Source of the DNA: Paenibacillus aceti
Lineage (GTDB): Bacteria > Bacillota > Bacilli > Paenibacillales > Paenibacillaceae
Assembly (NCBI RefSeq): GCF_003614185.1
Contig: NZ_KZ987724.1
Span: 3,449,056-3,513,055, forward strand
Direction: 5' to 3'
DNA length: 64,000 bases
Shown: piece by piece, positions 1-64,000 of the stretch
Layout: each line of letters begins with the position of its first letter
How positions within the stretch are numbered: the stretch's first letter is position 1
Notes under the pieces: model-generated
Databases searched by the model: none
Told to the model about the DNA's origin: nothing
The model's input: only the letters and a program-made list of their open reading frames with translations
Program-made: the position numbers and the translations under genes

Positions 1-140
1 GGGTCCTTCGTCTGAATCCCCCTCCACTCCGCCAGGGCAATGATCAGCGGAACGCCGACGCCAAGCGAAGCAAACACGATATGTACGAACAGGGTCAGTC
101 CGGTAAGCATACGGCTGAGCGTGACCGGATCATAGGACAT
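1..140 (-). CDS. Cytochrome bd-type ubiquinol oxidase subunit I, N-terminal fragment
   Basis: Only the first 46 codons are present; the gene runs off the left edge. The N-terminus begins MSYDPVTLSRMLTGLTLFVH and continues into a hydrophobic stretch with LGVGVPL and the end ALAEWRG. This matches the first membrane helix of the CydA family, which transfers electrons from quinol to oxygen in the cytoplasmic membrane. The His in LFVHIVFA fits the conserved early haem-ligand position of the family. The start is the ATG at 138-140, preceded by a GAGAGGAAG ribosome site. Two very small membrane ORFs lie just upstream on the same strand. CydA rather than a YthA-like paralogue cannot be decided from this fragment. 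Confidence 0.8.
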   Translation of the reverse strand, partial: MSYDPVTLSRMLTGLTLFVHIVFASLGVGVPLIIALAEWRGIQTKD

Positions 141-171
141 GATGATCTTCCTCTCTAGTTGAACATAGTGA

Positions 172-270
172 TCAGGTTGAAACCTGCAGTCTGGTGATGG
201 CGAGCGATATGGTAATGACGAGCAATATGGCGATGCCGAACCCCCATCAGTTTCCGTTATCCGTATCCAT
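172..270 (-). pseudogene. Possible oxidase-associated membrane microprotein, broken by in-frame TGA
   Basis: A 32-codon reading frame starts with ATG at 268-270 (MDTDNGN), meets TGA at 247-249, and continues in the same frame as WGFGIAILLVITISLAITRL before a stop at 172-174, about 30 bases before the oxidase start. The part after the TGA is a clear single membrane helix. Size and position resemble the small CydS/CydX subunits of bd oxidases. The TGA lies directly before a TGG, so a Trp to stop change is plausible. The ribosome site before the ATG is weak. It could be a recent pseudogene, a sequence error, or a chance hydrophobic frame. Confidence 0.35.
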
Positions 271-297
271 ATCTACTCTACATGCCGCCAGTGGCTT

Positions 298-408
298 TTA
301 GTAATAGTTCAGAAACCTAAGCAGGCTCTTGATGAAGGCATACAGCATAATGACCGCAATCACGAGGCTGAGCAGCGCCAGCTTTTTCTCCTGTCTTTTC
401 GAACTCAA
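298..408 (-). CDS. 36-residue single-pass membrane microprotein
   Basis: The frame starts at a TTG (406-408) seven bases after an AAGGGGGCG ribosome site and encodes 36 residues: a positively charged head (SSKRQEKK), one membrane helix (LALLSLVIAVIMLYAFI) and a short basic-aromatic tail ending NYY. The charge pattern predicts an N-inside single-pass protein. It lies upstream of the oxidase gene on the same strand and could be co-transcribed with it. No specific family is recognised. Function is unknown; a small oxidase subunit or an unrelated membrane peptide are both possible. Confidence 0.45.
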   Translation of the reverse strand: MSSKRQEKKLALLSLVIAVIMLYAFIKSLLRFLNYY

Positions 409-534
409 TGCCCATCGCCCCCTTAAATTTCCATGGGCTTATTGTGTCTTGCCCGTTCCTTTTTATTCCTTAGGGTGAGGGAATTGAGGTCTCTTATGCA
501 TCCTCACGCCGCACTCATATTCGCATTTGATTCA

Positions 535-975
535 TAGTTGCAGTAATAGTTGCAGAAATACACTTATCTCGGACAAATGAGCTTGAAATTAGAAAATAAC
601 TGAAAAAACACAACTATTTCCTTATTCGAAGCCTCAAATGTGGAAAATACTCCCAAATAGATGTATAAAAGCAGCTATTTTCTCTATGAAGGGCTTAAGG
701 TGCCAATATAGTTGCACATATGCACTTATCGTGTGAAAGTACCTGAGAGCACCGCCGTATCTAGCCTCATTGGGAGTATAATACCTGTATAAAGTACAAC
801 TAAAATCTCATATAATAGGCTCTGGCTTCACTTTAATTGCAAAAAGTACAGTTAAATAACGGTTCCTCTTGATCCGTGACAAATGGGAGATTCTAAATGT
901 ACAAAATACAGCTAAAAAAGCGAATCCCCACTCAATCTCAAAACTAAGTGTATGATATGCAATTAAACTGGCGCG
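535..975. repeat. Intergenic cluster of degenerate ~50-bp-period repeats, family A
   Basis: This 600-base gene-free stretch contains about eight related short blocks at roughly 547, 597, 660, 707, 785, 838, 897 and 948. Examples are TTGCAGAAATACACTTAT, ATGTATAAAAGCAGCTATTT, AATATAGTTGCACATATGCA and ATGTACAAAATACAGCTAAA. They share a GCAGYTA or TAACTGC core in either orientation, with unrelated bases between. The same blocks recur at 19741-19765 and 54637-54867. The blocks are too diverged and too often inverted for a CRISPR array. No coding frame is credible here. Confidence 0.6.
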
Positions 976-1006
976 ATTTGTTCCGCAGATAACTCAAAAG
1001 ACAGCG

Positions 1007-1052
1007 ACAAAAAAACAGCCCTGGGATATCCACGAATATCCCAAGGGCTGTT
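1007..1052 (-). terminator. Terminator of the surface nuclease gene
   Basis: On the minus strand the sequence AACAGCCCTTGGGATAT pairs with ATATCCCAGGGCTGTT across a short loop, with one bulged base, and is followed by a run of seven T. It starts 13 bases after the stop codon of the nuclease/nucleotidase gene. Confidence 0.9.
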
Positions 1053-1065
1053 CCACTTTATATCC

Positions 1066-4000
1066 TTATTTTTCGTACGTCAGTTTCTCAAGCATGCGGT
1101 TTAGCATAGCGGCGCTCTCGGCCCTTGTCGCATTCGCCTTCGGTGCGAAATGGTTGCGGCTGTCGCCTCTTACGATGCCGAGCCCTTTCAAGGTCTGCAC
1201 CGCAGCTTGCGCCCATGCGCCGGTAGTGGCTCCATCGACGAACTCAGCTGGCGAAGCAGTACCATGCTGGTATCCGGCGTATTCCAGCGCCTTGAATGCC
1301 ATTACGGCCATCTCTTCACGGGTAATCATCTGATCCGGACGGAATGTACCGTCCGCATATCCGCTGATAATTCCGGCTTTCACGGCCGCTTGGACCTTAC
1401 TGGCATGCCAGTCGGATGCCGATACGTCCTGGAAGGAGTTTGCCCCGGCTGTGGCTGGCAATCCCAGCGTCCTGACGATCAGCGCCGCGAATTCGGCACG
1501 GGTCACCGGAGCATTCGGTGCATAGTTCTGCTGTGCGCGCCCGGTTACGATCATCTTGGCAGCTAGAGATTCAATATCCGCCTTGGACCAATGGGAAGCG
1601 ATATCCTCGAAGGTGACCGGGTTCTGGAGGATCAGATAAGTCCCGTTCAGCTTACTGTAGATATCAATCCGCTGACCATCGACCTTGAACGGCACTGGCG
1701 TATAGCTATTGCCATCCAAGCGAACCACTGCAAGCGAAGCCGCTGAATCCAGCTTATCCAAGTTGATTGATCTTTGCACGTAAGAGCTATATTCACTGAG
1801 AGATACTGTCTTGCCATTGCCTGCCTGAGCGGTTACAGCGAAATTCACCGCTTGCAGGGCGCGATAGCCTTGGGCTTTCGCCGCTGCGATAGCATCCGCA
1901 TCCACAGCCAGCTTAATCATCAGCTGAATGTCGGCATTAGTAGTATCTGAGCCTACCTGCTTCGCCAAAGCTTGAAGATCGACTTCCTTCTGTGGCAGAG
2001 CATAGCTTCCGTAGGACGTTACGACATTCAGTACCCGGGCATCTGCCTGAGCAAGCCAAGCTTGAAGCGCAACGTTATCTACAGTAATCGCAGCGGACTG
2101 ATACGACTCTTTACTGACTGCTTCAATTGTAATCTTGCCGCCAGTAGGCTGCTTCAACGCGGCCTTCATCGCCTCGGCCGTCACGGAGCCAGTCGCCTCG
2201 CCTTGCTTAACTTGAAGCTGCACCTCAATTTTCCCCGGTTCTGTCGGTGCTTTAGGCTCTGCAGGCTTGTTCGAGCCTGTTGAACTCGATCCACTCGAAC
2301 TGCCCGATGTGCCTCCTGGGCTGCTTCCTCCTGGTTCTCCAGGCTGCCCTGGCTCTCCCGGAAGCGGCGCCCCCTTCAAGTCGATAATTCGACCTTCTAC
2401 AGCCGAAGTTTTATCCGTAATCGTACCTACCTTTTTCACATATTCTGAGAAAACCTCGTAGTCTGGCAGATAGAGCAGGTTGACACGTCCCTCCTGGTAC
2501 GCCTTTTCGAGCGAGCTATAGAAGTCGCCGCCCTTCGCCGTGAACACATTCGTAGCTACCTCGTACGACTTGTCCGGGTTCAGCGGCTCATAGCCGTTCT
2601 TGCCCTTCACCTCGATACGGAGGACCCGCTCTCCTTCCTTCTTGGTAGAGTCATAGTAGAACTTCATTCCGGCAATATGCGGGAAACGTCCATCCTGAGC
2701 AGGAATCTTGGACACGCCATTCTCCATGGCTTCCTTGATTTCTTTGCCTGTCAGCGTAATGGTGACCAGATCATTATTGAATGGTAGGACCGTCATCACG
2801 TCACCCATCGTAATTTTACCAGCAGCGATGGATTCGCGGATACCTCCCCCGTTCTGTAAGGCGATCACGGCATCCGTCCCTGCTGCCCGGGCTGCATCGA
2901 GCATACCGTCGGCAATCAGGTTCCCGAGATTGGTCTCCTTCGTCCGCACATCGGCGCGCACCCCGTTCAGCATTACTTCGGTCAGACCGACCTCGATCTG
3001 CTTCAGCTCTTCAATGCCTGGTTTGTATTTCGTATTCAGAATCTCCAGCGCTTCCGGATCCGGCTGGATGACATACTTCCCATTCGCGTCCTTCTCGTCA
3101 ATAGAGATCAGGCGGCTGTCCCAATCCTGGAGCACGCCTTCGTCGTCAAAGACCACTTCGAGCCTGCCGAGGAATTGCCCCTTCTCACCAGTCTGCACGA
3201 TCAGCTTCGGCTCACTGCCGCTGCGGTCCACGACCGCCTGATCCAGCTTAGTATGACTGTGACCGCCTACGACAATATCAATCCCGTCGACCGCTTGAGC
3301 CAGCTTGACATCCACATCATAGCCGAGATGCGTTATGGCGATGATTTTATTGACCCCTTCACTTCGCAGCATGGCGACGGTATCTTTGGCTTTCTGTACC
3401 GCATCATCGAATGTAACCAAGCCTGGCGATGAAATATTGGCCGTATCCTCCGTCGTCAGACCGAACAGGCCAACCTGTTGACCGTCCACTTCCATAATTA
3501 CCGCTGGATAGACGCTACCGGCTTCCGGCTTCCGCGAGATTTCGTCCTTGAATTTCCCCTTTAACAAAGGATCTGCTGAGAAATTCACATTCGAGGATAT
3601 GAACGGGAAGTCGGCATGCTCTATGAATTCGTTCAGCACCTCCGAGCCTTTATCAAACTCATGGTTGCCGAAGGTCATCCCATCATATTCAACCAGATTC
3701 ATAAACTCCAGATCCGCCAATCCAAAATATTTATTGAAGTACAGCGTACCGGAGAATACATCCCCTGCATCCAGAAGCAGCGGGTTGACTGCGCTTACCT
3801 TCTGTTCACGAATGGCGGCGACCCGCCTTGCAATATTATCTGGCGCACTTACGGTATCCAGATGGGCATGCGTGTCATTCGTATGCAGAATCGTCAGCGG
3901 GAACCCATCTACCTTCTGCGGCTGCAGATCGATCCGGGCCACGACCGGGTCATGGTCGGACACGCGGCCTTTCGTAGGTGAGAAATCCGCATTGAGATGG

Positions 4001-6819
4001 ACGACATCGACCTTAGCCGCCCGAGTCAGATTCTTGCTAACCAGAATATGATCAAGTACCTGCGAGTTGCCATCATAGGTGTATGTGTATTGCTCTTCCA
4101 ACGGCAGAGTCTCGATCAGATTGTCCAGTTCATTTCCTTTCAGAATCTGCGCCGTGTCTGTAAATTGAAAATCATTCAAATCGCCTGTCACGATGATATT
4201 CGACTGCGGATTCCCCTTCAGCACATCCTTGACGAATCCATTGACGACAGCAGCTATCTGATGGCGCTGGGCCTCACTGCCGAGCACCGGTGGCTGCGTA
4301 CTGCCAAACGGCCCCTGGTCTCCCGACTTCGAATTGAAGTGATTCGCTATGACGATCACTTTCTCACCGCGGAACTCGAACTGGGCTGCCAGCGGCTTAC
4401 GTGACTCATGAAATGCGCTATGGTTCGGCTCGATCCGGCCCGGATTGAAGGTCAGCTGATCCTTGTCTGCATCATAAGCTACCGCATCCGTTGAAGAACC
4501 CTTCTTGCCCTGCACACTGTCCGACAATTGGACACGCTCGGCATTGTAGAGGAAGCCGACCCGGATATTTCCCCCCGGCGCTCCGCCGTCACTATTATCG
4601 ACCGGCGCGATATCTGTGAAGCTGTAGGTTGGGCCGCCAGCTGCACGAATCGCATCGATCAGAGCTTGATAGCTCTGGTCCGCCGCTACTGTACCATCAT
4701 CCTTTTGCCCATTATTGTCCTGGACTTCGACCAGACTGATAATATCTGGCGATTTCATATTGAGGACGATGGACTCCGCCAGTTTGTTGATTTTAGCGGA
4801 ACCTACACCCGGGTTGAAATTCTCAATATTATAAGTAGCTATTCTTAATTGATCATCCTTCACTTCAATCGTAGATACTTCCTGCTCAAAGGAACTACTC
4901 TCGATATCAGGCAGTCCATCTTTCTCTGGAATCACTTTGAAATTCCCGTTATTGTAACCGATAACCCCGATCACATCATCAGCGAATGTATCACCTGTGC
5001 TCACTTCTGTGCCAGGATCTCCATAGGCAATAATGAGACGCTGCGGGTTGAAGTTTCCTTGTTCCTTCAGCACCAGGCCACCAGCCGGTGTGATCACATC
5101 GGGAACATCATTCTCAACGCGAGTGGCAATATTGTAAGTACCGCTGCTCGTCCAATAAGGACTGATGATCGTTGGCTCAGGAAGTCTGACCCGCATCCCT
5201 TCCAGTGATTCATAGAAGTCTATGGCGTCTTCCTCTGGATCGAAGATCTCGAATCCGTCATTGTCAATAATCGACGTGGGGATTGGACGACCGCCCTTGC
5301 CAAGTGTGATCGGCTCTGGCAGTGGCTGATTCTGATCGATGACCCTATAATTTTGAAGCTCAATCTGCGTAGACGTCAGATTACTTGCATTTCCCTCGTC
5401 ATATTCGGCTACTTTACCATCAACGGATACAAGATCGCCCACCTTAGGCTGTTCGCTGCGTGTAGTGTAGACGAAGATGGCATCCGAAGTATTAGGATTT
5501 GCATCCGGGGTAGGGTCTTGGATGTAGAAGCCTTTAGTTTTTCCATTAGAGAAGGTATAACCGGATTGCGTGACAACCCCCTCGATATTCTCCACCATCT
5601 GGCCATTATAAGGAGAGATATGCCCTTCGCCCTGAATATCCGCGATCCGCGGCTGTTCAGTAGCTGTATAGACGAACTCAAATACTTGGCTTATTTCCGC
5701 GCCAGAGGCGGCGATCGCCTTGATGGTGATATCGTGATCTATCTGGATCGGCGCGCTATAAAGTGTGCTTGCCGTCGTAGGCTCCGTTCCATCTACGGTG
5801 TAATAGATCTTGGCATCCGGAGTTGGGCTGGATAGTACAACCTTACTCCCTGTAATGATTGGACCTGATCCCGGACTGGCGATTACAGAGAATAGCTCCT
5901 CGATCAGAGCCTCATCACTCAGCGGAATCAATTCATAAATCTTGCCAAACTGCTTCACCACACCCGTCACACGGCTGAAGGTTTTGCCCTCTTGCAGCTT
6001 AGGTGAACTGGAGTAAATGATAAATTCATCTCCGCCCTGAACGGCTGTATACTCCCCTGGCCGGTTCAGAGACTTAATAGAGATATCCTCCAGATAAACA
6101 AGCCTTGCTTCAAAAGCTTCTCCATGATCTGCGGCCAGGTCTGCTCCGCTAATTTGAATAGCCTGCGGAAGTCCGACATTTCTGCCTGTTACCTCAACCG
6201 GCAGAAGAGGATGCGGTTTAAGCTCCTGAAGATTTTTGTAAATCTCCATGACCCCGGCCACGCTGACCCGGTCCCCCACGCCTGCATCAAGCGAATAGCC
6301 GTATAGTACGATGCCGGCTGTATCATCTTGAATGTAAGTTTCTTGGCCTGCAACATGGGTGATAATCCCTTCCGTCCAGGCATTCTCAGTCCTTTCCTTG
6401 CTGCGTGCTTCGGCAACAGAAGTCTCCGTTAGAATGTCATATTGGAAGGAAGCTGTCGGCCCATTAACACCATCGACGCTCGCATAGGCATCGATCTGAA
6501 TCGGCTCATTCAGCACGATTGGACCATTTACAGGCAGGAATTCTGTGCCTGTCTCGCCTAACGAATTAACATTCGCATAGACAGCTGCACTGACTGAAGG
6601 AGGAGCCAGCGTAATCTCTGTCCCTGCTGGCCAGGCATTCGGTTCCGGGGAAGCCGTTACTTCCCCCACCTGGGCGATCTCAATTTGATCCATTTGAGGT
6701 GAAGCTTGTACCTTTTGCATAGGACTGATAGGAAGGATTGTGCTTAAGAGCATTATGATAGCTAATAATAAGCTGATCGGTTTACAGAATCTTCTATATC
6801 GTGCGCGCATTCTGTTCAT
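1066..6819 (-). CDS. Giant S-layer-anchored extracellular nuclease / 5'-nucleotidase (YhcR-like)
   Basis: This 1917-residue secreted enzyme likely breaks down extracellular DNA/RNA and dephosphorylates the nucleotides. Order of parts: signal peptide (1-39), chitobiase-like beta domain (about 55-125), OB-fold region (135-310), second chitobiase-like domain (about 312-385, YYTVDGTEPTT), another OB region, an endonuclease/exonuclease/phosphatase domain (from LRIATYNIENFN to SDHDPVVARID), a metallophosphoesterase 5'-nucleotidase domain (HTNDTHAHLD, GNHEFDKG, GGHSHTK) with its C-terminal substrate domain, a Gly/Pro/Ser linker, an extra domain, and three SLH repeats at the C-terminus. It is longer than B. 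subtilis YhcR, which it resembles. The ATG at 6817-6819 follows AGAGGAGTG. It lies just downstream of the nucleoside importer genes on the same strand, from which an IS1380 copy now separates it. Confidence 0.9.
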   Translation of the reverse strand: MNRMRARYRRFCKPISLLLAIIMLLSTILPISPMQKVQASPQMDQIEIAQVGEVTASPEPNAWPAGTEITLAPPSVSAAVYANVNSLGETGTEFLPVNGPIVLNEPIQIDAYASVDGVNGPTASFQYDILTETSVAEARSKERTENAWTEGIITHVAGQETYIQDDTAGIVLYGYSLDAGVGDRVSVAGVMEIYKNLQELKPHPLLPVEVTGRNVGLPQAIQISGADLAADHGEAFEARLVYLEDISIKSLNRPGEYTAVQGGDEFIIYSSSPKLQEGKTFSRVTGVVKQFGKIYELIPLSDEALIEELFSVIASPGSGPIITGSKVVLSSPTPDAKIYYTVDGTEPTTASTLYSAPIQIDHDITIKAIAASGAEISQVFEFVYTATEQPRIADIQGEGHISPYNGQMVENIEGVVTQSGYTFSNGKTKGFYIQDPTPDANPNTSDAIFVYTTRSEQPKVGDLVSVDGKVAEYDEGNASNLTSTQIELQNYRVIDQNQPLPEPITLGKGGRPIPTSIIDNDGFEIFDPEEDAIDFYESLEGMRVRLPEPTIISPYWTSSGTYNIATRVENDVPDVITPAGGLVLKEQGNFNPQRLIIAYGDPGTEVSTGDTFADDVIGVIGYNNGNFKVIPEKDGLPDIESSSFEQEVSTIEVKDDQLRIATYNIENFNPGVGSAKINKLAESIVLNMKSPDIISLVEVQDNNGQKDDGTVAADQSYQALIDAIRAAGGPTYSFTDIAPVDNSDGGAPGGNIRVGFLYNAERVQLSDSVQGKKGSSTDAVAYDADKDQLTFNPGRIEPNHSAFHESRKPLAAQFEFRGEKVIVIANHFNSKSGDQGPFGSTQPPVLGSEAQRHQIAAVVNGFVKDVLKGNPQSNIIVTGDLNDFQFTDTAQILKGNELDNLIETLPLEEQYTYTYDGNSQVLDHILVSKNLTRAAKVDVVHLNADFSPTKGRVSDHDPVVARIDLQPQKVDGFPLTILHTNDTHAHLDTVSAPDNIARRVAAIREQKVSAVNPLLLDAGDVFSGTLYFNKYFGLADLEFMNLVEYDGMTFGNHEFDKGSEVLNEFIEHADFPFISSNVNFSADPLLKGKFKDEISRKPEAGSVYPAVIMEVDGQQVGLFGLTTEDTANISSPGLVTFDDAVQKAKDTVAMLRSEGVNKIIAITHLGYDVDVKLAQAVDGIDIVVGGHSHTKLDQAVVDRSGSEPKLIVQTGEKGQFLGRLEVVFDDEGVLQDWDSRLISIDEKDANGKYVIQPDPEALEILNTKYKPGIEELKQIEVGLTEVMLNGVRADVRTKETNLGNLIADGMLDAARAAGTDAVIALQNGGGIRESIAAGKITMGDVMTVLPFNNDLVTITLTGKEIKEAMENGVSKIPAQDGRFPHIAGMKFYYDSTKKEGERVLRIEVKGKNGYEPLNPDKSYEVATNVFTAKGGDFYSSLEKAYQEGRVNLLYLPDYEVFSEYVKKVGTITDKTSAVEGRIIDLKGAPLPGEPGQPGEPGGSSPGGTSGSSSGSSSTGSNKPAEPKAPTEPGKIEVQLQVKQGEATGSVTAEAMKAALKQPTGGKITIEAVSKESYQSAAITVDNVALQAWLAQADARVLNVVTSYGSYALPQKEVDLQALAKQVGSDTTNADIQLMIKLAVDADAIAAAKAQGYRALQAVNFAVTAQAGNGKTVSLSEYSSYVQRSINLDKLDSAASLAVVRLDGNSYTPVPFKVDGQRIDIYSKLNGTYLILQNPVTFEDIASHWSKADIESLAAKMIVTGRAQQNYAPNAPVTRAEFAALIVRTLGLPATAGANSFQDVSASDWHASKVQAAVKAGIISGYADGTFRPDQMITREEMAVMAFKALEYAGYQHGTASPAEFVDGATTGAWAQAAVQTLKGLGIVRGDSRNHFAPKANATRAESAAMLNRMLEKLTYEK

Positions 6820-6882
6820 TCACTCCTCTATCAAATTTTCATAGCCTCACTCACAGCATAATCCGCAATTGTTATGACAGAA

Positions 6883-8477
6883 GTAATCCTGAATTTCGAA
6901 AGTAACATCGTCTGAAAAACAAGAAAAGGGCTCCAATTCTTTGGTAGAATGGTGTTTGTCCAGAACATCACCTACAAAGAAAGGAGCACCTTTTAGATGA
7001 AGTCTACCACACCCGTCAGCAAAATCAAGACCGAATTTACCTTGCAAAACGCCTCAAATGTTGGAGGAAGCAAAATCTTTCTGGAATATCTCGAAAAAAT
7101 CAAGCTCGGTAAGGCTTTGCAGAATTTAAATTGTACCAAGCAAGGCAATTCCCTGTTCCCTGTTTTCCGCATCCTGCTCTATCTCATTGTCGGCTGGATA
7201 CTCGGATGCGAACGCCTCTTTCATTTCCGCAGGCTGCAACATGACGCGCTCATCCGGCGGTTTCTCGGCGGGCGCTGTCCGCATCACACCCTGCTGTATA
7301 AGGAACTGGATCGACTCAGCAAGACCCGCCCAACCTTAACGCTGGATTTGCGAAAGCTGAATCAGCAGATTATTGCACCCTGTCTGCCTTCTGAACTCAT
7401 CGTGGACCTAGACTCCACGGTAGAAACGGTATACGGTCACCAAGAGGGGGCGGCAGTCGGCACGAATCCCCACAAACCCGGACGTAAAAGTTACCATCCG
7501 CTGATGGCGTTTGAGGGCCAGTCGCGCCTGTGCCTGAATGCAGTACTGCGTGCTGGGAATACGCACGCTTCCACCGATGCAGCCGCCTTCCTCCGTCAGA
7601 TCTTTGAGTTGCTTGGTGACCGTCCGGTAAAGTACGCCCGGTTTGACAAGGGATTTGGCGGCGAAGACTTCTACAGCCTATGGGAAGCCAAGCGAATCGG
7701 GTATGTCGGGAAATTGAAATGGACGCAGCGACTTCAGGCCGAAGTAGGGCGATGCCGCTACTGGAAGCGGTTTGTCGATGAGGATTGGGTCATCGAGGGG
7801 ATCACCCTGATCTACCAAGCCACCTCATGGAAGAAACCGCGCCGCGTTGTGGTGATTCGTAAAGCGCAGGTGTTTGACGGCGATCAAGCTCGGCTTCTCC
7901 TCGATACGGACTGGCATTACGAAGCGATCGTCACCAATCTCGAGTGGGAGCCGATCGACCTTTGGCGCTTTTACAACCAGCGTTGCTGCATGGAGAACTA
8001 TATCAAAGAAGCCAAACGCGGCTTTTCCATCGATCGAATCGCTACCGGTGACTTTACCGCTAATGAAATCGACCTGCTCATCAAGCTGCTCGCCTACAAT
8101 CTCTACGAGAGATTCAAGCGAGACTGTTGCGAACCGGTCCATCAAGGGTATACGATTGCCCGGTTCCGTCTAGAGTTTTTCCACTGTGCAGCTACGATGA
8201 TTCAGCATAGCCGACAAGTCGTTCTGAAACTGGCTAAAGATTTCGCGAACCGCTGCGCCTGGCAACGTATCGCCGCCAAAGTCGCTGCCTTAGAATGACG
8301 TTTACCACAAATTAACATGGAAACCGTTTAGCCCTGTCTTATGGGGAGGGGGAAAGACTACCCTCTTTTCAGAATCGTCGCGTAATCCACTGGGTATTTC
8401 CCTGTTTATTACAGTTGTTGCCTACTAATCCTGCTACAAACTGGCCACCATTATGGGCTTTCGAAATTCAGGGTAAT
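6883..8477. mobile_element. Complete IS1380-family insertion sequence with 5-bp target duplication
   Basis: The element spans 6888-8472 (1585 bases). Its ends are perfect 15-base inverted repeats, CCTGAATTTCGAAAG at 6888-6902 and its complement at 8458-8472. It is flanked by GTAAT direct repeats (6883-6887 and 8473-8477), the expected target duplication. One transposase gene fills most of it. The intact ends and open frame suggest a recent and possibly still mobile copy. It landed 69 bases upstream of the surface nuclease start. Confidence 0.95.
6997..8298 (+). CDS. IS1380-family DDE transposase
   Basis: The 433-residue protein has the usual length and signatures of IS1380 transposases: the first catalytic Asp lies in VDLDSTVETVYG, followed by EGAAVGTNPHKPGRKSYHP. 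The second Asp lies in YARFDKGFG, and the glutamate region is CCMENYIKEAKRGF. An AGGAG ribosome site precedes the ATG. It is transcribed opposite to the neighbouring nuclease and nucleoside-transport genes. No frameshift or missing catalytic segment is seen. Confidence 0.95.
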   Translation: MKSTTPVSKIKTEFTLQNASNVGGSKIFLEYLEKIKLGKALQNLNCTKQGNSLFPVFRILLYLIVGWILGCERLFHFRRLQHDALIRRFLGGRCPHHTLLYKELDRLSKTRPTLTLDLRKLNQQIIAPCLPSELIVDLDSTVETVYGHQEGAAVGTNPHKPGRKSYHPLMAFEGQSRLCLNAVLRAGNTHASTDAAAFLRQIFELLGDRPVKYARFDKGFGGEDFYSLWEAKRIGYVGKLKWTQRLQAEVGRCRYWKRFVDEDWVIEGITLIYQATSWKKPRRVVVIRKAQVFDGDQARLLLDTDWHYEAIVTNLEWEPIDLWRFYNQRCCMENYIKEAKRGFSIDRIATGDFTANEIDLLIKLLAYNLYERFKRDCCEPVHQGYTIARFRLEFFHCAATMIQHSRQVVLKLAKDFANRCAWQRIAAKVAALE

Positions 8478-8635
8478 CATAGGTATGACTTGTGTAAAAA
8501 GGTTCCAGACCCGCCGACGAAACTATTAACTTTTGTTTACTCCATAAAGTCGAACTATAAATGTGAAGATACAAGCACCAGGTGAAATGTTAGATTACCA
8601 CTACAGCCCCCTTTCTGATCTTTTTTTATAGCGCA

Positions 8636-8690
8636 AATACCCCCTTACGGGTTCTTGCCTTCTGAGCCTGAACTAATGTAAGGGGGTATT
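8636..8690. other. Long hairpin after the nucleoside importer operon
   Basis: A perfect 13-bp stem, AATACCCCCTTAC (8636-8648) with GTAAGGGGGTATT (8678-8690), encloses a 29-base loop that can itself fold. It lies 36 bases past the nupQ stop and may end that operon, but it lacks a T run on the minus strand. The remaining bases of the 8478-8725 gap show no gene. Confidence 0.55.
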
Positions 8691-8725
8691 CTACTATTGT
8701 GTATAGGCGTGTGAATGGTGACCGT

Positions 8726-9679
8726 CTAGCGCTTCCCGGAATCGAATGGTTCCCCTACGGCCTTCGGCGCATTAGAGGATTTCGAGAAGATGACCAGAGC
8801 GATCAATGTTACTACATAAGGGAAAATCTTCAGAATCACCGGCGGGAATACGGCCAGGGACGGAATGACCTGCGATACGTTAGCTATCGTACTGGCAAAG
8901 CCGAAGAAGAACGTGGCCAGCAGGATACCAAGCGGCTTCCATTGACCGAAGATCAGCGAAGCCAGAGCCAGGAAGCCGAGTCCCGCCACATTCCCCGTAA
9001 ATTCACCGGAGTAGGTCAGCAGAATCGTTGCTCCCCCCAGTCCGGAGAATGCCCCGGAGGTGATGACACCGAAATAACGCATGGATCTTACATGGACACC
9101 CGCCGCTTCAGCGGCATGCGGATGCTCACCGCAGGAGCGCAGGCGCAAGCCAAATGGTGTCTTATACAGCAGCCATGCACTGAATAGAAGAATGGCTAAG
9201 ACCAGCAAGGTCGATGCATAGACTTTCGTAAAGAATAGATCTCCAATGATTGGAATCTTGGATAAGATCGGGAAATCAAAGGGGGCAAAGCCCTGCTTCA
9301 CCCGAATGTTACCGCTGCCGGTCATATTCCGCGCCAGGAAGATCGTCAGTGCACCAGCAATCATATTGATCGCCGTACCACTAATAATCTGGTTGGCACT
9401 CAGGTTGATGCTTGCAAATGCATGCAGCAAGGAGAACAGCGCACCCGCTACCGCAGCCGCCAGCAGCCCTACCCATAGAACCCACCAGGAGCCGGCATAG
9501 TGTTCCTGTAGCTTGGATACCACAAAGGCACCGATAAAAGAACCGACAATCATCAATCCATCGAGACCGATATTCGTGACCCCGCTCCGTTCACTGAATA
9601 GCGCGCCCAAGGCGGTTATCAAAAGCGGGATAGTGAACACGATAGCATACGGAAAAATCTGTTCAAGCGTTGTCCACAT
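8726..9679 (-). CDS. nupQ: Nucleoside ABC transporter permease, NupQ type
   Basis: A 317-residue, highly hydrophobic inner-membrane protein of the BPD_transp_2 (branched-chain/ribose/nucleoside) permease family. It carries the motif ERSGVTNIGLDGLM and later GLGFLALASLIFGQW, as in guanosine/nucleoside permeases NupQ (YufQ). It would form the channel with NupP and be driven by NupO. The ATG follows GGGGGAACAAGACC. It overlaps the nupP stop by 17 bases, indicating coupled translation. It is the last gene of the nupNOPQ cluster. Confidence 0.9.
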   Translation of the reverse strand: MWTTLEQIFPYAIVFTIPLLITALGALFSERSGVTNIGLDGLMIVGSFIGAFVVSKLQEHYAGSWWVLWVGLLAAAVAGALFSLLHAFASINLSANQIISGTAINMIAGALTIFLARNMTGSGNIRVKQGFAPFDFPILSKIPIIGDLFFTKVYASTLLVLAILLFSAWLLYKTPFGLRLRSCGEHPHAAEAAGVHVRSMRYFGVITSGAFSGLGGATILLTYSGEFTGNVAGLGFLALASLIFGQWKPLGILLATFFFGFASTIANVSQVIPSLAVFPPVILKIFPYVVTLIALVIFSKSSNAPKAVGEPFDSGKR

Positions 9680-10739
9680 GGTCTTGTTCCCCCTGCTTTT
9701 TATTTGCGATACGACGCACCTTCAGCTTATGAATGAGACGTTCGATCAGAATGCTAGTCGCTGCAAAGTAGATAATGATAGCGATAATAGAATCGGCGAT
9801 TTCCGGCGGAATCTCGGTCATCGCATTCATGAAGCCCCTACCGGAATATAACAAGCCGAAGAAAAGAGCGGATGCGAATACACCGAGCGGCGTATTGGCT
9901 CCCAATAGAGAAACAGCAATACCGTCAAAGCCTTGTGTCGGCAAAATACCGATCTGAATGCTGGAAGCATTCCCCGTATATTGAGCAACGCCAGCTAAAC
10001 CAGCGATACCGCCGGAAATGAACATCGACAGGACGATGCTGCGCTGCACGGCAATACCTGCGTATTCTGCTGCGTGACGGTTGAAGCCAACCGCCTTTAG
10101 CTCGTAGCCGAGCGTCGTCTTATTAATTATGAAAGCGACAATTAATACCGCGATAATCGCGATAAAGAACCCTAGATTGACGTACGATCCCTGGAACAGG
10201 TCGCTCAGCCATTGCTGATGCAGCATAGCATCCGGCGGAAGCTGACGTGATTCCGTCTCCAGGCTCGCCCCTTTGAAATAGGCCGGGACTACGTAGTATA
10301 CGGTCCAATAAGCGACCCAGTTCATCATGATCGTGGAGACAACCTCGTGCACATTATATTTCGCCTTCAAAAAGCCCGGGATCACCGCCCACAGAGCTCC
10401 GCCGACGAATCCGATGAGTATCATCAAAGGCAGGAGAATCCCGCGTGGCAGATCCAGCGAGAGACCTATAGCTGTCGCACAAAAGCCGCCAAAGAGCATC
10501 TGACCCGCTGCACCGATATTAAACAGCCCTGTGCGGAAGGCAAATGCCACCGACAGCCCTGTCAATACAAGTGGAGTTGCTGTCGCCAGAGTGTTGCCGA
10601 TTCTCTCCGGGTTCTTGAGTCCGCCCTGGATCAGATACATATATCCTTCAATCGGATTATGGCCGGTCACCAGCATAAGAATGGCCCCTGCGATCAGTCC
10701 GAACAGAACGGCAAGCAACGATTTGATGCTGTTATTCAT
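9663..10739 (-). CDS. nupP: Nucleoside ABC transporter permease, NupP type
   Basis: A 358-residue membrane permease of the same family as its neighbour NupQ. Seen: N-terminal helix, LVLTGLSVAFAFRTGLFNIG (typical cytoplasmic loop start of the family) and EYAGIAVQRSIVLSMFISGG. It should be the second half of the nucleoside-import channel. The ATG is preceded by GGAAGGAGGAGG and overlaps the end of nupO by 8 bases. Organisation and order (N, O, P, Q) match the CodY-controlled nup operon of B. subtilis. Confidence 0.9.
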   Translation of the reverse strand: MNNSIKSLLAVLFGLIAGAILMLVTGHNPIEGYMYLIQGGLKNPERIGNTLATATPLVLTGLSVAFAFRTGLFNIGAAGQMLFGGFCATAIGLSLDLPRGILLPLMILIGFVGGALWAVIPGFLKAKYNVHEVVSTIMMNWVAYWTVYYVVPAYFKGASLETESRQLPPDAMLHQQWLSDLFQGSYVNLGFFIAIIAVLIVAFIINKTTLGYELKAVGFNRHAAEYAGIAVQRSIVLSMFISGGIAGLAGVAQYTGNASSIQIGILPTQGFDGIAVSLLGANTPLGVFASALFFGLLYSGRGFMNAMTEIPPEIADSIIAIIIYFAATSILIERLIHKLKVRRIANKKQGEQDHVDNA

Positions 10740-12264
10740 GCGCTGCCTCCTCCTTCCGGTAACCGGCCATCATCAGGCCAAGCTCTCTTTCGTTCGTCTC
10801 AGAGGATTTGACGATGCCTACCAATTCGCCGTTATTGATGACCGCGATGCGGTCCGACAGATTCAGCACTTCATCCAGTTCCAGCGATATGAGCAGAACG
10901 GCCTTGCCCTTATCCCGCTGCTCCACCAGACGTTTATGGATGTACTCGATCGAACCCACATCCAGTCCACGAGTTGGCTGAACCGCAATCAGGAGATCGG
11001 GATCTCGCTCCACTTCACGACCGATGATCGCCTTCTGCTGATTACCTCCGGACATCGAGCGAACGATTGAGCTACCTCCGGTGCCTGAACGCACATCGAA
11101 GCTCTGAATAATATGATCCGCATGCTGGCTGATCGCTTCCGATCTAAGCAGCCCCCGCTTGGAATAAGGCGGCTGATTGTAGACCTCGAGAATAAGATTC
11201 TCTTCAAGTGTATAATCAAGCACGAGTCCCCGCTTCTGCCGGTCCTCGGGAATATGAGCGATCCCACTGTTATTACGCTGACGAATGGACAAGCCATTCA
11301 GTTTTTTTCCTTTCAAGACGACTGTCCCGCTCTCAATAGGGCGAAGACCTGTGATGGCTTCCACCAGCTCGGTCTGCCCATTGCCGTCTACTCCGGCTAT
11401 ACCCAAGATCTCTCCCGCATTGACATTCAGGCTAAAGGACTTGAGCGCGTTAACCTTCTTGCTGTTCTTCACGTTAAGCGACTCAATCTCCAGCACGACA
11501 TCGCCCGGATGTCCCTCAGTCTTGTCCACTGTAAAGGAAACGCTGCGGCCCACCATCATCTCAGCCATCTCTTCACGGCTCGTCTCGGCTACATCCACTG
11601 TCCCGATCGTCTTACCGCGCCGGATAACCGTACAGCGATCCGCTACCGCTTTAATCTCCTTCAGCTTATGGGTGATAAGAATAATGGATTTGCCTTCGCT
11701 TACCAGCTTCCTCATAATCTCCTGCAGGTCATTGATCTCCTGTGGAGTTAATACCGCGGTCGGCTCGTCGAAGATTAATACTTCTGCATCACGATACAGC
11801 ATCTTGAGAATCTCGACTCTCTGCTGCATGCCTACTGAAATATTTTCTATTTTGGCATAAGGATCTACATTAAGACCGTATCTCTGTGATAATTGCTCTA
11901 CCCGTTTGGCAGCGGTTCTAATATCCAGTCCAAAGAAATATTTGCGCGTCTCACTGCCCAGAATAATGTTCTCGGTCACGGTAAATGGCTCAACCAGCTT
12001 AAAGTGCTGATGCACCATCCCGATGCCGAGCCTGTTCGCTACGTTCGGATTCGAAATCCGCACTTCTCGGCCGTTCACTTTAATCATTCCGCGGTCAGGT
12101 TGATACATACCGAACAGGATGCTCATCAATGTCGATTTGCCCGCCCCGTTCTCGCCTAGCAGGGCATGGATCTCTCCCTTTTTAAGCCTGATCGTAATGT
12201 CATCGTTGGCCACGATGCCCGGAAATTCCTTACGGATGCCCACCATCTCGACAACATAGTCCAT
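10732..12264 (-). CDS. nupO: Nucleoside ABC transporter ATP-binding protein, NupO type
   Basis: About 510 residues with two fused ABC ATPase domains. The first has Walker A GENGAGKST, signature ISVGMQQRVEI and Walker B VLIFDEPT. The second has a degenerate Walker A, GVDGNGQTE, and signature MSGGNQQKAII, as is normal for the second half of ribose/nucleoside-type ATPases. The start chosen is ATG 12262-12264 (MDYVVEM) because AAGGAGAGA sits eight bases upstream; a longer frame begins at 12291 without such a site. It energises NupP/NupQ import of nucleosides delivered by the lipoprotein. Confidence 0.9.
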   Translation of the reverse strand: MDYVVEMVGIRKEFPGIVANDDITIRLKKGEIHALLGENGAGKSTLMSILFGMYQPDRGMIKVNGREVRISNPNVANRLGIGMVHQHFKLVEPFTVTENIILGSETRKYFFGLDIRTAAKRVEQLSQRYGLNVDPYAKIENISVGMQQRVEILKMLYRDAEVLIFDEPTAVLTPQEINDLQEIMRKLVSEGKSIILITHKLKEIKAVADRCTVIRRGKTIGTVDVAETSREEMAEMMVGRSVSFTVDKTEGHPGDVVLEIESLNVKNSKKVNALKSFSLNVNAGEILGIAGVDGNGQTELVEAITGLRPIESGTVVLKGKKLNGLSIRQRNNSGIAHIPEDRQKRGLVLDYTLEENLILEVYNQPPYSKRGLLRSEAISQHADHIIQSFDVRSGTGGSSIVRSMSGGNQQKAIIGREVERDPDLLIAVQPTRGLDVGSIEYIHKRLVEQRDKGKAVLLISLELDEVLNLSDRIAVINNGELVGIVKSSETNERELGLMMAGYRKEEAAHE

Positions 12265-12438
12265 GGTTTTGGGATCTCTCCTTCTTAACATAGTAAGTAA
12301 TCTGTGTGTTTCGGAAGTTCACCGGAAAAAATGCCCTGACTTATCCTTCAAAAGCAAGTCTGCGGCAAATCATTGGTTACATTCGCCCGCGATATCGAAA
12401 AAGCAAGACTTGTGTCGCCTTCTTCCACTTGTGATCTT

Positions 12439-12471
12439 AAAAAAAGACGGAGGCAACTCCGTCTTTTTTTT
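12439..12471 (-). terminator. Intra-operon terminator between nupN and nupO
   Basis: GACGGAG (12446-12452), loop GCAA, CTCCGTC (12457-12463), flanked by A and T runs on both sides, so it can act in both directions. It lies between the binding-lipoprotein gene and the transporter genes. Partial read-through would give more lipoprotein than transporter, a common arrangement. Confidence 0.9.
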
Positions 12472-12527
12472 AAAATGCGATACCGCCACTCACATCAATC
12501 TGTGGATTCATAGGACCGTGATTCGAA

Positions 12528-13640
12528 CTAGTCGATCAAATCTCCTTTTTCTCCAGCAACCTTAATATCACCGGACTTGATCTTGTCGAATACTTCATTC
12601 ACTTGCTTAATGATGTCTTCGCTCAGGTTCGGATTTTTCTCAGGCAGGCCAACGCCATCGTTCTTAGCATCAATGGTGATGCTCTGTCCGCCTGGGAACT
12701 TGCCTTCGATTTCCGCTTTGATCATATCGTAAGCTGCTTGATCCACTTTCTTGACAGCGGAAGTCAGGATAACCGATTTATCTCCTTCATACACGCCATC
12801 CTCGTATTGGTCTACGTCAACTCCGACAACCCATACTTCAGAACCGTTCTGTGCACGAGTCTTAGCTTCGTTGATCGCGCCAACGCCAACGCCACCTGCC
12901 GCTGCGAAGATCACATTTACACCGCGGTCATACATCTGTGCAGCCAGCTGGCTACCTGCCGCTACGTCATCAAAGGAACCTTGGTATACTACGTTTTCTT
13001 TGTTGATGACAAGCTTCGTTCCCAAATTCTCATTGGCATAATTCACGCCCTGCTGGAAGCCCCAGTTGAACTTTTCTACTGGCGGGATCTTCATACCACC
13101 GATAAAACCAGCCTGGCCGTCCTTCACATGGAGAGCCGCTGCAATACCAGCCAGGAATCCAGCTTCATGCTCTGCGAAGTAGATGGAGACGGTGTTCTCT
13201 TTGACAACCGGCTCTGCGTTCTCTTCTCCGGAATGAGGGATTCCGTCGATCAGAACGAACTTCGCATCGGTAAATTTATCTTGCGCTCTGAAGATAGCGG
13301 TTTCAAACTTAAAGCCAGGTGTGACGATAAATTTAAAGCCTGCATCATACAGGTTACCGATTTCCTTCGAATAGTCTGCTTCGGTTGTTCCGGCCGGTTT
13401 CAAGTATTTATACTCCATCTTGAAGTCCGCATTGGCCTTCACAATCCCCTCATAAGTACCTTGGTTGAACGACTTGTCATCGATCGTACCAGCGTCCGTA
13501 ACCATACCTACCTTAAAGTTCGCTTTCGGCGCATCTCCGCCGTTGCTGCCACCAGACTCTGCTGCCGGTTTTGCTCCGCATCCCGCCAGCAAGACGACAG
13601 ACATCATCATACTGATTAAAGCTATGACCCCTTTTTTCAT
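12528..13640 (-). CDS. nupN: BMP-family nucleoside-binding lipoprotein, NupN type
   Basis: About 370 residues. A lipoprotein signal is visible: MKKGVIALISMMM then LLAGCGAKP, with the lipobox Cys. The body is a PnrA/BMP fold: FKVGMVTDAGTIDDKSFNQG, GFIGGMKIPPVEKF, VIFAAAGGVGVGA. It captures purine nucleosides outside the membrane for NupOPQ. The ATG at 13638-13640 is chosen because GGAGGG lies about ten bases upstream; a TTG at 13649 would be too close to that site. Promoter and terminator features flank it. Confidence 0.9.
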   Translation of the reverse strand: MKKGVIALISMMMSVVLLAGCGAKPAAESGGSNGGDAPKANFKVGMVTDAGTIDDKSFNQGTYEGIVKANADFKMEYKYLKPAGTTEADYSKEIGNLYDAGFKFIVTPGFKFETAIFRAQDKFTDAKFVLIDGIPHSGEENAEPVVKENTVSIYFAEHEAGFLAGIAAALHVKDGQAGFIGGMKIPPVEKFNWGFQQGVNYANENLGTKLVINKENVVYQGSFDDVAAGSQLAAQMYDRGVNVIFAAAGGVGVGAINEAKTRAQNGSEVWVVGVDVDQYEDGVYEGDKSVILTSAVKKVDQAAYDMIKAEIEGKFPGGQSITIDAKNDGVGLPEKNPNLSEDIIKQVNEVFDKIKSGDIKVAGEKGDLID

Positions 13641-13757
13641 TAAGGACAACCCTCCTATAAATGTATGCCCGAACCATAACTCAAGATGCTCGAATCATAG
13701 ATCGTGCTACCTCCAATATATTAATAAAATTTACACTTTTCAACATAAATTCGCGTT

Positions 13758-13763
13758 ATTATA
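13758..13763 (-). promoter_or_regulatory. Extended -10 promoter of the nup operon
   Basis: On the minus strand TGCTATAAT (TATAAT at 13758-13763) lies about 120 bases before nupN. The -35 region is poor, so the extended -10 probably carries recognition. A/T-rich sequence downstream could hold a CodY site, but no clear CodY box is seen. Confidence 0.55.
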
Positions 13764-13929
13764 GCAAATTGCATCTGTGCCGCGGTAATTCATTAAGCTG
13801 TTAACCTACCTGAAGCTTTCATGAACAGGCTTGGGATTAACGCCTTCTTAAGGTAGAATAAACATAAATAGCTTCGAATTCAAATAATCCGATTTTGAAC
13901 TACCTCTGAGAGGAGATGTATGACGAATC

Positions 13930-15063
13930 ATGAAAATTGTATTTATCGAACCGACCCCCAGCCCTAACTCGATGAAGCTCCATCTGGACGAGAGTCTGGA
14001 GCCGGGAATTCGTAGAACATACACGCTGGATAACGAACGCTCTGCTCCGCGCTGGATCAGGCAGATGCTGCACATTCCTGGCGTGAAGAGTGTGTTCCAC
14101 ACCGCCGACTTCGTAGCATTGGATCGCAAGGGCGGCGCGGATTGGGCCGCGATTCTGGCCGCTGTCCAAGAGCAATTCGGACAGGATCATGTCGAATCCG
14201 CCTGGAATCCGGAAGATGGCGAGCCCCATGGGTTCGGTGAAGCGCAGGTATTCGTGCAGTTCTTCCGCGGCATACCGATGCAGATCCGCGTTAAATCCGG
14301 CATCGCGGAGGAGCGGATCGGGCTGGCCGAGCGCTTCGTTGCGGCCGTAACTGAGGTGGCCAGCGCCACGCTGATCAAGGAGCGCAAGCTGGTTGACTAT
14401 GGCGTGCGCTACGGAGAGCTCGCCGAGATCGCCCGCGAGGTAGAGCAAGAGCTCGAGGCCGCCTTTCCAGCGGAGCGGCTGCGCGAAATTGTCAGCCAGG
14501 CGATTGCGCATGGGCGCAGCGAGGCGGAATTCGTCGAGCATCGCCGCGTGCTCAGCCTGGCCGAGGTCACAGAGCAGATGCAGGATAGCGACTGGCATGT
14601 GCGTTACGCCGGGCTGGAAGCCCTGCAGCAGCCCGGCCCGGAGGCCTTGCCGCTCATGGCGGAGGCGCTGCGCGATAAGCAGATGCAGATTCGCCGCCTG
14701 GCGGTCGTCTACCTCGGCGATATCCGCACGCCAGAAGCGATGGAGCTGCTCTATGAGGCGCTGCGCGATAACTCTGCAGCTGTGCGCCGTACCGCAGGCG
14801 ATACGCTCTCCGACATCGGCGATCCTGCGGCGACAGGGCCGATGATCGCAGCGCTGCGGGATAAGAGCAAGCTGGTGCGCTGGCGGGCCGCCCGCTTCTT
14901 GTACGAAGCGGGCACAGACGATGCCCTCACGGCACTGCGGGAGGCCGCCGATGATCCCGAATTCGAGGTCAGCCTGCAGGCCAGAATGGCCGTGGAGCGG
15001 ATCGAATCCGGGGAGCAGGCCGCCGGAACCGTCTGGCAGCAGATGGCGAAGCGCGAGCGTTGA
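13930..15063 (+). CDS. ypgR: YpgR/CvfC-type protein: NifU N-terminal-like domain plus HEAT repeats
   Basis: A 377-residue cytosolic protein. The N-terminus (MKIVFIEPTPSPNSMKLHL, then GVKSVFHTADFVALDRK) is an Nfu/NifU N-terminal-like scaffold domain. The second half contains HEAT-like helical repeats (WHVRYAGLEALQQPGPEALP, QIRRLAVVYLGDIRTPEA, AVRRTAGDTLSDIGDPAA, LVRWRAARFLYEAG). This combination and length match B. subtilis YpgR and staphylococcal conserved virulence factor C. Exact biochemical role is unknown. The ORF is rather GC-rich in its middle part compared with neighbours. It stands alone between the nup promoter and the L-box. Confidence 0.85.
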   Translation: MKIVFIEPTPSPNSMKLHLDESLEPGIRRTYTLDNERSAPRWIRQMLHIPGVKSVFHTADFVALDRKGGADWAAILAAVQEQFGQDHVESAWNPEDGEPHGFGEAQVFVQFFRGIPMQIRVKSGIAEERIGLAERFVAAVTEVASATLIKERKLVDYGVRYGELAEIAREVEQELEAAFPAERLREIVSQAIAHGRSEAEFVEHRRVLSLAEVTEQMQDSDWHVRYAGLEALQQPGPEALPLMAEALRDKQMQIRRLAVVYLGDIRTPEAMELLYEALRDNSAAVRRTAGDTLSDIGDPAATGPMIAALRDKSKLVRWRAARFLYEAGTDDALTALREAADDPEFEVSLQARMAVERIESGEQAAGTVWQQMAKRER

Positions 15064-15178
15064 GAGATCGGCTGCAGTGCAGCCCTAACGGAAATGAGCG
15101 CCTTTATTTCTGTTAGCAGCCAAGTTCATTTTAGCCGGTTGCGTAATTGGGAACTCCGCTATAGTTAATTTTTAGTGG

Positions 15179-15207
15179 TTGCCCTGGGGGATGGCATACT
15201 ATATACT
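15179..15207 (+). promoter_or_regulatory. Promoter of the lysine riboswitch transcript
   Basis: TTGCCC (15179-15184), a 17-base spacer and TATACT (15202-15207), about 50 bases before the riboswitch aptamer. Confidence 0.6.
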
Positions 15208-15254
15208 TAGCTAATATCATAAGAATCATTACAATCAAATAATTTAACCTCATC

Positions 15255-15430
15255 ATTTCAGGTGAGGTAGAGGTCGCAACTGTGAAGAGTATACCGGAGG
15301 AGGCGTATGAAGCCGCCTGTGAATCCGGAAGAAAGGCACCGTTGCCGAAGCGTTCAATCAGCTTCTATCCGATTGAGTCGCTGGGGCTGTCATCGAAAGG
15401 GACAGAACTGTCACAATGACCAGACCATGT
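15255..15430 (+). ncRNA. Lysine riboswitch (L-box) aptamer
   Basis: Conserved L-box blocks occur in order: GAGGTAGAGGTCGCAAC, AAGAGTATACCGGAGGAGG, GAAAGGCACCGTTGCCGAAG, GCTGGGGCTGTCATCGAAAGG and GGGACAGAACTGTC. It is followed by an intrinsic terminator (15500-15530) and then a lysP-like permease gene, which fits transcription attenuation in response to lysine. Boundaries are approximate. Confidence 0.93.
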
Positions 15431-15499
15431 GGGAATTGTGTTGAGCTATCTTCATGAAGGAATGGTGCGGAGATTATATGTATAACATGACTATAACAG

Positions 15500-15530
15500 G
15501 ACCGCGGATATTCTTCCGTGGTCTTTTTCT
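15500..15530 (+). terminator. Riboswitch-controlled terminator before lysP
   Basis: GACCGCGG (15500-15507) pairs with CCGTGGTC (15516-15523), followed by TTTTTCT. Placed between the L-box aptamer and the permease, it is the expected lysine-dependent attenuator. Confidence 0.9.
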
Positions 15531-15665
15531 ATTTTCAACAGCTGCGACCTCTGAGATCGGGTAATTGAAGAAGTGTTCATCCCTGAACCTTCCACAGAAT
15601 TTTCTCAAAAACCCGAATGTAAATCACGACATTATGGAACATTCATCTTAAGGAGTGCTGTTCAA

Positions 15666-17147
15666 ATGAGTAATCAACATCGTAAGACACAAGATTCATC
15701 GTCTCTAAAACCGGGACTGAAGGCTAGACATATGACGATGATCGCCCTCGGTGGCTCCATCGGAACAGGTTTGTTCCTGGCCAGCGGCGGTGCGATTGCA
15801 TCCGCAGGCCCTGGAGGGGCCCTGCTCGCTTATGCGGCAGTCGGCATTATGGTTTATTTTCTGATGACCAGCTTGGGCGAGCTCGCCACTTATATACCGG
15901 ACTCCGGGTCCTTTGAAACCTATGCTTCCCGCTTCGTCGATCCGTCCCTGGGCTTCGCCTTGGGTTGGAATTTCTGGTACAATTGGGCGATTACGATCGC
16001 TGCCGAGCTCTCAGCTGCTACACTAATCATGAAATACTGGTTCCCGGATAGCTCCTCCTTCCTCTGGAGCGTGCTATTCCTCGCCCTGATTTTCGGACTG
16101 AACGTCTTGTCTGTCAAAGGTTATGGGGAATCGGAATACTGGTTCGCAATTATTAAAATCGCGGTCGTAATCGTTTTCCTGATTGTCGGAGTTATGATGA
16201 TCTTCGGTATTCTGGGAGGTGAAGCGGTCGGCTTCAAGAACTTCACGGTCGGGGACGCACCGTTCCATGGCGGATTCTTCACCTTCCTTGGCGTATTTAT
16301 GGCGGCGGGGTTCTCCTTCCAGGGCACCGAGATGGTCGGGGTCGCTGCCGGAGAGAGCCATAACCCGCGGGAGCATGTGCCCCGGGCGATTCGCCAGGTG
16401 TTCTGGCGTATTCTGATCTTCTATGTGCTGGCCATTCTTGTAATCGGGCTCTTGATCCCGTACACCAATCCGAGCCTTCTCAAGAGCGGCATCGACAATA
16501 TTGGAGTCAGTCCATTCACGCTCGTATTTGAACGGGCTGGTCTGGCCTTCGCCGCCTCGGTTATGAATGCGGTCATCCTGACCTCGGTGCTATCCGCCGG
16601 CAACTCGGGAATGTATGCCTCCTCGCGAGTCCTGTACTCCCTGGCCAAACGCGGGAAGGCTCCCTTGTTCCTGGCCCGGCTGAATCGCCATGGCATTCCG
16701 ATGAATGCTCTGCTGCTGACTACGGCGGTAGGCATGATCGCCTTCCTGGCATCGCTGTTCGGAGATGGTGTCGTCTATACTTGGCTGCTTAATGCCTCCG
16801 GGATGTGCGGCTTCATCACCTGGCTTGGCATCGCAATCAGCCATTACCGGTTCCGCCGCGCCTTTATCGCTCAAGGCCATGACTTGAACGAGCTGCCTTA
16901 TCGAGCAAGATGGTTCCCCTTCGGCCCTATCTTCGCGCTCATTCTCTGTATCATCGTCATACTCGGACAGAGCATGTCTCTCGTATCAGACAGCGGCGTT
17001 GACTGGCATGGCATGATCGCTGCTTATTTTACAATACCGTTATTTTTAGTTGTCTGGCTTGGTTATAAATGGACTCACCACATCAAGGTGATCCCGCTCA
17101 AGGAATGCGACCTGTCCTCTCCAACCCATGGCAAAAAACAAAAATAA
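15666..17147 (+). CDS. lysP: Lysine-specific amino acid permease (APC family)
   Basis: A 493-residue membrane transporter with about twelve helices. The opening LKARHMTMIALGGSIGTGLF and PGGALLAYAAVGIMVYF are hallmarks of the amino acid permease (APC/AAT) family, and the sequence SFETYASRFVDPSLGFALGWNFWYNWA (read in two parts) is LysP-like. The ATG at 15666 follows TTAAGGAGTGCTG; the upstream in-frame extension to 15573 lacks a ribosome site. Lysine as substrate is strongly supported by the L-box in its leader. It probably works as a proton symporter. Confidence 0.92.
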   Translation: MSNQHRKTQDSSSLKPGLKARHMTMIALGGSIGTGLFLASGGAIASAGPGGALLAYAAVGIMVYFLMTSLGELATYIPDSGSFETYASRFVDPSLGFALGWNFWYNWAITIAAELSAATLIMKYWFPDSSSFLWSVLFLALIFGLNVLSVKGYGESEYWFAIIKIAVVIVFLIVGVMMIFGILGGEAVGFKNFTVGDAPFHGGFFTFLGVFMAAGFSFQGTEMVGVAAGESHNPREHVPRAIRQVFWRILIFYVLAILVIGLLIPYTNPSLLKSGIDNIGVSPFTLVFERAGLAFAASVMNAVILTSVLSAGNSGMYASSRVLYSLAKRGKAPLFLARLNRHGIPMNALLLTTAVGMIAFLASLFGDGVVYTWLLNASGMCGFITWLGIAISHYRFRRAFIAQGHDLNELPYRARWFPFGPIFALILCIIVILGQSMSLVSDSGVDWHGMIAAYFTIPLFLVVWLGYKWTHHIKVIPLKECDLSSPTHGKKQK

Positions 17148-17149
17148 AA

Positions 17150-17194
17150 GAGCAGCCTATGCCTGAGCTCCAAACCAAACTCAGCAAGCTGCCC
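17150..17194 (-). terminator. Terminator of the transglutaminase-like gene
   Basis: On the minus strand GGGCAGC and GGCTGCTC form an outer stem around an inner GCTGAG/CTCAGG stem, followed by TTTTATTTTT. It also lies just after lysP on the other strand. Confidence 0.7.
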
Positions 17195-17204
17195 AACTAT
17201 TAAG

Positions 17205-18326
17205 CTACTCCCAGTGAATTTCGACTTGAAGATCATCGGTCCCCTCTAACGGGGAAGAGAGATAACTAATATTATTTAATTGCAACTCATATAAACTGAC
17301 AAGATCCTGAAGCAATTGCCTCTCCGAGCCGTCATAGCGCACCGTTACGGTGCTCTCCCCGGCTTGAAGGCTTTGCTTCACTTTTTTTTGCATGGCCGCC
17401 GAATCGGTGATCACAGCATCAGGATAATACAGGTCATAGCCAAGCTGTTCCTCCAGCGCCTGATAGCTCTTACCCTCGACTCCCTTCTGCACAGCCATAG
17501 CCCGCAAGCTGTCTCTATACAATGTAGAAGCCTCAGGATACTGCTTCAGCCATTGATGATCCTGTCTCATCTGCTCATCGGTGAGCAGGTAATAGTTATA
17601 CCTGACTCGTCCCGGATTATCCGGAGAGGGGTCGTCCCAGGTCGTATCGAGGTGATACCACTTACTATCTATATTTACGAGATTCCACGCATGGAGCTGA
17701 TCTCCGGCGGTGCCTTCCACGATCATATTATTGAACCCGGCTGTCTTTAACAGCTGATAGGTCAGCAAGGAATAACCTTGGCAGACCGCTTTACCGGTTC
17801 GCAGTCCCTCGTAAGCTGTATATTTCTGCAGATCGCGATCATATTTAAGATTCAATACGACATAGTCGTGGATCGCCTTGACCTTCTGATGAACGTTCAT
17901 TCCAGGTTGAATGATCTCCCGCAGTATCTCCCGTACCCGTCGTTTCACGTAGGCAGATTGCCCCGCTGTTTCCCGATAACTGACCTGCAGAGTAATTTTG
18001 GCATAGCCTGAGGTTCCCTTCCAGGAATAGGTGTAACGATCCACAATATATTTAGTGTATGGATCACTGTCCAGGGCACCGTTCACGGCCTGCTTGAGCA
18101 ATTGCTCCAGCTCTTTGGTCGGTCCTTTATATTTTAAGGTGATAGAGGCTTCTCTTGCTCCCAATCCTTCGGCAAGCTTCAACTGTAGATCCTCTGACGA
18201 TGTAATATAGACCGTATCTGTGGCAGCATGCACATGCAGCACTCCCCAATACGGCGGAATCACGCCGAGAAGTGCGGCACCCAATAGCCCTGTTGCTATC
18301 CAGCGTCTAACATTGCTTCGTCTCAT
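17205..18326 (-). CDS. Secreted transglutaminase-like (cysteine protease fold) protein
   Basis: About 373 residues. An N-terminal membrane/signal segment (RRWIATGLLGAALLGVIPPYW, then HVHAA) is followed by a domain of unknown role and a transglutaminase-like core with all three catalytic positions visible: Cys in GKAVCQGYSLLTYQLL, His in DQLHAWNLV, Asp in WYHLDTTWDDP. Such proteins act outside the cell as proteases, peptide cyclases or cross-linkers. The ATG at 18324-18326 is chosen because AGGGGGCATAGGAGG precedes it; an upstream frame to 18395 is unsupported. Substrate is unknown. It is monocistronic with its own terminator. Confidence 0.8.
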   Translation of the reverse strand: MRRSNVRRWIATGLLGAALLGVIPPYWGVLHVHAATDTVYITSSEDLQLKLAEGLGAREASITLKYKGPTKELEQLLKQAVNGALDSDPYTKYIVDRYTYSWKGTSGYAKITLQVSYRETAGQSAYVKRRVREILREIIQPGMNVHQKVKAIHDYVVLNLKYDRDLQKYTAYEGLRTGKAVCQGYSLLTYQLLKTAGFNNMIVEGTAGDQLHAWNLVNIDSKWYHLDTTWDDPSPDNPGRVRYNYYLLTDEQMRQDHQWLKQYPEASTLYRDSLRAMAVQKGVEGKSYQALEEQLGYDLYYPDAVITDSAAMQKKVKQSLQAGESTVTVRYDGSERQLLQDLVSLYELQLNNISYLSSPLEGTDDLQVEIHWE

Positions 18327-18531
18327 GCCTCCTATGCCCCCTTTTGCCAAAAAAATAAATGACTCAAGTGTTGGCCAACCCTTATATAAGCACATTGTAA
18401 CATAGCCTGTACTGCAAAGGTTTTCTAGTTTTGTCGAGCATTAACGAATGGCCCTCGCCGTGATCATGGCAATAATTTCAATAATATGACATGAAATTTG
18501 CGGAATTTTCTACCTAATATTGCTGAAGTTT

Positions 18532-18540
18532 TGATATAAT
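18532..18540 (+). promoter_or_regulatory. Extended -10 promoter
   Basis: TGATATAAT (TATAAT at 18535-18540) lies about 70 bases before the small membrane-protein start at 18612. No good -35 is seen. Confidence 0.5.
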
Positions 18541-18611
18541 AAAAAAGTTATTAAATGTGATATATGTCACTGCAAACCATAAGCGCAGTAGATTGGGGAG
18601 ACATTCTAATT

Positions 18612-18809
18612 ATGACTATTGTGGACCTTTCGGATATATCGGTCGAAATGTTCGTTACCGTCATGCTCTTTCTGCTCCTAATTGCTCCACTTGTCAGTCT
18701 GGGAATTTTACGTCTATTTCAGGGCAAGAAGAAGATCGGCTTCGGCTTGATCGGCGGCGGAGTTTTGGTATATCTCGTGTTTCAGACCGTTATGTTGCTG
18801 ATTAACTAA
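18612..18809 (+). CDS. Small two-helix membrane protein, unknown function
   Basis: 65 residues from the ATG at 18612: an acidic start (MTIVDLSDISVEM), a membrane helix (FVTVMLFLLLIAPLVSLGIL), a short basic loop (RLFQGKKKIG) and a second helix (LIGGGVLVYLVFQTVMLLI). GGGGAG lies about eleven bases upstream. A longer reading from 18564 is possible but has no ribosome site. No family is recognised. It stands alone between a promoter-like element and a repeat cluster. Confidence 0.65.
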   Translation: MTIVDLSDISVEMFVTVMLFLLLIAPLVSLGILRLFQGKKKIGFGLIGGGVLVYLVFQTVMLLIN

Positions 18810-18918
18810 TTGGTGATTGAATCTCGTTGGTGAGGGGGATTAAGGAGATCTCACTCAAAAAATAGCAAAATTTGCGTAAAATAACTTCGAGAACGCGAAA
18901 CCGAGGTTGGTTGCCCTT

Positions 18919-19105
18919 CTAACGAAACCAGATATCGCTATTTGCATCAAAAGACGCGATTTCAAAGTCTAATGAAACAGGGTATCGCTATTAGGGCAGA
19001 TATGGGGCTATATGATGGATTTTTAGCGAAATAGCGATATGGTGTTTCGTTAAGATAGAGTGGACGCTGATTTCACTGAAATAACGATATGGTGTTTCGT
19101 TAGAG
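18919..19105. repeat. Inverted repeat cluster, family B (forward-forward-reverse-reverse)
   Basis: Four copies of a 24-27-base block occur: two forward (CTAACGAAAC followed by TATCGCTATTT) at 18919 and 18969, and two inverted (AAATAGCGATATGGTGTTTC) at 19029 and 19079. The members of each pair are 50 bases apart. An element with the same order and nearly the same length (186 against 187 bases) is at 44151-44336, and a single half-unit is at 33026-33069. The rest of the 18810-19233 gap has no gene. Confidence 0.8.
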
Positions 19106-19233
19106 CTCGGGAAGCTCCCTGTGGTTTTTAAACAGCCTGTGATTATGCTCGAGTATGCAGGCTGTTCGCGTAGATTTCCTCCATAGAGGCACAAGCGTCT
19201 GCTTCAACCAGGTAGGAGGAAACTCTTAATCTA

Positions 19234-19569
19234 TCAGGATTCACTCCTAGCTAGTAAGGCCGCCTTACATATAGCAATTTCAGCTGTAACATCTACAACG
19301 CTGATATTATTCTTTTCGTCCACATGAAACGTTGCCTTCCACTGTTCCCCTGTATTGGTTAAAGCGAAACCCCAACCCTTTTTTCTCATTTCCTTTACAA
19401 CGTCAAATGCCGCATGTACATCTCTACTGTAATCTCTCGGGCAGAACGATGTATCGCCTCGCAGGAAGCTCCCAGGTCTATGCGTATCAGGTTGATACTC
19501 GAACACCTCTAATGCAACAGTGTAATTTAAATCTTCCAGTCTTAAGTCTAATATCTCATTACTTGTCAT
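19234..19569 (-). CDS. Phage ABA sandwich-domain protein
   Basis: 111 residues. The C-terminal signature AEIAICKAALLA and the middle AFDVVKEMRKKGWGFAL followed by WKATFHV are typical of the 'Phage ABA sandwich' family found in prophages and scattered in Bacillales genomes. A strong AAAAAGGAGGAAAAAGC site precedes the ATG. No other phage genes surround it, so it is either a prophage leftover or a captured gene. Function of the family is unknown. A possible short partner frame overlaps its start codon. Confidence 0.75.
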   Translation of the reverse strand: MTSNEILDLRLEDLNYTVALEVFEYQPDTHRPGSFLRGDTSFCPRDYSRDVHAAFDVVKEMRKKGWGFALTNTGEQWKATFHVDEKNNISVVDVTAEIAICKAALLARSES

Positions 19570-19694
19570 GCTTTTTCCTCCTTTTTCGGTATCAGATCAG
19601 CTTCAGATTCAGCCACGCATACACTGCATGGGATGAATTTAAGCTGTCCAAAGATGTACTTCGCAATCGCCGTGATACCTGGGTCACATTTCAC
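19566..19694 (-). CDS. Possible 42-residue ORF coupled to the ABA-sandwich gene
   Basis: A GTG-start frame (GTG at 19692-19694) encodes MKCDPGITAIAKYIFGQLKF, then a Cys-x-x-Cys segment (PCSVCVAE) and a basic-acidic tail, and ends with TGA overlapping the next ATG as ATGA. The overlap favours translation, but GAGGAGG touches the GTG with no spacer. Could be the tail of a decayed gene. No family is recognised. Confidence 0.3.
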   Translation of the reverse strand: MKCDPGITAIAKYIFGQLKFIPCSVCVAESEADLIPKKEEKA

Positions 19695-19740
19695 CCTCCT
19701 CAAATAGTATCCAACTTCTCGATGGCACGATCATTTTCCG

Positions 19741-19765
19741 GGAATAAGTGTATTTCTGCAACTAA
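19741..19765 (-). repeat. Single copy of repeat family A
   Basis: On the minus strand TTGCAGAAATACACTTAT, identical to the first block at 549-566, lies directly after the trxB terminator. A third, slightly diverged copy begins the cluster at 54641. Confidence 0.7.
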
Positions 19766-19775
19766 AAGTAAAAGA

Positions 19776-19799
19776 AGGACGGATCACCCGATCCGTCCT
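19776..19799 (-). terminator. trxB terminator
   Basis: Perfect 10-bp stem AGGACGGATC / GATCCGTCCT with a 4-base loop, followed on the minus strand by TCTTTTACTTTT. Confidence 0.9.
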
Positions 19800-19851
19800 C
19801 CTGTGTCTGCTCATAGCGATCCGCCCAGTCCAATGCTGAACTTGGTGGATG

Positions 19852-20802
19852 TTACTTCGCGGTAAGCTCCTTCTGTTCATGCTCAAGAGCTTCGATATAT
19901 TTCTCACAATCGATAGCTGCCATACAGCCGCTGCCAGCAGCAGTAATCGCTTGGCGATAACGTGAATCCTGAACGTCGCCACAAGCGAACACGCCGGGGA
20001 TGTTGGTCTCCGAGGTACCTGGCTTAACGAGAATATATCCATTCTCATCCGTATCGATCTGACCCGCAAGGAAGCCGGTATTCGGCGTATGCCCAATCGC
20101 TACGAACACACCAGTGGCCGGGATAATCTCGTCTTCTCCAGTTGCGTTGTTGCGAACCTTCAGACCGGTTACCCCCATCTCATTCGTTATGACCTCGAGC
20201 GGTGTACGGTTCAGCGCCCACTCTACCTTCTCATTGGAACGAACGCGATCCTGCATAATCTTCGAAGCGCGAAGTTCATCGCGACGGTGAACGACGGTAA
20301 CCTTGGACGCAAAACGAGTCAGGAAGCCCGCTTCTTCAAGCGCGGAATCTCCGCCGCCGATCACGATGATTTCTCTGTTGCGGAAGAAGAAGCCGTCACA
20401 GGTTGCGCAGGTACTTACCCCGCGCCCCACATTGTCCTGCTCGCCTGGAATGCCCAGATATTTGGCCGAAGCGCCTGTCGATAGTACCAATGACTCGGCC
20501 TCCAGTTCACCCAGTCCATCGACCTGGAGCTTGAATGGACGCTTGCTCATATCCACGCTGTTCACCCAGCCCGTGCGGAATTCTGCACCGAAGCGCTCCG
20601 CTTGCTTGCGCATATTTTCCATTAATACCGGACCCATAATCCCTTCCGGAAATCCCGGGAAGTTCTCTACATCCGTCGTAGTTGTCAATTGGCCACCAGG
20701 TTGTGGACCTTCAATGACCAATGGCTTCATATTGGCTCTGGCCAGATAGATCGCCGCCGTCAGCCCCGCAGGACCGGTACCTATAATAATAGTCTTATAC
20801 AT
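19852..20802 (-). CDS. trxB: Thioredoxin reductase
   Basis: 316 residues, the normal length for low-molecular-weight thioredoxin reductase, which passes electrons from NADPH through FAD to thioredoxin in the cytoplasm. Seen: FAD-binding GTGPAGLTAAIYLARA at the N-terminus, the redox pair Cys132-Ala-Thr-Cys135 (STCATCDG), NADPH-binding GGGDSALEE, and FAD-binding GVFACGDVQD near the end. The ATG at 20800-20802 is chosen because AAGGAGGAATTATTG is eight bases upstream; an extension to 20844 has no support. It is monocistronic with its own terminator. Confidence 0.95.
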   Translation of the reverse strand: MYKTIIIGTGPAGLTAAIYLARANMKPLVIEGPQPGGQLTTTTDVENFPGFPEGIMGPVLMENMRKQAERFGAEFRTGWVNSVDMSKRPFKLQVDGLGELEAESLVLSTGASAKYLGIPGEQDNVGRGVSTCATCDGFFFRNREIIVIGGGDSALEEAGFLTRFASKVTVVHRRDELRASKIMQDRVRSNEKVEWALNRTPLEVITNEMGVTGLKVRNNATGEDEIIPATGVFVAIGHTPNTGFLAGQIDTDENGYILVKPGTSETNIPGVFACGDVQDSRYRQAITAAGSGCMAAIDCEKYIEALEHEQKELTAK

Positions 20803-20954
20803 CAATAATTCCTCCTTCATCAGGATACACACGACACAGTTCAATCTAATTCTGTTATTATCCCTAATTATCTTATTAAAGGTGAGGGAAAGTCAATGTT
20901 CCTGACAGATAGGTTCAGTGAAGGTTACATGAAGGAATGATGAATTATTATCAC

Positions 20955-22889
20955 TTAGCGCAGCAAGCGCAGACCATTAAGAATGACCAGGATCGTGCTG
21001 CCTTCATGACCGATAACCCCCAGCGGCAGAGCGATGCCCTGAACAAAGTTACTAACTACAAGCGTTAAAATCACACATCCAGCAAAGATAAGATTCTGTC
21101 TGACGATCCGTTTGGTCCGGCGAGCCAGTGAGAACGTATCGGCAACCCGTTCCAGATTGTCATTCATCAGCACGATATCAGCGATTTCCAGCGCCGCACC
21201 GCTACCTCCTCCCCCCATCGCGATCCCGACGGTAGCCGCCGCCAGTGCTGGAGCATCATTCACTCCGTCTCCGACCATAACAACATGACCATATTTATTT
21301 CTAAGCTCGGAGACATGAGAGACTTTATCCTGGGGCAGCAAATCCCCAAATACATAATCAACTCCTGCCTCGCTGGCGATCGCCTGCGCCGTAGCATTCC
21401 TATCCCCGGTCAACATCGCTGTAGCAATCCCCAGCTCACGCAGTCGGCGGATCGTCTCCCTGGCTTGCGGACGGATATTATCACGTAGCGCAATCAGTCC
21501 TACGTATTCTCCATCACATTGAATCAAGGAGACTGTATTGCCCGCCCCTGTCAATGCCCGCAGATGGCTAAGCAGCTCCGATGGCAGACCTGGATCATCC
21601 TCCTCCGCCTTGCCGATCCGCCATTTGCGACCCTCGACCAGCGCCTCGATTCCCCAACCTGGCAGATCCTGAAGCTCATCCGCCGCTCGCAGCACGATTC
21701 CTTCATCCATCGCTTTGCGAACGATCGCCCGGGCTAGCGGATGCTCTGACAGGCTCTCTGCCGCCGCACAGGCCGCCAGGACGCTCAGACGGTCATAGCC
21801 ATCGAGCACGACCAGATCGGTAACTACCGGTGATCCAGAGGTCAATGTTCCCGTTTTGTCAAAGGCGACGACCTTCGCTTCGCTCAGTAAATCCATATGC
21901 GCGGCCCCCTTGAACAGAACGCCCTTTCTTGCACTTTTGGACATGGCTGATAATGTGGCCGGCATAACCGAAGCAACCACCGCGCAAGGAGAAGCGACGA
22001 CGAGAAATACCATCGCTTTGTAGAAAGCATGGGACCAGGACCAGCCCAGCACTAAAGGCGTAAATACGATCAGCAGCACCGTAATCGCAACAACCGATTT
22101 GGCATAGACACCTTCAAGCTTTTTGATAAAACGCTGGGAAGCCGGAGTTTCATTCTGCGCTTGCTCTACCATCGTAATAATTTTCGAGAACAGGGTCCCT
22201 TCCGCTGGGCTGGTCACTTCTACATATAACGCGCCCTGACCATTTAAAGTACCTGCATATACTTCATCACCCATCGCCTTATCCACCGGTATCGACTCGC
22301 CTGTAATCGTCGCCTGATTAACGGCCGAGCCTCCGCTCTGCACTACACCGTCAGCCGGGATGACCTCACCTGGCTTGACGAGCAGCAAATCCCCAACGAC
22401 CAGTTCCTCCACCGTGACCTTAGTGATCCCATTCCCATCCACCTTGAGCGCCGTTTCCGGTCTTAATGCGATCAAGGCCGAAATATCCTTCATACTGCGC
22501 TCACTTGCGAATGACTCCAAAGCTCCGCTAAGAGCAAATATGAAGATCAGCATCGCGCCCTCATTCCAGTAACCGATGGATGCCGCTCCGAGCGCAGCAG
22601 CGATCATCAGCAAATTCACATCCAGATCACGTTCTTTAATCAGCGTCTCTATCCCTTCACGAGCTTTAATGAAGCCTCCAACAGCATAGGCAGCGATATA
22701 TACGATGATGGATAAAGCTTGCGACCAGGTGCCGATCCCCCAGGCTGCTAACATAAGCACCCCGCTGCTAAGAGCAAAGACCATCTCCCGGTGCTTGAGC
22801 AACCGCATGAAGTTCATACGCGGCTTCTGATGCGGAGCTGGCTGATTCACCGAACTGACAGCAGACTTTGATTTTTGGATAGCTTGCAT
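20955..22889 (-). CDS. P1B-4-type metal efflux ATPase, PfeT/ZosA-like
   Basis: 644 residues in the cytoplasmic membrane. Seen: actuator ATITGES, metal-site motif SPCAVVAS in the key helix, phosphorylation motif DKTGTLTSG, nucleotide-binding SEHPLA, hinge GDGVNDAPAL, and C-terminal HEGSTILVILNGLRLL. SPC plus HEG in the last helices defines the P1B-4 class (Fe(II), Co or Zn export), as in B. subtilis PfeT (formerly ZosA). There is no N-terminal metal-binding domain. AAAGGAGGATTTGAG precedes the ATG. Fur/PerR-like sequences and a strong hairpin in the leader point to iron or peroxide control, favouring Fe(II) efflux. Confidence 0.88.
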   Translation of the reverse strand: MQAIQKSKSAVSSVNQPAPHQKPRMNFMRLLKHREMVFALSSGVLMLAAWGIGTWSQALSIIVYIAAYAVGGFIKAREGIETLIKERDLDVNLLMIAAALGAASIGYWNEGAMLIFIFALSGALESFASERSMKDISALIALRPETALKVDGNGITKVTVEELVVGDLLLVKPGEVIPADGVVQSGGSAVNQATITGESIPVDKAMGDEVYAGTLNGQGALYVEVTSPAEGTLFSKIITMVEQAQNETPASQRFIKKLEGVYAKSVVAITVLLIVFTPLVLGWSWSHAFYKAMVFLVVASPCAVVASVMPATLSAMSKSARKGVLFKGAAHMDLLSEAKVVAFDKTGTLTSGSPVVTDLVVLDGYDRLSVLAACAAAESLSEHPLARAIVRKAMDEGIVLRAADELQDLPGWGIEALVEGRKWRIGKAEEDDPGLPSELLSHLRALTGAGNTVSLIQCDGEYVGLIALRDNIRPQARETIRRLRELGIATAMLTGDRNATAQAIASEAGVDYVFGDLLPQDKVSHVSELRNKYGHVVMVGDGVNDAPALAAATVGIAMGGGGSGAALEIADIVLMNDNLERVADTFSLARRTKRIVRQNLIFAGCVILTLVVSNFVQGIALPLGVIGHEGSTILVILNGLRLLR

Positions 22890-22911
22890 CTCAAATCCTC
22901 CTTTTTATCGT

Positions 22912-22940
22912 TCTAAATGAGAATGAATACTATTGTTAAT
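22912..22940 (-). promoter_or_regulatory. Possible Fur/PerR-like site, proximal
   Basis: On the gene strand TAGTATTCATTCTCATT resembles the right half of the Fur/PerR consensus (ATNATTCTCATT-like). It is about 25-50 bases before the ATPase start, close to the ribosome site. Confidence 0.4.
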
Positions 22941-22954
22941 ACCCTAAAAATGGC

Positions 22955-22990
22955 ACATGCTGCCCCGGGATAATCCCGGAGCAGCATGCA
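22955..22990. other. Strong hairpin in the leader of the metal ATPase
   Basis: CATGCTGCCCCGGGA pairs with TCCCGGAGCAGCATG (14 of 15 positions) around TAA. On the ATPase strand it is followed by CCATTTTTAGG, a weak T run. It lies between two Fur/PerR-like sites and may be an attenuator or an RNA-stabilising hairpin. Confidence 0.6.
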
Positions 22991-22991
22991 A

Positions 22992-23014
22992 TTGAGAACG
23001 ATAATCATTTTTGT
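22992..23014 (-). promoter_or_regulatory. Fur/PerR-like operator, distal
   Basis: GAGAACGATAATCATTTTT is close to the GATAATNATTATC core bound by Fur-family regulators. It lies about 110 bases upstream of the ATPase start. PfeT in B. subtilis is PerR-repressed and Fur-activated, which fits but is not proven here. Confidence 0.55.
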
Positions 23015-23215
23015 AGTTATACAATTCTTTTTCCTTGACGAAACTTTAATTTAATTTTAAATCATTCACAAATATTTGTAAATACATTCTTGCATTATTG
23101 GACAGAGAAATTTATACTGTAATCAACTACTAGATAATATACACTACTGGATAAAAAACATTAGCCGACCTCTTTAGTCCCCCACAAAACATCAAACGCA
23201 GCGAGGTAAAAAGAA

Positions 23216-23605
23216 ATGAATATTCAATTCAAAAAAGGAGCGCTGGAACTCTGTGTGCTAGTCCTGATCGCCAATAAAGATCAATACGGCTATGAGCTGG
23301 CTCAGAAAATCTCTGAGAAAATTGAGTTGGCCGAAGGAACGCTCTACCCCATCTTAAGAAGATTGACCAAAGAGAAGCACCTAACCTGCTATCTCTCCGA
23401 TTCATCGGAAGGACCGCCCCGCAAATATTATTCCATCACCGACTCCGGCCGACTCCAGCTCAAGGAGCTGATCGAGCAGTGGGTGCCTTTTGCGAATGCG
23501 GTTAATGAATTCATTGCAGAAGGGACGGAAGGACATGCAACAAGCCGAGTTTATAGAGCAGATGGAGAAACTGCTGCAGAGCATCCCCCAAGCGGAGAGG
23601 AATGA
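23216..23605 (+). CDS. PadR-family transcriptional regulator
   Basis: 129 residues. Winged-helix PadR core: GALELCVLVLIANKDQYGYE, then LAEGTLYPILRRLTKEKHL and GPPRKYYSITDSGR. These repressors sense membrane or phenolic stress. The last ~24 codons overlap the downstream HAAS-domain gene by 71 bases and do not look like a PadR tail, so the original stop may have been lost by a small frameshift. It is the first gene of a PadR / HAAS / DUF4097 three-gene operon that is common in Firmicutes, where the PadR protein controls its own envelope-stress operon. Confidence 0.88.
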   Translation: MNIQFKKGALELCVLVLIANKDQYGYELAQKISEKIELAEGTLYPILRRLTKEKHLTCYLSDSSEGPPRKYYSITDSGRLQLKELIEQWVPFANAVNEFIAEGTEGHATSRVYRADGETAAEHPPSGEE

Positions 23606-24089
23606 CATTCTGTACGATTATCGGGAGCATTTCGAGGCCGGCAAGCTAGCCGGAAAGAGCGAAGCGGAAATTATCGACAAGCTCGGCTCCCCTGCCTTGA
23701 TCGCCCGCGAATTGCTGCTGGATTACAGCATCACTGCAGCCGAGAATGAGAAGAATCTACCCAATATTGTTCGGGCCGTGGGACAAATGGCCGGGCTGAA
23801 TCTCATTAATGCCATATTCATCGCCCTCCCTGCATTGGTCCTGCTCATTCTTCTGGCTTCGCTCATCATTGTCACTGCCGCTTTAATATTAAGCCCGCTG
23901 CTGATCATCGTTAATATCCTCCAGCAAGGTTTCAATCTGTTCTTCTTCTACTTATTCGCCACCATGACACTCTGCAGCCTAGGCATATTACTCGGAGTAG
24001 GAGTCAAATCGCTGTCTAATCGCTTCTATAACGTGACGCTCAGGTTGCTAAGGTCGAAATTAGGGATGCAAAGGAGTGCTGTAATATGA
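23535..24089 (+). CDS. HAAS / DUF1700-domain membrane protein
   Basis: 184 residues from the ATG at 23535. The N-terminal helical HAAS domain (FIEQMEKLLQSIP, DILYDYREHFEAGKLAGKSE, IIDKLGSPALIARELL) is followed by two long hydrophobic segments (about 95-125 and 125-160). Such proteins accompany PadR regulators and DUF4097 proteins and probably sit in the cytoplasmic membrane. Its stop overlaps the next start as ATGA. The earlier in-frame start at 23490 has no ribosome site. Confidence 0.85.
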   Translation: MQQAEFIEQMEKLLQSIPQAERNDILYDYREHFEAGKLAGKSEAEIIDKLGSPALIARELLLDYSITAAENEKNLPNIVRAVGQMAGLNLINAIFIALPALVLLILLASLIIVTAALILSPLLIIVNILQQGFNLFFFYLFATMTLCSLGILLGVGVKSLSNRFYNVTLRLLRSKLGMQRSAVI

Positions 24090-25174
24090 GAAAAATAGTG
24101 ATTTTCGCGCTGGCACTGCTAACGATCGGCCTGATCGGTACCATGATTACCATGCCTAAATCGAACACGCTTGCGGCAATCGGGCTTTTTCAGGAGAATA
24201 AGCAGACCCCTGCGCCCAAGCCGGAGCAAGATAGACCGCTCGATCCAGAGGAAAGGCTTGATCAAGCGTTGCAGGGTCTGGAAAACAGCATCCTCGACAG
24301 CACCACAGGAATGGTGAGCGGGATTCTGGACAGTACCTCAGATATCGTGTCCGATACCATGTCAGACATATCCGGTTACTTGTCTAACGAGGATTTTGGC
24401 AACTTTAGCGTCAAAAAGGGAAATGCCGAGACTAAAGAGATCGATCAAATCAGCCAACTGGATGCCAAAGGGATCAGCAATTTGAATATCTCGGCCGCGA
24501 TCGCCAAAGTGGAGATCAAAGTAACCGATTCGAACCAGATTACAGCTCATCTGAAGGGCGAAGTAAGCAGTCATCTGGCCGACCGATTTACATTGAAAGC
24601 AGATCCCCAGGGCGATACTCTGAATATCAAGGCAGACATGAAGAAAAAATCCCTGACGACAGCTCACAACTACATCAATCTGACTCTCACCGTGCAAATT
24701 CCAGACCAATCCTGGAGTCTAGTATCCGCTGACGTCATCAACGGGAGCATCCACGCTGAGCAGATAGCCGCAAAAACAATCGATATCCAGGCGACGACCG
24801 GAAAAATCAAGCTCGAACAGGCCCAAGCAGATAAAATCAAGCTCAGTACAATGGTTGGAGAGATCCAAGGCCGCTCCTTATCGGGCGAGCTCCAAATTGA
24901 AGCTACCACAGGAATTATCAAAATTGACCAGCAAGATATTGACCTAGCTGGATCGATTCAAGCTACTTCCACGACTGGCTCAATCGATATAGCCCTTCGT
25001 CCCGGACAATCGGTATCGCTTCTGTACACATCGAATCTCGGCAACGGAACGGTTAATCTCGAAGGAATGACCTTGAGCGAGTCTTCCAAGCACAAGCTCG
25101 TCGGTACAAGCGGCGTTGGCAAATATTCGATCAAAGCTCATACGACGACCGGAAGCTTCAAGCTTCACGAATGA
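24086..25174 (+). CDS. DUF4097-family beta-strand-repeat protein, membrane anchored
   Basis: 362 residues. N-terminal membrane/signal segment (MRKIVIFALALLTIGLIGTM), a charged region with amphipathic stretches (LENSILDSTTGMVSGILDST), then a DUF4097 beta-helix of repeated short strands (IDIQATTGKIKLEQ, IQIEATTGIIKID-like, IQATSTTGSIDIAL, ending HTTTGSFKLHE). Proteins of this type (YvlB-like) are part of envelope-stress operons. It starts in an ATGA overlap with the HAAS gene, after AAAGGAG, and ends at a bidirectional terminator. Molecular function is not established. Confidence 0.85.
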   Translation: MRKIVIFALALLTIGLIGTMITMPKSNTLAAIGLFQENKQTPAPKPEQDRPLDPEERLDQALQGLENSILDSTTGMVSGILDSTSDIVSDTMSDISGYLSNEDFGNFSVKKGNAETKEIDQISQLDAKGISNLNISAAIAKVEIKVTDSNQITAHLKGEVSSHLADRFTLKADPQGDTLNIKADMKKKSLTTAHNYINLTLTVQIPDQSWSLVSADVINGSIHAEQIAAKTIDIQATTGKIKLEQAQADKIKLSTMVGEIQGRSLSGELQIEATTGIIKIDQQDIDLAGSIQATSTTGSIDIALRPGQSVSLLYTSNLGNGTVNLEGMTLSESSKHKLVGTSGVGKYSIKAHTTTGSFKLHE

Positions 25175-25188
25175 ATAGATAGATAAAC

Positions 25189-25223
25189 AAAGCCGCTACC
25201 CGGTTCCCCCGAATAGCGGCTTT
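25189..25223. terminator. Bidirectional terminator between the DUF4097 gene and metY
   Basis: AAAGCCGCTA (25189-25198) pairs with TAGCGGCTTT (25214-25223); T-rich on the plus side and A-rich on the other. It serves the two convergent genes. Confidence 0.85.
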
Positions 25224-25247
25224 GCTATTTACTATTATAATTTAAGA

Positions 25248-26579
<1,332 letters not shown>

Positions 26580-26659
26580 TCACATGAAATGTTTTTCATA
26601 TTCTCTCATATAAAGTTCCATTTGAAAACCATAAATCCGATAATTTTTATGCGAATTAT

Positions 26660-26686
26660 AAAAAAAGGGGCTTTCGCCCCGAAAAA
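26660..26686 (-). terminator. Terminator of the ECF sigma / ABC operon
   Basis: On the minus strand GGGGC-GAAA-GCCCC followed by seven T (26660-26680), directly after the stop of the last operon gene. Confidence 0.9.
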
Positions 26687-27547
26687 TCACTTGCTTCGCG
26701 TAAATTTACGAATGAAATAAGCGTCCTCCATCGTGGGCGGAACCGCCTTCCAGCCATGGAAAGGGGGCTCCTTGGAAACGATCCGCAAATCCATCTTCCC
26801 GCCTTCCGCTTCGCGGAACTCTATCATGTTGCGATCTGTATCGAAGTATAACTGAAACTGCTCGCGTGTAATCTGACCGACCCACACTTTATATGGGAGA
26901 TCCGCCTTCCATTGATGCATATTGCCATAGAATCCAGCTTGACCCTGATCCATCCAGAGCACCCGGTCACCGGCCGCCTCCCACTCGTCAAGCTCGTGAA
27001 TCGCGGTCACAATCGTCCGCCCCTCCGCGTATTTATTCAAATAGGCGATGATCAGCTTGCGCTCGGCCGAGTCCATTCCATTCAACGGCTCATCCAGGAA
27101 TAGAAATTGCGGGGATGCCAGCAAAGACTGGGCGATGGCGACCCGCCGTTGTTCTCCCCCGGACAGACGCTTAATGCGGACATCCCGGTAAGGTGTTAAG
27201 CGAAAATCCGTCAGCAGAGACTCAATCCGTTCAAAATGGTACATTCCTTTGAGCTCGCCTAAATATTTTAGCAGCTTATACACCGTCATATCCTCATAGA
27301 GCTCGATATCGGAAGGAACATAACCGATCTGGCTGCGCAGAAGAGGCAGATCATTCTGAACGGAACGCCCGTCATATTGAATGCTCCCCCTGCGCGGAAG
27401 CCGTACCGTAGCCAATAATTCCAGCAACGTCGATTTACCCGCTCCGTTCGCTCCTACGAGCAAGGTAATTCCCCGCGAGATCCGCAGTTCATGAATCCGC
27501 AGCGAGAATTCTCCGACCTGCTGCTCTAAATTGTCAATCGCAATCAT
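26687..27547 (-). CDS. ABC transporter ATP-binding protein (operon gene 6)
   Basis: 286 residues with one ABC domain: Walker A GANGAGKST, Q-loop IGYVPSDIELYEDMTV, signature LSGGEQRRVAI, Walker B FLFLDEPLNGMD, H-loop VTAIHEL. A C-terminal ~70-residue extension (from MDQGQAGFYG) follows. It probably drives the membrane protein encoded just upstream, which its start overlaps by 14 bases. Substrate is unknown; the operon resembles sigma-factor-linked export or immunity systems such as the B. subtilis sigY operon (yxlFG). Confidence 0.9.
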   Translation of the reverse strand: MIAIDNLEQQVGEFSLRIHELRISRGITLLVGANGAGKSTLLELLATVRLPRRGSIQYDGRSVQNDLPLLRSQIGYVPSDIELYEDMTVYKLLKYLGELKGMYHFERIESLLTDFRLTPYRDVRIKRLSGGEQRRVAIAQSLLASPQFLFLDEPLNGMDSAERKLIIAYLNKYAEGRTIVTAIHELDEWEAAGDRVLWMDQGQAGFYGNMHQWKADLPYKVWVGQITREQFQLYFDTDRNMIEFREAEGGKMDLRIVSKEPPFHGWKAVPPTMEDAYFIRKFTRSK

Positions 27548-28397
27548 AGCTGCCCTCGGCTCCCCCTGCTCCCGAACGGATAATTTTGCTGCGATAATAA
27601 GAACGAACCAACAGGACCAGGCCGATCAACAGCATAATTCCGTCTAGCGCGGATCTGTAACTCACGGGGTAGATGGTTGCATGCATATACTCGCTCACTA
27701 TGAACCAGCATACGTACACTGTGCTGGAACATAAGATAGCCAGCTTCATGCCTTTGCGAAACAACACATACATGGCAATTCCGCCGATCAGCAGCGAGAT
27801 CCCGAGCCATTGCAGCAAAAAGGGGATGAACGGCAATTGATATTCCCCCGCCACGGCGATCCGAATGCCTACGATCGTCGAGCTGACCAAAGCCCAGCTC
27901 AATATAAAGCCCATTACCATTAACATCCTGCTATACAGCACTAATGCGGGCGGATAAGGGGTTATGCTCTCCACCGCCCTCATCCCCGGATTCCACGAAC
28001 GGTAGCTGGACAGCATGCAGGCGATGAGCAGGAGCGGTGTAATAACGGGAAATAAGCTGTTCGCCGAAAGAGATGGTATTAAGAAATTGTTGAACGGCCG
28101 CTCCGGGTCCACCAGCAGAATCAACATCAGGAACACCGCAGATCCCGTCAAGACAATCGTCTTCCAGTTCATCAGGAACTGGCTGCGCAGAAGTCTCCAC
28201 AAGGAGGGCTCTTCCACCTGTGTATTGAATTCCAGGGAAGACATATGACTGGCCCGCATCGCATCAAATTCAGGTTGCAGAGCAGCGATCAAGGATGCTG
28301 TTTCCGCTGGGGAAGGAGGCGGTAGTACCGCCTGGCGAAGCGGCTCGGACAGTTCTTGCTCCAATTGCTCTATTTCCTGATCAATGGAGGGTCTCAT
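27534..28397 (-). CDS. ABC-2-like membrane protein with anti-sigma-like N-terminus (operon gene 5)
   Basis: 287 residues. The first ~85 residues are soluble, acidic and helical (SIDQEIEQLEQELSEPLRQA); then about six membrane helices (from FLMNWKTIVLTGSAVFLML to LLIGLVLLVRSYYRSK). Its start overlaps the ECF sigma gene by 17 bases. A cytosolic helical tail fused to membrane helices and encoded next to an ECF factor fits a membrane-bound anti-sigma factor, while its neighbour ATPase suggests an ABC permease. It could be both. No zinc-binding anti-sigma motif is seen. Confidence 0.7.
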   Translation of the reverse strand: MRPSIDQEIEQLEQELSEPLRQAVLPPPSPAETASLIAALQPEFDAMRASHMSSLEFNTQVEEPSLWRLLRSQFLMNWKTIVLTGSAVFLMLILLVDPERPFNNFLIPSLSANSLFPVITPLLLIACMLSSYRSWNPGMRAVESITPYPPALVLYSRMLMVMGFILSWALVSSTIVGIRIAVAGEYQLPFIPFLLQWLGISLLIGGIAMYVLFRKGMKLAILCSSTVYVCWFIVSEYMHATIYPVSYRSALDGIMLLIGLVLLVRSYYRSKIIRSGAGGAEGSYDCD

Positions 28398-28998
28398 GCT
28401 GAAGCACCTCTCTTTCTTGTTTTTTCATAGGTTCTCTGTATTCCGATAAAATAATCTCCTCGCGCTTGGCCAGCACACGCTTCAATTTGCGCAGCGCGCC
28501 ATATAAATGCGATTTGACAATACTGAGCGGTATATCCATTAACTCGGCGATTTCCTGTAATTTGAGATCGTGAAAGAAACGCATGCGAACAACCTCTTGC
28601 TGGATCTCAGGTAGCCGCTCCAGCGACTCCGCTACCAGTTGTGCCTGCTCCTGCTTCTCAAGCAACTCATCGGCGCTAGGAGCCGGATCCGCCTCCTCCG
28701 GCATTTCTAAGGCGGCTGTCTGCTCGGAACGGTAGGATGCCGTACGCCAATAATCCCGGCATAAATTCAGCGCTACCTTATATAGCCAGGGCCGAAGCTG
28801 CTCCAGCTCGCCATACCTCTGCAAATGCCGGATCAGGCGGATAAATGTCTCTTGCACAATATCCTCCGCCTTGGCCCGATCCCTAAGCTGCTGGGTCACA
28901 TAGCTGAGTAGCGGCCCGTGATAGCGCGTCACCAGTAGCTCGAATGCCCCCTGATCTCCCTCAGCCATTTGCTGAGCCAATTGTTGATCGGATATCAT
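28381..28998 (-). CDS. ECF-type RNA polymerase sigma factor (operon gene 4)
   Basis: 205 residues. Region 2: FELLVTRYHGPLLSYVTQQL, AEDIVQETFIRLIRHL and LRPWLYKVALNLCRDYWR. Region 4: LPEIQQEVVRMRFFHDLKLQ and IPLSIVKSHLYGALRKLK. These place it firmly in the ECF family that redirects RNA polymerase to stress genes. It lies in the middle of a six-gene operon, after two ABC genes and before a membrane protein and an ATPase, so it likely controls this operon and answers to a membrane signal. A C-terminal tail of ~25 residues follows region 4. AAGAGGGGGAAAG precedes the ATG. Confidence 0.92.
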   Translation of the reverse strand: MISDQQLAQQMAEGDQGAFELLVTRYHGPLLSYVTQQLRDRAKAEDIVQETFIRLIRHLQRYGELEQLRPWLYKVALNLCRDYWRTASYRSEQTAALEMPEEADPAPSADELLEKQEQAQLVAESLERLPEIQQEVVRMRFFHDLKLQEIAELMDIPLSIVKSHLYGALRKLKRVLAKREEIILSEYREPMKKQEREVLQHETLH

Positions 28999-29017
28999 TT
29001 CTTTCCCCCTCTTCTCC

Positions 29018-29740
29018 TTACTCTTCTTCCCTCCCGATCCATCGTTCCCTATAGCCGATCAGCCATAGAGCCAGACCTAGCAAGAGCACTGAAACGAGCA
29101 GCATCGTTACCCGATTCAGCGGGAAGGAAGCCTCTCTGGGCAGATAGGCCGTATACAGCGTGAACGATGCCAACAGCCTCCCCCCACTAATCGTATCTAA
29201 AATCCATATCGAAAAACCTGACAATAACCCTCCGTAGATGCTGCGAAACACGATGATCCCCACCAGCGTTAATGAGGCCAGTAACAGATAAGCCGGTAGA
29301 GCTTGCAATAGCAGCTCCAGTATGCCCCCTGAACGAAATACCGCCTCGCCGCCATTCCACGGATAGAATTTGGTTCGTATCATCCCATATTTATAAAGAT
29401 AAACCGACATCCAAATTAGACTAGCCAGCAGCGACAATAGTACAGCGCTCAACCATTTGCGCCAAGCAATAAGCCGCAAGGATACCGGGTAGGTCGCGAT
29501 GATCTCCATCCCTCCCCCGCCGATCTCATGCTGGAACATCATGGTGGTGAACATTATAACGAGCGGGAACATGCCCATTTCCGCATAATAACTTACGACT
29601 CGTGGTTTATCCGCTTGACCCGTAACGATGCTGATCAGGTAAAGCAGCAAAAGAAGGATGGCCAATATCGCTACTGGCTGCTTATGGAGCCTCCAGTCAA
29701 ATTGAAAGCCGCGGCAGAGACGCTCGAGCTCCGTTCTCAT
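29018..29740 (-). CDS. ABC-2-type membrane permease (operon gene 3)
   Basis: 240 residues with about six predicted helices (e.g. PVAILAILLLLLYLISIV, LSAVLLSLLASLIWMSVYLY, LLQALPAYLLLASLTLVGII, VTMLLVSVLLLGLALWLIGY). The start overlaps the upstream gene as ATGA and the stop is 19 bases before the sigma gene. It probably forms a transporter with the 718-residue membrane protein and the first-gene ATPase. No substrate can be inferred. Confidence 0.75.
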   Translation of the reverse strand: MRTELERLCRGFQFDWRLHKQPVAILAILLLLLYLISIVTGQADKPRVVSYYAEMGMFPLVIMFTTMMFQHEIGGGGMEIIATYPVSLRLIAWRKWLSAVLLSLLASLIWMSVYLYKYGMIRTKFYPWNGGEAVFRSGGILELLLQALPAYLLLASLTLVGIIVFRSIYGGLLSGFSIWILDTISGGRLLASFTLYTAYLPREASFPLNRVTMLLVSVLLLGLALWLIGYRERWIGREEE

Positions 29741-31893
29741 TCACCCATCACCTTCTCCCATTGCTCTTCCCAAGCCGCATAAGGGATCGGACGATTCTGT
29801 TCCGTTGCAAGAGCTTCCTGCTCGCCTACCCACGGAATCTCTAACCCCTGGACATAGAAGTGTTTTAGCAATATTTTGACCTGATCAATCTTACCTGCCT
29901 CCAAGGCTTGATCCACCTGGCTACGTATATACTCCCCTACTCGATTATTGTCTGGGGACCAATTATTCCTATATAACTCGGATAGCATGTATCCATAAGT
30001 GCCATCTTTGAGCAAGCCTTTCTCGTAGTAATAAACATACCATATGAGTGCTCTAAGCTGCAGACGTATGTCATCCTGGGCAGTCTCTATCAGATAATCG
30101 CCGCTCCTTGTTCCAAGCAGCATCTTATTCACTAAGATCCCGGCCATATAGTCCTGATCGATACTAATATAGTTCAGCATATATGCATGGTTCTCAACAT
30201 CATGATTGACATAGCTCTGATTCGGGATATAGAGCAGTTGCTCGACTCTCCGTGAGTCGATAGGCAACCAAGCGCCGAAATAGCTCTCCAGGTCATAGAT
30301 TTTCTGAACGACCTGTTCCGTCCATAGCTTGTTGTACGGAGTATACACTACACGAAGCGATGTTAAGGGTGCATTGTTACTAGCTTCTTGCTCCTCTAAT
30401 CCCCCACCGAACAAGGAAACGCCGTCCTGAACTTCTCCGGAATAAATCTGCTGATCGTCTTCACGGGATACTTCCTTCAAGCTCGTGTAGATCGTTTCCT
30501 CGAATCCACGGACGGTCAGCGTGAAATTTGATCTTGGGAAGCCTAAATATACAAATGTCGCTCCCAGCTCGATATTCTGACTATCCTTCAAGTAAATAGG
30601 CTGATCCCCCGGTAAAGGATACCAGGCGAGATAACCGGGCAGGAACACATTCTCATCCGTGACAAAAGCATAATATCTCCCCGTGCCGTGAAGGGACCGC
30701 GAATAATCCATCACCTTCCCTGAATAGCTCATCTCAACCGTGAGAGGTCCATTCACCACCTGAGGCAATTCAAGGTTCAGCTTCTCCCCTCGCCGATCCC
30801 ATGTCACTTCCTGCCCATTCACCTTGACCTGGCCGATCTGGAACATACGGTTCAGGGTAAAAGGCAGCTCTCCCTTGCCGCTTAAATCATCCGCTGGAAT
30901 TTCCATCGTCACTTTAGCTTGTAGGGTACCATCCTTAAGCTTCTGCAGATGAACATCATAACTCTTAATTTTGTATATTTCCTGCCTTCGAGGGTAGGTA
31001 ATATCTTCTAACTTATAGATTGAGGGGTCGGCCAATCTTTCATTATCCGCCGCATAGCGTTCTTGCCAGATCATCACATAGGGGATGAATGTCGCGACCG
31101 CCAACAGCACCGAGCCAATGGCCAGCGTCCATGTACGCCGATGGTGCTTGCTTGGACGTGATTGCTGCAGGATCATCACTCCGATCACGAGCAGCATAAG
31201 TGCAAAGGCCAGGACGAATCGCTGTGAAACTTGCAGTTCATTCTCGATCAGAGAAAGGCCCCATGTATCTGTATAATAACCACTGCTCACGAACAGTTGG
31301 CTCAGATGGAAAGTGCGCAGCATATCCAGGCGGTACCGATCCAGAATGAAGATTTCCATGAAAAAGGTCCCGAACATCCAGGCACAGAAGCCGATTAAAT
31401 AGACGATCCGGTTCGGAATACAAATTGCCAGCAGCATGGCCAGCGCTAAGGTTACCGCATAAGACACCTCAAACGCGGTCGTAAAGAACAGCATATATTT
31501 GATACTAATGCCTACCGTGACATACTGGATGGAGAACCAGAAATAGATACCGCTGGCCAGAGCCGTAAAGCTCGTGAAGTAGAGCAGTCCAGCTGCATAT
31601 TTCGCTGAGATGATCATCCCGTAGGAGACCGGCAGCCCCGCGCTCCACTCATAGGAAGGACGCCTGATATCCCTGCGGATCGTCAGAATGCCCAGCAGCA
31701 TCACAATACCCAGGCTCATCGTATGAAGCAGTGAATAGAAACTGTAGGAATCAGCGAATATATTCCCCTCCGGCTTGATGCTGCTGATACTCCACAATAG
31801 CAGGGCACCGAACACAAAAGGCAGGGCAAGCATAGAGAGCCGGTGCACAATCATCCCGAGTTCAAAACGGAATTGGCGAAGCCATTTATACAT
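29737..31893 (-). CDS. Large ABC-2-like membrane protein with C-terminal M1-peptidase-like region (operon gene 2)
   Basis: About 718 residues. The first ~260 hold about six membrane helices (LSMLALPFVFGALLLWSISS, MSLGIVMLLGILTIRR, RIVYLIGFCAWMFGTFF). The remaining ~450 form a soluble extracytoplasmic part with beta-rich segments and a C-terminal helical region that resembles the gluzincin/M1 architecture, but no HEXXH zinc motif is present, so catalysis is unlikely. ATG 31891-31893 is chosen because GGAAAGGGGC precedes it; it overlaps the ATPase stop by eight bases. Likely an ABC permease with an extracellular sensing or binding part. Confidence 0.7.
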   Translation of the reverse strand: MYKWLRQFRFELGMIVHRLSMLALPFVFGALLLWSISSIKPEGNIFADSYSFYSLLHTMSLGIVMLLGILTIRRDIRRPSYEWSAGLPVSYGMIISAKYAAGLLYFTSFTALASGIYFWFSIQYVTVGISIKYMLFFTTAFEVSYAVTLALAMLLAICIPNRIVYLIGFCAWMFGTFFMEIFILDRYRLDMLRTFHLSQLFVSSGYYTDTWGLSLIENELQVSQRFVLAFALMLLVIGVMILQQSRPSKHHRRTWTLAIGSVLLAVATFIPYVMIWQERYAADNERLADPSIYKLEDITYPRRQEIYKIKSYDVHLQKLKDGTLQAKVTMEIPADDLSGKGELPFTLNRMFQIGQVKVNGQEVTWDRRGEKLNLELPQVVNGPLTVEMSYSGKVMDYSRSLHGTGRYYAFVTDENVFLPGYLAWYPLPGDQPIYLKDSQNIELGATFVYLGFPRSNFTLTVRGFEETIYTSLKEVSREDDQQIYSGEVQDGVSLFGGGLEEQEASNNAPLTSLRVVYTPYNKLWTEQVVQKIYDLESYFGAWLPIDSRRVEQLLYIPNQSYVNHDVENHAYMLNYISIDQDYMAGILVNKMLLGTRSGDYLIETAQDDIRLQLRALIWYVYYYEKGLLKDGTYGYMLSELYRNNWSPDNNRVGEYIRSQVDQALEAGKIDQVKILLKHFYVQGLEIPWVGEQEALATEQNRPIPYAAWEEQWEKVMGE

Positions 31894-32839
31894 GAATCGC
31901 TGCCCCTTTCCGCTCCGACATACCGTCGCCAAGCAAAGCTAAATAGCCATCCTCCAACGTCGGGTTAACCCGCCTCATCCTTGAATTCACCGGGGCCTCA
32001 GCAATGATCTTGCACAGCATCCCTTCCTCTGTACGACGAGTTGAGACGATGGACAGCGGGTCTAGCTGACCATACTCCTGCTCGGTTAAGATGCCTTCCC
32101 ACACTCTTCCTTGTCCCCAGGCCTGCAATTCAGCGAGTTCCCCCGACATGCGCACTCTGCCCTGGTCGAGCACGGCGATCTGGCGGCAATTGCTCTCAAT
32201 ATCGGCTACGATATGTGTCGATAGCAGGACAACTCGCCCCAGGCTGAAGCGGGTAAGCAGATTACGAAAGCGTACCCGCTCCTCTGGATCAAGCCCTGCC
32301 GTCGGCTCATCAACAATAAGCACCTGCGGTGAACCGAGCAACGCTTGGGCGATGCCGAGCCGACGCTTCATTCCGCCAGAATAAGTGCGGATCTTCTTTG
32401 TCGCTTTATCCTGCAGATTCACTTGCTCAAGCAGTTTGGCAACTTCCTGAGTTCGCTGCCTTTTGCTGCTGATCCCCTTCATCACCCCAACATAGTCCAG
32501 AAATTCCGCTCCGGTAAGCTGAGGATAAACCTGAAACTGCTGGGGTAAATAACCGATGATCTTGCGCACATCCTCCGCTTTATGCAGCGGAATCCCGTTA
32601 ATATACGCTTCACCAGAGGTAGGCTTGGCCAAGGTAGCCAAAATCCGCATCAGGGTTGATTTTCCGGCACCATTGGGGCCCAGCAGACCAACCATCCCTT
32701 CTGAAAGGGTCAAGTTCACATCATGCAGCGCCCAATTACCACGGTGATCCGCTTCTGTAAGTCGATCTCTTTTATTCTGATCGCGCGATGCCTTCCAGCT
32801 TCCGCCATATTTTTTGGATAATTGGTTGATTTCTATCAT
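31886..32839 (-). CDS. ABC transporter ATP-binding protein (operon gene 1)
   Basis: 317 residues. ABC domain: Walker A GPNGAGKST, Q-loop GYLPQQFQVYPQL, signature YSGGMKRRLGIAQALL, Walker B VLIVDEPTAGLDPEE, H-loop LLSTHI. An unusual ~20-residue charged insertion (WKASRDQNKRDRLTEADHRG) separates the first beta strand from the second. It is the first gene of the six-gene ECF sigma operon. The 330-base upstream gap contains one repeat half-unit and a deoC terminator but no clear promoter. Confidence 0.9.
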   Translation of the reverse strand: MIEINQLSKKYGGSWKASRDQNKRDRLTEADHRGNWALHDVNLTLSEGMVGLLGPNGAGKSTLMRILATLAKPTSGEAYINGIPLHKAEDVRKIIGYLPQQFQVYPQLTGAEFLDYVGVMKGISSKRQRTQEVAKLLEQVNLQDKATKKIRTYSGGMKRRLGIAQALLGSPQVLIVDEPTAGLDPEERVRFRNLLTRFSLGRVVLLSTHIVADIESNCRQIAVLDQGRVRMSGELAELQAWGQGRVWEGILTEQEYGQLDPLSIVSTRRTEEGMLCKIIAEAPVNSRMRRVNPTLEDGYLALLGDGMSERKGAAIHV

Positions 32840-33025
32840 CGATTCATCCTCATTTCTTACGTTTTTGGACAGACCCGCGCGGTGTATCCATCGTATCTGT
32901 ACCTGTAACGTAAATATGCTCCAAAAGGTTGGAGTCTGAGTCTCCCAATATTGCTCTATTGTTGCCGACAGACGATGCTCGATGGGGTTGGTGGGCTGAT
33001 TTAAGCCCCGGAGATTAAAAAGCCC

Positions 33026-33069
33026 GCAGATTTCGCGGAAATAACGATATGGAGTTTCGTTAGAGCTCG
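33026..33069. repeat. Solitary half-unit of repeat family B
   Basis: The segment ending GATATGGAGTTTCGTTAGAG matches 19066-19109 at about 40 of 44 positions, including the flanking GATTTC and GAGCTCG. It is a single inverted-type unit without partners. Confidence 0.75.
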
Positions 33070-33078
33070 ATATCTACG

Positions 33079-33102
33079 AAAAAAACCTGCAAGAGCTGCA
33101 GG
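33079..33102 (-). terminator. deoC terminator
   Basis: On the minus strand CCTGCA-GCTCT-TGCAGG followed by seven T. Confidence 0.9.
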
Positions 33103-33168
33103 CTTTAAGGGTTGTATCTATTTTGTACTTTGATCAAACGGTTCGGGGCAAGACGGTTCCCTTAAGCT

Positions 33169-33840
33169 TCAGTAGCTTCCTTCACTGCGCTCCCCTTGCG
33201 CGATCAAGACGCCAGCGCTCGTCCCGAGACGGGTAGCACCAGCTGCGATCATAGCTTCAGCATCAGCCAGCGATCTTACGCCGCCGGAGGCCTTGACGCC
33301 GATTCCCGGACCGACGGTCCGCGCCATAAGCGCCACGTCCTCTACAGTAGCCCCTCCCGTGGAGAAGCCGGTCGAGGTCTTCACGAAATCAACCCCAGCC
33401 GATAGCGCCAATCGGCAGGCCTGAACAATTTCCTCCGGGGTCAGCAGGCAGGTCTCGAGAATCGCCTTCACGAGCGCTTTGCCTTCAGCTGCCTCAACCA
33501 CGCCGATCATATCACGGACTACCAAATCATGATCTCCACCTTTAAGCGCGCCGATATTTATAACCATATCGACCTCATTCGCGCCTTCAAGAATCGCATG
33601 GGACGCTTCGAAGGCTTTAACTTCCGGCTCGGACGCTCCCAGCGGAAAACCGATTACCGTACAGACCTTGATCTGTGGCGAATCCTTAAGCCGCTCGGCA
33701 GCCGTCCTCACCCATACCGGGTTCACGCATACCGAAGCGAAGCCGTATTGTCTGGCCTCATCCGACAGCTTGAGGATATCCTCCTGACGCGCATCCGGCT
33801 TGAGTAAAGTATGATCGATTCTGGAGATAATGGACTTCAT
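33169..33840 (-). CDS. deoC: Deoxyribose-phosphate aldolase
   Basis: About 223 residues, cytosolic class I aldolase that splits deoxyribose 5-phosphate into glyceraldehyde 3-phosphate and acetaldehyde, the last step of deoxynucleoside use. Seen: [54 protein letters not shown] (Schiff-base Lys region), [20 protein letters not shown]. Start: ATG 33838-33840 has GGGGG about ten bases upstream; the ATG at 33849 is too close to that site. It fits the nucleoside scavenging genes at the left of the window. Confidence 0.93.
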
Positions 33841-34022
33841 TCCCGACATTCCCCCGTTTTTTCGCGAAGCATCCTTCCCTTTTCCCCCGAATCTGTCGGG
33901 TCAGGAAGGACACTCTCATGCAATAATTGTTCCTGTTATCATACCAAGACCGCCAATCTGTTGCATAGTATATTCTTCATCTAGCGACCAGGAAAATGAT
34001 TCCATGAGATCCGTGGCCGTTC

Positions 34023-34604
34023 TTAGTACAAACTCTCGATCGGTACGCCTTCCGGCAGCTTGAACGGATTCTCACTATTAATATGATCGTAAAACATAAT
34101 TCCGTTCAGATGATCCATTTCATGCTGAATCACGATCGCGTCGAAGCCTTTGAAGCGCAGCTTAAGCTCCTTGCCCTCGCTGTTATAGGCTTTGACGGTT
34201 ACTTTCTCATATCTCGGTACAAAGCCTTGGATCGCCCGGTCCACCGACAGGCAACCTTCGCTCTCCGGCAGATAGGTCATCGATACGGAAGTGCTCACAA
34301 TCTTAGGATTGAAGAGCGCGATCTCCCGGTCATTGCCGTCATTATCGGTAAGCAGCGCCGCAAACATCCGTTTGTTCAGACCGATCTGATTCGCCGATAA
34401 TCCAACCCCCGCCCGCAGCTTATATTTCTTCGATAGCTCCGGGTCCTGGCTGTTCTTCAGGAACAGCATCATGGAAGCCATCTCTTCACGATCCTCCTCC
34501 GTCGGCGGAATGCTGACTGGCTCGGTTACCGTCCGAAGGATTGGCGCTCCCTCACGCACGATGTCATCCATCATAATAATGTAGTCGCTTGTAAATTTAC
34601 TCAT
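34023..34604 (-). CDS. def: Peptide deformylase (type II)
   Basis: 193 residues, removes the formyl group from new N-termini. All three metal motifs are visible: GVGLSANQIG, EGCLS (Cys ligand) and QHEMDHLNG (two His and the catalytic Glu). The insertion between motifs 1 and 2 marks the Gram-positive type II class. GGAGG lies 13 bases before the ATG, a slightly long spacing. No translation-start partner gene (fmt) is adjacent. Confidence 0.95.
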   Translation of the reverse strand: MSKFTSDYIIMMDDIVREGAPILRTVTEPVSIPPTEEDREEMASMMLFLKNSQDPELSKKYKLRAGVGLSANQIGLNKRMFAALLTDNDGNDREIALFNPKIVSTSVSMTYLPESEGCLSVDRAIQGFVPRYEKVTVKAYNSEGKELKLRFKGFDAIVIQHEMDHLNGIMFYDHINSENPFKLPEGVPIESLY

Positions 34605-34644
34605 AGTCTATCTTTGTCCTCCCTGCTTCTTGTAACAGAACTGA

Positions 34645-34667
34645 AAAGGCACCCTGAAGGTGCCTTT
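34645..34667 (-). terminator. Terminator downstream of the yqkE-like gene
   Basis: AAAGGCACC / GGTGCCTTT 9-bp stem with 5-base loop between the yqkE-like gene and def; modest T content. Confidence 0.65.
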
Positions 34668-34776
34668 CATAATGAAAGACCATTTCGCAACAGTTGCTCT
34701 AATTGTCACTACTTCATAAGTATGGTCCATGTTTATTTTTTATTTATGCAAGTTCAAAAAGTTTGGTACCTCTATT

Positions 34777-35037
34777 TTATTTGTATTTCTGCCAATCCAT
34801 GTTGCTCTTATTAAGTAGATATTCAAAATCATTCTCCAATTTCTTACGTTCAGCCCGCTTCGTTTCCTCGGCCTGAATCCGCTCCTCTTCCTTGCGCTGC
34901 TCCTCTACACGCTTCAGCTCGGTGGCTTGTGCCTTCAATTTGGAGAGCGTCTCCTCATTCAGGAGATCCTTCAGCGTAGCCGGTTTATCCTGTGCACTGG
35001 CGGCTGGACGCGGCTGTGCCTTTCTCTTCGCCATCAT
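34777..35037 (-). CDS. YqkE-like (DUF3886) small charged coiled-coil protein
   Basis: 86 residues. Basic N-terminus (MMAKRKAQPRP), conserved ATLKDLLNEETLSKLKAQA, a highly charged helix (EEQRKEEERIQAEETKRAER) and the terminal LENDFEYLLNKSNMDWQKYK. This matches the YqkE/DUF3886 family of Bacillales; function unknown, probably cytosolic and coiled coil. GAGGTGATCA precedes two adjacent ATG codons; either may start. Confidence 0.85.
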   Translation of the reverse strand: MMAKRKAQPRPAASAQDKPATLKDLLNEETLSKLKAQATELKRVEEQRKEEERIQAEETKRAERKKLENDFEYLLNKSNMDWQKYK

Positions 35038-35085
35038 TGATCACCTCTGTTTCAAGCCTACGGTAGCATATAGTCAAAAACAAAG

Positions 35086-35655
35086 TCAACTTCGATTTGC
35101 CTCTAGCCCGGCAAATAATAAATCAAGATTGTATTCGAAGCTGTCCCTGACCTCCAAGGGAATGCCAAACCCCGACATCCGCTCCAGAGATATGAAGCCA
35201 TGAATTAGGCTTCTAAGTCCCCTCACGGCATGAATCCCCTGGGGCTCCGGCAGCTGAAAAGGCTCTAGCATATCGAGACATAGCTGAACGAGCTGCTCGC
35301 TGGGCTGCTTAATCTCCTCCTCCTGCAGCGCGGTCAGGCTCTGGACCGTCTCGTATAAGCCCGGGTGTTCTCTGGCAAAGCTCATGTATCGGTGCGAAAA
35401 AGCCCGCACGGCCTCCTTACCGCATAAGCCTTGCACCGCCTCACCGAGCTGCTCATTCAGATTGCGCAGGGTGTAGGCAGCTACCATCGCCCGTAATTCC
35501 TCCAGGCTGCCAATATGATTGTATAGCGATGGCGGCTTAATTCCTAACGCCTTGGATACGGCGGCGATGGTTACCGCTTCCCCGCCTTCGGTGTCGGCGA
35601 CCTGCACCGCCGCCATAAGCACTGCTTCCCGGGTGATTCTAGCTCTGCGCGCCAT
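35086..35655 (-). CDS. TetR-family transcriptional repressor (WHG-type C-domain)
   Basis: 189 residues. N-terminal HTH: REAVLMAAVQVADTEGGEAV and ALGIKPPSLYNHIGSLEELR, as in the TetR/AcrR group with a WHG ligand domain (GLRSLIHGFISLE). It ends an apparent two-gene operon with the MBL hydrolase (one base between the genes) and likely represses it through the twin ACTAAT operators at 36420-36459. Ligand unknown. Confidence 0.9.
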   Translation of the reverse strand: MARRARITREAVLMAAVQVADTEGGEAVTIAAVSKALGIKPPSLYNHIGSLEELRAMVAAYTLRNLNEQLGEAVQGLCGKEAVRAFSHRYMSFAREHPGLYETVQSLTALQEEEIKQPSEQLVQLCLDMLEPFQLPEPQGIHAVRGLRSLIHGFISLERMSGFGIPLEVRDSFEYNLDLLFAGLEANRS

Positions 35656-35656
35656 G

Positions 35657-36397
35657 CTACATCTGCTCCTTCGTGGCTGAGCGGGACGAGCGGGACAGGG
35701 ACCGCTCAGCCTCTGTAATAGCCCGCGCGATCAACTGCGCGGGGTGCACTGCCATCCGGCCATGTCCGACCGCCAGCAGCGCTGGCTTCAAGCTGGCCAC
35801 CTTGCGCGCGCTGGCGAGCGCGCTCTCCTTATGCCAGGTCGCCATGGCCGGGAAAGGGAACAGCGGTACCAACGTACCGCTGACTGCAATGCCGCCGCGC
35901 GCTTGAAAAGCGTCGCCGGCGATCAGGGCCCCGCTGCGGGTGTCCAGCAGCGAGATCGAGCCCGGTGTGTGCCCGGGCGTGGAGACGACCTGCAACGAAC
36001 CGATGCGGTCGCCCTCCGCCAGCAGCACATCCGGCACGGTCTTGATCCGCTTCGGCACGCTGCCGCGGATCTTGAACGGCGGCTCCCCGGACTCCAGCGA
36101 AGTGTCCCCGCGCAGCAGCTTCGCATCCCGGACAGAGATGCTCAACTTAACCTCCGGGTACATCTCCTTCAATCCGTCCAGGGCCCCTACATGATCACCA
36201 TGCGCATGAGTCAGCACAATATTCGCAAGCGGTTTGCCAAGCTGGCTCACCGTCTTGCTGATCCCCTTCACGCTATAAGGCAATGCCGCATCAATCAGCG
36301 TGAGGCTCTCTTCCTCTTCGACCAAATAACAGTTCACCGGAAATATCCGCGGCATGAACGATAATTGCAGCAAATGATCCTGACGGGTAATCCTCAT
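35657..36397 (-). CDS. MBL-fold metallo-hydrolase
   Basis: 246 residues with the metallo-beta-lactamase fold: zinc motif LTHAHGDHVGALDGL, then STPGHTPGSISLLD and AGDAFQ, and a late His in AVGHGRMAV. Members hydrolyse thioesters, lactones or similar. The ATG at 36395-36397 follows GGGGAGGTTGCTATCT; an extension to 36430 reaches into the operator and is rejected. Controlled with the downstream TetR gene. Confidence 0.9.
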   Translation of the reverse strand: MRITRQDHLLQLSFMPRIFPVNCYLVEEEESLTLIDAALPYSVKGISKTVSQLGKPLANIVLTHAHGDHVGALDGLKEMYPEVKLSISVRDAKLLRGDTSLESGEPPFKIRGSVPKRIKTVPDVLLAEGDRIGSLQVVSTPGHTPGSISLLDTRSGALIAGDAFQARGGIAVSGTLVPLFPFPAMATWHKESALASARKVASLKPALLAVGHGRMAVHPAQLIARAITEAERSLSRSSRSATKEQM

Positions 36398-36419
36398 AGA
36401 TAGCAACCTCCCCAAAGTA

Positions 36420-36466
36420 ACTAATACCATTAGTCATAATATAAACTAATATCATTAGTTTAGCAA
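36420..36466 (-). promoter_or_regulatory. TetR-controlled promoter with two palindromic operators
   Basis: On the minus strand: -35 TTGCTA (36461-36466), a 17-base spacer made almost wholly of ACTAATGATATTAGT (36445-36459), -10 TATATT (36438-36443), then ACTAATGGTATTAGT (36420-36434). The two near-identical palindromes are 25 bases apart. Confidence 0.85.
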
Positions 36467-36568
36467 GGGTTATTTTCCTGGTTACCAATATTTTAAATTT
36501 ACGGATCTTTTGTTCCCATTTTTCACTCGTATGGTATAATTATTCGTCAGAACAATGGAAGGCAGATG

Positions 36569-36880
36569 ATGAACGACATGGCTTTTGGCATACGCCGAGA
36601 AGAATTGAATGCTTGGAAGAAAGCCGTCTCCCAGGGCGAAATCGCCTATCTTACACACTACTGGCTCGACCGTAGATTTCCGGGGATTACCACGGTGACT
36701 AAGGTGGGCTGTGACGATCTGGACAAGCTCGCCGCCTGGTGTGTAGAGCATGAACTCGATCCTGAATATATCCATAACCGCTCCCCATTCCCCCATTTTG
36801 ACCTGATCGGTCCGAAGCAGCGGGAAATTCTGGAGGAGCAGCAGCTATGGGATCAGATTAGACGATTTAAATTAATTTAA
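36569..36880 (+). CDS. YneQ-like conserved small protein
   Basis: About 103 residues. Conserved pattern: AFGIRREELNAWKKAVSQGE, then IAYLTHYWLDRRFPGITTVT, KVGCDDLDKLAAWC, PHFDLIGPKQREIL. This strongly resembles B. subtilis YneQ, a cytosolic protein of unknown function. The second ATG (36569) is preferred because GGAAGG is six bases before it; the first ATG (36566) is also possible. Single gene, no recognised partner. Confidence 0.8.
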   Translation: MNDMAFGIRREELNAWKKAVSQGEIAYLTHYWLDRRFPGITTVTKVGCDDLDKLAAWCVEHELDPEYIHNRSPFPHFDLIGPKQREILEEQQLWDQIRRFKLI

Positions 36881-36977
36881 TTTTTCCCTTTTCATATATT
36901 TCTAAATGCCTTATTCTTTAAGCTGTATACCTATCCATAGAAAGAGAAAGAGAAAACCATATTTGGAGGAAAACCCG

Positions 36978-38249
36978 ATGTCAATTGAAGCTAATGCTTC
37001 ACCTGCCGCATCCGACAGCTTGTTCAGGAACCGGTTTTACCAGACCATCTTGATCTCAAATATCTTCCTGCAGATCGGAATCTGGGTCAGAAACTTCGCG
37101 ATCCTGATGTTCGTAACTGAGAAAACCAACAACGACCCGTTGGCAATCTCACTGATCTCTGTCGTAGAATTTGCGCCTATCTTTGTGTTCGGCTTTATCG
37201 GCGGCGCCTTTGCTGACCGTTGGAGGCCGAAGCGAACGATGATCTGGTGTGACTTCCTGTCCGCCGTTTCCGTCTTCGCCGTATTGATCACTTTGCTATT
37301 TGAATCTTGGGAGACCGTATATTTAGCAACCTTCGTATCTGCTATTCTATCGCAGTTCTCCCAGCCCTCAGTCATGAAGATGTTCAAGCAGCATATTCAT
37401 CCAGATAAAGTGCAGCAAGGAATGGCGCTGTTCCAGTCCTTGATGGCGATCTTTATGATTCTTGGGCCATCGCTTGGTATTTTTGCATACCATCATTTCG
37501 GGATCTATGTCTCCATCGGGGTAATGGGCGTGGCCTTCCTGATCTCGGCCCTGGTTCTGTTCCGTCTCCCGCCGGATGCGGAAGAGAAGCAGGTGGAGAA
37601 GCGCGAGTCGAAGATTATGAAGGAGTTGGCCGATGGTTTCCGTTATGTCTGGAACAACCCCACCCTACGGGTACTTGGAGCTACCTTTGCTATCGCCGGT
37701 TTTGCGGTAGGCATTGTTCAGACGCTGGGAATCTTCGTGGTGACCGAACGGCTGGGCAAGCCGAAGGAATTCCTGCAGTTCCTGCTCATCGCGAACGGAA
37801 TTGCTATGTTAATCGGAGGCGCTCTGGTGATGTCCTTTGCCAAGAAAATAGCGCCGCAGGTTCTGCTGGCAATCGGTATACTGGTCAGCGGTCTCTGTAT
37901 CTTCGGAATCGGCTGGTCAACCAGCATTCCGCTGACGATCACTCTGCAGTTCATTAATGGGCTTACCCTGCCCTGCATCCAAATCGGTATCAATACGATG
38001 ATCCTGAAATGGACGGAGCAAGCCTTCGTAGGACGGGTCAACGGGGTGCTGAGCCCGATGTTCACCGGGATGATGGTCATTATGATGTCGTTAGCCGGTG
38101 TTCTTAAGAAGCTGTTCCCGCTCACGGGGATTTATTCCACTTCCGGACTGGTGATGCTGCTCGGTGCGCTGATTCTCGTGCCGATCTTCAAGAACAAGCC
38201 GAAGGAAGAGAATGCCGCAGCTGCGGCCGTTGAACCTGAGACCCCATAG
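36978..38249 (+). CDS. MFS transporter (drug/siderophore exporter-like)
   Basis: 423 residues with twelve predicted helices. MFS signature in the first cytoplasmic loop: GFIGGAFADRWRPKRTMIW. Other segments: VEFAPIFVFGFIGG, MALFQSLMAIFMILGP, and a mid-protein charged loop (PDAEEKQVEKRESKIM). Resembles the MFS_3/DHA3 group of exporters. The ATG at 36978 follows TTTGGAGGAAAACCCG. No regulator is adjacent. Substrate unknown. Confidence 0.85.
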   Translation: MSIEANASPAASDSLFRNRFYQTILISNIFLQIGIWVRNFAILMFVTEKTNNDPLAISLISVVEFAPIFVFGFIGGAFADRWRPKRTMIWCDFLSAVSVFAVLITLLFESWETVYLATFVSAILSQFSQPSVMKMFKQHIHPDKVQQGMALFQSLMAIFMILGPSLGIFAYHHFGIYVSIGVMGVAFLISALVLFRLPPDAEEKQVEKRESKIMKELADGFRYVWNNPTLRVLGATFAIAGFAVGIVQTLGIFVVTERLGKPKEFLQFLLIANGIAMLIGGALVMSFAKKIAPQVLLAIGILVSGLCIFGIGWSTSIPLTITLQFINGLTLPCIQIGINTMILKWTEQAFVGRVNGVLSPMFTGMMVIMMSLAGVLKKLFPLTGIYSTSGLVMLLGALILVPIFKNKPKEENAAAAAVEPETP

Positions 38250-38294
38250 CAGGCCTGATCTCAGATATATTCAGTCATGGACGAGTAAGGGGCT

Positions 38295-38335
38295 GTCTTT
38301 CAAGTCGATCTTCCGACTTGAAAGACGCCTCTTTT
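38295..38335 (+). terminator. MFS gene terminator
   Basis: GTCTTTCAAGTCG (38295-38307) pairs perfectly with CGACTTGAAAGAC (38314-38326), followed by GCCTCTTTT. Confidence 0.9.
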
Positions 38336-38394
38336 GCGTGCCCAAACTTGCCCAGAGATGTGAACATCCCCTGTTTTGGCCGGATCACTCGGAC

Positions 38395-38573
38395 AAGGAC
38401 ATAAATGTCCGTTAGCGTTGATTTTGTAGCACCTCGCCCCTGTAACGGACATAAATGTCCATTACAAGGAAAATAGCCGCGAAAAATGAAATTTTATGCT
38501 TCTAAGGGTCAAAAATGTCCGTTAGAGGCGCGTAATAGCTGCTTTCAGGCTCTAACGGACATTTTTGACCGCT
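38395..38573. repeat. Repeat cluster, family C (GGACAT..ATGTCCGTTA)
   Basis: Four related blocks: GGACATAAATGTCCGTTA (near 38398), TAACGGACATAAATGTCCA (near 38443), GGTCAAAAATGTCCGTTAGA (38507-38526) and its exact inverse (38551-38570). The last two form a perfect 20-bp stem. Blocks start about 45-60 bases apart. No gene is seen in this gap. Confidence 0.75.
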
Positions 38574-38685
38574 ACCCGACCGACTGTGTTTATCACTTGC
38601 GCCACGCAAGCTTAATAGATGGTACAAGGATAGAAGCCGACTCCGACGCGAATAAATACGGAGTTTGGGATTCTGGCTTTGCCCA

Positions 38686-38735
38686 CAAAAAAAGTCGGAC
38701 GGAAAACATGACGTTTTTCCACCCAACTTTTTATT
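38686..38735 (-). terminator. ppaC terminator
   Basis: On the minus strand AAAAAGTTGGGTGGAAAAAC pairs, with wobble pairs, with GTTTTCCGTCCGACTTTTT, followed by more T. It lies ~40 bases after the ppaC stop. Confidence 0.8.
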
Positions 38736-38771
38736 TTAAAGCTTATTGGACAGCGTTTCTTGATCGATTCA

Positions 38772-39704
38772 TCAGCGTTTGTTGAAAATATCCGTAAGCA
38801 CCGGAACGATTTGCGATTTGCGGGACACCACGCCTTTGAGGACCGCCGTGTTGTTCTCAAGCTTCACATTGTAAGCTTGTTCAACTGCATCGGCAGCATT
38901 ACCAACAGCCAGGCCCACAGAATCATTATTAAGGATATCTGTTACGACGAACAGGAACAGAGCAAGTCCCTTGCGATCTACAATATTCCCAAGCGCAGCC
39001 TCCAGCTCAGCCTGACGGGACAGCACATCGTTGACGTCCACCGCATTGACTTGCGCGATCTCCACTTTGGAGCCGCCCATATCAAATTCCTTGGCATCCA
39101 GTGTGATCAATTGCTCGATGCTCTTATCGCTGAGGTCTGCACCAGCCTTAAGCATCTCCAAGCCGTACTCTTCCGCATCCACGCCAGCGATTTCCGCCAG
39201 CTCGCGTGCCGCTGCCACATCCTGCTCCGTGCAGGTAGGCGATTTGAACAGGAGCGAATCGGAAATGATCGCCGATAGCATCAGTCCGGCAATATTGGCC
39301 GGTACAGGAACACCGTTCTCCTTGTACATTTTGTTCAGAATAGTCGCAGTGCAACCCACAGGCTCAGCACGGTAGTACAAAGGTCCGCTTGTCTCAAAAT
39401 TAGCAATACGGTGATGGTCAATGACCTCAGCAACCCGAACTTCAGCGATATCTGCAGCACTTTGCTGACGTTCGTTATGGTCGACCAGAATAACGTCCTT
39501 CACTTCATTAGCCACCGTCTCAACCACACGGGGCGCCTTGAAGCCAAAACGATCAAGTGCAAATTGGGTCTCCCCATTAGGAGCACCCAGAGCAACCGGT
39601 TCAACATTCCAGCCAAGCTTCGCCTTCAAGTCCGCATAGGCAATCGCCGAGCAGATCGTATCCGTATCCGGATTTTTATGTCCGAAAATCAACACTTTTT
39701 CCAT
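38772..39704 (-). CDS. ppaC: Manganese-dependent inorganic pyrophosphatase
   Basis: 310 residues, family II pyrophosphatase of the DHH phosphoesterase superfamily. Seen: metal motif [35 protein letters not shown] (DHH), and C-terminal [12 protein letters not shown]. It hydrolyses pyrophosphate to drive biosynthesis. AAAGGGGAGTTAAC precedes the ATG. Single gene with its own terminator. Confidence 0.96.
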
Positions 39705-39911
39705 TTGTTAACTCCCCTTTACCTTATTCGCTTAGAAAAGTATATCCCAGAAACTGACCGACAATCAAGGGTTTATCCGCAATTTGCTAGTTTTTTACTT
39801 TTTATAACTTTATGAGATCTTGGTTATATTTTCAGCGAATATTCAGCCAAATCGTAGATAATAGATAATAGGTAAATCAGTAGCTTCGTTTATTAACAGG
39901 GGGACCCATTC

Positions 39912-40598
39912 ATGAGAAATGTAAAAGGCGTGAGAATATTACTGGTCGATGACGAACCGAACATTATTCAATTCCTTGAGCTTGGACTCAGCAACGAGGG
40001 CTTCGAAGTCCGTACTGCCCATGATGGAATGACGGCTGTCAATATAGCTCATACGTATCGGCCCCATATCGTCGTGCTTGACGTTATGATGCCGGGTATG
40101 GATGGCTGGGAGGTATGCCGACTGCTGAGGAGAGAATTGAGCCCTATCTCTATTATTATGCTTACCGCAAAGGATGAAGTGAATGATCGGGTCAAGGGCC
40201 TGACGATCGGTGCCGACGATTATGTGGTGAAGCCGTTCAGCTTCGAGGAATTGCTGGCCCGAATCGGCGCGCGCTTGCGCAATCAGTTCCCTGCCCTGTT
40301 CGGAGAAGTGTCCTATGGCCCTTTTCGAATCGATGACCGCAGGAAAGAAATCATCTATCAGGAGCAGGTGCTGGATCTGTCACCGACCGAGCATGAGCTG
40401 CTTAAATATTTGCTCATTAATCACGGGATCGTACTCAGCAAGACGACAATCCTGGATCAGGTATGGGGCTATGATTTTGGCGGGGAAGAGAATATTGTAG
40501 AGGTCTATATACGCTCATTGCGTGAGAAGCTGAACGACCGGGAGCATCGGCTCATTCGCACCCTCCGCGGCGCTGGCTACCGGGTTGATCTGCCATGA
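39912..40598 (+). CDS. OmpR-family response regulator
   Basis: 228 residues. Receiver domain with acidic pocket DDE (14-16), phospho-acceptor Asp57 (IVVLDVMMPGMDG), Thr in MLTAKDE and Lys in YVVKPFSF. C-terminal winged helix (LSPTEHELLKYLLINHG, VWGYDFGGEENIVEVYI, RTLRGAGYRV). AGGGGGACCCATTC precedes the ATG. It overlaps the histidine kinase gene as ATGA, so the two form one unit. Regulon unknown. Confidence 0.95.
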   Translation: MRNVKGVRILLVDDEPNIIQFLELGLSNEGFEVRTAHDGMTAVNIAHTYRPHIVVLDVMMPGMDGWEVCRLLRRELSPISIIMLTAKDEVNDRVKGLTIGADDYVVKPFSFEELLARIGARLRNQFPALFGEVSYGPFRIDDRRKEIIYQEQVLDLSPTEHELLKYLLINHGIVLSKTTILDQVWGYDFGGEENIVEVYIRSLREKLNDREHRLIRTLRGAGYRVDLP

Positions 40599-42112
40599 TC
40601 AAGCGAGGGCTTCAGATGCTGAAGAACGCGGTATCCCCCCGCTCTCTGCGTGCTCAGCTCTTATCGCGTTCCCTGTTCATTCTGGCCGCATTACTGATTC
40701 TGATCGGCGCGCTACAATACTTCCTGATGCTGAACTTCCTATTTAAGAACCAGGCTGAATCAATGGGGTCACAGATTCTCAGATTTCCGAAGCAAATGAT
40801 GGAGAAGATGGAGCTGTACCCGAGACCTTTTGCAAATTATGGGGATTCTGCAAGTCCAACACGTCCTAATGCGACCACCCCCGACAAAAGCAAGCGCGGC
40901 CCGTTCCTGTTCCTGCCGGACACTTCCCTGGCGATCATTAACGCGGAGGGCGAATTTATCCCACGCTCCCAGCAATCAGGCTTGCCTGCTCCCCAATTGA
41001 CCGCCGAGGAATATAATGAGATTCGCGAGAATTGGCAAAGTCGACAGCCTGAGCGTTACAGGGTTGCCAAGGACGGTGCCGGGAACGAACAGTTGATTGT
41101 GTTCCGGCCCCTGGCGGACTCGAATAGCTGGAACGGCATGATCCAATTAGGCGTACTGACCGCCCCGATCAAAGCGATCGCGCTGCGCCAATTTTTCATA
41201 TTCATCATCTTGGCGGCGCTGGCCTTGCTTGGCGGAATTATGCTCTATCTGCCCGTACTTAAGCGCACCTTAAAGCCCCTGGATCAGATGATAGAATCCG
41301 TTGAGGAAATCGATGCGGGGAATCTCGATCATCGCTTCCCGACCTCGTCCGGGCAGACAGAAATCGACCGCTTGGCCGACTCCTTCAATGGTATGCTGGA
41401 GCGTCTGGAGGGCTCGTTCAAATCGGAGCGGGAGGCCAAGGAGCATATGAGGCGCTTCATCGCCGATGCCTCCCATGAGCTGCGGACGCCGCTGACATCG
41501 ATCCACGGCTTCCTCGAGGTGCTGCTGCGTGGTGCAGCCGAGCGGCCGGAACAGCTCTATCCGGCCCTCAACAGCATGCTGAGTGAGTCCACACGGATGA
41601 AGAAGCTGGTGGAAGACCTGCTATTGCTGGCCAAGCTCGACCGTACCCCGGTCGTTCAGCGCACGGACACACGGCTGGATACGTTAATCCTGGAAATGGA
41701 GCCGCATCTGCGGATGCTTGCCAGGGAGCGAACGGTTAACTTCCGTGTCGAGCCTCAGATCCACGCCATGTGTGATGCCGATAAGATCAAGCAGGTTGTG
41801 CTCAATCTGTTCCTGAATGCCGTGCAGCATACGGATCAGAACGATGGGGTAATCACTGTTACTCTATCCGGTCATTATAAGCGAGCGATCATTACCGTGC
41901 AGGACAATGGAGCGGGCATTGCTGATGAGCATCTGCCCTATGTGTTCGAGCGCTTCTATCGCAGCGACTCTTCCCGCGCCCGCAAGCATGGCGGATTCGG
42001 GTTGGGATTATCCATTACTCAATCCATCATCTCCGCCCATGGCGGCGACATTCAGGTGAAGAGCGAACTGGGACAAGGGACGGCCTTTGAGGTACATCTC
42101 CCCGCTCTATAA
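40595..42112 (+). CDS. Sensor histidine kinase
   Basis: 505 residues. Helix 1 (SLFILAALLILIGALQYFL, about 27-50), an extracytoplasmic sensor region of ~150 residues, helix 2 (FFIFIILAALALLGGIMLYL), a HAMP linker (VEEIDAGNLDHRFPT), HisKA with the phospho-His in DASHELRTPLTSIHG, and HATPase with N box (VVLNLFLNAVQHT), DNGAGI, and GLGLSIT. It signals to the upstream OmpR regulator. Signal unknown. Confidence 0.95.
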   Translation: MIKRGLQMLKNAVSPRSLRAQLLSRSLFILAALLILIGALQYFLMLNFLFKNQAESMGSQILRFPKQMMEKMELYPRPFANYGDSASPTRPNATTPDKSKRGPFLFLPDTSLAIINAEGEFIPRSQQSGLPAPQLTAEEYNEIRENWQSRQPERYRVAKDGAGNEQLIVFRPLADSNSWNGMIQLGVLTAPIKAIALRQFFIFIILAALALLGGIMLYLPVLKRTLKPLDQMIESVEEIDAGNLDHRFPTSSGQTEIDRLADSFNGMLERLEGSFKSEREAKEHMRRFIADASHELRTPLTSIHGFLEVLLRGAAERPEQLYPALNSMLSESTRMKKLVEDLLLLAKLDRTPVVQRTDTRLDTLILEMEPHLRMLARERTVNFRVEPQIHAMCDADKIKQVVLNLFLNAVQHTDQNDGVITVTLSGHYKRAIITVQDNGAGIADEHLPYVFERFYRSDSSRARKHGGFGLGLSITQSIISAHGGDIQVKSELGQGTAFEVHLPAL

Positions 42113-42115
42113 ATA

Positions 42116-42180
42116 AGAGCCGGACCGTCGCTCAGCGTATAGAAGCAGCGCTGAGCGATGATCCGGCTCTGGTTTATTTT
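42116..42180. terminator. Long-stem terminator between the kinase and hflX
   Basis: AGAGCCGGA with TCCGGCTCT as outer stem and TCGCTCAGCG with CGCTGAGCGA as inner stem, followed by GGTTTATTTT. Confidence 0.85.
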
Positions 42181-42192
42181 AATAAAACAAGC

Positions 42193-43473
42193 TTACTCCG
42201 TTCCTTCTATAACGTACTGCTTATACTTCCCATAATCACTCAATCGGCATTCCATATACAGCTTCGTTCCTTCCTCTTCATAGGAAGTTTCGAGAATATT
42301 GGCTTGCTCATTCAAATAGGATACGACCGCTCCCTGATCATACGGGATTAACATGTAGCAGCGAATATAGTCCTTGAAAATCTGCCGCCGAATTTGCTCC
42401 ACCAGCTCGGGGATTCCGATTCGACCCTTGGCGGACATGTATACCTTATCCCCCTGCACCTCAGGGATGCTGTGCTCCGTCAAATCTGCTTTGTTATAGG
42501 CATAGATTGTCGGGATATCCGTCACACCGATTTCCTTCAAAGTCTCATTCGTAATCTGGATCAGCCGTTCAAACTCCGGATTGGCATAGTCCACGACATG
42601 AATGAGCAAATCCGCCTCAGCGACCTCCTCCAGTGTGGAACGGAATGCCTTCACCAAATGATGGGGCAACTTACTGACGAAACCGACCGTATCGGTAAGC
42701 AGGAATGACTTGTTATCCTGCAGCGGGATGCTGCGCACGGATGTCTCCAGAGTGGCGAACAGCATATCCTTCTCCAGCACCTGCTTCTCCTGCGCCGGAT
42801 TGTAAGTCTCCAGCATCGCATTCATAATCGTCGATTTGCCTGCATTCGTGTATCCAACGAGAGAGACGACGGGAATATCGCTCTTCTTGCGCTGTTTGCG
42901 CTGAATTTGGCGATGGGCGGCCAAGGCCTCCAGCTCCCTGCTCAGCATCGTTATCTTCTCTTCGATCCGTCTGCGGTCCAGCTCAAGCTTCGTCTCCCCT
43001 ACACCGCGGTTCTTCGTACCGACCCCGCCGCTCTGACGCCCGAGTGATTCACGCAGCCCCACCAGACGCGGCAGCATATATTTCAGCTGGGCCACCTCAA
43101 CCTGAAGCTGGGCCTCCCTCGTCTTGGCACGCCTTGCGAAGATATCCAGTATGAGGATCGTCCGGTCGATGACCTTGCATTTCAGATCGGACTCTAGATT
43201 GCGAATCTGGGATGGGGACAGTTCATCATTAAAAATAACGAGATTTCCCTCATTCCCCTCCAGCAGCGCGACTACCTCCTGAATTTTCCCCGTCCCGATG
43301 TAATGGGATGGGTTCACTTTGGGCAGATTTTGCGATAAGGTTGCGACTACCTCCACCTCGCAGGCCTCCGCCAAATTCGCCAATTCTTCCATGGAATATT
43401 CAAAATCATCCTGATCATTCAGGTTAACGCCCACCAGGACTGCCTTCTGTTCTAATTGCACCAGTTGTTCCAT
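42193..43473 (-). CDS. hflX: GTPase HflX
   Basis: 426 residues. N-terminal HflX domain (VEVVATLSQNLPKVNPSHYIG, GNLVIFNDELSPSQIRNLE), helical linker, glycine-rich LGRQSGGVGTKNRGVGETKLE, then G domain: G1 GYTNAGKST, G3 DTVGF, G4 NKAD, G5 MSAKG. HflX splits stalled 70S ribosomes and rescues them after heat or antibiotic stress. AAGGGAGGAATACG precedes the ATG. A leader with promoter, hairpin and terminator lies upstream and suggests attenuation control. Confidence 0.95.
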   Translation of the reverse strand: MEQLVQLEQKAVLVGVNLNDQDDFEYSMEELANLAEACEVEVVATLSQNLPKVNPSHYIGTGKIQEVVALLEGNEGNLVIFNDELSPSQIRNLESDLKCKVIDRTILILDIFARRAKTREAQLQVEVAQLKYMLPRLVGLRESLGRQSGGVGTKNRGVGETKLELDRRRIEEKITMLSRELEALAAHRQIQRKQRKKSDIPVVSLVGYTNAGKSTIMNAMLETYNPAQEKQVLEKDMLFATLETSVRSIPLQDNKSFLLTDTVGFVSKLPHHLVKAFRSTLEEVAEADLLIHVVDYANPEFERLIQITNETLKEIGVTDIPTIYAYNKADLTEHSIPEVQGDKVYMSAKGRIGIPELVEQIRRQIFKDYIRCYMLIPYDQGAVVSYLNEQANILETSYEEEGTKLYMECRLSDYGKYKQYVIEGTE

Positions 43474-43543
43474 ATATCGTATTCCTCCCTTTTTTCAGAT
43501 AAAAAATTCTTATCAAAAGCGGACTTTTTAAACCACCTCTAAA

Positions 43544-43660
43544 ATTAAAAAAACACAGTCCTCTGGCTGTGCTATGGTACAAACGGTGCAGCAAACAAGA
43601 AGACACCTGCAGACCTATCTCTGCAAGTGAATCTCAAAGCGGCATATTCTATTATAAAGT
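43544..43660 (-). promoter_or_regulatory. hflX leader: promoter, candidate antiterminator and terminator
   Basis: On the minus strand TATAAT (about 43651-43656) starts a leader that first forms TGCAGA/TCTGCA (43608-43625) and then CACAG..CTGTG (43554-43571) followed by seven T (43547-43553), 70 bases before hflX. A terminator between promoter and gene indicates attenuation, as known for antibiotic-inducible hflX/ABC-F genes. A T-box consensus (GGGTGGNACC) is not present. Confidence 0.65.
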
Positions 43661-43894
43661 TAAGGTTCCCTTTATGATAGCACACCTATCCCGTTCGCCC
43701 TGCACAGAACAGAGCCTTTGAGCAGTATTCAATTAGCCGCGCAAAGTTGTAAGACGGATTTTAATGTACAACACTAGGAACCCTCCGTTCATGTAAATTA
43801 TGTACATATTAACATACTTTAAACCTGCGTACAACGATGCTCGCTGGTAAAGATGACTATAATCAAGTGTGTTCATGCCTACCTGGACAAAGTC

Positions 43895-44090
43895 GAAAAC
43901 TGCAAATAGACAGGCTTTTGGGTCCGAGACCGGCTGTTCTAGGAAAATTCCTGCGAATATGCAGGCTTTATGAGCTTTTTCTGTGGAATCAGGCTGATGC
44001 GGAGAAAATAACTGCCTTTTCGCAGGAATTTATCTTCAAGGGGCCGAATATGGGTGAAATAACTGCATTATCGCAGGCTTTTTGGGGAAC
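43895..44090. repeat. Repeat cluster, family D (AACTGC..GCAGGCTTT)
   Basis: Four blocks near 43895, 43945, 44006 and 44058: AAACTGCAAATAGACAGGCT, TTCCTGCGAATATGCAGGCT, ATAACTGCCTTTTCGCAGGA, ATAACTGCATTATCGCAGGC. Each can form a small GC hairpin, and spacing is 50-60 bases. It runs directly into family B at 44151. A 105-codon frame over this area is only a read-through of repeats. Confidence 0.75.
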
Positions 44091-44150
44091 TCGGAACTGG
44101 GCTGGCAACTCGTACGATCTCCAACGATCTCTAATGTGCTATAACGAACT

Positions 44151-44336
44151 CTAACGAAACGCGGTATCGCTATTCGCGCCAAAAAGGGCCTTTGAAAATT
44201 ATAACGAAACAGGGTAACGTTATTTCGCCCAAATAATCGTGTAAAGCCTGGATTTTGCTCAAATAGCGATATGGTGTTTCGTTAGATTTGAACAGGGCCT
44301 GTTTTTGAGTAAATAGCGTTATGGTGTTTCGTTAGA
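44151..44336. repeat. Inverted repeat cluster, family B, second copy
   Basis: Forward blocks at 44151 and 44201 (TAACGAAAC then TATCGCTATT or TAACGTTATTT) and inverted blocks at 44261 and 44311 (AAATAGCG then GGTGTTTCGTTAGA). Order, 50-base step and total length equal those at 18919-19105, while the bases between blocks are unrelated. Confidence 0.8.
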
Positions 44337-44452
44337 GAGATCAACGGTTGGATCGCCCGCAGGCTTTCGACGGATACAGGGTAAATATGGTATTCTATGA
44401 ACAGTTCGAATTTCATTCCATAACGTGACATGTGATTGGAGGTTATCCAACA

Positions 44453-44881
44453 ATGGTAACAGGTTTCGACGGCTTCGGAGGTTCCCCGTTCGGGGGGATA
44501 GATCATTTCATGTTTAGCGCTGTCCCAGTCATTATTGGGATCATCTTCGTTGCCGTTATCATTACGTTGATTGTCAACGGAGCGAAGTATGTCAAGAACG
44601 CCACCTCTGAGAAGGAATCCAACTACGTCAGAATCGTGTCCAAGCGAATGGACGTCCGCCACCACTCGAATATGAATGACCAGAATTCATTCTCATCTTC
44701 TCACACTTATTATTACATCACCCTGCAATTTGAGAACGGGCAACGCAAAGAATATTTGGATGTCAAAAACCTGTACGGCCTCGTCGCCGAAGGGGATGAA
44801 GGCTATGCCGCTATTCAAGGTGACTGGATCGTCGCCTTTGAACGGAGTGTGCCTCAGGCTGAGCGCTCATCCCGGTTTTAA
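44453..44881 (+). CDS. DUF2500-domain membrane protein
   Basis: 142 residues from the ATG at 44453 (TTGGAGG ten bases upstream). Gly/Phe-rich start (GFDGFGGSPFGG), one membrane helix (AVPVIIGIIFVAVIITLIV), then a soluble beta-rich domain with YVRIVSKRMDVRHH, YYYITLQFENGQRKEYLDV and GDWIVAFER. This is the DUF2500 pattern. Function unknown. Single gene. Confidence 0.8.
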   Translation: MVTGFDGFGGSPFGGIDHFMFSAVPVIIGIIFVAVIITLIVNGAKYVKNATSEKESNYVRIVSKRMDVRHHSNMNDQNSFSSSHTYYYITLQFENGQRKEYLDVKNLYGLVAEGDEGYAAIQGDWIVAFERSVPQAERSSRF

Positions 44882-44934
44882 ATCCGGTGCTAAAGTCATG
44901 ACACCCGTTGGGCGATCAGAATTAGCTTCTCACC

Positions 44935-45123
44935 TTATCCAGCACTGATAAATTGAATAATACCAATGACTATTAACAATAAATACAAACCTGCAATGAT
45001 CAAAAGGATCTTTTTCACAGTTTTCCATCTTTTATTTTGAGAAGATAGCTGCTTCTCGACTTGGTCCAGGCGATTTGTGATTTCTTTGACATCATTATGA
45101 TTATTTTCCTCAAAAGAACTCAT
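44935..45123 (-). CDS. Small coiled-coil/membrane protein
   Basis: 62 residues: charged helical N-terminus with a short coiled coil (VKEITNRLDQVEKQLSSQNK), basic junction (KRWKTVKK) and a C-terminal membrane helix (ILLIIAGLYLLLIVIGIIQF). AGGGAGGAGTGCG precedes the ATG at good spacing. No family is recognised. Tail-anchored with the coiled coil in the cytoplasm is the likely topology. Confidence 0.7.
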   Translation of the reverse strand: MSSFEENNHNDVKEITNRLDQVEKQLSSQNKRWKTVKKILLIIAGLYLLLIVIGIIQFISAG

Positions 45124-45292
45124 AATTTCGCACTCCTCCCTATTTAGATCATTCCTTATTATGAATACATAACCATATAGTTCCTATAAAATCAAGGGAT
45201 TGCAAAACAGCACACGATGATCTGAATTTCGCTCAAAATGACAGAATGAAGAATTTACCTGAAAGATTTTGCAGCATTTTCTGTAAGGCGGG

Positions 45293-45321
45293 TTGACAAA
45301 TCATTAGAAGCACTTCATCAT
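45293..45321 (+). promoter_or_regulatory. Promoter of the mgtA leader
   Basis: TTGACA (45293-45298) is a consensus -35; 17 bases on is CATCAT, a weak -10. The aptamer starts ~15 bases later. Confidence 0.5.
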
Positions 45322-45332
45322 TGTAAATAACA

Positions 45333-45500
45333 AGACCTCGTTAGGTGAGGCTCCTATACAAACATAAGCCACTGCCCAGAAATATCGAAAGATGCCCATG
45401 GGTGGAACAGGAATTGCCGAACTAAGGCTTTTCATAATGTGGCTAAGACGAGATAAATCGTCTTTACGTTGTATAGTGCCAAAACTCAGGTTAGGGGCTG
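45333..45500 (+). ncRNA. M-box (ykoK) magnesium riboswitch aptamer
   Basis: M-box landmarks occur in order: TCGTTAGGTGAGGCTCCTAT, AAGCCACTGCCCAGAAATAT, CGAAAGATGCCCATGGGT, GGAACAGGAATTGCCGA, then GTTGTATAGTGCCAAAACTC, whose GTATAG pairs with CTATAC of the 5' side. A terminator follows and the gene downstream is a Mg transport ATPase. Boundaries approximate. Confidence 0.93.
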
Positions 45501-45529
45501 CGCATCATTGCGTTGACTTAGTTTTCTAT

Positions 45530-45556
45530 GGCCTCCTACCCGGGAGGCCTTTTTAT
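45530..45556 (+). terminator. M-box-linked terminator (terminator 1)
   Basis: GGCCTCC (45530-45536) pairs with GGAGGCC (45543-45549), followed by TTTTTATTT. Expected to form when magnesium is bound. Confidence 0.9.
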
Positions 45557-45584
45557 TTGAACCCACAAAGGAGGGACAATTTCC

Positions 45585-45740
45585 ATGGAAGACAGTAGTC
45601 AGTTATGTAGTCTGTCATGTAATCAGTTATGTCATCAGCAATACCCATCTAAATATTACAGCGGAGAGAAACTGCGCTTATCTCCAAGGATTGTCCCGGA
45701 TTCCCTTGCCGATCGATACCCATCCATCAGGCTTATTTGA
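45585..45740 (+). CDS. 51-codon leader ORF between the M-box and mgtA
   Basis: AAAGGAGGGACAATTTCC followed by ATG opens a 51-residue frame: MEDSSQLCSLSCNQLCHQQY, PSKYYSGEKLRLSPRIVPDS, LADRYPSIRLI. It has three Cys, two YPS motifs and several Pro, and no membrane helix. The ribosome site is among the best in the window, so translation is likely. It lies after terminator 1 and ends 40 bases before terminator 2, the position expected of a regulatory leader peptide. GGAGAG within it (45663-45668) could pair with CTCTCC of terminator 2. No homologue is recognised; chance cannot be excluded. Confidence 0.6.
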   Translation: MEDSSQLCSLSCNQLCHQQYPSKYYSGEKLRLSPRIVPDSLADRYPSIRLI

Positions 45741-45780
45741 ATCTGCCCATCATCTTTGAGATAAGAGCTGATAGATCACG

Positions 45781-45807
45781 AACTCTCCCATGAGGAGAGT
45801 TTTTTTA
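45781..45807 (+). terminator. Second terminator before mgtA (terminator 2)
   Basis: AACTCTCC (45781-45788), loop CATGA, GGAGAGTT (45794-45801) and a run of eight T, 30 bases before the mgtA start. Confidence 0.88.
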
Positions 45808-45837
45808 TTTCCCTCCGCTGCATTGGAGGCGAACACG

Positions 45838-48498
45838 ATGTTCAAGAAGAATACTACTCAACCGATCCAATCGGAAAAAATGAACGAACGGCTCATCGAA
45901 GCATCTATCTGGCATCTTGATGATGTTATGGAAATGCTCGAGACTACACCGGAAGGGATTAGCGAGGCAGAGGCCCAACAAAGAATCGAACGGCTAGGCA
46001 GCAATGAAATCCAGCTTCACCGCAGACCCGCCTGGTATGTCCAACTCCTGGGCTGCTTCAAGAACCCGTTCATCCTGATTCTGTTGGGACTGAGCCTGTT
46101 CTCCCTTCTGACGAAGGATTATGATGCAGCGATCATCATCAGTGTCATGGTATCCATTAGCGTGGCCATCTCTTTCACCCAGGAATACCGCTCACAGAAA
46201 ACCGCCGAAGGGCTGAAGAATCTTGTGAAAACGACAGCAGCGGTAATCCGCCAATCACCCGACCGCGAAATTGCGGTGGAACAGATCGTTCCTGGTGATT
46301 TGGTTCACCTGTCTGCCGGAGACCTGGTGCCTGCAGATATCCGGCTGATCACTTCCAAGGATCTGTTCGTCAGTGAATCCTCATTAACGGGTGAGGCGCT
46401 GCCTATAGAAAAAGAGGATGTGCAGCTGGTATCCGGAGGCCGGAGATCTCATCCTCAGCAACAGGGGCTAAGCAGTAGAAGCCGCCGGAAGCTGAATCCG
46501 CTTGAGCTCAGTAATATATGCTATATGGGAACTAATGTGATCAGCGGCTCCGCCACCGGCATCGTGATTGCAACCGGAAGAGATACCTGCTTCGGCGCCA
46601 TGGCTGAGACGCTCGGCGGCGCGCGGCCGATGACCAGCTTCGACAAAGGTGTGAACAAGGTCAGCTTCCTGCTTATCCGCTTCATGCTGATTATGGTCCC
46701 GATCATCTTTTTCATTACCGGATTTACGAAGGGAAACTGGACGGATGCCCTGCTGTTCGGTATGTCCGTTGCCGTCGGCTTAACCCCGGAGATGCTTCCG
46801 GTTGTCGTTACTTCTAATCTCGTTAAAGGCGCCGGCACAATGGCTCGCAACAAAGTCATCGTCAAGCAGCTGAATTCCATTCAAAATTTCGGAGCGATGG
46901 ATATTCTATGTACCGACAAAACGGGAACCTTGACCCAAGACAAAATCACGCTCAAAAAACATCTCGATATCTACGGTCACGATAATAACGAAGTGCTGAA
47001 GCATGCCTATCTGAACAGCTATCATCAGACAGGACTGCGGAATCTGCTGGACAATGCTGTGCTGGAACATGCCGAACTGAAGCAGGGGCTAAATCTGGAG
47101 CAAGACTATGAGAAGATCGATGAAATCCCCTTCGACTTCAACCGCCGCCGCATGTCGGTCGTGCTGAAGCAGCAGAACGGCAAGCACCTGCTAATTTGTA
47201 AGGGTGCGATGGAAGAAATAATGAGCATATCTGATCAGGCCTATGATGACGGGAGCAGCGTGCCGCTTACTGAAGAAATGAGGACCCGTGTCCAGTCCGT
47301 CGTACATGAGTTGAATACCGATGGATATCGCGTCGTTGCCGTAGCTGTAAAAGAATTGAGCGAGCATGCTGAACATTACTCCGTGCAGGATGAGCAGGAC
47401 CTAGTCCTGATCGGTTACATCTGCTTCCTCGATCCGGCTAAGGATAGCGCGGCTCCGGCGATTGAAGCGCTGCGGAACAGTGGCGTCGCCGTCAAGGTAT
47501 TGACCGGGGACAATGAGGCGGTTACCCGCAAGGTATGCCATGATCTCGGCTTGAACACGGATCATATCCTGCTCGGGCAGGACATCGATGATCTATCCGA
47601 TGAGAAGCTGGCGGAGCTAGCCGAGCAGACGACGATCTTCGCCAAACTGAATCCATTGCAGAAATCAAGGATCGTCCGCGCGCTGCAAAGTAAAGGACAT
47701 ACGGTAGGCTTCATTGGCGACGGTATCAATGACGCTGCGTCATTGCGTCAGGCTGATGTAGGCATTTCTGTAGATACAGCAGTAGATATCGCCAAGGAAT
47801 CGGCGGATATTATTCTGCTGGAGAAGGATCTGATGGTGCTTGAAGACGGCGTTATTGAAGGACGCAAAACCTTCGGTAATATTATCAAATATATTAAAAT
47901 GACGGCCAGCTCCAATTTCGGCAATGTATTCAGCGTACTCGGCGCGAGCGCTTTTCTGCCTTTCTTGCCGATGCTGCCGCTGCAGCTCTTGATTCAGAAT
48001 CTGTTCTACAGCATCTCACAATTGTCGATTCCGTGGGACAATGTGGATGATGAATTTCTGGCCAAACCGCGTAAATGGGATGCTGGCTCCATCGGGCGGT
48101 TTATGATCTTCATCGGGCCGATCAGCTCGATCTTCGACTATGTTACTTTCTTCGTCATGCTCTATGTATTCAAGGCTGATACGCTGGCTAGCCAATCCTT
48201 GTTCCAATCGGGCTGGTTCGTCGTCGGCTTGCTGTCGCAGACGCTGATCGTCCATATGATCCGTACGCATAAAATACCGTTCATCCAAAGCCGTGCCAGC
48301 AGACCCGTACTGCTGTTGACCGGAGCGGTGATGCTCGCCGGCATTTGCCTGCCGTTCAGTGCATTCGGTGCAAGCATCGGGCTGCAAGCACTTCCGCTGG
48401 TCTATTTCGCTTGGCTTGCCGCCATCCTGCTCGGATATTGTCTGCTCACGCAGGCTATCAAAAACTGGTATATCCGCCGCTTCGGCGAATGGCTGTAA
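45838..48498 (+). CDS. mgtA: Magnesium-importing P-type ATPase
   Basis: 886 residues, P3B-type ATPase that imports Mg across the cytoplasmic membrane. Seen: N-terminal cation-ATPase domain (EGISEAEAQQRIERLGSNEI), actuator SSLTGEALP, VGLTPEMLPVVV in the transport helix (MgtA/MgtB signature), phosphorylation DKTGTLTQDK, hinge GDGINDAASL, and a C-terminal helical bundle. The ATG at 45838 follows TTGGAGGCGAACACG; the earlier frame start at 45790 lies inside terminator 2 and is rejected. Controlled by the M-box and probably by the leader ORF/terminator 2. Confidence 0.95.
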   Translation: MFKKNTTQPIQSEKMNERLIEASIWHLDDVMEMLETTPEGISEAEAQQRIERLGSNEIQLHRRPAWYVQLLGCFKNPFILILLGLSLFSLLTKDYDAAIIISVMVSISVAISFTQEYRSQKTAEGLKNLVKTTAAVIRQSPDREIAVEQIVPGDLVHLSAGDLVPADIRLITSKDLFVSESSLTGEALPIEKEDVQLVSGGRRSHPQQQGLSSRSRRKLNPLELSNICYMGTNVISGSATGIVIATGRDTCFGAMAETLGGARPMTSFDKGVNKVSFLLIRFMLIMVPIIFFITGFTKGNWTDALLFGMSVAVGLTPEMLPVVVTSNLVKGAGTMARNKVIVKQLNSIQNFGAMDILCTDKTGTLTQDKITLKKHLDIYGHDNNEVLKHAYLNSYHQTGLRNLLDNAVLEHAELKQGLNLEQDYEKIDEIPFDFNRRRMSVVLKQQNGKHLLICKGAMEEIMSISDQAYDDGSSVPLTEEMRTRVQSVVHELNTDGYRVVAVAVKELSEHAEHYSVQDEQDLVLIGYICFLDPAKDSAAPAIEALRNSGVAVKVLTGDNEAVTRKVCHDLGLNTDHILLGQDIDDLSDEKLAELAEQTTIFAKLNPLQKSRIVRALQSKGHTVGFIGDGINDAASLRQADVGISVDTAVDIAKESADIILLEKDLMVLEDGVIEGRKTFGNIIKYIKMTASSNFGNVFSVLGASAFLPFLPMLPLQLLIQNLFYSISQLSIPWDNVDDEFLAKPRKWDAGSIGRFMIFIGPISSIFDYVTFFVMLYVFKADTLASQSLFQSGWFVVGLLSQTLIVHMIRTHKIPFIQSRASRPVLLLTGAVMLAGICLPFSAFGASIGLQALPLVYFAWLAAILLGYCLLTQAIKNWYIRRFGEWL

Positions 48499-48561
48499 AA
48501 GATGGAAAACCAAGATGCAGACCCGTCGTCATGGCTGAATTCAAACTGCAACACTGAACAA

Positions 48562-48614
48562 AAAGAACCTTCAATATACCTCCCAGAAGTAGGGAAAGTA
48601 TCTGAAGGTTCTTT
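48562..48614. terminator. Bidirectional terminator between mgtA and the helicase
   Basis: AAAGAACCTTCA (48562-48573) pairs with TGAAGGTTCTTT (48603-48614) and is flanked by A and T runs. Confidence 0.88.
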
Positions 48615-48624
48615 ATTTTCTTCT

Positions 48625-50862
48625 CTATATGTCCTCCACTACCCGCTCAAGCAACCCCATTTCGAGACAGGCCTTAACAGATAGCACCTTATCCCCCGCT
48701 TCGAACTGGATCTCTAGCCTATCCTCATAGACTTTGGTGATCACCCCCTCGTCAAAGCGGGCATGCTTGACTCTCTTGCCAACAACGAAGTCATTCGCAC
48801 TTTGGATCGCGTTCGGACGATAGACGATCTTCGGCTTCTTCAACTTCACTGTAGACTTCTCCCCCTGCACGATCCGGGGTGCTGCCGGATTCACAATCCT
48901 CCGGATGTCATTTACAAAGCGGGATTCCACAGCCTTCTTGCCCTCCCGCTCTTGATAAGTTACCAAATTCAGCGTACGCTTCGCCCGTGTCATACCTACA
49001 TAGAACAGACGGGTCGCTTCCTCCATCTGGGCAAGCTCCTCAGATGAATCCTTCAGATCCTCGTAGGAAGGCAAAATGCCATCGACCAGATCGATCATGT
49101 AGACGCGATCGAACTCCAATCCCTTGGCACTATGCAGCGTAGACAAGGTTACGACATTCTGCCCTCTCCGCCGCTTCGCCGTCTTCTGAAGCGACTCCAG
49201 ATATTTAAGCCGGGCAGCGAACTCCTCCATGTTTGCTAGAGGAGCAGCGATCTGCTCCAACGTGTTCAGAATACCGATCAGCGTATCTTGACGGAAGCCG
49301 AGCCGTTCGCACATTTTCTCCAGCGCCTTCTCATAGCCGAGACGACTGCGGATCACCTGGATCGCTGGCTGCGGAGGCATTCCTCGCATCTGCTGGAAGG
49401 TCTCCTTGCTCTCCTGCAACAATTTCACTTGATATTCCTGCAGAGGTACATGGTTAAGCAGATTATCAAAGACCGATTCATGATTATGAATTTGCTTCAC
49501 CTCTGCCATCTGCCGCTTGCTGATATAACCATTGAATTTCATATGAATCTTCTCGAAGACATCCACCCGTTTATCGGTGAACGTCAGTCGCATGAAGTTC
49601 AACACATCCTCAACGACCCAGTGGGAGAAGAAGCGCAGATTGGAGTCCTTCAAATAGAAAGGTATCCCGGCCAGGTCAAGTGCATTCATGAGGCCGACGG
49701 AAGATGAATTGTTGCGGTATAGAATCGCAATCTCCGCCAGATTGTCCTGCCCTGCAATCTCCCGCACCAGATAGTCACCCTGGGAAATATCATCGGCCAG
49801 ACAGGTAAAGCGGATCGGCTCATGCGGAGGATTATGGGTGAACATGTTTTTGTTATACCGCTGCTTGTTGCGTTTAATGAAGCGGTTAGCCGCGTGTACA
49901 ACATCCCTGGAGGAGCGATAATTCTGCTCCATATACAAGATCTGCGCCCGGGGAAATGCTTGTTTGAAATCTAGCAAATAACCCGGCTCAGCCCCTCGCC
50001 AGCTATAGATCGACTGATCGTCATCAGCAACAACACATAAATTGTGATGACATTGCACCAGCTTCTCGATAATAGCATGCTGTACTAGCGAGGTATCCTG
50101 GCTCTCATCGGTCAGCACATAATCATATCTCTGTTGATACTTCCGCAACAGGGAAGCATCCTCCTCCAAGGCTCGATTCGCAAGCGTCAGCATATCATCG
50201 AAGTCAAGCAGCAGCCTTGCTCTATCCTGACGCTTGAACTCCTCGTATGCCCGCAGGATCTGCTCAGCCCCCGGTACATCAACCTTGACCTCCGCCCACT
50301 TCTCCGCAGGCAGCATTTTATTTTTAATATAGCTAATATAGGTTGTTAGCTCGTCCATCTGATCATCTGTGATGTTATCCGAATGAATGGATTGATAGAT
50401 TCTCCGTAAAATAATTCTCTTGTGCAGCAGCAACTGCTCTGCCTCGGCCCCCTCTTCCTCCTCCGGATCGATATGTCCTTCAATGATCTGAAAGTCGATT
50501 CGACATTTCCGTAAATACTCTCGGACTACTTCAAAGGCAAAGCTATGTATCGTGGAAAATTGTACGGGAGCAAGTTCTGGAAAAAAAGCGCTGAACCGCG
50601 ACTTCATATCCTGAGCAGCGGCCCTGCTGAAGGTCACCGCCTTAATACGTGCGGGGTGTACCCCCTTCTCGGCAATCAAGTAGCCGATGCGCATAATCAT
50701 CGTCGTCGTCTTGCCTGATCCGGGCGAAGCCAGCAGCAGCAACGGTCCTTCGGTAAGAAGAACCGCCTTCCGCTGCACCTCATTCAGTTGAATGCCCAGC
50801 TCAGCCTGCTTGCGATCTATATAAAGGCTATGATTTTTTTGATTATTCGAATGGTTATTCAT
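48625..50862 (-). CDS. UvrD/Rep-family ATP-dependent DNA helicase (YjcD-like)
   Basis: About 745 residues of superfamily 1A. Motif I ASPGSGKTTTMI, Ia VTFSRAAAQDM, motif II DESQDTS, motif III VVADDDQSIYSWRGAEP, motif IV LYMEQNYRSS, motif V TLHSAKGLEFDRVYMIDLVDG, motif VI TRLFYVGMTRAKR. The C-terminal end has a small Tudor-like segment (VGKRVKHARFDEGVITKVYE), as in PcrA-type helicases. Closest in size and layout to B. subtilis YjcD; probable role in DNA repair. ATG at 50862 follows GTGGAGTGCTCT. Confidence 0.9.
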   Translation of the reverse strand: MNNHSNNQKNHSLYIDRKQAELGIQLNEVQRKAVLLTEGPLLLLASPGSGKTTTMIMRIGYLIAEKGVHPARIKAVTFSRAAAQDMKSRFSAFFPELAPVQFSTIHSFAFEVVREYLRKCRIDFQIIEGHIDPEEEEGAEAEQLLLHKRIILRRIYQSIHSDNITDDQMDELTTYISYIKNKMLPAEKWAEVKVDVPGAEQILRAYEEFKRQDRARLLLDFDDMLTLANRALEEDASLLRKYQQRYDYVLTDESQDTSLVQHAIIEKLVQCHHNLCVVADDDQSIYSWRGAEPGYLLDFKQAFPRAQILYMEQNYRSSRDVVHAANRFIKRNKQRYNKNMFTHNPPHEPIRFTCLADDISQGDYLVREIAGQDNLAEIAILYRNNSSSVGLMNALDLAGIPFYLKDSNLRFFSHWVVEDVLNFMRLTFTDKRVDVFEKIHMKFNGYISKRQMAEVKQIHNHESVFDNLLNHVPLQEYQVKLLQESKETFQQMRGMPPQPAIQVIRSRLGYEKALEKMCERLGFRQDTLIGILNTLEQIAAPLANMEEFAARLKYLESLQKTAKRRRGQNVVTLSTLHSAKGLEFDRVYMIDLVDGILPSYEDLKDSSEELAQMEEATRLFYVGMTRAKRTLNLVTYQEREGKKAVESRFVNDIRRIVNPAAPRIVQGEKSTVKLKKPKIVYRPNAIQSANDFVVGKRVKHARFDEGVITKVYEDRLEIQFEAGDKVLSVKACLEMGLLERVVEDI

Positions 50863-51035
50863 AGAGCACTCCACACGGCTTGATTATTTTGAACACAAAA
50901 AAGTACCCCATCCATCCATATTTACTGAATGAAAAAGGCACAGTCAATTAACAATGAACATCCATTATTATAGCATATCCCTTATACCGCAGAAATAAGC
51001 ACGATACCGAAGCTGCGCTCCCTGATCACGCGACG

Positions 51036-51296
51036 TCAGCGGCTCTTGACCAGCAATTCCACAGCCTGATGAACCACCTTGCTGTTATCTCTGCCCGCTT
51101 CCTCCTCGGCAAGGATGCAATGCTCCAGATTGGAGGCTACGATATAGGCCATCGCCTTATCGATCGCGCTGCGGATCGCGGACAATTGACAGACGACGTT
51201 CTGGCAGTCCTGCCCTTCCTCCATCATTTTCAGCACGCCGCGCACTTGGCCCTCTGCACGTTTCAATCTTTTCTTAATATCGTCATCGTACTGCAT
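51036..51296 (-). CDS. CstR-like persulfide-sensing repressor (CsoR family)
   Basis: 86 residues. CsoR-family helical repressor. Cysteines 31 and 60 (GQDC, LEHC) match the CstR persulfide-sensing pair in spacing and flanking residues. The copper-ligand His of CsoR, four before the second Cys, is Asn56 here, so copper sensing is unlikely. An extra Cys36 and His59 are present. C-terminal HQAVELLVKSR is typical of CstR. The ATG at 51296 follows AGAGGAGATAATAG. Last gene of an operon headed by an ATACCCCTAGGGGTAT operator, the expected CsoR/CstR site, so autoregulation is likely. Confidence 0.85.
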   Translation of the reverse strand: MQYDDDIKKRLKRAEGQVRGVLKMMEEGQDCQNVVCQLSAIRSAIDKAMAYIVASNLEHCILAEEEAGRDNSKVVHQAVELLVKSR

Positions 51297-51388
51297 AGCT
51301 ATTATCTCCTCTACGAACACATGTTATATCTATTATTTCCGATCTTTAGCCGAAAAACAACGTGCCTGGCAAGTACCTAAGGAGCAAA

Positions 51389-51805
51389 TTAAGCGCATGG
51401 GTTGCTGCATTTACACTTCTGTGCGATCAGTTCTTTGAAGCATGGGATCGACAAGAACTCATCGCTGACCAATGTCAGATGCTTATACCCGCATTGTTTC
51501 ATAATTCTCGCAGCCTTTTTGCCTTGAGCCTTCGTAGCGGAAATAATAATAATTTCATCTTCAAAATATAAGTCATTCTTCCGTACATACCGTAATCTGC
51601 CCACCGAGATGTTGAGCGCTCCCGGAACATGTGCCTCGTAATAATCTACCTGATCCCGCACATCCAGCAGCTTGAACCTATGTATCTCCCCCTTCAGCAG
51701 CTTGCAGAACTGGTCTTCGTTAATATAGCTTAGTCCCCGGACCGGTCTGCTCCGCCAGGCGATAATCGCAATAATCATGCATATCATAGAATAATAGATC
51801 GCCAA
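51389..51805 (-). CDS. Membrane-anchored rhodanese-like protein lacking the catalytic Cys
   Basis: 138 residues. N-terminal helix (YYSMICMIIAIIAW), then a rhodanese-like fold (FKLLDVRDQVDYYEAHVPGA, VGRLRY). The active-site loop, normally C-x-x-G-x-R, reads ISATKAQGKKAAR, without Cys. The C-terminus ends KCKCSNPCA, rich in Cys. A TTG start (51803-51805) follows GGGAGGTCGTTATT. Could carry sulfur on its tail or be regulatory. Lies in the CstR-like operon. Confidence 0.7.
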   Translation of the reverse strand: MAIYYSMICMIIAIIAWRSRPVRGLSYINEDQFCKLLKGEIHRFKLLDVRDQVDYYEAHVPGALNISVGRLRYVRKNDLYFEDEIIIISATKAQGKKAARIMKQCGYKHLTLVSDEFLSIPCFKELIAQKCKCSNPCA

Positions 51806-51826
51806 AATAACGACCTCCCGTTTGGT

Positions 51827-51910
51827 TTAGTCAATATCTCCTGACCAGGCGGACATACCGCCGACCATATTTATAACATGATAGCCGAGTTCTTTATAAG
51901 AGCCGTTCAT
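51827..51910 (-). pseudogene. Rhodanese C-terminal fragment
   Basis: A 27-residue frame MNGSYKELGYHVINMVGGMS-AWSGDID matches the last helix and GGM..W end of single-domain rhodaneses (typical: ELGYxxVxxxxGGMxAW). The first ~70 residues, including the active-site loop, are missing. A GGGAGGAATCAGG ribosome site precedes the ATG, so it may still be translated. It is the first unit after the CstR-type operator. Confidence 0.65.
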
Positions 51911-51942
51911 CCCTGATTCCTCCCGAGCCTGAGTATATGATA

Positions 51943-51993
51943 ATACCCCTAGGGGTATATAGATAATTTATAATGTTTTTCCCTCTGCGTCAA
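51943..51993 (-). promoter_or_regulatory. CstR/CsoR-type operator and promoter
   Basis: Perfect palindrome ATACCCCTAGGGGTAT (51943-51958) just downstream of a promoter with -35 TTGACG (51988-51993) and -10 TAAATT (17-base spacer) on the minus strand. C-rich/G-rich palindromes of this type are bound by CsoR-family repressors, and such a repressor is encoded in the operon. Confidence 0.85.
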
Positions 51994-52017
51994 CTTTAAT
52001 TATAATTTTGCATATGT

Positions 52018-52050
52018 TTAGTACCAGATACTAATACTTAGTGCTATAAT
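52018..52050 (+). promoter_or_regulatory. FapR-like operator and extended -10 promoter of fabH
   Basis: TTAGTACCAGATACTAA (52018-52034) is a 17-base inverted repeat close to the FapR consensus. TGCTATAAT (-10 TATAAT at 52045-52050) follows, so the operator overlaps the -35 area. FapR represses fatty acid genes until malonyl-CoA rises. Confidence 0.75.
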
Positions 52051-52073
52051 AAAAATAAAAAAGAGGTGATCCC

Positions 52074-53072
52074 ATGAAAGCTCAGTTCTCTCAAGCACGT
52101 ATAACCGCTATTGGCACCTATGTTCCCGAGCAGCGGCTGACCAATGATGATTTATCCAGACTGGTGGACACGAATGACGAATGGATCGTACAAAGAACCG
52201 GCATGAAGGAACGCCGGATTGCCGCGGAGCACGAATTCACCTCAGATCTCTGCATTAAGGCGGTACAGAACCTGGCAGAGCGCTATGACAAAAGACTGGA
52301 CGATGTTGAAATGATTATTGTGGCGACGACAACGCCAGATCATCCTTTTCCGAGTGTAGCTACTAAAATTCAGGATCATTTCAGGATCAGCAGCACGGGA
52401 GCATTCGATCTGAATGCCACCTGCGCAGGCTTCGTGTATGGGCTGCATCTGGCCAATGGATTAATTACGGCCGGGCTTCACAAGAAAATTCTCGTCGTTG
52501 CCGGTGAGACGCTATCCAAGGTGACTGACTATACCGACCGCTCCACTTGCATTCTGTTCGGGGATGGAGCTGGCGCGGTGCTCGTTGAATACGATGAATC
52601 CCATCCCGGGTTCATCTCCTCGATCCAAGGCACGAACGGAGAAGGCGGCATTCATGTCTATCGCTCAGGCTTGTCGCACACATTTAAAGGAACAGAGCTC
52701 GCTGGAAACGGAAAAATGGTGCAAAACGGCCGGGAAGTGTATAAATGGGCAGTTCAGACCTTATCCACTGGAATTAAGCAACTCTTAGAGCAAGCGAATC
52801 TGAATGTCGATGATATCGACTGGTTCGTTCCGCATAGCGCCAATCTACGCATGATTGATTCCATCTGCGAGAAATCCGGTCTACCGCTGGAGCGGACATT
52901 ATACAGCATGGAGTATTTCGGTAATACCTCGGCGGCTTCCATCCCGCTGGCCCTTGATCTCGGGGTACGAGACGGACGACTAAATTATGGGGATACCCTG
53001 ATGCTATATGGTTTTGGAGGCGGACTCACGCATAGCAGCCAGATCATCAAGTGGGGCGTGCCCCGCGTATAA
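52074..53072 (+). CDS. fabH: Beta-ketoacyl-ACP synthase III
   Basis: 332 residues. Starts fatty acid synthesis by condensing an acyl-CoA with malonyl-ACP. Catalytic triad visible: Cys in NATCAGFVYGLH, His in WFVPHSANLRMI, Asn in YFGNTSAAS. N-terminal ITAIGTYVPE and TNDEWIVQRTGMKER are typical. Resembles the second paralogue FabHB (YhfB) of B. subtilis, which is also FapR-controlled. AAGAGGTGATCCC precedes the ATG. Single gene. Confidence 0.93.
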   Translation: MKAQFSQARITAIGTYVPEQRLTNDDLSRLVDTNDEWIVQRTGMKERRIAAEHEFTSDLCIKAVQNLAERYDKRLDDVEMIIVATTTPDHPFPSVATKIQDHFRISSTGAFDLNATCAGFVYGLHLANGLITAGLHKKILVVAGETLSKVTDYTDRSTCILFGDGAGAVLVEYDESHPGFISSIQGTNGEGGIHVYRSGLSHTFKGTELAGNGKMVQNGREVYKWAVQTLSTGIKQLLEQANLNVDDIDWFVPHSANLRMIDSICEKSGLPLERTLYSMEYFGNTSAASIPLALDLGVRDGRLNYGDTLMLYGFGGGLTHSSQIIKWGVPRV

Positions 53073-53084
53073 TCAAGCGACAAA

Positions 53085-53126
53085 AAACCGGTGAAGTGGT
53101 GGGCTATAGCACTTTTTCACCGGTTT
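53085..53126. terminator. Bidirectional terminator after fabH
   Basis: AAACCGGTGAA (53085-53095) pairs with TTCACCGGTTT (53116-53126), with A and T runs on either side. Confidence 0.85.
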
Positions 53127-53136
53127 AATTATTTAT

Positions 53137-53307
53137 CTAATGATCTGCGTTCTTCAAGGCCTGCTCCCAGCTCGGAAAATAGAACAACGCGCTTCTCATC
53201 AACTCGGGATCATGCTGCTTCACCTGCTTCTTGCTGATAGGCTCTCCATTGCTCTGAAGCTGCTTGATGCGGTTAATGACCTCATCCGCGCCCATTGAAA
53301 TTTCCAT
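53137..53307 (-). CDS. Small protein with a single homing-endonuclease-associated (HNH-repeat-like) motif
   Basis: 56 residues from ATG 53305-53307, after GAAAGGAGGATTAGG. Helical start MGADEVINRIKQLQSNGEPI, then SKKQVKQHDPELMRSALFYF and PSWEQALKNADH. The pattern 'pisk..l....p.l...a..yFpSWe.AL..A' is that of the short repeat found beside HNH nucleases, here alone. It may be a small DNA-binding protein; the assignment rests on the pattern only. Confidence 0.55.
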   Translation of the reverse strand: MEISMGADEVINRIKQLQSNGEPISKKQVKQHDPELMRSALFYFPSWEQALKNADH

Positions 53308-53387
53308 CCTAATCCTCCTTTCCAAGAAGCCGTTTCCTCTATTTTCCACAATTATGCCGTGAAATATTCACCTCGGTAAGTATTTGT

Positions 53388-53933
53388 CTATCCTCTTCGC
53401 CTTCTTAACCATAGATACCACCCGGCGATACCAAGGATAACTGCGACGATAGCTGAACCCCACACGATATAAGATCTGCTAGCATGAATCGGCATAGCTC
53501 CTTCTGTGCCATCAACTGTAAGCTGCAATTCTCTAGCATCGAGAAAAGTGAACTCATCACCGCTTATATCAGCTACTTTCTTCGTTGGTGCGCATAATGG
53601 ATTCACCCAACCTTGCCCTTCCTCGTAATTAAGAAAGAACAGATACTCTTCGTGAAGAACGCTTGGTCCCGACAGAGCCCCCCAGAATTTATCCTCGAAA
53701 ATATCTAGCTTCTCTTCTTTAATCCCCTTGAAACTCCTCATCACAGATAGCTTGACCTGATTGTTCTGCCTTTTCTCCTGAACGCTCACTACCCGCCCGA
53801 TGACTACGCCGTCATATTTCTGGTAGGCCTCGGGGATGGTGGGGATCTCCACACATGATAAGGCGGATGCCTGTATAGATGTGAACAAATTCAGGATCAG
53901 AATAAAGAATGCGATAACTCCGATTCTCTTCAT
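53388..53933 (-). CDS. Secreted, C-terminally anchored NTR/TIMP-like protein
   Basis: 181 residues. Signal peptide (MKRIGVIAFFILILNLFTSI, ends SALS), followed directly by Cys in SCVEIPTIPEAYQKYDGVVI, an OB-like beta domain (GRVVSVQEKR, KLSVMRSFKGIKEEKLDIFE) and a second Cys in NPLCAP, then a C-terminal membrane helix with basic end (YIVWGSAIVAVILGIAGWYL, RRRRG). The layout resembles netrin/TIMP-like domains of Firmicutes surface proteins. Function unknown. Confidence 0.65.
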   Translation of the reverse strand: MKRIGVIAFFILILNLFTSIQASALSCVEIPTIPEAYQKYDGVVIGRVVSVQEKRQNNQVKLSVMRSFKGIKEEKLDIFEDKFWGALSGPSVLHEEYLFFLNYEEGQGWVNPLCAPTKKVADISGDEFTFLDARELQLTVDGTEGAMPIHASRSYIVWGSAIVAVILGIAGWYLWLRRRRG

Positions 53934-54076
53934 AGTATCCCTCCTATTGCTGTAAAGACGCTGCGAGAAGTAGGAAAGGTTGCAGTACGTGCAAGTCTAA
54001 CAATAGGTGAACAAGCATAGAACCCGCTTGATAGCCTCATAATAGGAACATTCCAAATTGAAGAAGGTGCATTAGG

Positions 54077-54553
54077 ATGGGCAAAAAGCTGAGCCTGCTC
54101 ATGTTCAGCGGAGAGTATGATAAAGCGATGGCCGGGCTGATCCTGGCGAATTCGGCGCATGATATGGATATGGAAGTGACGATGTTCTTCAGCTTCTGGG
54201 GGCTGTTCCTGATCAGAGATCCCGAGAAGATGACGACCGAGGACAAATCGCTGTACGAGAGAATCATGACCTTAGCGACACCGAAGGGTCCCGAGCAGCT
54301 GCCGCTATCCAAAATGAATTTCAGCGGACTGGGCAAATGGATGCTTGAGGAGATGATAGAGGATCAAGAGGCACCGAAGCTGATTCATTTCCTGAAGGGC
54401 GCGCGCAAGAAGAACATTAAGTTCTCCGCCTGCAAGCTATCTGTAGAGATCATGGGGATCAAGCCAGAGGAGCTATTGCCGGAGGTCGAAATTGTGGATG
54501 CTCAAGCCTATTTGAGGGATGCTCTAGAGTCGGATGTTCAGCTGTTTATTTAG
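54077..54553 (+). CDS. DsrE/DsrF/DrsH-like (peroxiredoxin-family, sulfur-relay) protein
   Basis: 158 residues of the DsrE-like superfamily: LSLLMFSGEYDKAMAGLILA, MDMEVTMFFSFWGLFLIRDP and a conserved Cys119 in FSACKLSVEIMGI. Such proteins pass persulfide sulfur (YrkE/TusD/DsrE types), often with rhodaneses and CstR regulators, and a CstR-like operon lies 2 kb away. Own ribosome site is weak (AGAAGGTGCATTAGG). Single gene. Confidence 0.82.
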   Translation: MGKKLSLLMFSGEYDKAMAGLILANSAHDMDMEVTMFFSFWGLFLIRDPEKMTTEDKSLYERIMTLATPKGPEQLPLSKMNFSGLGKWMLEEMIEDQEAPKLIHFLKGARKKNIKFSACKLSVEIMGIKPEELLPEVEIVDAQAYLRDALESDVQLFI

Positions 54554-54636
54554 GTAAAAGCGCGGATTCCTTTCCGCTCTTCCCTTCAGGGGAGCTAGAC
54601 ATTCGGGTCACCCGTACTTGATATTGCACGGTACTT

Positions 54637-54867
54637 GCTAATAACTGCAGAAATACAATTATTTTGGCCCCTCTATTAGAGGGAAATCCGTCTAAATAGA
54701 TGTATAAAAGCAGTTATATCCTCGGATGGAGGGGTAAAGCGCCAATATAACTGCATATTAGCACTTATCAGCCACTCCCTCCCCATCCCCCATCAATGGA
54801 AGCGACAGCCCTTCCCACCCGGCTGAACTATCTAAGTGCAGCTATAAATATTTTCATAAAAACAGCA
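54637..54867. repeat. Repeat cluster, family A, second copy
   Basis: Blocks near 54641 (ATAACTGCAGAAATACAATT), 54695 (AATAGATGTATAAAAGCAGT), 54744 (GCCAATATAACTGCATATTA) and 54838 (AAGTGCAGCTATAAATATTT) match those at 547, 660 and 707 in order and spacing (about 50 bases). The bases between blocks differ. No gene occurs in this 390-base gap. Confidence 0.75.
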
Positions 54868-54940
54868 TCTAGGCATTCGCCTTCCTCACTGTCCTCTGCA
54901 TATACTGTGTCATCAATGATATGAGTGAGGATCTAAGACT

Positions 54941-55933
54941 ATGTTAAAGAGCATGACTTATGCAGACGATAAGACTGGCGTTAACGAGCAGGAGTACCTT
55001 GAAGCACATTTTTTTCCTTTCCGGCGGGCAACGATCGGCATCCAGCAGCCCTACCTGACCCCATACGGAGAACAACATATGATCTATGCCGATTGGACCG
55101 CCAGCGGAAGGCTGTATGAACCGATCGAGGCGGCGATTGCCGGGAAATTCGGTCCTTATATGGCCAATACCCATAGTGAGTCCAGCCTGACCGGACAGAC
55201 GATAAGCCAAGCCTATAGAATGGCGCGACGGATCATCAAAGAGCATGTGAATGCCGGTCCCGATGACCTGCTGATGCTGACGGGTTCAGGGATGACCTCC
55301 GGCATTAATAAGCTGCAGCGGTTGCTCGGCTTGAAGATCCCGGAGTGGCAGAGGGTGTCGATCAGATTAAGCGAAGCGGAGCGACCGATCATCTTCGTCA
55401 CACATATGGAGCATCATTCCAACCATATCTCCTGGGCGGAGACGGTGGGAGATGTCGTGATGCTTGAGCCCGGACAGGATGGAGAAGTAAGTCCCGCTCA
55501 GTTAGAGCAAGCGCTAAATAAATATCGGCATCGCCGTTTTAAAATCGGGGCATTTACAGCCTGCTCCAATGTGACCGGAAGAACGACCCCCTATCATCAA
55601 CTGGCCAGAATCATGCATCAGCATGACGGACTATGCTTCATTGATTTTGCGGCTTCGGCTCCTTATGTGAAGATCGATATGCATCCGAAACAGCCTCTGG
55701 AGCAGCTGGATGGTATCCTCTTCTCCCCGCATAAGTTCCTCGGCGGACCGGGCACCTGCGGCGTGCTGATGATGCACAGTTCTCTATGCAGCAGTCCGAT
55801 TCCCGATCATGTCGGCGGCGGTACGGTGGAGTGGGTGAATCCCTGGGGCACGAGGCGCTATGTCCGAGATGCGGAGAAGCGCGAGGATGGGGGTACGCCA
55901 GCGATTATTCAAGCTATCAAAACCGCCCTATGA
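54941..55933 (+). pseudogene. Class V aminotransferase, N-terminal part of a frameshifted gene
   Basis: 330 codons with fold-type I PLP features: YADWTASGRLYEPIEAAI, NTHSESSLTGQ, THMEHHSNHISW, DFAASAPYVKID and the PLP Lys in SPHKFLGGPGTCGVL. It ends after PAIIQAIKTAL at TGA 55931-55933, where the protein family continues. The missing C-terminal part is present in another frame from 55930. Homologues act as cysteine-desulfurase-like or related PLP enzymes. Likely a one-base deletion near 55925-55930. GTGAGGATC lies before the ATG. Confidence 0.8.
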
Positions 55934-56451
55934 TCAAGCTAAAAGAGAAGATGCAGCCAGAGCGGATTCAAGCCCGGGAGCATCATTTGACCGTCCGCCT
56001 GCTCCGCGGTTTACGGCATATTCCTGGCGTAATCGTGCTGGAGCGGGAATGTGAAGACCGCTTGGGTATCGTCTCATGGATCATCCCCGGTTATCACTAT
56101 AATCTGGTCGTCAAGCTGCTCAGCGATCGCTTCGGCATCCAGGCCCGCGGCGGCTGCTCCTGTGCCGGGCCCTACGGACATCATCTGCTTGGCATCACCC
56201 CGGAACTCTCGCGTATGATCGAGCAAGCGGTACTAAAGGGAGATTACTCCTCTAAGCCCGGCTGGGTGCGCACCTCGCTGCATCCAGTCATGACCGTACA
56301 GGAAGTAGATTATATCCTGTACGCCGTCACAGAAATAGCCCGTCATATTGAGACCTGGCGGCATGATTATCTATATAATCCGCTCACCAATGACTGGTCT
56401 CATATGCACGGGCAATCCATACCGGATGTAGCTGCCATGTTCGAGCTGTAG
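55930..56451 (+). pseudogene. Class V aminotransferase, C-terminal part
   Basis: Continues the enzyme in the next frame: MIKLKEKMQPERIQAREHHL, then VIVLERECEDRLGIVSWII, ARGGCSCAGPYGHHLLGI (conserved Cys loop) and TEIARHIETWRHDYLYN. The ATG overlaps the upstream stop as ATGA, so re-initiation could give two separate chains, but there is no good ribosome site. The rest of the frame is free of further damage, pointing to a recent event or a sequence error. Confidence 0.75.
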
Positions 56452-56485
56452 CGGTCAGCGATGAATCTTCCTGACGCGCTGCCGC

Positions 56486-57322
56486 TTATTTGATCCCAAG
56501 ACGCATCCTGTAGCTTAAGAGGATTTGCTTCGTCTCACTGTTGAAGTATTGCTCTGCGCTCCTGCGGAAAGCGGCAAGATCCTCATTCAGCTCGGTCTTG
56601 CCCAGCTTCAGCACGCTCTGCAAGCCACCTTGACTGAGCATCAATCCAACATAGCGTTCAGCATCACATTGCTCACGATGATGGAATACGACCTCTCTCG
56701 TATACCGAAAAACTCCGCTTTTCTGCAAATGCAGCAGATGTTCATCCTTATTGCGTTTCAGGGCCTGTGATTCCTTGGCTACTTCCCGCTCCAGAATCTC
56801 ATCGCACTTATGATACAGCTTCATATATTGCTGCTCCAACGGCCAGCTCAGCGTCGGCGGCCAATCGCAGTCATAGGCAGCGAAGACGCCGCCCTCCCGC
56901 AGAACTCGTTGGGCTTCCTGCAGAGTGCTTACCGGCTCCATCCAGTGAAAAGATTGCGAGCAGGTGATGATATCGACCGAAGCGGACTCCACCTCAAGCT
57001 GGTTGGAATAACCGGACACGAAAGAGATATGATCCTGCGCCCCCTCCCGAAGATGCTGGAGCTTGGAGATCGCCTTACTGCGCATATCCCCATTAGGCTC
57101 TACACCCAAGATCCGCTCCGCATGCCCGTTCCAGATCAAGGTGGACAGACCCGTTCCGCAGCCTAAATCGATCACGAAGGCTGGCCTGCGCTCTAAATAA
57201 CGGGTCAGAATCTCTACCACCATTTCCGGGGCTTCAGGGCGATATGAATCATACACATCCGCGAACCCCGTGAAGCGCTCGATATTGCTCTGTAAATTTC
57301 CCTCTGGAATCTCTGGAACCAT
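56486..57322 (-). CDS. SAM-dependent methyltransferase (class I)
   Basis: 278 residues. Motif I FVIDLGCGTGLSTLIW, motif II ILGVEPNGDM, post motifs VDIITCSQSFHWM and QRVLREGGVFAAYDCDWPP, in the UbiE/methyltransf_11 group. Starts at ATG 57320-57322 after GATGGAGGGGATAGG; the longer frame to 57379 is unsupported. Substrate unknown. Lies 31 bases downstream of the ketopantoate reductase-like gene on the same strand and may be co-transcribed. Confidence 0.85.
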   Translation of the reverse strand: MVPEIPEGNLQSNIERFTGFADVYDSYRPEAPEMVVEILTRYLERRPAFVIDLGCGTGLSTLIWNGHAERILGVEPNGDMRSKAISKLQHLREGAQDHISFVSGYSNQLEVESASVDIITCSQSFHWMEPVSTLQEAQRVLREGGVFAAYDCDWPPTLSWPLEQQYMKLYHKCDEILEREVAKESQALKRNKDEHLLHLQKSGVFRYTREVVFHHREQCDAERYVGLMLSQGGLQSVLKLGKTELNEDLAAFRRSAEQYFNSETKQILLSYRMRLGIK

Positions 57323-57353
57323 CCTATCCCCTCCATCTCTATATCTGCAATGA

Positions 57354-58277
57354 TTAAGCCTGATGCTGCATAAGCTCATACACTTGCAAATGACGGTGAA
57401 TCACCTTCAGCAAGGGAGAGTCGATCCCATACTTTTGGGCCAAATGTAGCAAATACCCGTGAAGATGCTGGCCTTCGATCGGCAGTCCTTTCTCCATATC
57501 CCGCAGCATCGAGGCCTTCATGGTATCATCCGTCCTCTCCATAGTAATCATATGCTTCTCGACAATCTCCTGATCCAGGGGCGCACCATGGGCCAGCATA
57601 ATGGCCTGGCCTTCCAGGAATAGGGCCCGGATGAATTCACGACCGTCCTCACTATCCCTGATCGGCCCTAGCGGCGCCCGCATCAAGGTCGTCACCCCGG
57701 CGATCACGGTAATATATAAATACTTATGCCACATATCCTGCTCGATATGAGAGCTGCGCATGAAGGAGGCTCGGGTTCCACTCAGGGCTTCTTCAATTTT
57801 GCGAATCCGCTCCGTCTCCTGATTTCCGAACTCTCCGAAGCGGACATAATGGCCTTTGCTCGTCTGCACAATATGGCCCTGCTCATTAAGCGTAGTCTCG
57901 ATGAAGCATAAGCCCCCGATGACCTTATCCACTCCGAATTCTCTCTGTAATTGCTGGATATGTGCCACCCCGTTCAGCAGTGGCAGAATGACGCTCTTCT
58001 CGCCTACGAATGGCTTGACATCCTGAATCGCAGACTGCAGATGATAGGCCTTGGTAGAGAATAAGATCAAATCGAATGCTTCCGCTTGATCCTGGGTCGT
58101 GATCAGCTTAGGCTGAATCGTCAGATCTCCGTTCACACTGTGGATCGCCAGCCCCTCTTGCTCAAGCTGCTGTCTACGACGCTCTCTGACAAGAAAGGTG
58201 ACATCCTCCCCCTTCTCAACTAAGCGACCGCCGAAATAACCGCCTACTCCTCCGGCACCAAGCACTAAAATCCGCAT
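57354..58277 (-). CDS. Ketopantoate reductase (ApbA/PanE) family protein
   Basis: About 307 residues. NADPH-binding Rossmann start MRILVLGAGGVGGYFGGRLV, substrate part LILFSTKAYHLQSAI, ILPLLNGVAHI, and the C-terminal helical domain with KYLYITVIAGVTTLMRAPLG and SMLRDMEKGLPIEGQHLHGY. Catalytic Lys is likely in STKAY or WHKYLY. PanE reduces ketopantoate to pantoate, but members with other substrates exist. ATG at 58277 follows AAGGAACAG. It lies in a row with a MarR regulator gene (58309) on the same strand. Confidence 0.82.
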   Translation of the reverse strand: MRILVLGAGGVGGYFGGRLVEKGEDVTFLVRERRRQQLEQEGLAIHSVNGDLTIQPKLITTQDQAEAFDLILFSTKAYHLQSAIQDVKPFVGEKSVILPLLNGVAHIQQLQREFGVDKVIGGLCFIETTLNEQGHIVQTSKGHYVRFGEFGNQETERIRKIEEALSGTRASFMRSSHIEQDMWHKYLYITVIAGVTTLMRAPLGPIRDSEDGREFIRALFLEGQAIMLAHGAPLDQEIVEKHMITMERTDDTMKASMLRDMEKGLPIEGQHLHGYLLHLAQKYGIDSPLLKVIHRHLQVYELMQHQA

Positions 58278-58308
58278 CTGTTCCTTCATCTCCCCTGCAT
58301 GAATGATT

Positions 58309-58737
58309 TTATTTATTCTGAATGTAGTTGTCGTACACCTTCTGCAGCAGCATCCTTAGCTGCTCCTTCTCCCCCTCGTCCAAGCCTTCGGCAAGATTAT
58401 AGTTGGCTTCGGCCAGAATCGAGGTCAGCCTAGGCTCGAATTGCTTCGCCTTGTCTGTGGGATATAATCGATAGGACCTGCGATCATTATCATCCACGAT
58501 CCGCTCCACATAGCCCGCCTCCTCCAATTGCTTAAGACAACGGGTCGTCGTGGCCTTATCAAATTTCACCTCACAGGTCAGCTGATCCTGATTCAACCCG
58601 GGATTCAGCAGGATCGTCTTCAGATAGCTGTGATGACCGCCCCCGCCTATATTATATTGTTTCAGTTTGGCAGCCAGTTCCTTCTGATTAACTCGGTTAA
58701 TAAAAGAAATAAGCTTACCGATCGAGTTCATGTTCAT
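58309..58737 (-). CDS. MarR-family transcriptional regulator
   Basis: 142 residues. Winged helix: LNPGLNQDQLTCEVKFDKAT, TRCLKQLEEAGYVERIVDDN, DRRSYRLYPTDKAKQ (wing). Divergent from an MFS exporter gene; twin operators lie between the two. It probably represses both and is released by a toxic compound. GAAGGGCAAGGAA precedes the ATG. Confidence 0.92.
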   Translation of the reverse strand: MNMNSIGKLISFINRVNQKELAAKLKQYNIGGGGHHSYLKTILLNPGLNQDQLTCEVKFDKATTTRCLKQLEEAGYVERIVDDNDRRSYRLYPTDKAKQFEPRLTSILAEANYNLAEGLDEGEKEQLRMLLQKVYDNYIQNK

Positions 58738-58789
58738 TTCCTTGCCCTTCTTTAATTGTGATTATGCATACTTAAAATTCTATCGCAAG

Positions 58790-58855
58790 TTTGTTGCATA
58801 CGCAACTAATTTGGAGTACACTTGTAAATGTCGATTTAGTTGTAGGTGCAACAAA
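58790..58855. promoter_or_regulatory. Twin MarR operators between the divergent genes
   Basis: Two sites of form TTAGTTG-N5-GCAACAAA: one inverted at 58790-58809, one forward at 58836-58855, 46 bases apart centre to centre, differing at only three loop positions. Confidence 0.8.
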
Positions 58856-58892
58856 TAGGAGTCTATCGCATTTATAAAGTGAGGTTATCAGC

Positions 58893-60371
58893 ATGAGTCC
58901 AAATCCAGCATTAACACGACAAACCTATCAGGACAATCCGGATGTACAGAAGCGGCGCTGGTTAATCCTGATTGTCATTAATTTATTTACCTTCATGTCC
59001 ACTCTGGACGGCAGCATCGTCAACATTGCTCTGCCGGTCATCTCCAAGCAGCTGAATTTACCGGTAGCCCAGACCCAATGGGTGGTGACCAGCTATTTGA
59101 TGATGATCTGTGCAGCGATTCTATTCTTCGGCAAGCTGGGGGATATCGTCGGCAAAATAAAAATTTTCAAGCTTGGCATGATTATATTTACGATCGGATC
59201 GCTATTATGCGGATTTAGTTACAACTTGACCTTCTTGATTGCATCGCGGCTCCTGCAAGCGCTCGGCGCCTCGATGACGATGGCGAATAATCAAGGGATC
59301 GTGACCGATATCTTTCCGCCGAATGAACGCGGCAAGGCACTAGGTTTTATCGGAACCTTCGTGTCCCTGGGCAGCATTGCTGGTCCAAGTCTGGGCGGTG
59401 TCATTATTTCCAGTCTCGGCTGGGAATATATTTTCTGGGTCAATGTGCCGATCGGTATTATCGCCTTCATCATCGGCGTCAAGACGCTGCCACAGGATTT
59501 GACGAAGCTGCGGGTGAAGATCGATGTAGCAGGCAATCTATTGTTTACACTGTTTATTCTTGCCCTTTTCTCAGGGCTATTGTTGGGCCAGCAGCTCGGT
59601 TACGGAGATTACCGTATTATCACCGCTCTGGTCGTTTCATTGGTTGTCTTCGTCGCTTTTATTTGGGTGCAGATGCATAAGCAGGAGCCGCTGCTCCAGC
59701 TCTCGCTGTTTAAGAATCCTCTGTTCTCATTAAGCATCCTATGCGGATTTCTCGTCTTCGTGGCCAACTTCTGCTATAACATTATCGCGCCCTTCTATGC
59801 GCAGAGCATTCTGAACCTGTCACCGTCCCAGGCCGGCTTCCTGCTCATGATCTTCCCGATCGTGATGGTCATTATCGCGCCGCTTAGCGGCAGTCTGTCG
59901 GATAAGATCGGCTCGGAGCTATTGACCTTCATCGGACTGATCATCATGGTGATCGCTCAATTCGGGCTCGCTTCATTGCACGATGGAAGTTCTATCGCTC
60001 TGGTAGGGGTATGGATCGCAATGCTCGGGCTTGGCAGCGGGATCTTCATGTCGCCGAACAATTCGCTCGTCATGTCCAAAGTGCCACGGACCCAGCTTGG
60101 GATTGCCGGCAGCATCAACGGCCTGATCCGCAACATCGGGATGGTCGTCGGTATTACGGTGGCTACCACGACTCTGTTCAGCGTGATGAGCCATAAGGCT
60201 GGCTATCGCGTTACCGGGTTGATCCCGGATCGCCCGGATATTTTCCTGAGCGGAATGCATGTCGTCTTCCAGACCTCGGCGACGATCTGTCTGATCGCTG
60301 CCCTGTTGACAGGTTGGCGGCTCTGGTCCTCAAGACGTTCGGTGCAAAATGAGCCTGTTCAATCCAATTAA
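58893..60371 (+). CDS. DHA2-family (EmrB/QacA-type) MFS drug exporter
   Basis: 492 residues, fourteen predicted helices. Motif D1-like STLDGSIVNIALPVI, loop motif FGKLGDIVGKIKIF, motif C-like ERGKALGFIGTFVSLGSIAG, and AQTQWVVTSYLMMICAAIL. Proton-coupled multidrug exporter. Adjacent divergent MarR gene and shared operators indicate induction by a substrate. AAAGTGAGGTTATCAGC precedes the ATG. Confidence 0.92.
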   Translation: MSPNPALTRQTYQDNPDVQKRRWLILIVINLFTFMSTLDGSIVNIALPVISKQLNLPVAQTQWVVTSYLMMICAAILFFGKLGDIVGKIKIFKLGMIIFTIGSLLCGFSYNLTFLIASRLLQALGASMTMANNQGIVTDIFPPNERGKALGFIGTFVSLGSIAGPSLGGVIISSLGWEYIFWVNVPIGIIAFIIGVKTLPQDLTKLRVKIDVAGNLLFTLFILALFSGLLLGQQLGYGDYRIITALVVSLVVFVAFIWVQMHKQEPLLQLSLFKNPLFSLSILCGFLVFVANFCYNIIAPFYAQSILNLSPSQAGFLLMIFPIVMVIIAPLSGSLSDKIGSELLTFIGLIIMVIAQFGLASLHDGSSIALVGVWIAMLGLGSGIFMSPNNSLVMSKVPRTQLGIAGSINGLIRNIGMVVGITVATTTLFSVMSHKAGYRVTGLIPDRPDIFLSGMHVVFQTSATICLIAALLTGWRLWSSRRSVQNEPVQSN

Positions 60372-60384
60372 CCTGAATCGTAAC

Positions 60385-60420
60385 AGAAGCTCCACTGCTG
60401 AGGCAGTTGGAGCTTCTTCT
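60385..60420 (+). terminator. MFS exporter terminator
   Basis: AGAAGCTCCACTGC (60385-60398) pairs with GCAGTTGGAGCTTCT (60403-60417), followed by TCTG. Confidence 0.75.
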
Positions 60421-60463
60421 GTATTAGCCTAATGAAACATATTGTCAATCAGTATCGTTCGAA

Positions 60464-62242
60464 TCACTGCGCCCGCTCATTGATCTTCCCTTTTAGCATA
60501 GTAATGAAGGCATAAAGTTCATAGAGCTCCTGTTCCTTCTGCCCGTAAGCCCGAACCTGGACACTTCCATCGGCTATCTCCGCGTCCCCGACGACGAGCG
60601 TATAAGGGATCTTCTGCACCTGCGCCTCGCGAATTCTGTAGCCCAGCTTCTCCTCGCGGCAATCCGCTTCCGCCCGGATTCCCAGGTCTGCAAAGCGGTC
60701 GCGTAATTCCTTGGCATAGGCCGCATGCGCTTCGGCTACCGGGATAATGACAGCCTGCACAGGGGCAAGCCAGATTGGGAACGCTCCGCCATAATGCTCA
60801 ATCAGGATTCCCAGGAAACGATCGATAGAGCCGTAAATGGCGCGATGGATAACGACCGGAGTTTGTTTATTATTTTGCTCATCTATATAGGAAAGTCCAA
60901 ATTTCTCCGGCATTTGAAAGTCCAGCTGAATCGTTCCGCACTGGTGGCTGCGATGCAAGGCATCCTTGATATGAAAATCTATTTTTGGCCCATAGAAGGC
61001 CCCGTCCTCCGGATTCAGACTATACTTCGCACCCGATGACTCCAGTACTCTCAGCAGCGCACTCTCAGCCATCTCCCATTGCTCGTCACTGCCCATAGAA
61101 TCGAGCGGTCTAGTTGATAATACCAGCGTATACTCGAAGCCGAAGATGCCGTAGATCTCCTTGATCAGATCGATCGTATGCATGATCTCCTCTTCTATTT
61201 GCTGCGGAGTAACGAAGATATGTGCATCATCCTGACAGAAAGTCCTGACCCGGAACAAGCCATTCAGCGCGCCGCTGAATTCATGGCGATGAACCTGACC
61301 GAACTCGGCATAGCGGATCGGCAGATCTTTGTAGGAATGCAGGCTGTTCTTGTACATCAGCATATGTCCAGGGCAATTCATCGGTTTCACCGCGAATTGA
61401 TGATGATCCAGCTCAGAGAAATACATATTGTCGCGATAGTGATCCCAGTGTCCGGATTGCTCCCACATTTGCCGATCCATCATAAACGGCGTGCGGATTT
61501 CCTCATAGCCATATTTTTGTAAATATTCCCGGGACAAGCCCTCTAATTCATTACGCAAAATAGTACCTTTCGGCAAATAGAACGGCATACCAGGAGCCTC
61601 GTCAGCGAACATGAACAGCTTGAGCTGCTTGCCAAGCTTGCGATGATCCCGCTTCTGTGCTTCCTCCTGCCAGCTTAGATGTTCAGCAAGCTCCTGCTTG
61701 CTGGCGAAGGCAACGCCCGAAATTCGCTGCAGCATCGGGTTCTGGCTATCCCCCTGCCAGTAAGCGCCGGACACATTAATCAGCTTGAAGAAGGGGCGGG
61801 CTTGATTTAAAGACTGGGCTATATTGTGGGCCAGCTCCTGGCAGTTCACGTCTGGATCTGCTGAAGCACTTCCCGGATAGATATCGATGTATTCTCCCAG
61901 TTCAATCAAGAGCATGGCAGCCGCGGCGGGCTCTTCCTTCAGTATTTCTACCTTCCACTTCTCCCCTCTGGCCTCAAATAACCGAATCGCTTCATCCCGA
62001 GCGACAAAACGGCAGCTCAGCGCATCCTTCTGCTTGGCAAGCTGCTCCATATCCTGTTGAATAATCGCCACATCTTCCTCACTAATCGGCTCCACAGCGT
62101 CAAAATCATAATAGAAGCCTTGGGCCGTATCGGCAAAAGCCCCTAGCTTAGCCCCCTTACATCTATGCTGTACCGCTCTTGCCATCAGCAGGGCTGCGGC
62201 CAGTCTCACTGGCTCCTGCTTCGAAATTGCAAGTTCCATCAT
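60464..62242 (-). CDS. thrS: Threonyl-tRNA synthetase, short form without TGS and with degenerate editing domain
   Basis: 592 residues against about 640 for the standard enzyme. The N-terminal TGS domain is absent. The editing domain remains by shape (KGAKLGAFADTAQGFYYDFD) but its HxxxH motif reads RAVQH-type and the later Cys/His site reads NCQELAHN, so post-transfer editing is probably lost. The catalytic domain is intact: MNCPGHMLMYK (zinc Cys), QVHRHEFSGALNGLFRVR and QDDAHIF (motif 2 and zinc His), PVVIHRAIYGSIDRFLGILI (motif 3, zinc His). C-terminal anticodon domain present (VAEAHAAYAKELRDRFADLG). Likely a second ThrRS paralogue. ATG follows AGGAGTGATTTAGG. No T-box is seen upstream; an IS200 remnant is there instead. 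Confidence 0.9.
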   Translation of the reverse strand: MMELAISKQEPVRLAAALLMARAVQHRCKGAKLGAFADTAQGFYYDFDAVEPISEEDVAIIQQDMEQLAKQKDALSCRFVARDEAIRLFEARGEKWKVEILKEEPAAAAMLLIELGEYIDIYPGSASADPDVNCQELAHNIAQSLNQARPFFKLINVSGAYWQGDSQNPMLQRISGVAFASKQELAEHLSWQEEAQKRDHRKLGKQLKLFMFADEAPGMPFYLPKGTILRNELEGLSREYLQKYGYEEIRTPFMMDRQMWEQSGHWDHYRDNMYFSELDHHQFAVKPMNCPGHMLMYKNSLHSYKDLPIRYAEFGQVHRHEFSGALNGLFRVRTFCQDDAHIFVTPQQIEEEIMHTIDLIKEIYGIFGFEYTLVLSTRPLDSMGSDEQWEMAESALLRVLESSGAKYSLNPEDGAFYGPKIDFHIKDALHRSHQCGTIQLDFQMPEKFGLSYIDEQNNKQTPVVIHRAIYGSIDRFLGILIEHYGGAFPIWLAPVQAVIIPVAEAHAAYAKELRDRFADLGIRAEADCREEKLGYRIREAQVQKIPYTLVVGDAEIADGSVQVRAYGQKEQELYELYAFITMLKGKINERAQ

Positions 62243-62269
62243 CCTAAATCACTCCTAAATTTATTAATC

Positions 62270-62560
62270 ATGACCACCCGTCCAACGGGTGGTTTGCACT
62301 TGGGGTATAACCCCCTGTTGCCAAACTGCGCCTAAAGACGCTAGCCTGACCACAAATCTGTTCAGGCTCAGTGTAATTTGTCACTTTCACTAACCAGTTA
62401 AACTGGTTTATTTCTTTTTGCTCCTGTTACTGCTAAACGGATCTTCGTACTCTTTTACACTCAACTTATCTATTGCTTGGTCATGTGCTTCTTGTTCACG
62501 AATGTATTTTGCTACGGTTGCTTCATTTAGGCCCACTGTACTTACATGAGTGTTTTGCAT
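62270..62560 (-). mobile_element. IS200/IS605-type element remnant (right part)
   Basis: Contains the last 50 codons of a TnpA gene and, beyond its stop, three hairpins: ACCACCCG/CGGGTGGT (62273-62293), GGGGT/ACCCC (62302-62314) and AGCCTGA/TCAGGCT (62343-62368). Subterminal hairpins are typical of these elements. The left part of the element is missing. The remnant ends about 30 bases before the thrS start. Exact ends unclear. Confidence 0.7.
62408..62560 (-). pseudogene. IS200/IS605 TnpA transposase, C-terminal fragment
   Basis: 50 codons: MQNTHVSTVGLNEATVAKYI, REQEAHDQAIDKLSVKEYED, PFSSNRSKKK. This matches the end of Y1 transposases (STVG-like strand, YIREQE helix and KLSVKEYEDPF). The HUH motif and catalytic Tyr region are absent. 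Four codons before the ATG is a stop. So the gene is truncated and inactive. Confidence 0.8.
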
Positions 62561-62680
62561 AATTCCGTTTCAGAGAAGAAGCGATAGCATATTCACTGTC
62601 GTTAAGGGGTAATTTTCGAAAATGGTATTATATGGGTGAAGAAAAGGGCAGACTTGCAGAATTTTAGAACAGCTCGTTTT

Positions 62681-63889
62681 TTAAGCGGCAGCCCGTTTTG
62701 AATGATGAGAAACGGCGAGCGCAGATGCAAGCAGAACAATGGCATTCAAATACTGGTGAGTTGTGACTTTCTGAATGCCCCGGACATGTGCGGCGTCTGC
62801 CGTCAAATAGGTTTTCAATCGGGAGTTGCAGCGTTCTACGCTGGTTCGTTCATTGTAAAGTTCCTTCCAACGCTTTGTATCCCGATGAGGGATGCTGTAT
62901 CGCCGGAGATCATCCTTCGCATTTACTTTGACGACCATTCCATAGTTTGAAGACGAGCAGGCAGCCATGCCAAGCGGACAGTCGACTTTACCCGTGGCAT
63001 GCGGGCAGCGAAATTTATGCATATCGCCGTCAACTCCCCAGTATGTCATCGCATAACCCATGGAACAGCACGGTGTTCCGTTCGAGGTCATGCCAGCAGG
63101 CGGTTCCTTCTCCCCCCGCAGATTAAGGGGAATGATGGCTTGTGCCTTGACGTTGCGGGCGGCCTCATAAACTTTCATTTGGTCGTAGCCCGCATCGAGT
63201 ATGAAAAATCGTGTGCTCGTCCTGGACGCTGTTTTCTCGATCAGGCCCGGCGCCATTTCTCCATCATTGACATGCGCCGGCGTTACTTCCAAGGCGATCG
63301 GCAATTCACTTTTCGTATCGACCGCCAGATGAATTTTGTAACCAAACCATGTGATTTTATTGCCGAAGGAATCAATTTTTGCGCCCCAGTTCGCATTACC
63401 CGTTTGCTCGCTTTTGCGTTTGGGCTGCTTTTTCTCGTAAGCGCGGAGAGCGGCGCTGTCTATGGCGACGTTACTGCCTTCTATGATACCTTCCTGCTGA
63501 CAGCGTGTGACCAAATCCTCAAAAAGCCGTTTTGCCAAGTCCTTTCTCGTCAGTTCTGAGAAAACTCGGCTTAATGTGGATATGGAAGGAGCTTCTCGAT
63601 CCAGCGGAAGACCACACTGATAACGAAACCGGAGATCCGTATCCAAACGCTTATGCAACCCTGAAAAGGTACTTATTCCTTCAAGCGGCGCAGCCAAGAG
63701 TGCTCGTAGAATACCTTGTCTGCAGTATCCCTCAGCGCCTCGGGGTGAACGGCTTCTCAGTTCCTTGGCATACGGTCTCAGATCGAGAGAACTGAAGAAG
63801 ATCGGCAATCTCTCCTTGGGTTGAATTTTTAAAAGTTCTTCGAAGGAAAACAGACATTCTTGGAGAATATACAAAGTGACTTCCTCCAT
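62681..63889 (-). CDS. DDE transposase (IS4/IS5/IS1182-like)
   Basis: 402 residues. N-terminal helical domain (GILRALLAAPLEGISTFSGL), catalytic Asp in NVAIDSAALRAYEKK, second Asp in RFFILDAGYDQMKVY, Glu in NERTSVERCNSRLKTYL. A zinc-like Cys/His stretch (CPHATGKVDCPLGMAAC) lies between. This belongs to the Transposase_11/DDE group (IS4, IS5 or IS1182 class; exact family uncertain). GGAGG eight bases before TTG 63872-63874 suggests that start as well as the ATG at 63889. I could not find convincing terminal inverted repeats, so the element ends are open. The 110 bases left to the window end hold no gene. Confidence 0.88.
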   Translation of the reverse strand: MEEVTLYILQECLFSFEELLKIQPKERLPIFFSSLDLRPYAKELRSRSPRGAEGYCRQGILRALLAAPLEGISTFSGLHKRLDTDLRFRYQCGLPLDREAPSISTLSRVFSELTRKDLAKRLFEDLVTRCQQEGIIEGSNVAIDSAALRAYEKKQPKRKSEQTGNANWGAKIDSFGNKITWFGYKIHLAVDTKSELPIALEVTPAHVNDGEMAPGLIEKTASRTSTRFFILDAGYDQMKVYEAARNVKAQAIIPLNLRGEKEPPAGMTSNGTPCCSMGYAMTYWGVDGDMHKFRCPHATGKVDCPLGMAACSSSNYGMVVKVNAKDDLRRYSIPHRDTKRWKELYNERTSVERCNSRLKTYLTADAAHVRGIQKVTTHQYLNAIVLLASALAVSHHSKRAAA

Positions 63890-64000
63890 CCTTGAGGTTT
63901 TTGGGTTTGGTCACTTGAAAACTTCTCCAAGTTGGGGTGAAGTCCCTTTTTTATGTCCGAAAATCCTTACGGCTCAAGGCCTCAGATTACTGCAAAACGC

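Follow-up and report, generated by a model that had tools for sequence, protein, structure and literature searches.

The nearest described class to the repeats analyzed here is that of the REP/BIME/REPIN elements. In three papers (PMC2817692, PMC3116915, PMC3733652), these elements are described as palindromes that are short and intergenic, occur in many copies at regular spacing, and carry a fixed tetranucleotide foot; their conserved blocks are separated by more variable spacers, and their families, several per genome, each lie near a dedicated gene of their own. The repeats that we describe resemble them in being intergenic palindromes with a tetranucleotide foot, many copies, and regular spacing, in having blocks better conserved than the spacers, and in having several families per genome that lie near their own gene. 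An earlier note on the window (the whole stretch of 64,000 nucleotides of Paenibacillus aceti DNA) had reported four families of regularly recurring blocks; beyond this, we find a fixed grouping of the blocks into quartets and a cognate gene for the families, and a related class can be named.

Four Phased Palindromes Form One Kind of Element

The dispersed repeats represent a single kind of ~190-bp noncoding element built from four short palindromes. Each quartet comprises four imperfect palindromes of 20 to 26 bp, the first two in one orientation and the last two inverted, and families A to D have a common strict geometry of 50/61/50 bp from center to center, or ~5, 6, and 5 helical turns. 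The elements in the window are as follows:

543..731, + strand: A-family quartet of four palindromic blocks, centers ~557, 607, 667, and 718, intervals 49.5/61/51
783..967, unstranded: second A-type quartet (TTAATTGCAAAAAGTACAGTTAA type), identified by eye and from a 112-bp direct pair at 786
18917..19104, + strand: complete B quartet, 50/61/50
19741..19765, - strand: single A block (remnant)
33039..33064, + strand: single B block (remnant)
38390..38576, + strand: complete C quartet, 50/60/50
43893..44083, unstranded: complete D quartet, 51/61/51
44147..44336, + strand: complete B quartet, 50/61/50
54638..54770, unstranded: degraded A quartet with three clear blocks, 54.5/51

The quartet at 783..967 (centers about 793, 845, 905, and 956) went undetected in our weight-matrix scan; a similar one lies upstream of the A-type nuclease gene at G000:C1:3833903 (compare L171).

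The blocks reported by the earlier note are all present where it had placed them, and several of its groupings were redrawn. Its single A stretch at 535-975 does hold A blocks, as two quartets side by side, and 43895-44336 resolves into a D quartet followed by a B quartet. The blocks at 19741-19765 and 33026-33069 are real, as lone blocks and not quartets, and 54637-54867 is correctly placed in the A family, as a degraded quartet. The loose period of 45-60 bases is replaced by two classes of interval, 49-52 and 60-62, which follow one another as 50/61/50 (143 of 150 neighbor intervals fall within these two ranges). Four sequence types do exist, with families A and D intergrading. The TAAC/GTTA foot holds for A, B, and C; many D blocks lack it and carry GCCTGCA instead, the D foot often being GCC/GGC. 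Quartets in other species and genera mostly start with TAACGG or TAACGA or, in one protein clade, with TA-N-N-TG.

The bases between blocks, previously described as unrelated, are partly conserved in family B, where the mean pairwise identity among 14 quartets is 84% in blocks, 53% in spacers, and 27% just outside. Quartet ends are sharp: identity across 29 B quartets drops from 0.65-0.95 within the outer block to 0.23-0.31 beyond it. The A/T-dinucleotide period in B is 9.9 bp (a value without a computed null).

Copy Number, Placement, and RNA-Level Readings

With the same pattern read backwards as the control, the home genome contained 115+132 B-block matches (247, the highest B count; control, 0+0), 50+43 A-block matches (93; control, 0+0), 103 C-block matches (counted once, as the pattern is palindromic; control, 0), and 70+71 D-block matches (141, some places of this near-palindromic pattern being counted on both strands; control, 0+0). 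These counts lie far above the reversed-pattern control, so the genome-wide search proposed earlier speaks against random frequency. A de novo scan of the intergenic DNA within an even 864-kb sample agreed, with 32 direct 18-mer pairs at spacing 50 and 19 at spacing 51 (shuffles, 0 at both), and 119 pairs overall versus 2 in the shuffle. The class was not seen in 200-kb samples of G038, G019, and G133. Restriction to gene-free gaps, as first claimed, very nearly holds: at thresholds passing one to three control hits per family, in-gene matches amounted to 2/84 (A), 2/99 (B), 5/21 (C), and 11/120 (D).

Clusters were more frequent in convergent than in divergent gaps (15 versus 1 in 75 gaps each; p 5e-4), and in same-strand gaps they lay nearer the upstream stop than the downstream start in 22 of 29 cases. 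The latter bias, together with two D blocks of the window that score as terminator-like, would suit elements acting at the RNA level, as terminators or 3'-UTR hairpins. Hairpins, however, do not need a constant spacing of 5/6/5 turns; no Rfam model matched the repeat places at gathering thresholds; and arm-to-arm covariation was absent in the 15 B quartets that made up the test (paired, 0.506; permuted, 0.502; 64 variable pairs). This permutation led us to reject the RNA-structure reading, which we regard as very improbable, and the pairing of B arms without covariation argues for double-stranded recognition.

The abundance of these extragenic palindromes, about a hundred or more copies per family in the home genome, and their tetranucleotide foot would also fit REP/REPIN elements of the classical kind, mobilized by a Y1 (RAYT) transposase. 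Yet the 14 Y1 hits of the home genome, of equal score and frame length, resemble one IS200, and their 1.5-kb flanks held one D quartet, ~1 kb from one copy, and otherwise scattered weak hits. The RAYT reading was thus rejected for the home genome, whose Y1 (PF01797) genes have no adjacent quartet, and it is the most improbable that we considered.

Quartets Beside a Nuclease-Like Gene Family

Such elements are dispersed in Paenibacillus-related genomes, where they usually flank an uncharacterized nuclease-like gene. Outside the home species, and in other genera as well, the 50/61/50 geometry recurs beside members of this one gene family, which bears out the earlier suggestion of one class of element across different sequences. 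A quartet scoring above 48 lay within 1.5 kb at 45 of 50 gene loci from 48 genomes (mostly the best gene match per genome), the nearest being 16-1182 bp away (median, 105). The threshold of 48 equals the highest score among 150 windows of G038, G019, and G133, whose 0/150 is therefore by construction; shuffled flanks reached 47 at most. Because an alignment of the first set of loci served to find the second, the two sets are not fully independent. Equal background windows contained a quartet in 27/200 cases in G000, 5/15 in G016, 1/5 in G029, 1/70 in G008, 1/20 in G022, G010, G013, and G032 together, 0/20 in G003, and 0/20 in G031. Proximity alone is weak evidence in the repeat-dense G000 and G016, and gene-quartet proximity as such is not proof that the protein would bind.

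Spacing and copy number point the same way. Direct repeats at gene loci had a spacing of 50 at 21 of 30 loci and of 51 at 4, any other spacing between 20 and 199 occurring at no more than 5. One block taken from the nuclease flanks had 201, 85, 55, 46, 38, and 35 pattern matches in six gene-bearing genomes and 0 in seven gene-less genomes. Since G038 and G133 have the gene and their 200-kb samples show no repeat class, carriers need not be quartet-rich. Moreover, the block type tracks the protein clade: of the 32 loci in the first set, 26 entered this comparison, and the word AACG[AG][AC] occurred in 0/5 EIK loci and in 2-5 copies in 21/21 E[IL][QH] loci.

The home genome has three gene copies, each next to a different family: one by a C array of 8 blocks, one by a D quartet, and one by an A-type quartet. 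It counts against the pairing that the B-type gene is absent there although B hits are the most numerous; the closest home copy to the B type is the C-type one (53% identical to the B-type of G031). G008 has seven gene matches, of which the B, C-, D-, and A-side copies and a partial copy were examined: its B gene is flanked by two B quartets; three other copies have a C, a D, and an A block at 90, 437, and 210 bp, the D-side copy having one in-frame stop; and another C block lies 362 bp from the partial copy.

Turnover Between Species

In a syntenic comparison of the kind suggested earlier, orthologous gaps differ in quartet content between species. G008, G003 (Paenibacillus sp. GM2), and G031 (Paenibacillus sp. 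D2_2) each lack an aligned copy of the C quartet (38390..38576) in the orthologous gap, and aligned copies of the D quartet at 43893..44083, the B quartet at 44147..44336, and the degraded A quartet at 54638..54770 are likewise absent from these three genomes. Conversely, the gap at 39704-39912 has A blocks only in G031 among G000, G008, G003, G031, G016, G022, G010, G013, and G032; its ends are blurred, and from the alignment an insertion would be the simple reading. The neighbors of the B gene are identical in G008 and G031, and we consider that the nuclease-like gene probably stays put for the most part while quartets spread. No excision product was found, nor clear target duplications (words of at least 6 at the ends: B, 0/29, null 0.018; C, 1/12, null 0.000; A/D, 1/34, null 0.027), and we therefore infer mobility from presence and absence. 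A MITE with ends GTTCAAAAAGTCC...GGACTTTTTGAAC is polymorphic in these species.

The small size, inverted symmetry, intergenic dispersal, and sharp ends of the quartets would also be expected of MITEs of an unrelated transposon, with the nuclease-like gene a passenger beside them by chance. This reading was rejected because clear target duplications are missing; it is further opposed by the geometry common to sequence-unrelated families and by the gene association, in frequency as well as in the tracking of protein clade by block type, and we hold it to be quite improbable.

The Partner Protein

The partner protein (~218 aa) has a DUF559/Vsr-like region and a winged-helix-like C terminus. In the L172 protein, residues 67-132 match DUF559 (8e-5; 22.9 bits, cut-off 20.6), and 4 of 29 members match this profile at 0.01 or better (best, 2.1e-5). 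D71 and E84 are invariant in 29/29 members, and the motif Lys is replaced by Gln or His in 22/29. The putative nuclease assignment draws on these DUF559 matches and invariant acidic residues. A structure model, from a two-sequence alignment, had a mean pLDDT of 45, too low for use, and solved structures matched the C-terminal region only, weakly.

The gene occurs in 220 of 296 genomes of the order, and 9 of 41 same-genus genomes lack a match. The B gene is under purifying selection (dN/dS 0.063-0.110 in three pairwise comparisons); several gene copies contain stop codons. No relative was found on viral contigs or, with one query protein, in phages; plasmids gave a single match, in a Paenibacillus cellulosilyticus record, with high-scoring quartets on both sides of its copy.

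The DUF559/Vsr-like region, the multiple paralogs, and the decayed copies could reflect a selfish nuclease whose sites are protective or addictive, or else a defense module, in which the protein would cut DNA and the quartets would mark or titrate it. A PADLOC scan of four proteins, however, returned weak matches only (best, 0.002, to the end of a SoFic model), and dispersed sites would require a spreading process anyway, which makes this reading improbable. Somewhat less improbable, though still unlikely, is a domesticated architecture system, in which the protein on phased quartets would bend or bridge the chromosome or insulate transcription units, its nuclease region being structural or rarely used and the quartets being kept as functional. 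The spacing retained while spacers diverge, the convergent-gap preference, the 9.9-bp period, and purifying selection on the B gene favor it; quartet turnover and species-specific sequences, the same-genus genomes lacking the gene, the interrupted copies, and the invariance of D71 and E84 do not.

Proposed Mechanism

The nuclease-like gene may recognize and spread the quartets, and our preferred reading, which we think probable, is a partnership of the REP/RAYT kind in which a nuclease-like protein unrelated to RAYT takes part, whereby quartets would be spread by the gene product acting on double-stranded DNA. Each quartet would represent four palindromic half-site pairs in helical phase (5, 6, and 5 turns), and each sequence family would be partnered with its own copy of a protein combining a DUF559/Vsr-like, PD-(D/E)XK-type region with a winged-helix-like region. 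A protein dimer would bind each palindrome through the winged helix; four dimers on one DNA face would bend the element into a single complex; the nuclease regions would break DNA at the element end or the target; and repair would copy the quartet into a new intergenic place.

There is, in our estimate, an even chance that this is a new mobile-element system, in which one winged-helix nuclease of the PD-(D/E)XK type spreads and maintains nonautonomous phased-palindrome quartets order-wide, without a DDE, Y1, serine, tyrosine, or reverse-transcriptase enzyme, and with site specificity per paralog. The dedicated gene of REP elements encodes a single-strand transposase, and we know of no other palindromic repeat class with a dedicated gene. 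To our knowledge, neither mobile-element chemistry of this nuclease kind nor a DUF559-like/winged-helix protein paired with genomic repeats has been described, and a literature search, with most subscription journals outside its reach, returned no description of these repeats or of the gene. Here, an order-wide nuclease-like gene family is linked with repeats whose geometry is strict. Should the repeats be the product of this protein, DNA would be dispersed by a chemistry unfamiliar for mobile elements, and the origin of the repeats would be directly testable; the ready protein-site pairs would lend themselves to the study of how DNA specificity evolves.

Comparison with Known Systems

The likeness to REP/RAYT in having a family near a dedicated gene is one of analogy only, as the gene here is unmatched by the Y1 model: the partner in REP/RAYT is a Y1 HUH transposase, whereas that of the quartets is a DUF559-like and winged-helix protein. 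The REP/REPIN unit is an inverted doublet that forms a hairpin, and the unit here is four phased palindromes; the foot is GTAG or CGTC in REP and TAAC/GTTA in the quartets; and, in contrast to REP hairpins, B arms pair no better than column composition predicts. A static gene with spreading repeats has been proposed for RAYT genes and REPINs; here, the protein would be unrelated and the DNA double-stranded. Like MITEs, quartets are small, noncoding, and intergenic, with inverted symmetry and a presence that varies between species; unlike MITEs, they keep mainly blocks and spacing, have the same geometry in families of unrelated sequence, and lack clear target duplications. Lastly, the partner protein may be akin to DUF559/Vsr-like endonucleases, given the matching region of L172, and differs from them in that it joins this region with a winged-helix-like one and is associated with repeats in the genome.

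Blocks occur throughout the genome in quartets of fixed geometry

The blocks that the earlier note named in the window were found there as described, and they recur throughout the 5.6-Mb home genome of P. aceti (G000; other G numbers are further genomes compared, with G003 and G031 among the relatives), in which the window spans G000:C1:3449056-3513055. Genome-wide searches matched 115 + 132 B, 50 + 43 A, 70 + 71 D, and 103 C blocks, the reversed-pattern control being empty in each case. Spacing was examined in 864 kb, made up of the window and 40 evenly spaced stretches of 20 kb each, where a motif-free count of intergenic direct repeats peaked at spacings of 50 (32 pairs) and 51 (19 pairs), with 0 in shuffles. 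Position weight matrices resolved 87 clusters in this sample, comprising exactly four blocks (34), a single block (33), three (8), two (7), or six to eight (5). Among the 47 clusters with at least three blocks, 143 of 150 neighbor intervals measured 49 to 52 bp (94) or 60 to 62 bp (49). The interval order is 50/61/50, with blocks 1 and 2 in the same orientation and blocks 3 and 4 inverted; two eight-block C arrays alternate 50/61 in G000 and 50/60 in G008. At 10.1 to 10.2 bp per turn, 50 to 51 bp corresponds to five helical turns and 61 bp to six. The A/T-dinucleotide period in 14 B quartets was 9.9 bp, as a raw figure without a null.

The quartets are discrete units: mean pairwise identity in B is 84% in blocks, 53% in spacers, and 27% in the six outside bases. 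In 75 quartets (34 A/D, 29 B, and 12 C) from the sample and from loci picked for density, identity drops to near background at the outer edge, although the drop is less sharp for the few C quartets, and end-to-end common words of at least 6 are rare (B, 0/29; C, 1/12; A/D, 1/34). Arm-to-arm covariation was not found in 15 B quartets (0.506 versus 0.502 permuted).

Several further features of the repeats were seen. Exact matches to the B block GATATGGTGTTTCGTTA along the chromosome G000:C1 lie on the minus strand in 18 of 18 cases between 0.08 and 0.75 Mb and on the plus strand in 26 of 26 between 0.93 and 3.35 Mb; the remaining 27 of 71 are of mixed strands, as is a GGA variant (22 + 13), and the switch points do not coincide with the turns in GC skew at about 1.4 and 4.3 Mb. 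Two quartets of B geometry (L075:1441 and L075:2010; L numbers are extracted loci) carry another block, TAACGGAACTCCAAGCCCTTATTT, and form a further small family. Two D/A quartets (L156:12973 and L156:17534), 4.56 kb apart and equally distant from their own upstream genes, are apparently a duplicated segment.

Genomic location and differences between genomes

Clusters with at least three blocks lie in convergent (15), same-strand (29), and divergent (1) gaps, with 2 unplaced, the sample offering 75, 455, and 75 such gaps, respectively (p = 5e-4, convergent versus divergent). The window holds five such clusters, three of which could be aligned on both flanks in G008, G003, and G031, and the element was covered by the alignment in none of these nine comparisons. 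Different families can occupy one orthologous gap: before position 33169, G000 has a lone B block and G016 a D quartet, and before 54941, G000 has A blocks and G003 one C block.

Other elements include a separate MITE-like repeat of about 160 to 200 bp with ends GTTCAAAAAGTCC...GGACTTTTTGAAC, whose presence varies among G031, G008, and G003, and an IS200-like transposase (157 aa) with fourteen equal-scoring copies in G000:C1, possibly a recent burst, one of them just outside the window at 3513293-3513649.

Other elements in the window and in a compared locus
15260-15456, lysine riboswitch preceding an open frame resembling an amino-acid permease (by eye)
45330-45503, M-box magnesium riboswitch preceding an open frame resembling a P-type ATPase (by eye)
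L138:12140-12329 and L138:15183-15348 (G031), MITE-like inserts, plus other inserts

A nuclease-like gene accompanies the quartets

Dense repeat loci led to an open frame of ~218 aa, which is flanked by two B quartets in both G008 and G031 and adjoins the eight-block C array in G000. Three queries gave three copies in the home genome: the first is the one at the C array, the second has a D quartet at 0.4 kb, and the third has an A-type quartet scoring 69 on its 5' side along with A-like blocks, identified by eye, on its 3' side. Among seven matches in G008, the B copy lies between the B quartets, and three further copies have a C, D, and A block at 90, 437, and 210 bp, respectively.

Near the gene, 21 of 30 loci have direct repeats spaced at 50 bp and 4 have them spaced at 51 bp, other spacings from 20 to 199 occurring in at most 5. 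Using a quartet score based on self-similarity only (maximum 48 in 150 control windows and 47 in shuffled flanks), 31 of 32 first-set loci exceeded every control window and shuffled flank, 10 of them on both sides. In a second set, with 10 of its 28 loci from genomes already in the first, 25 scored above 48, the weakest (L224, score 49) looking like chance. A quartet lay within 1.5 kb in 45 of 50 non-repeated loci, drawn from several hundred gene matches and mostly each genome's best; contig ends cut three of the five quartet-less loci. The background of 0/150 in G038, G019, and G133 follows from the construction of the threshold. Independent background windows held a quartet in 27/200 (G000), 5/15 (G016), 1/5 (G029), 1/70 (G008), 1/20 (G022, G010, G013, and G032 pooled), 0/20 (G003), and 0/20 (G031). 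In the quartet-dense genomes G000 and G016, proximity by itself is weak evidence.

Block type tracks protein clade

Across 26 loci, protein clade separated block type without exception. One block from the flanks of the nuclease-like gene in a single species group (both strands counted, near-symmetric places twice) had 85 pattern matches in G001, 55 in G023, 46 in G040, 35 in G005, 38 in G012, 201 in G167 (another genus), 13 in G181, and 7 in G329. It had 0 to 1 in G000, G014, G015, and G303, which carry other gene copies, and none in seven genomes lacking a gene match, the controls giving 0 to 3. The chief evidence against a strict one-gene-one-family rule comes from the home genome, which has the most B repeats but lacks a B-type gene.

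Within the genus, 32 of 41 genomes had a match to the gene, at 1 to 11 matches each, some copies being partial or carrying stops, and across the order it was matched in 220 of 296 sampled genomes (40 of 48 genera); the search beyond the order covered phages, plasmids, and viral contigs. Of 29 members, 4 matched DUF559 in the N-terminal region (best, 2.1e-5), and winged-helix matches in the C-terminal region were weak. Asp71 and Glu84 are invariant in all 29 members, and two residues after Glu84 stands Gln (16), Lys (7), or His (6). Among B orthologs, dN/dS was 0.063 to 0.110 (three pairs).

Comparison with REP/RAYT systems

By analogy, the system is REP/RAYT-like in its working, with putative binding, cutting, and movement, yet it is no member of REP/RAYT, because B shows no selection for single-strand pairing, the quartet blocks have a different foot, the unit consists of four blocks, and the partner protein, unlike the Y1 enzyme of REP/RAYT, is not of the Y1 type.
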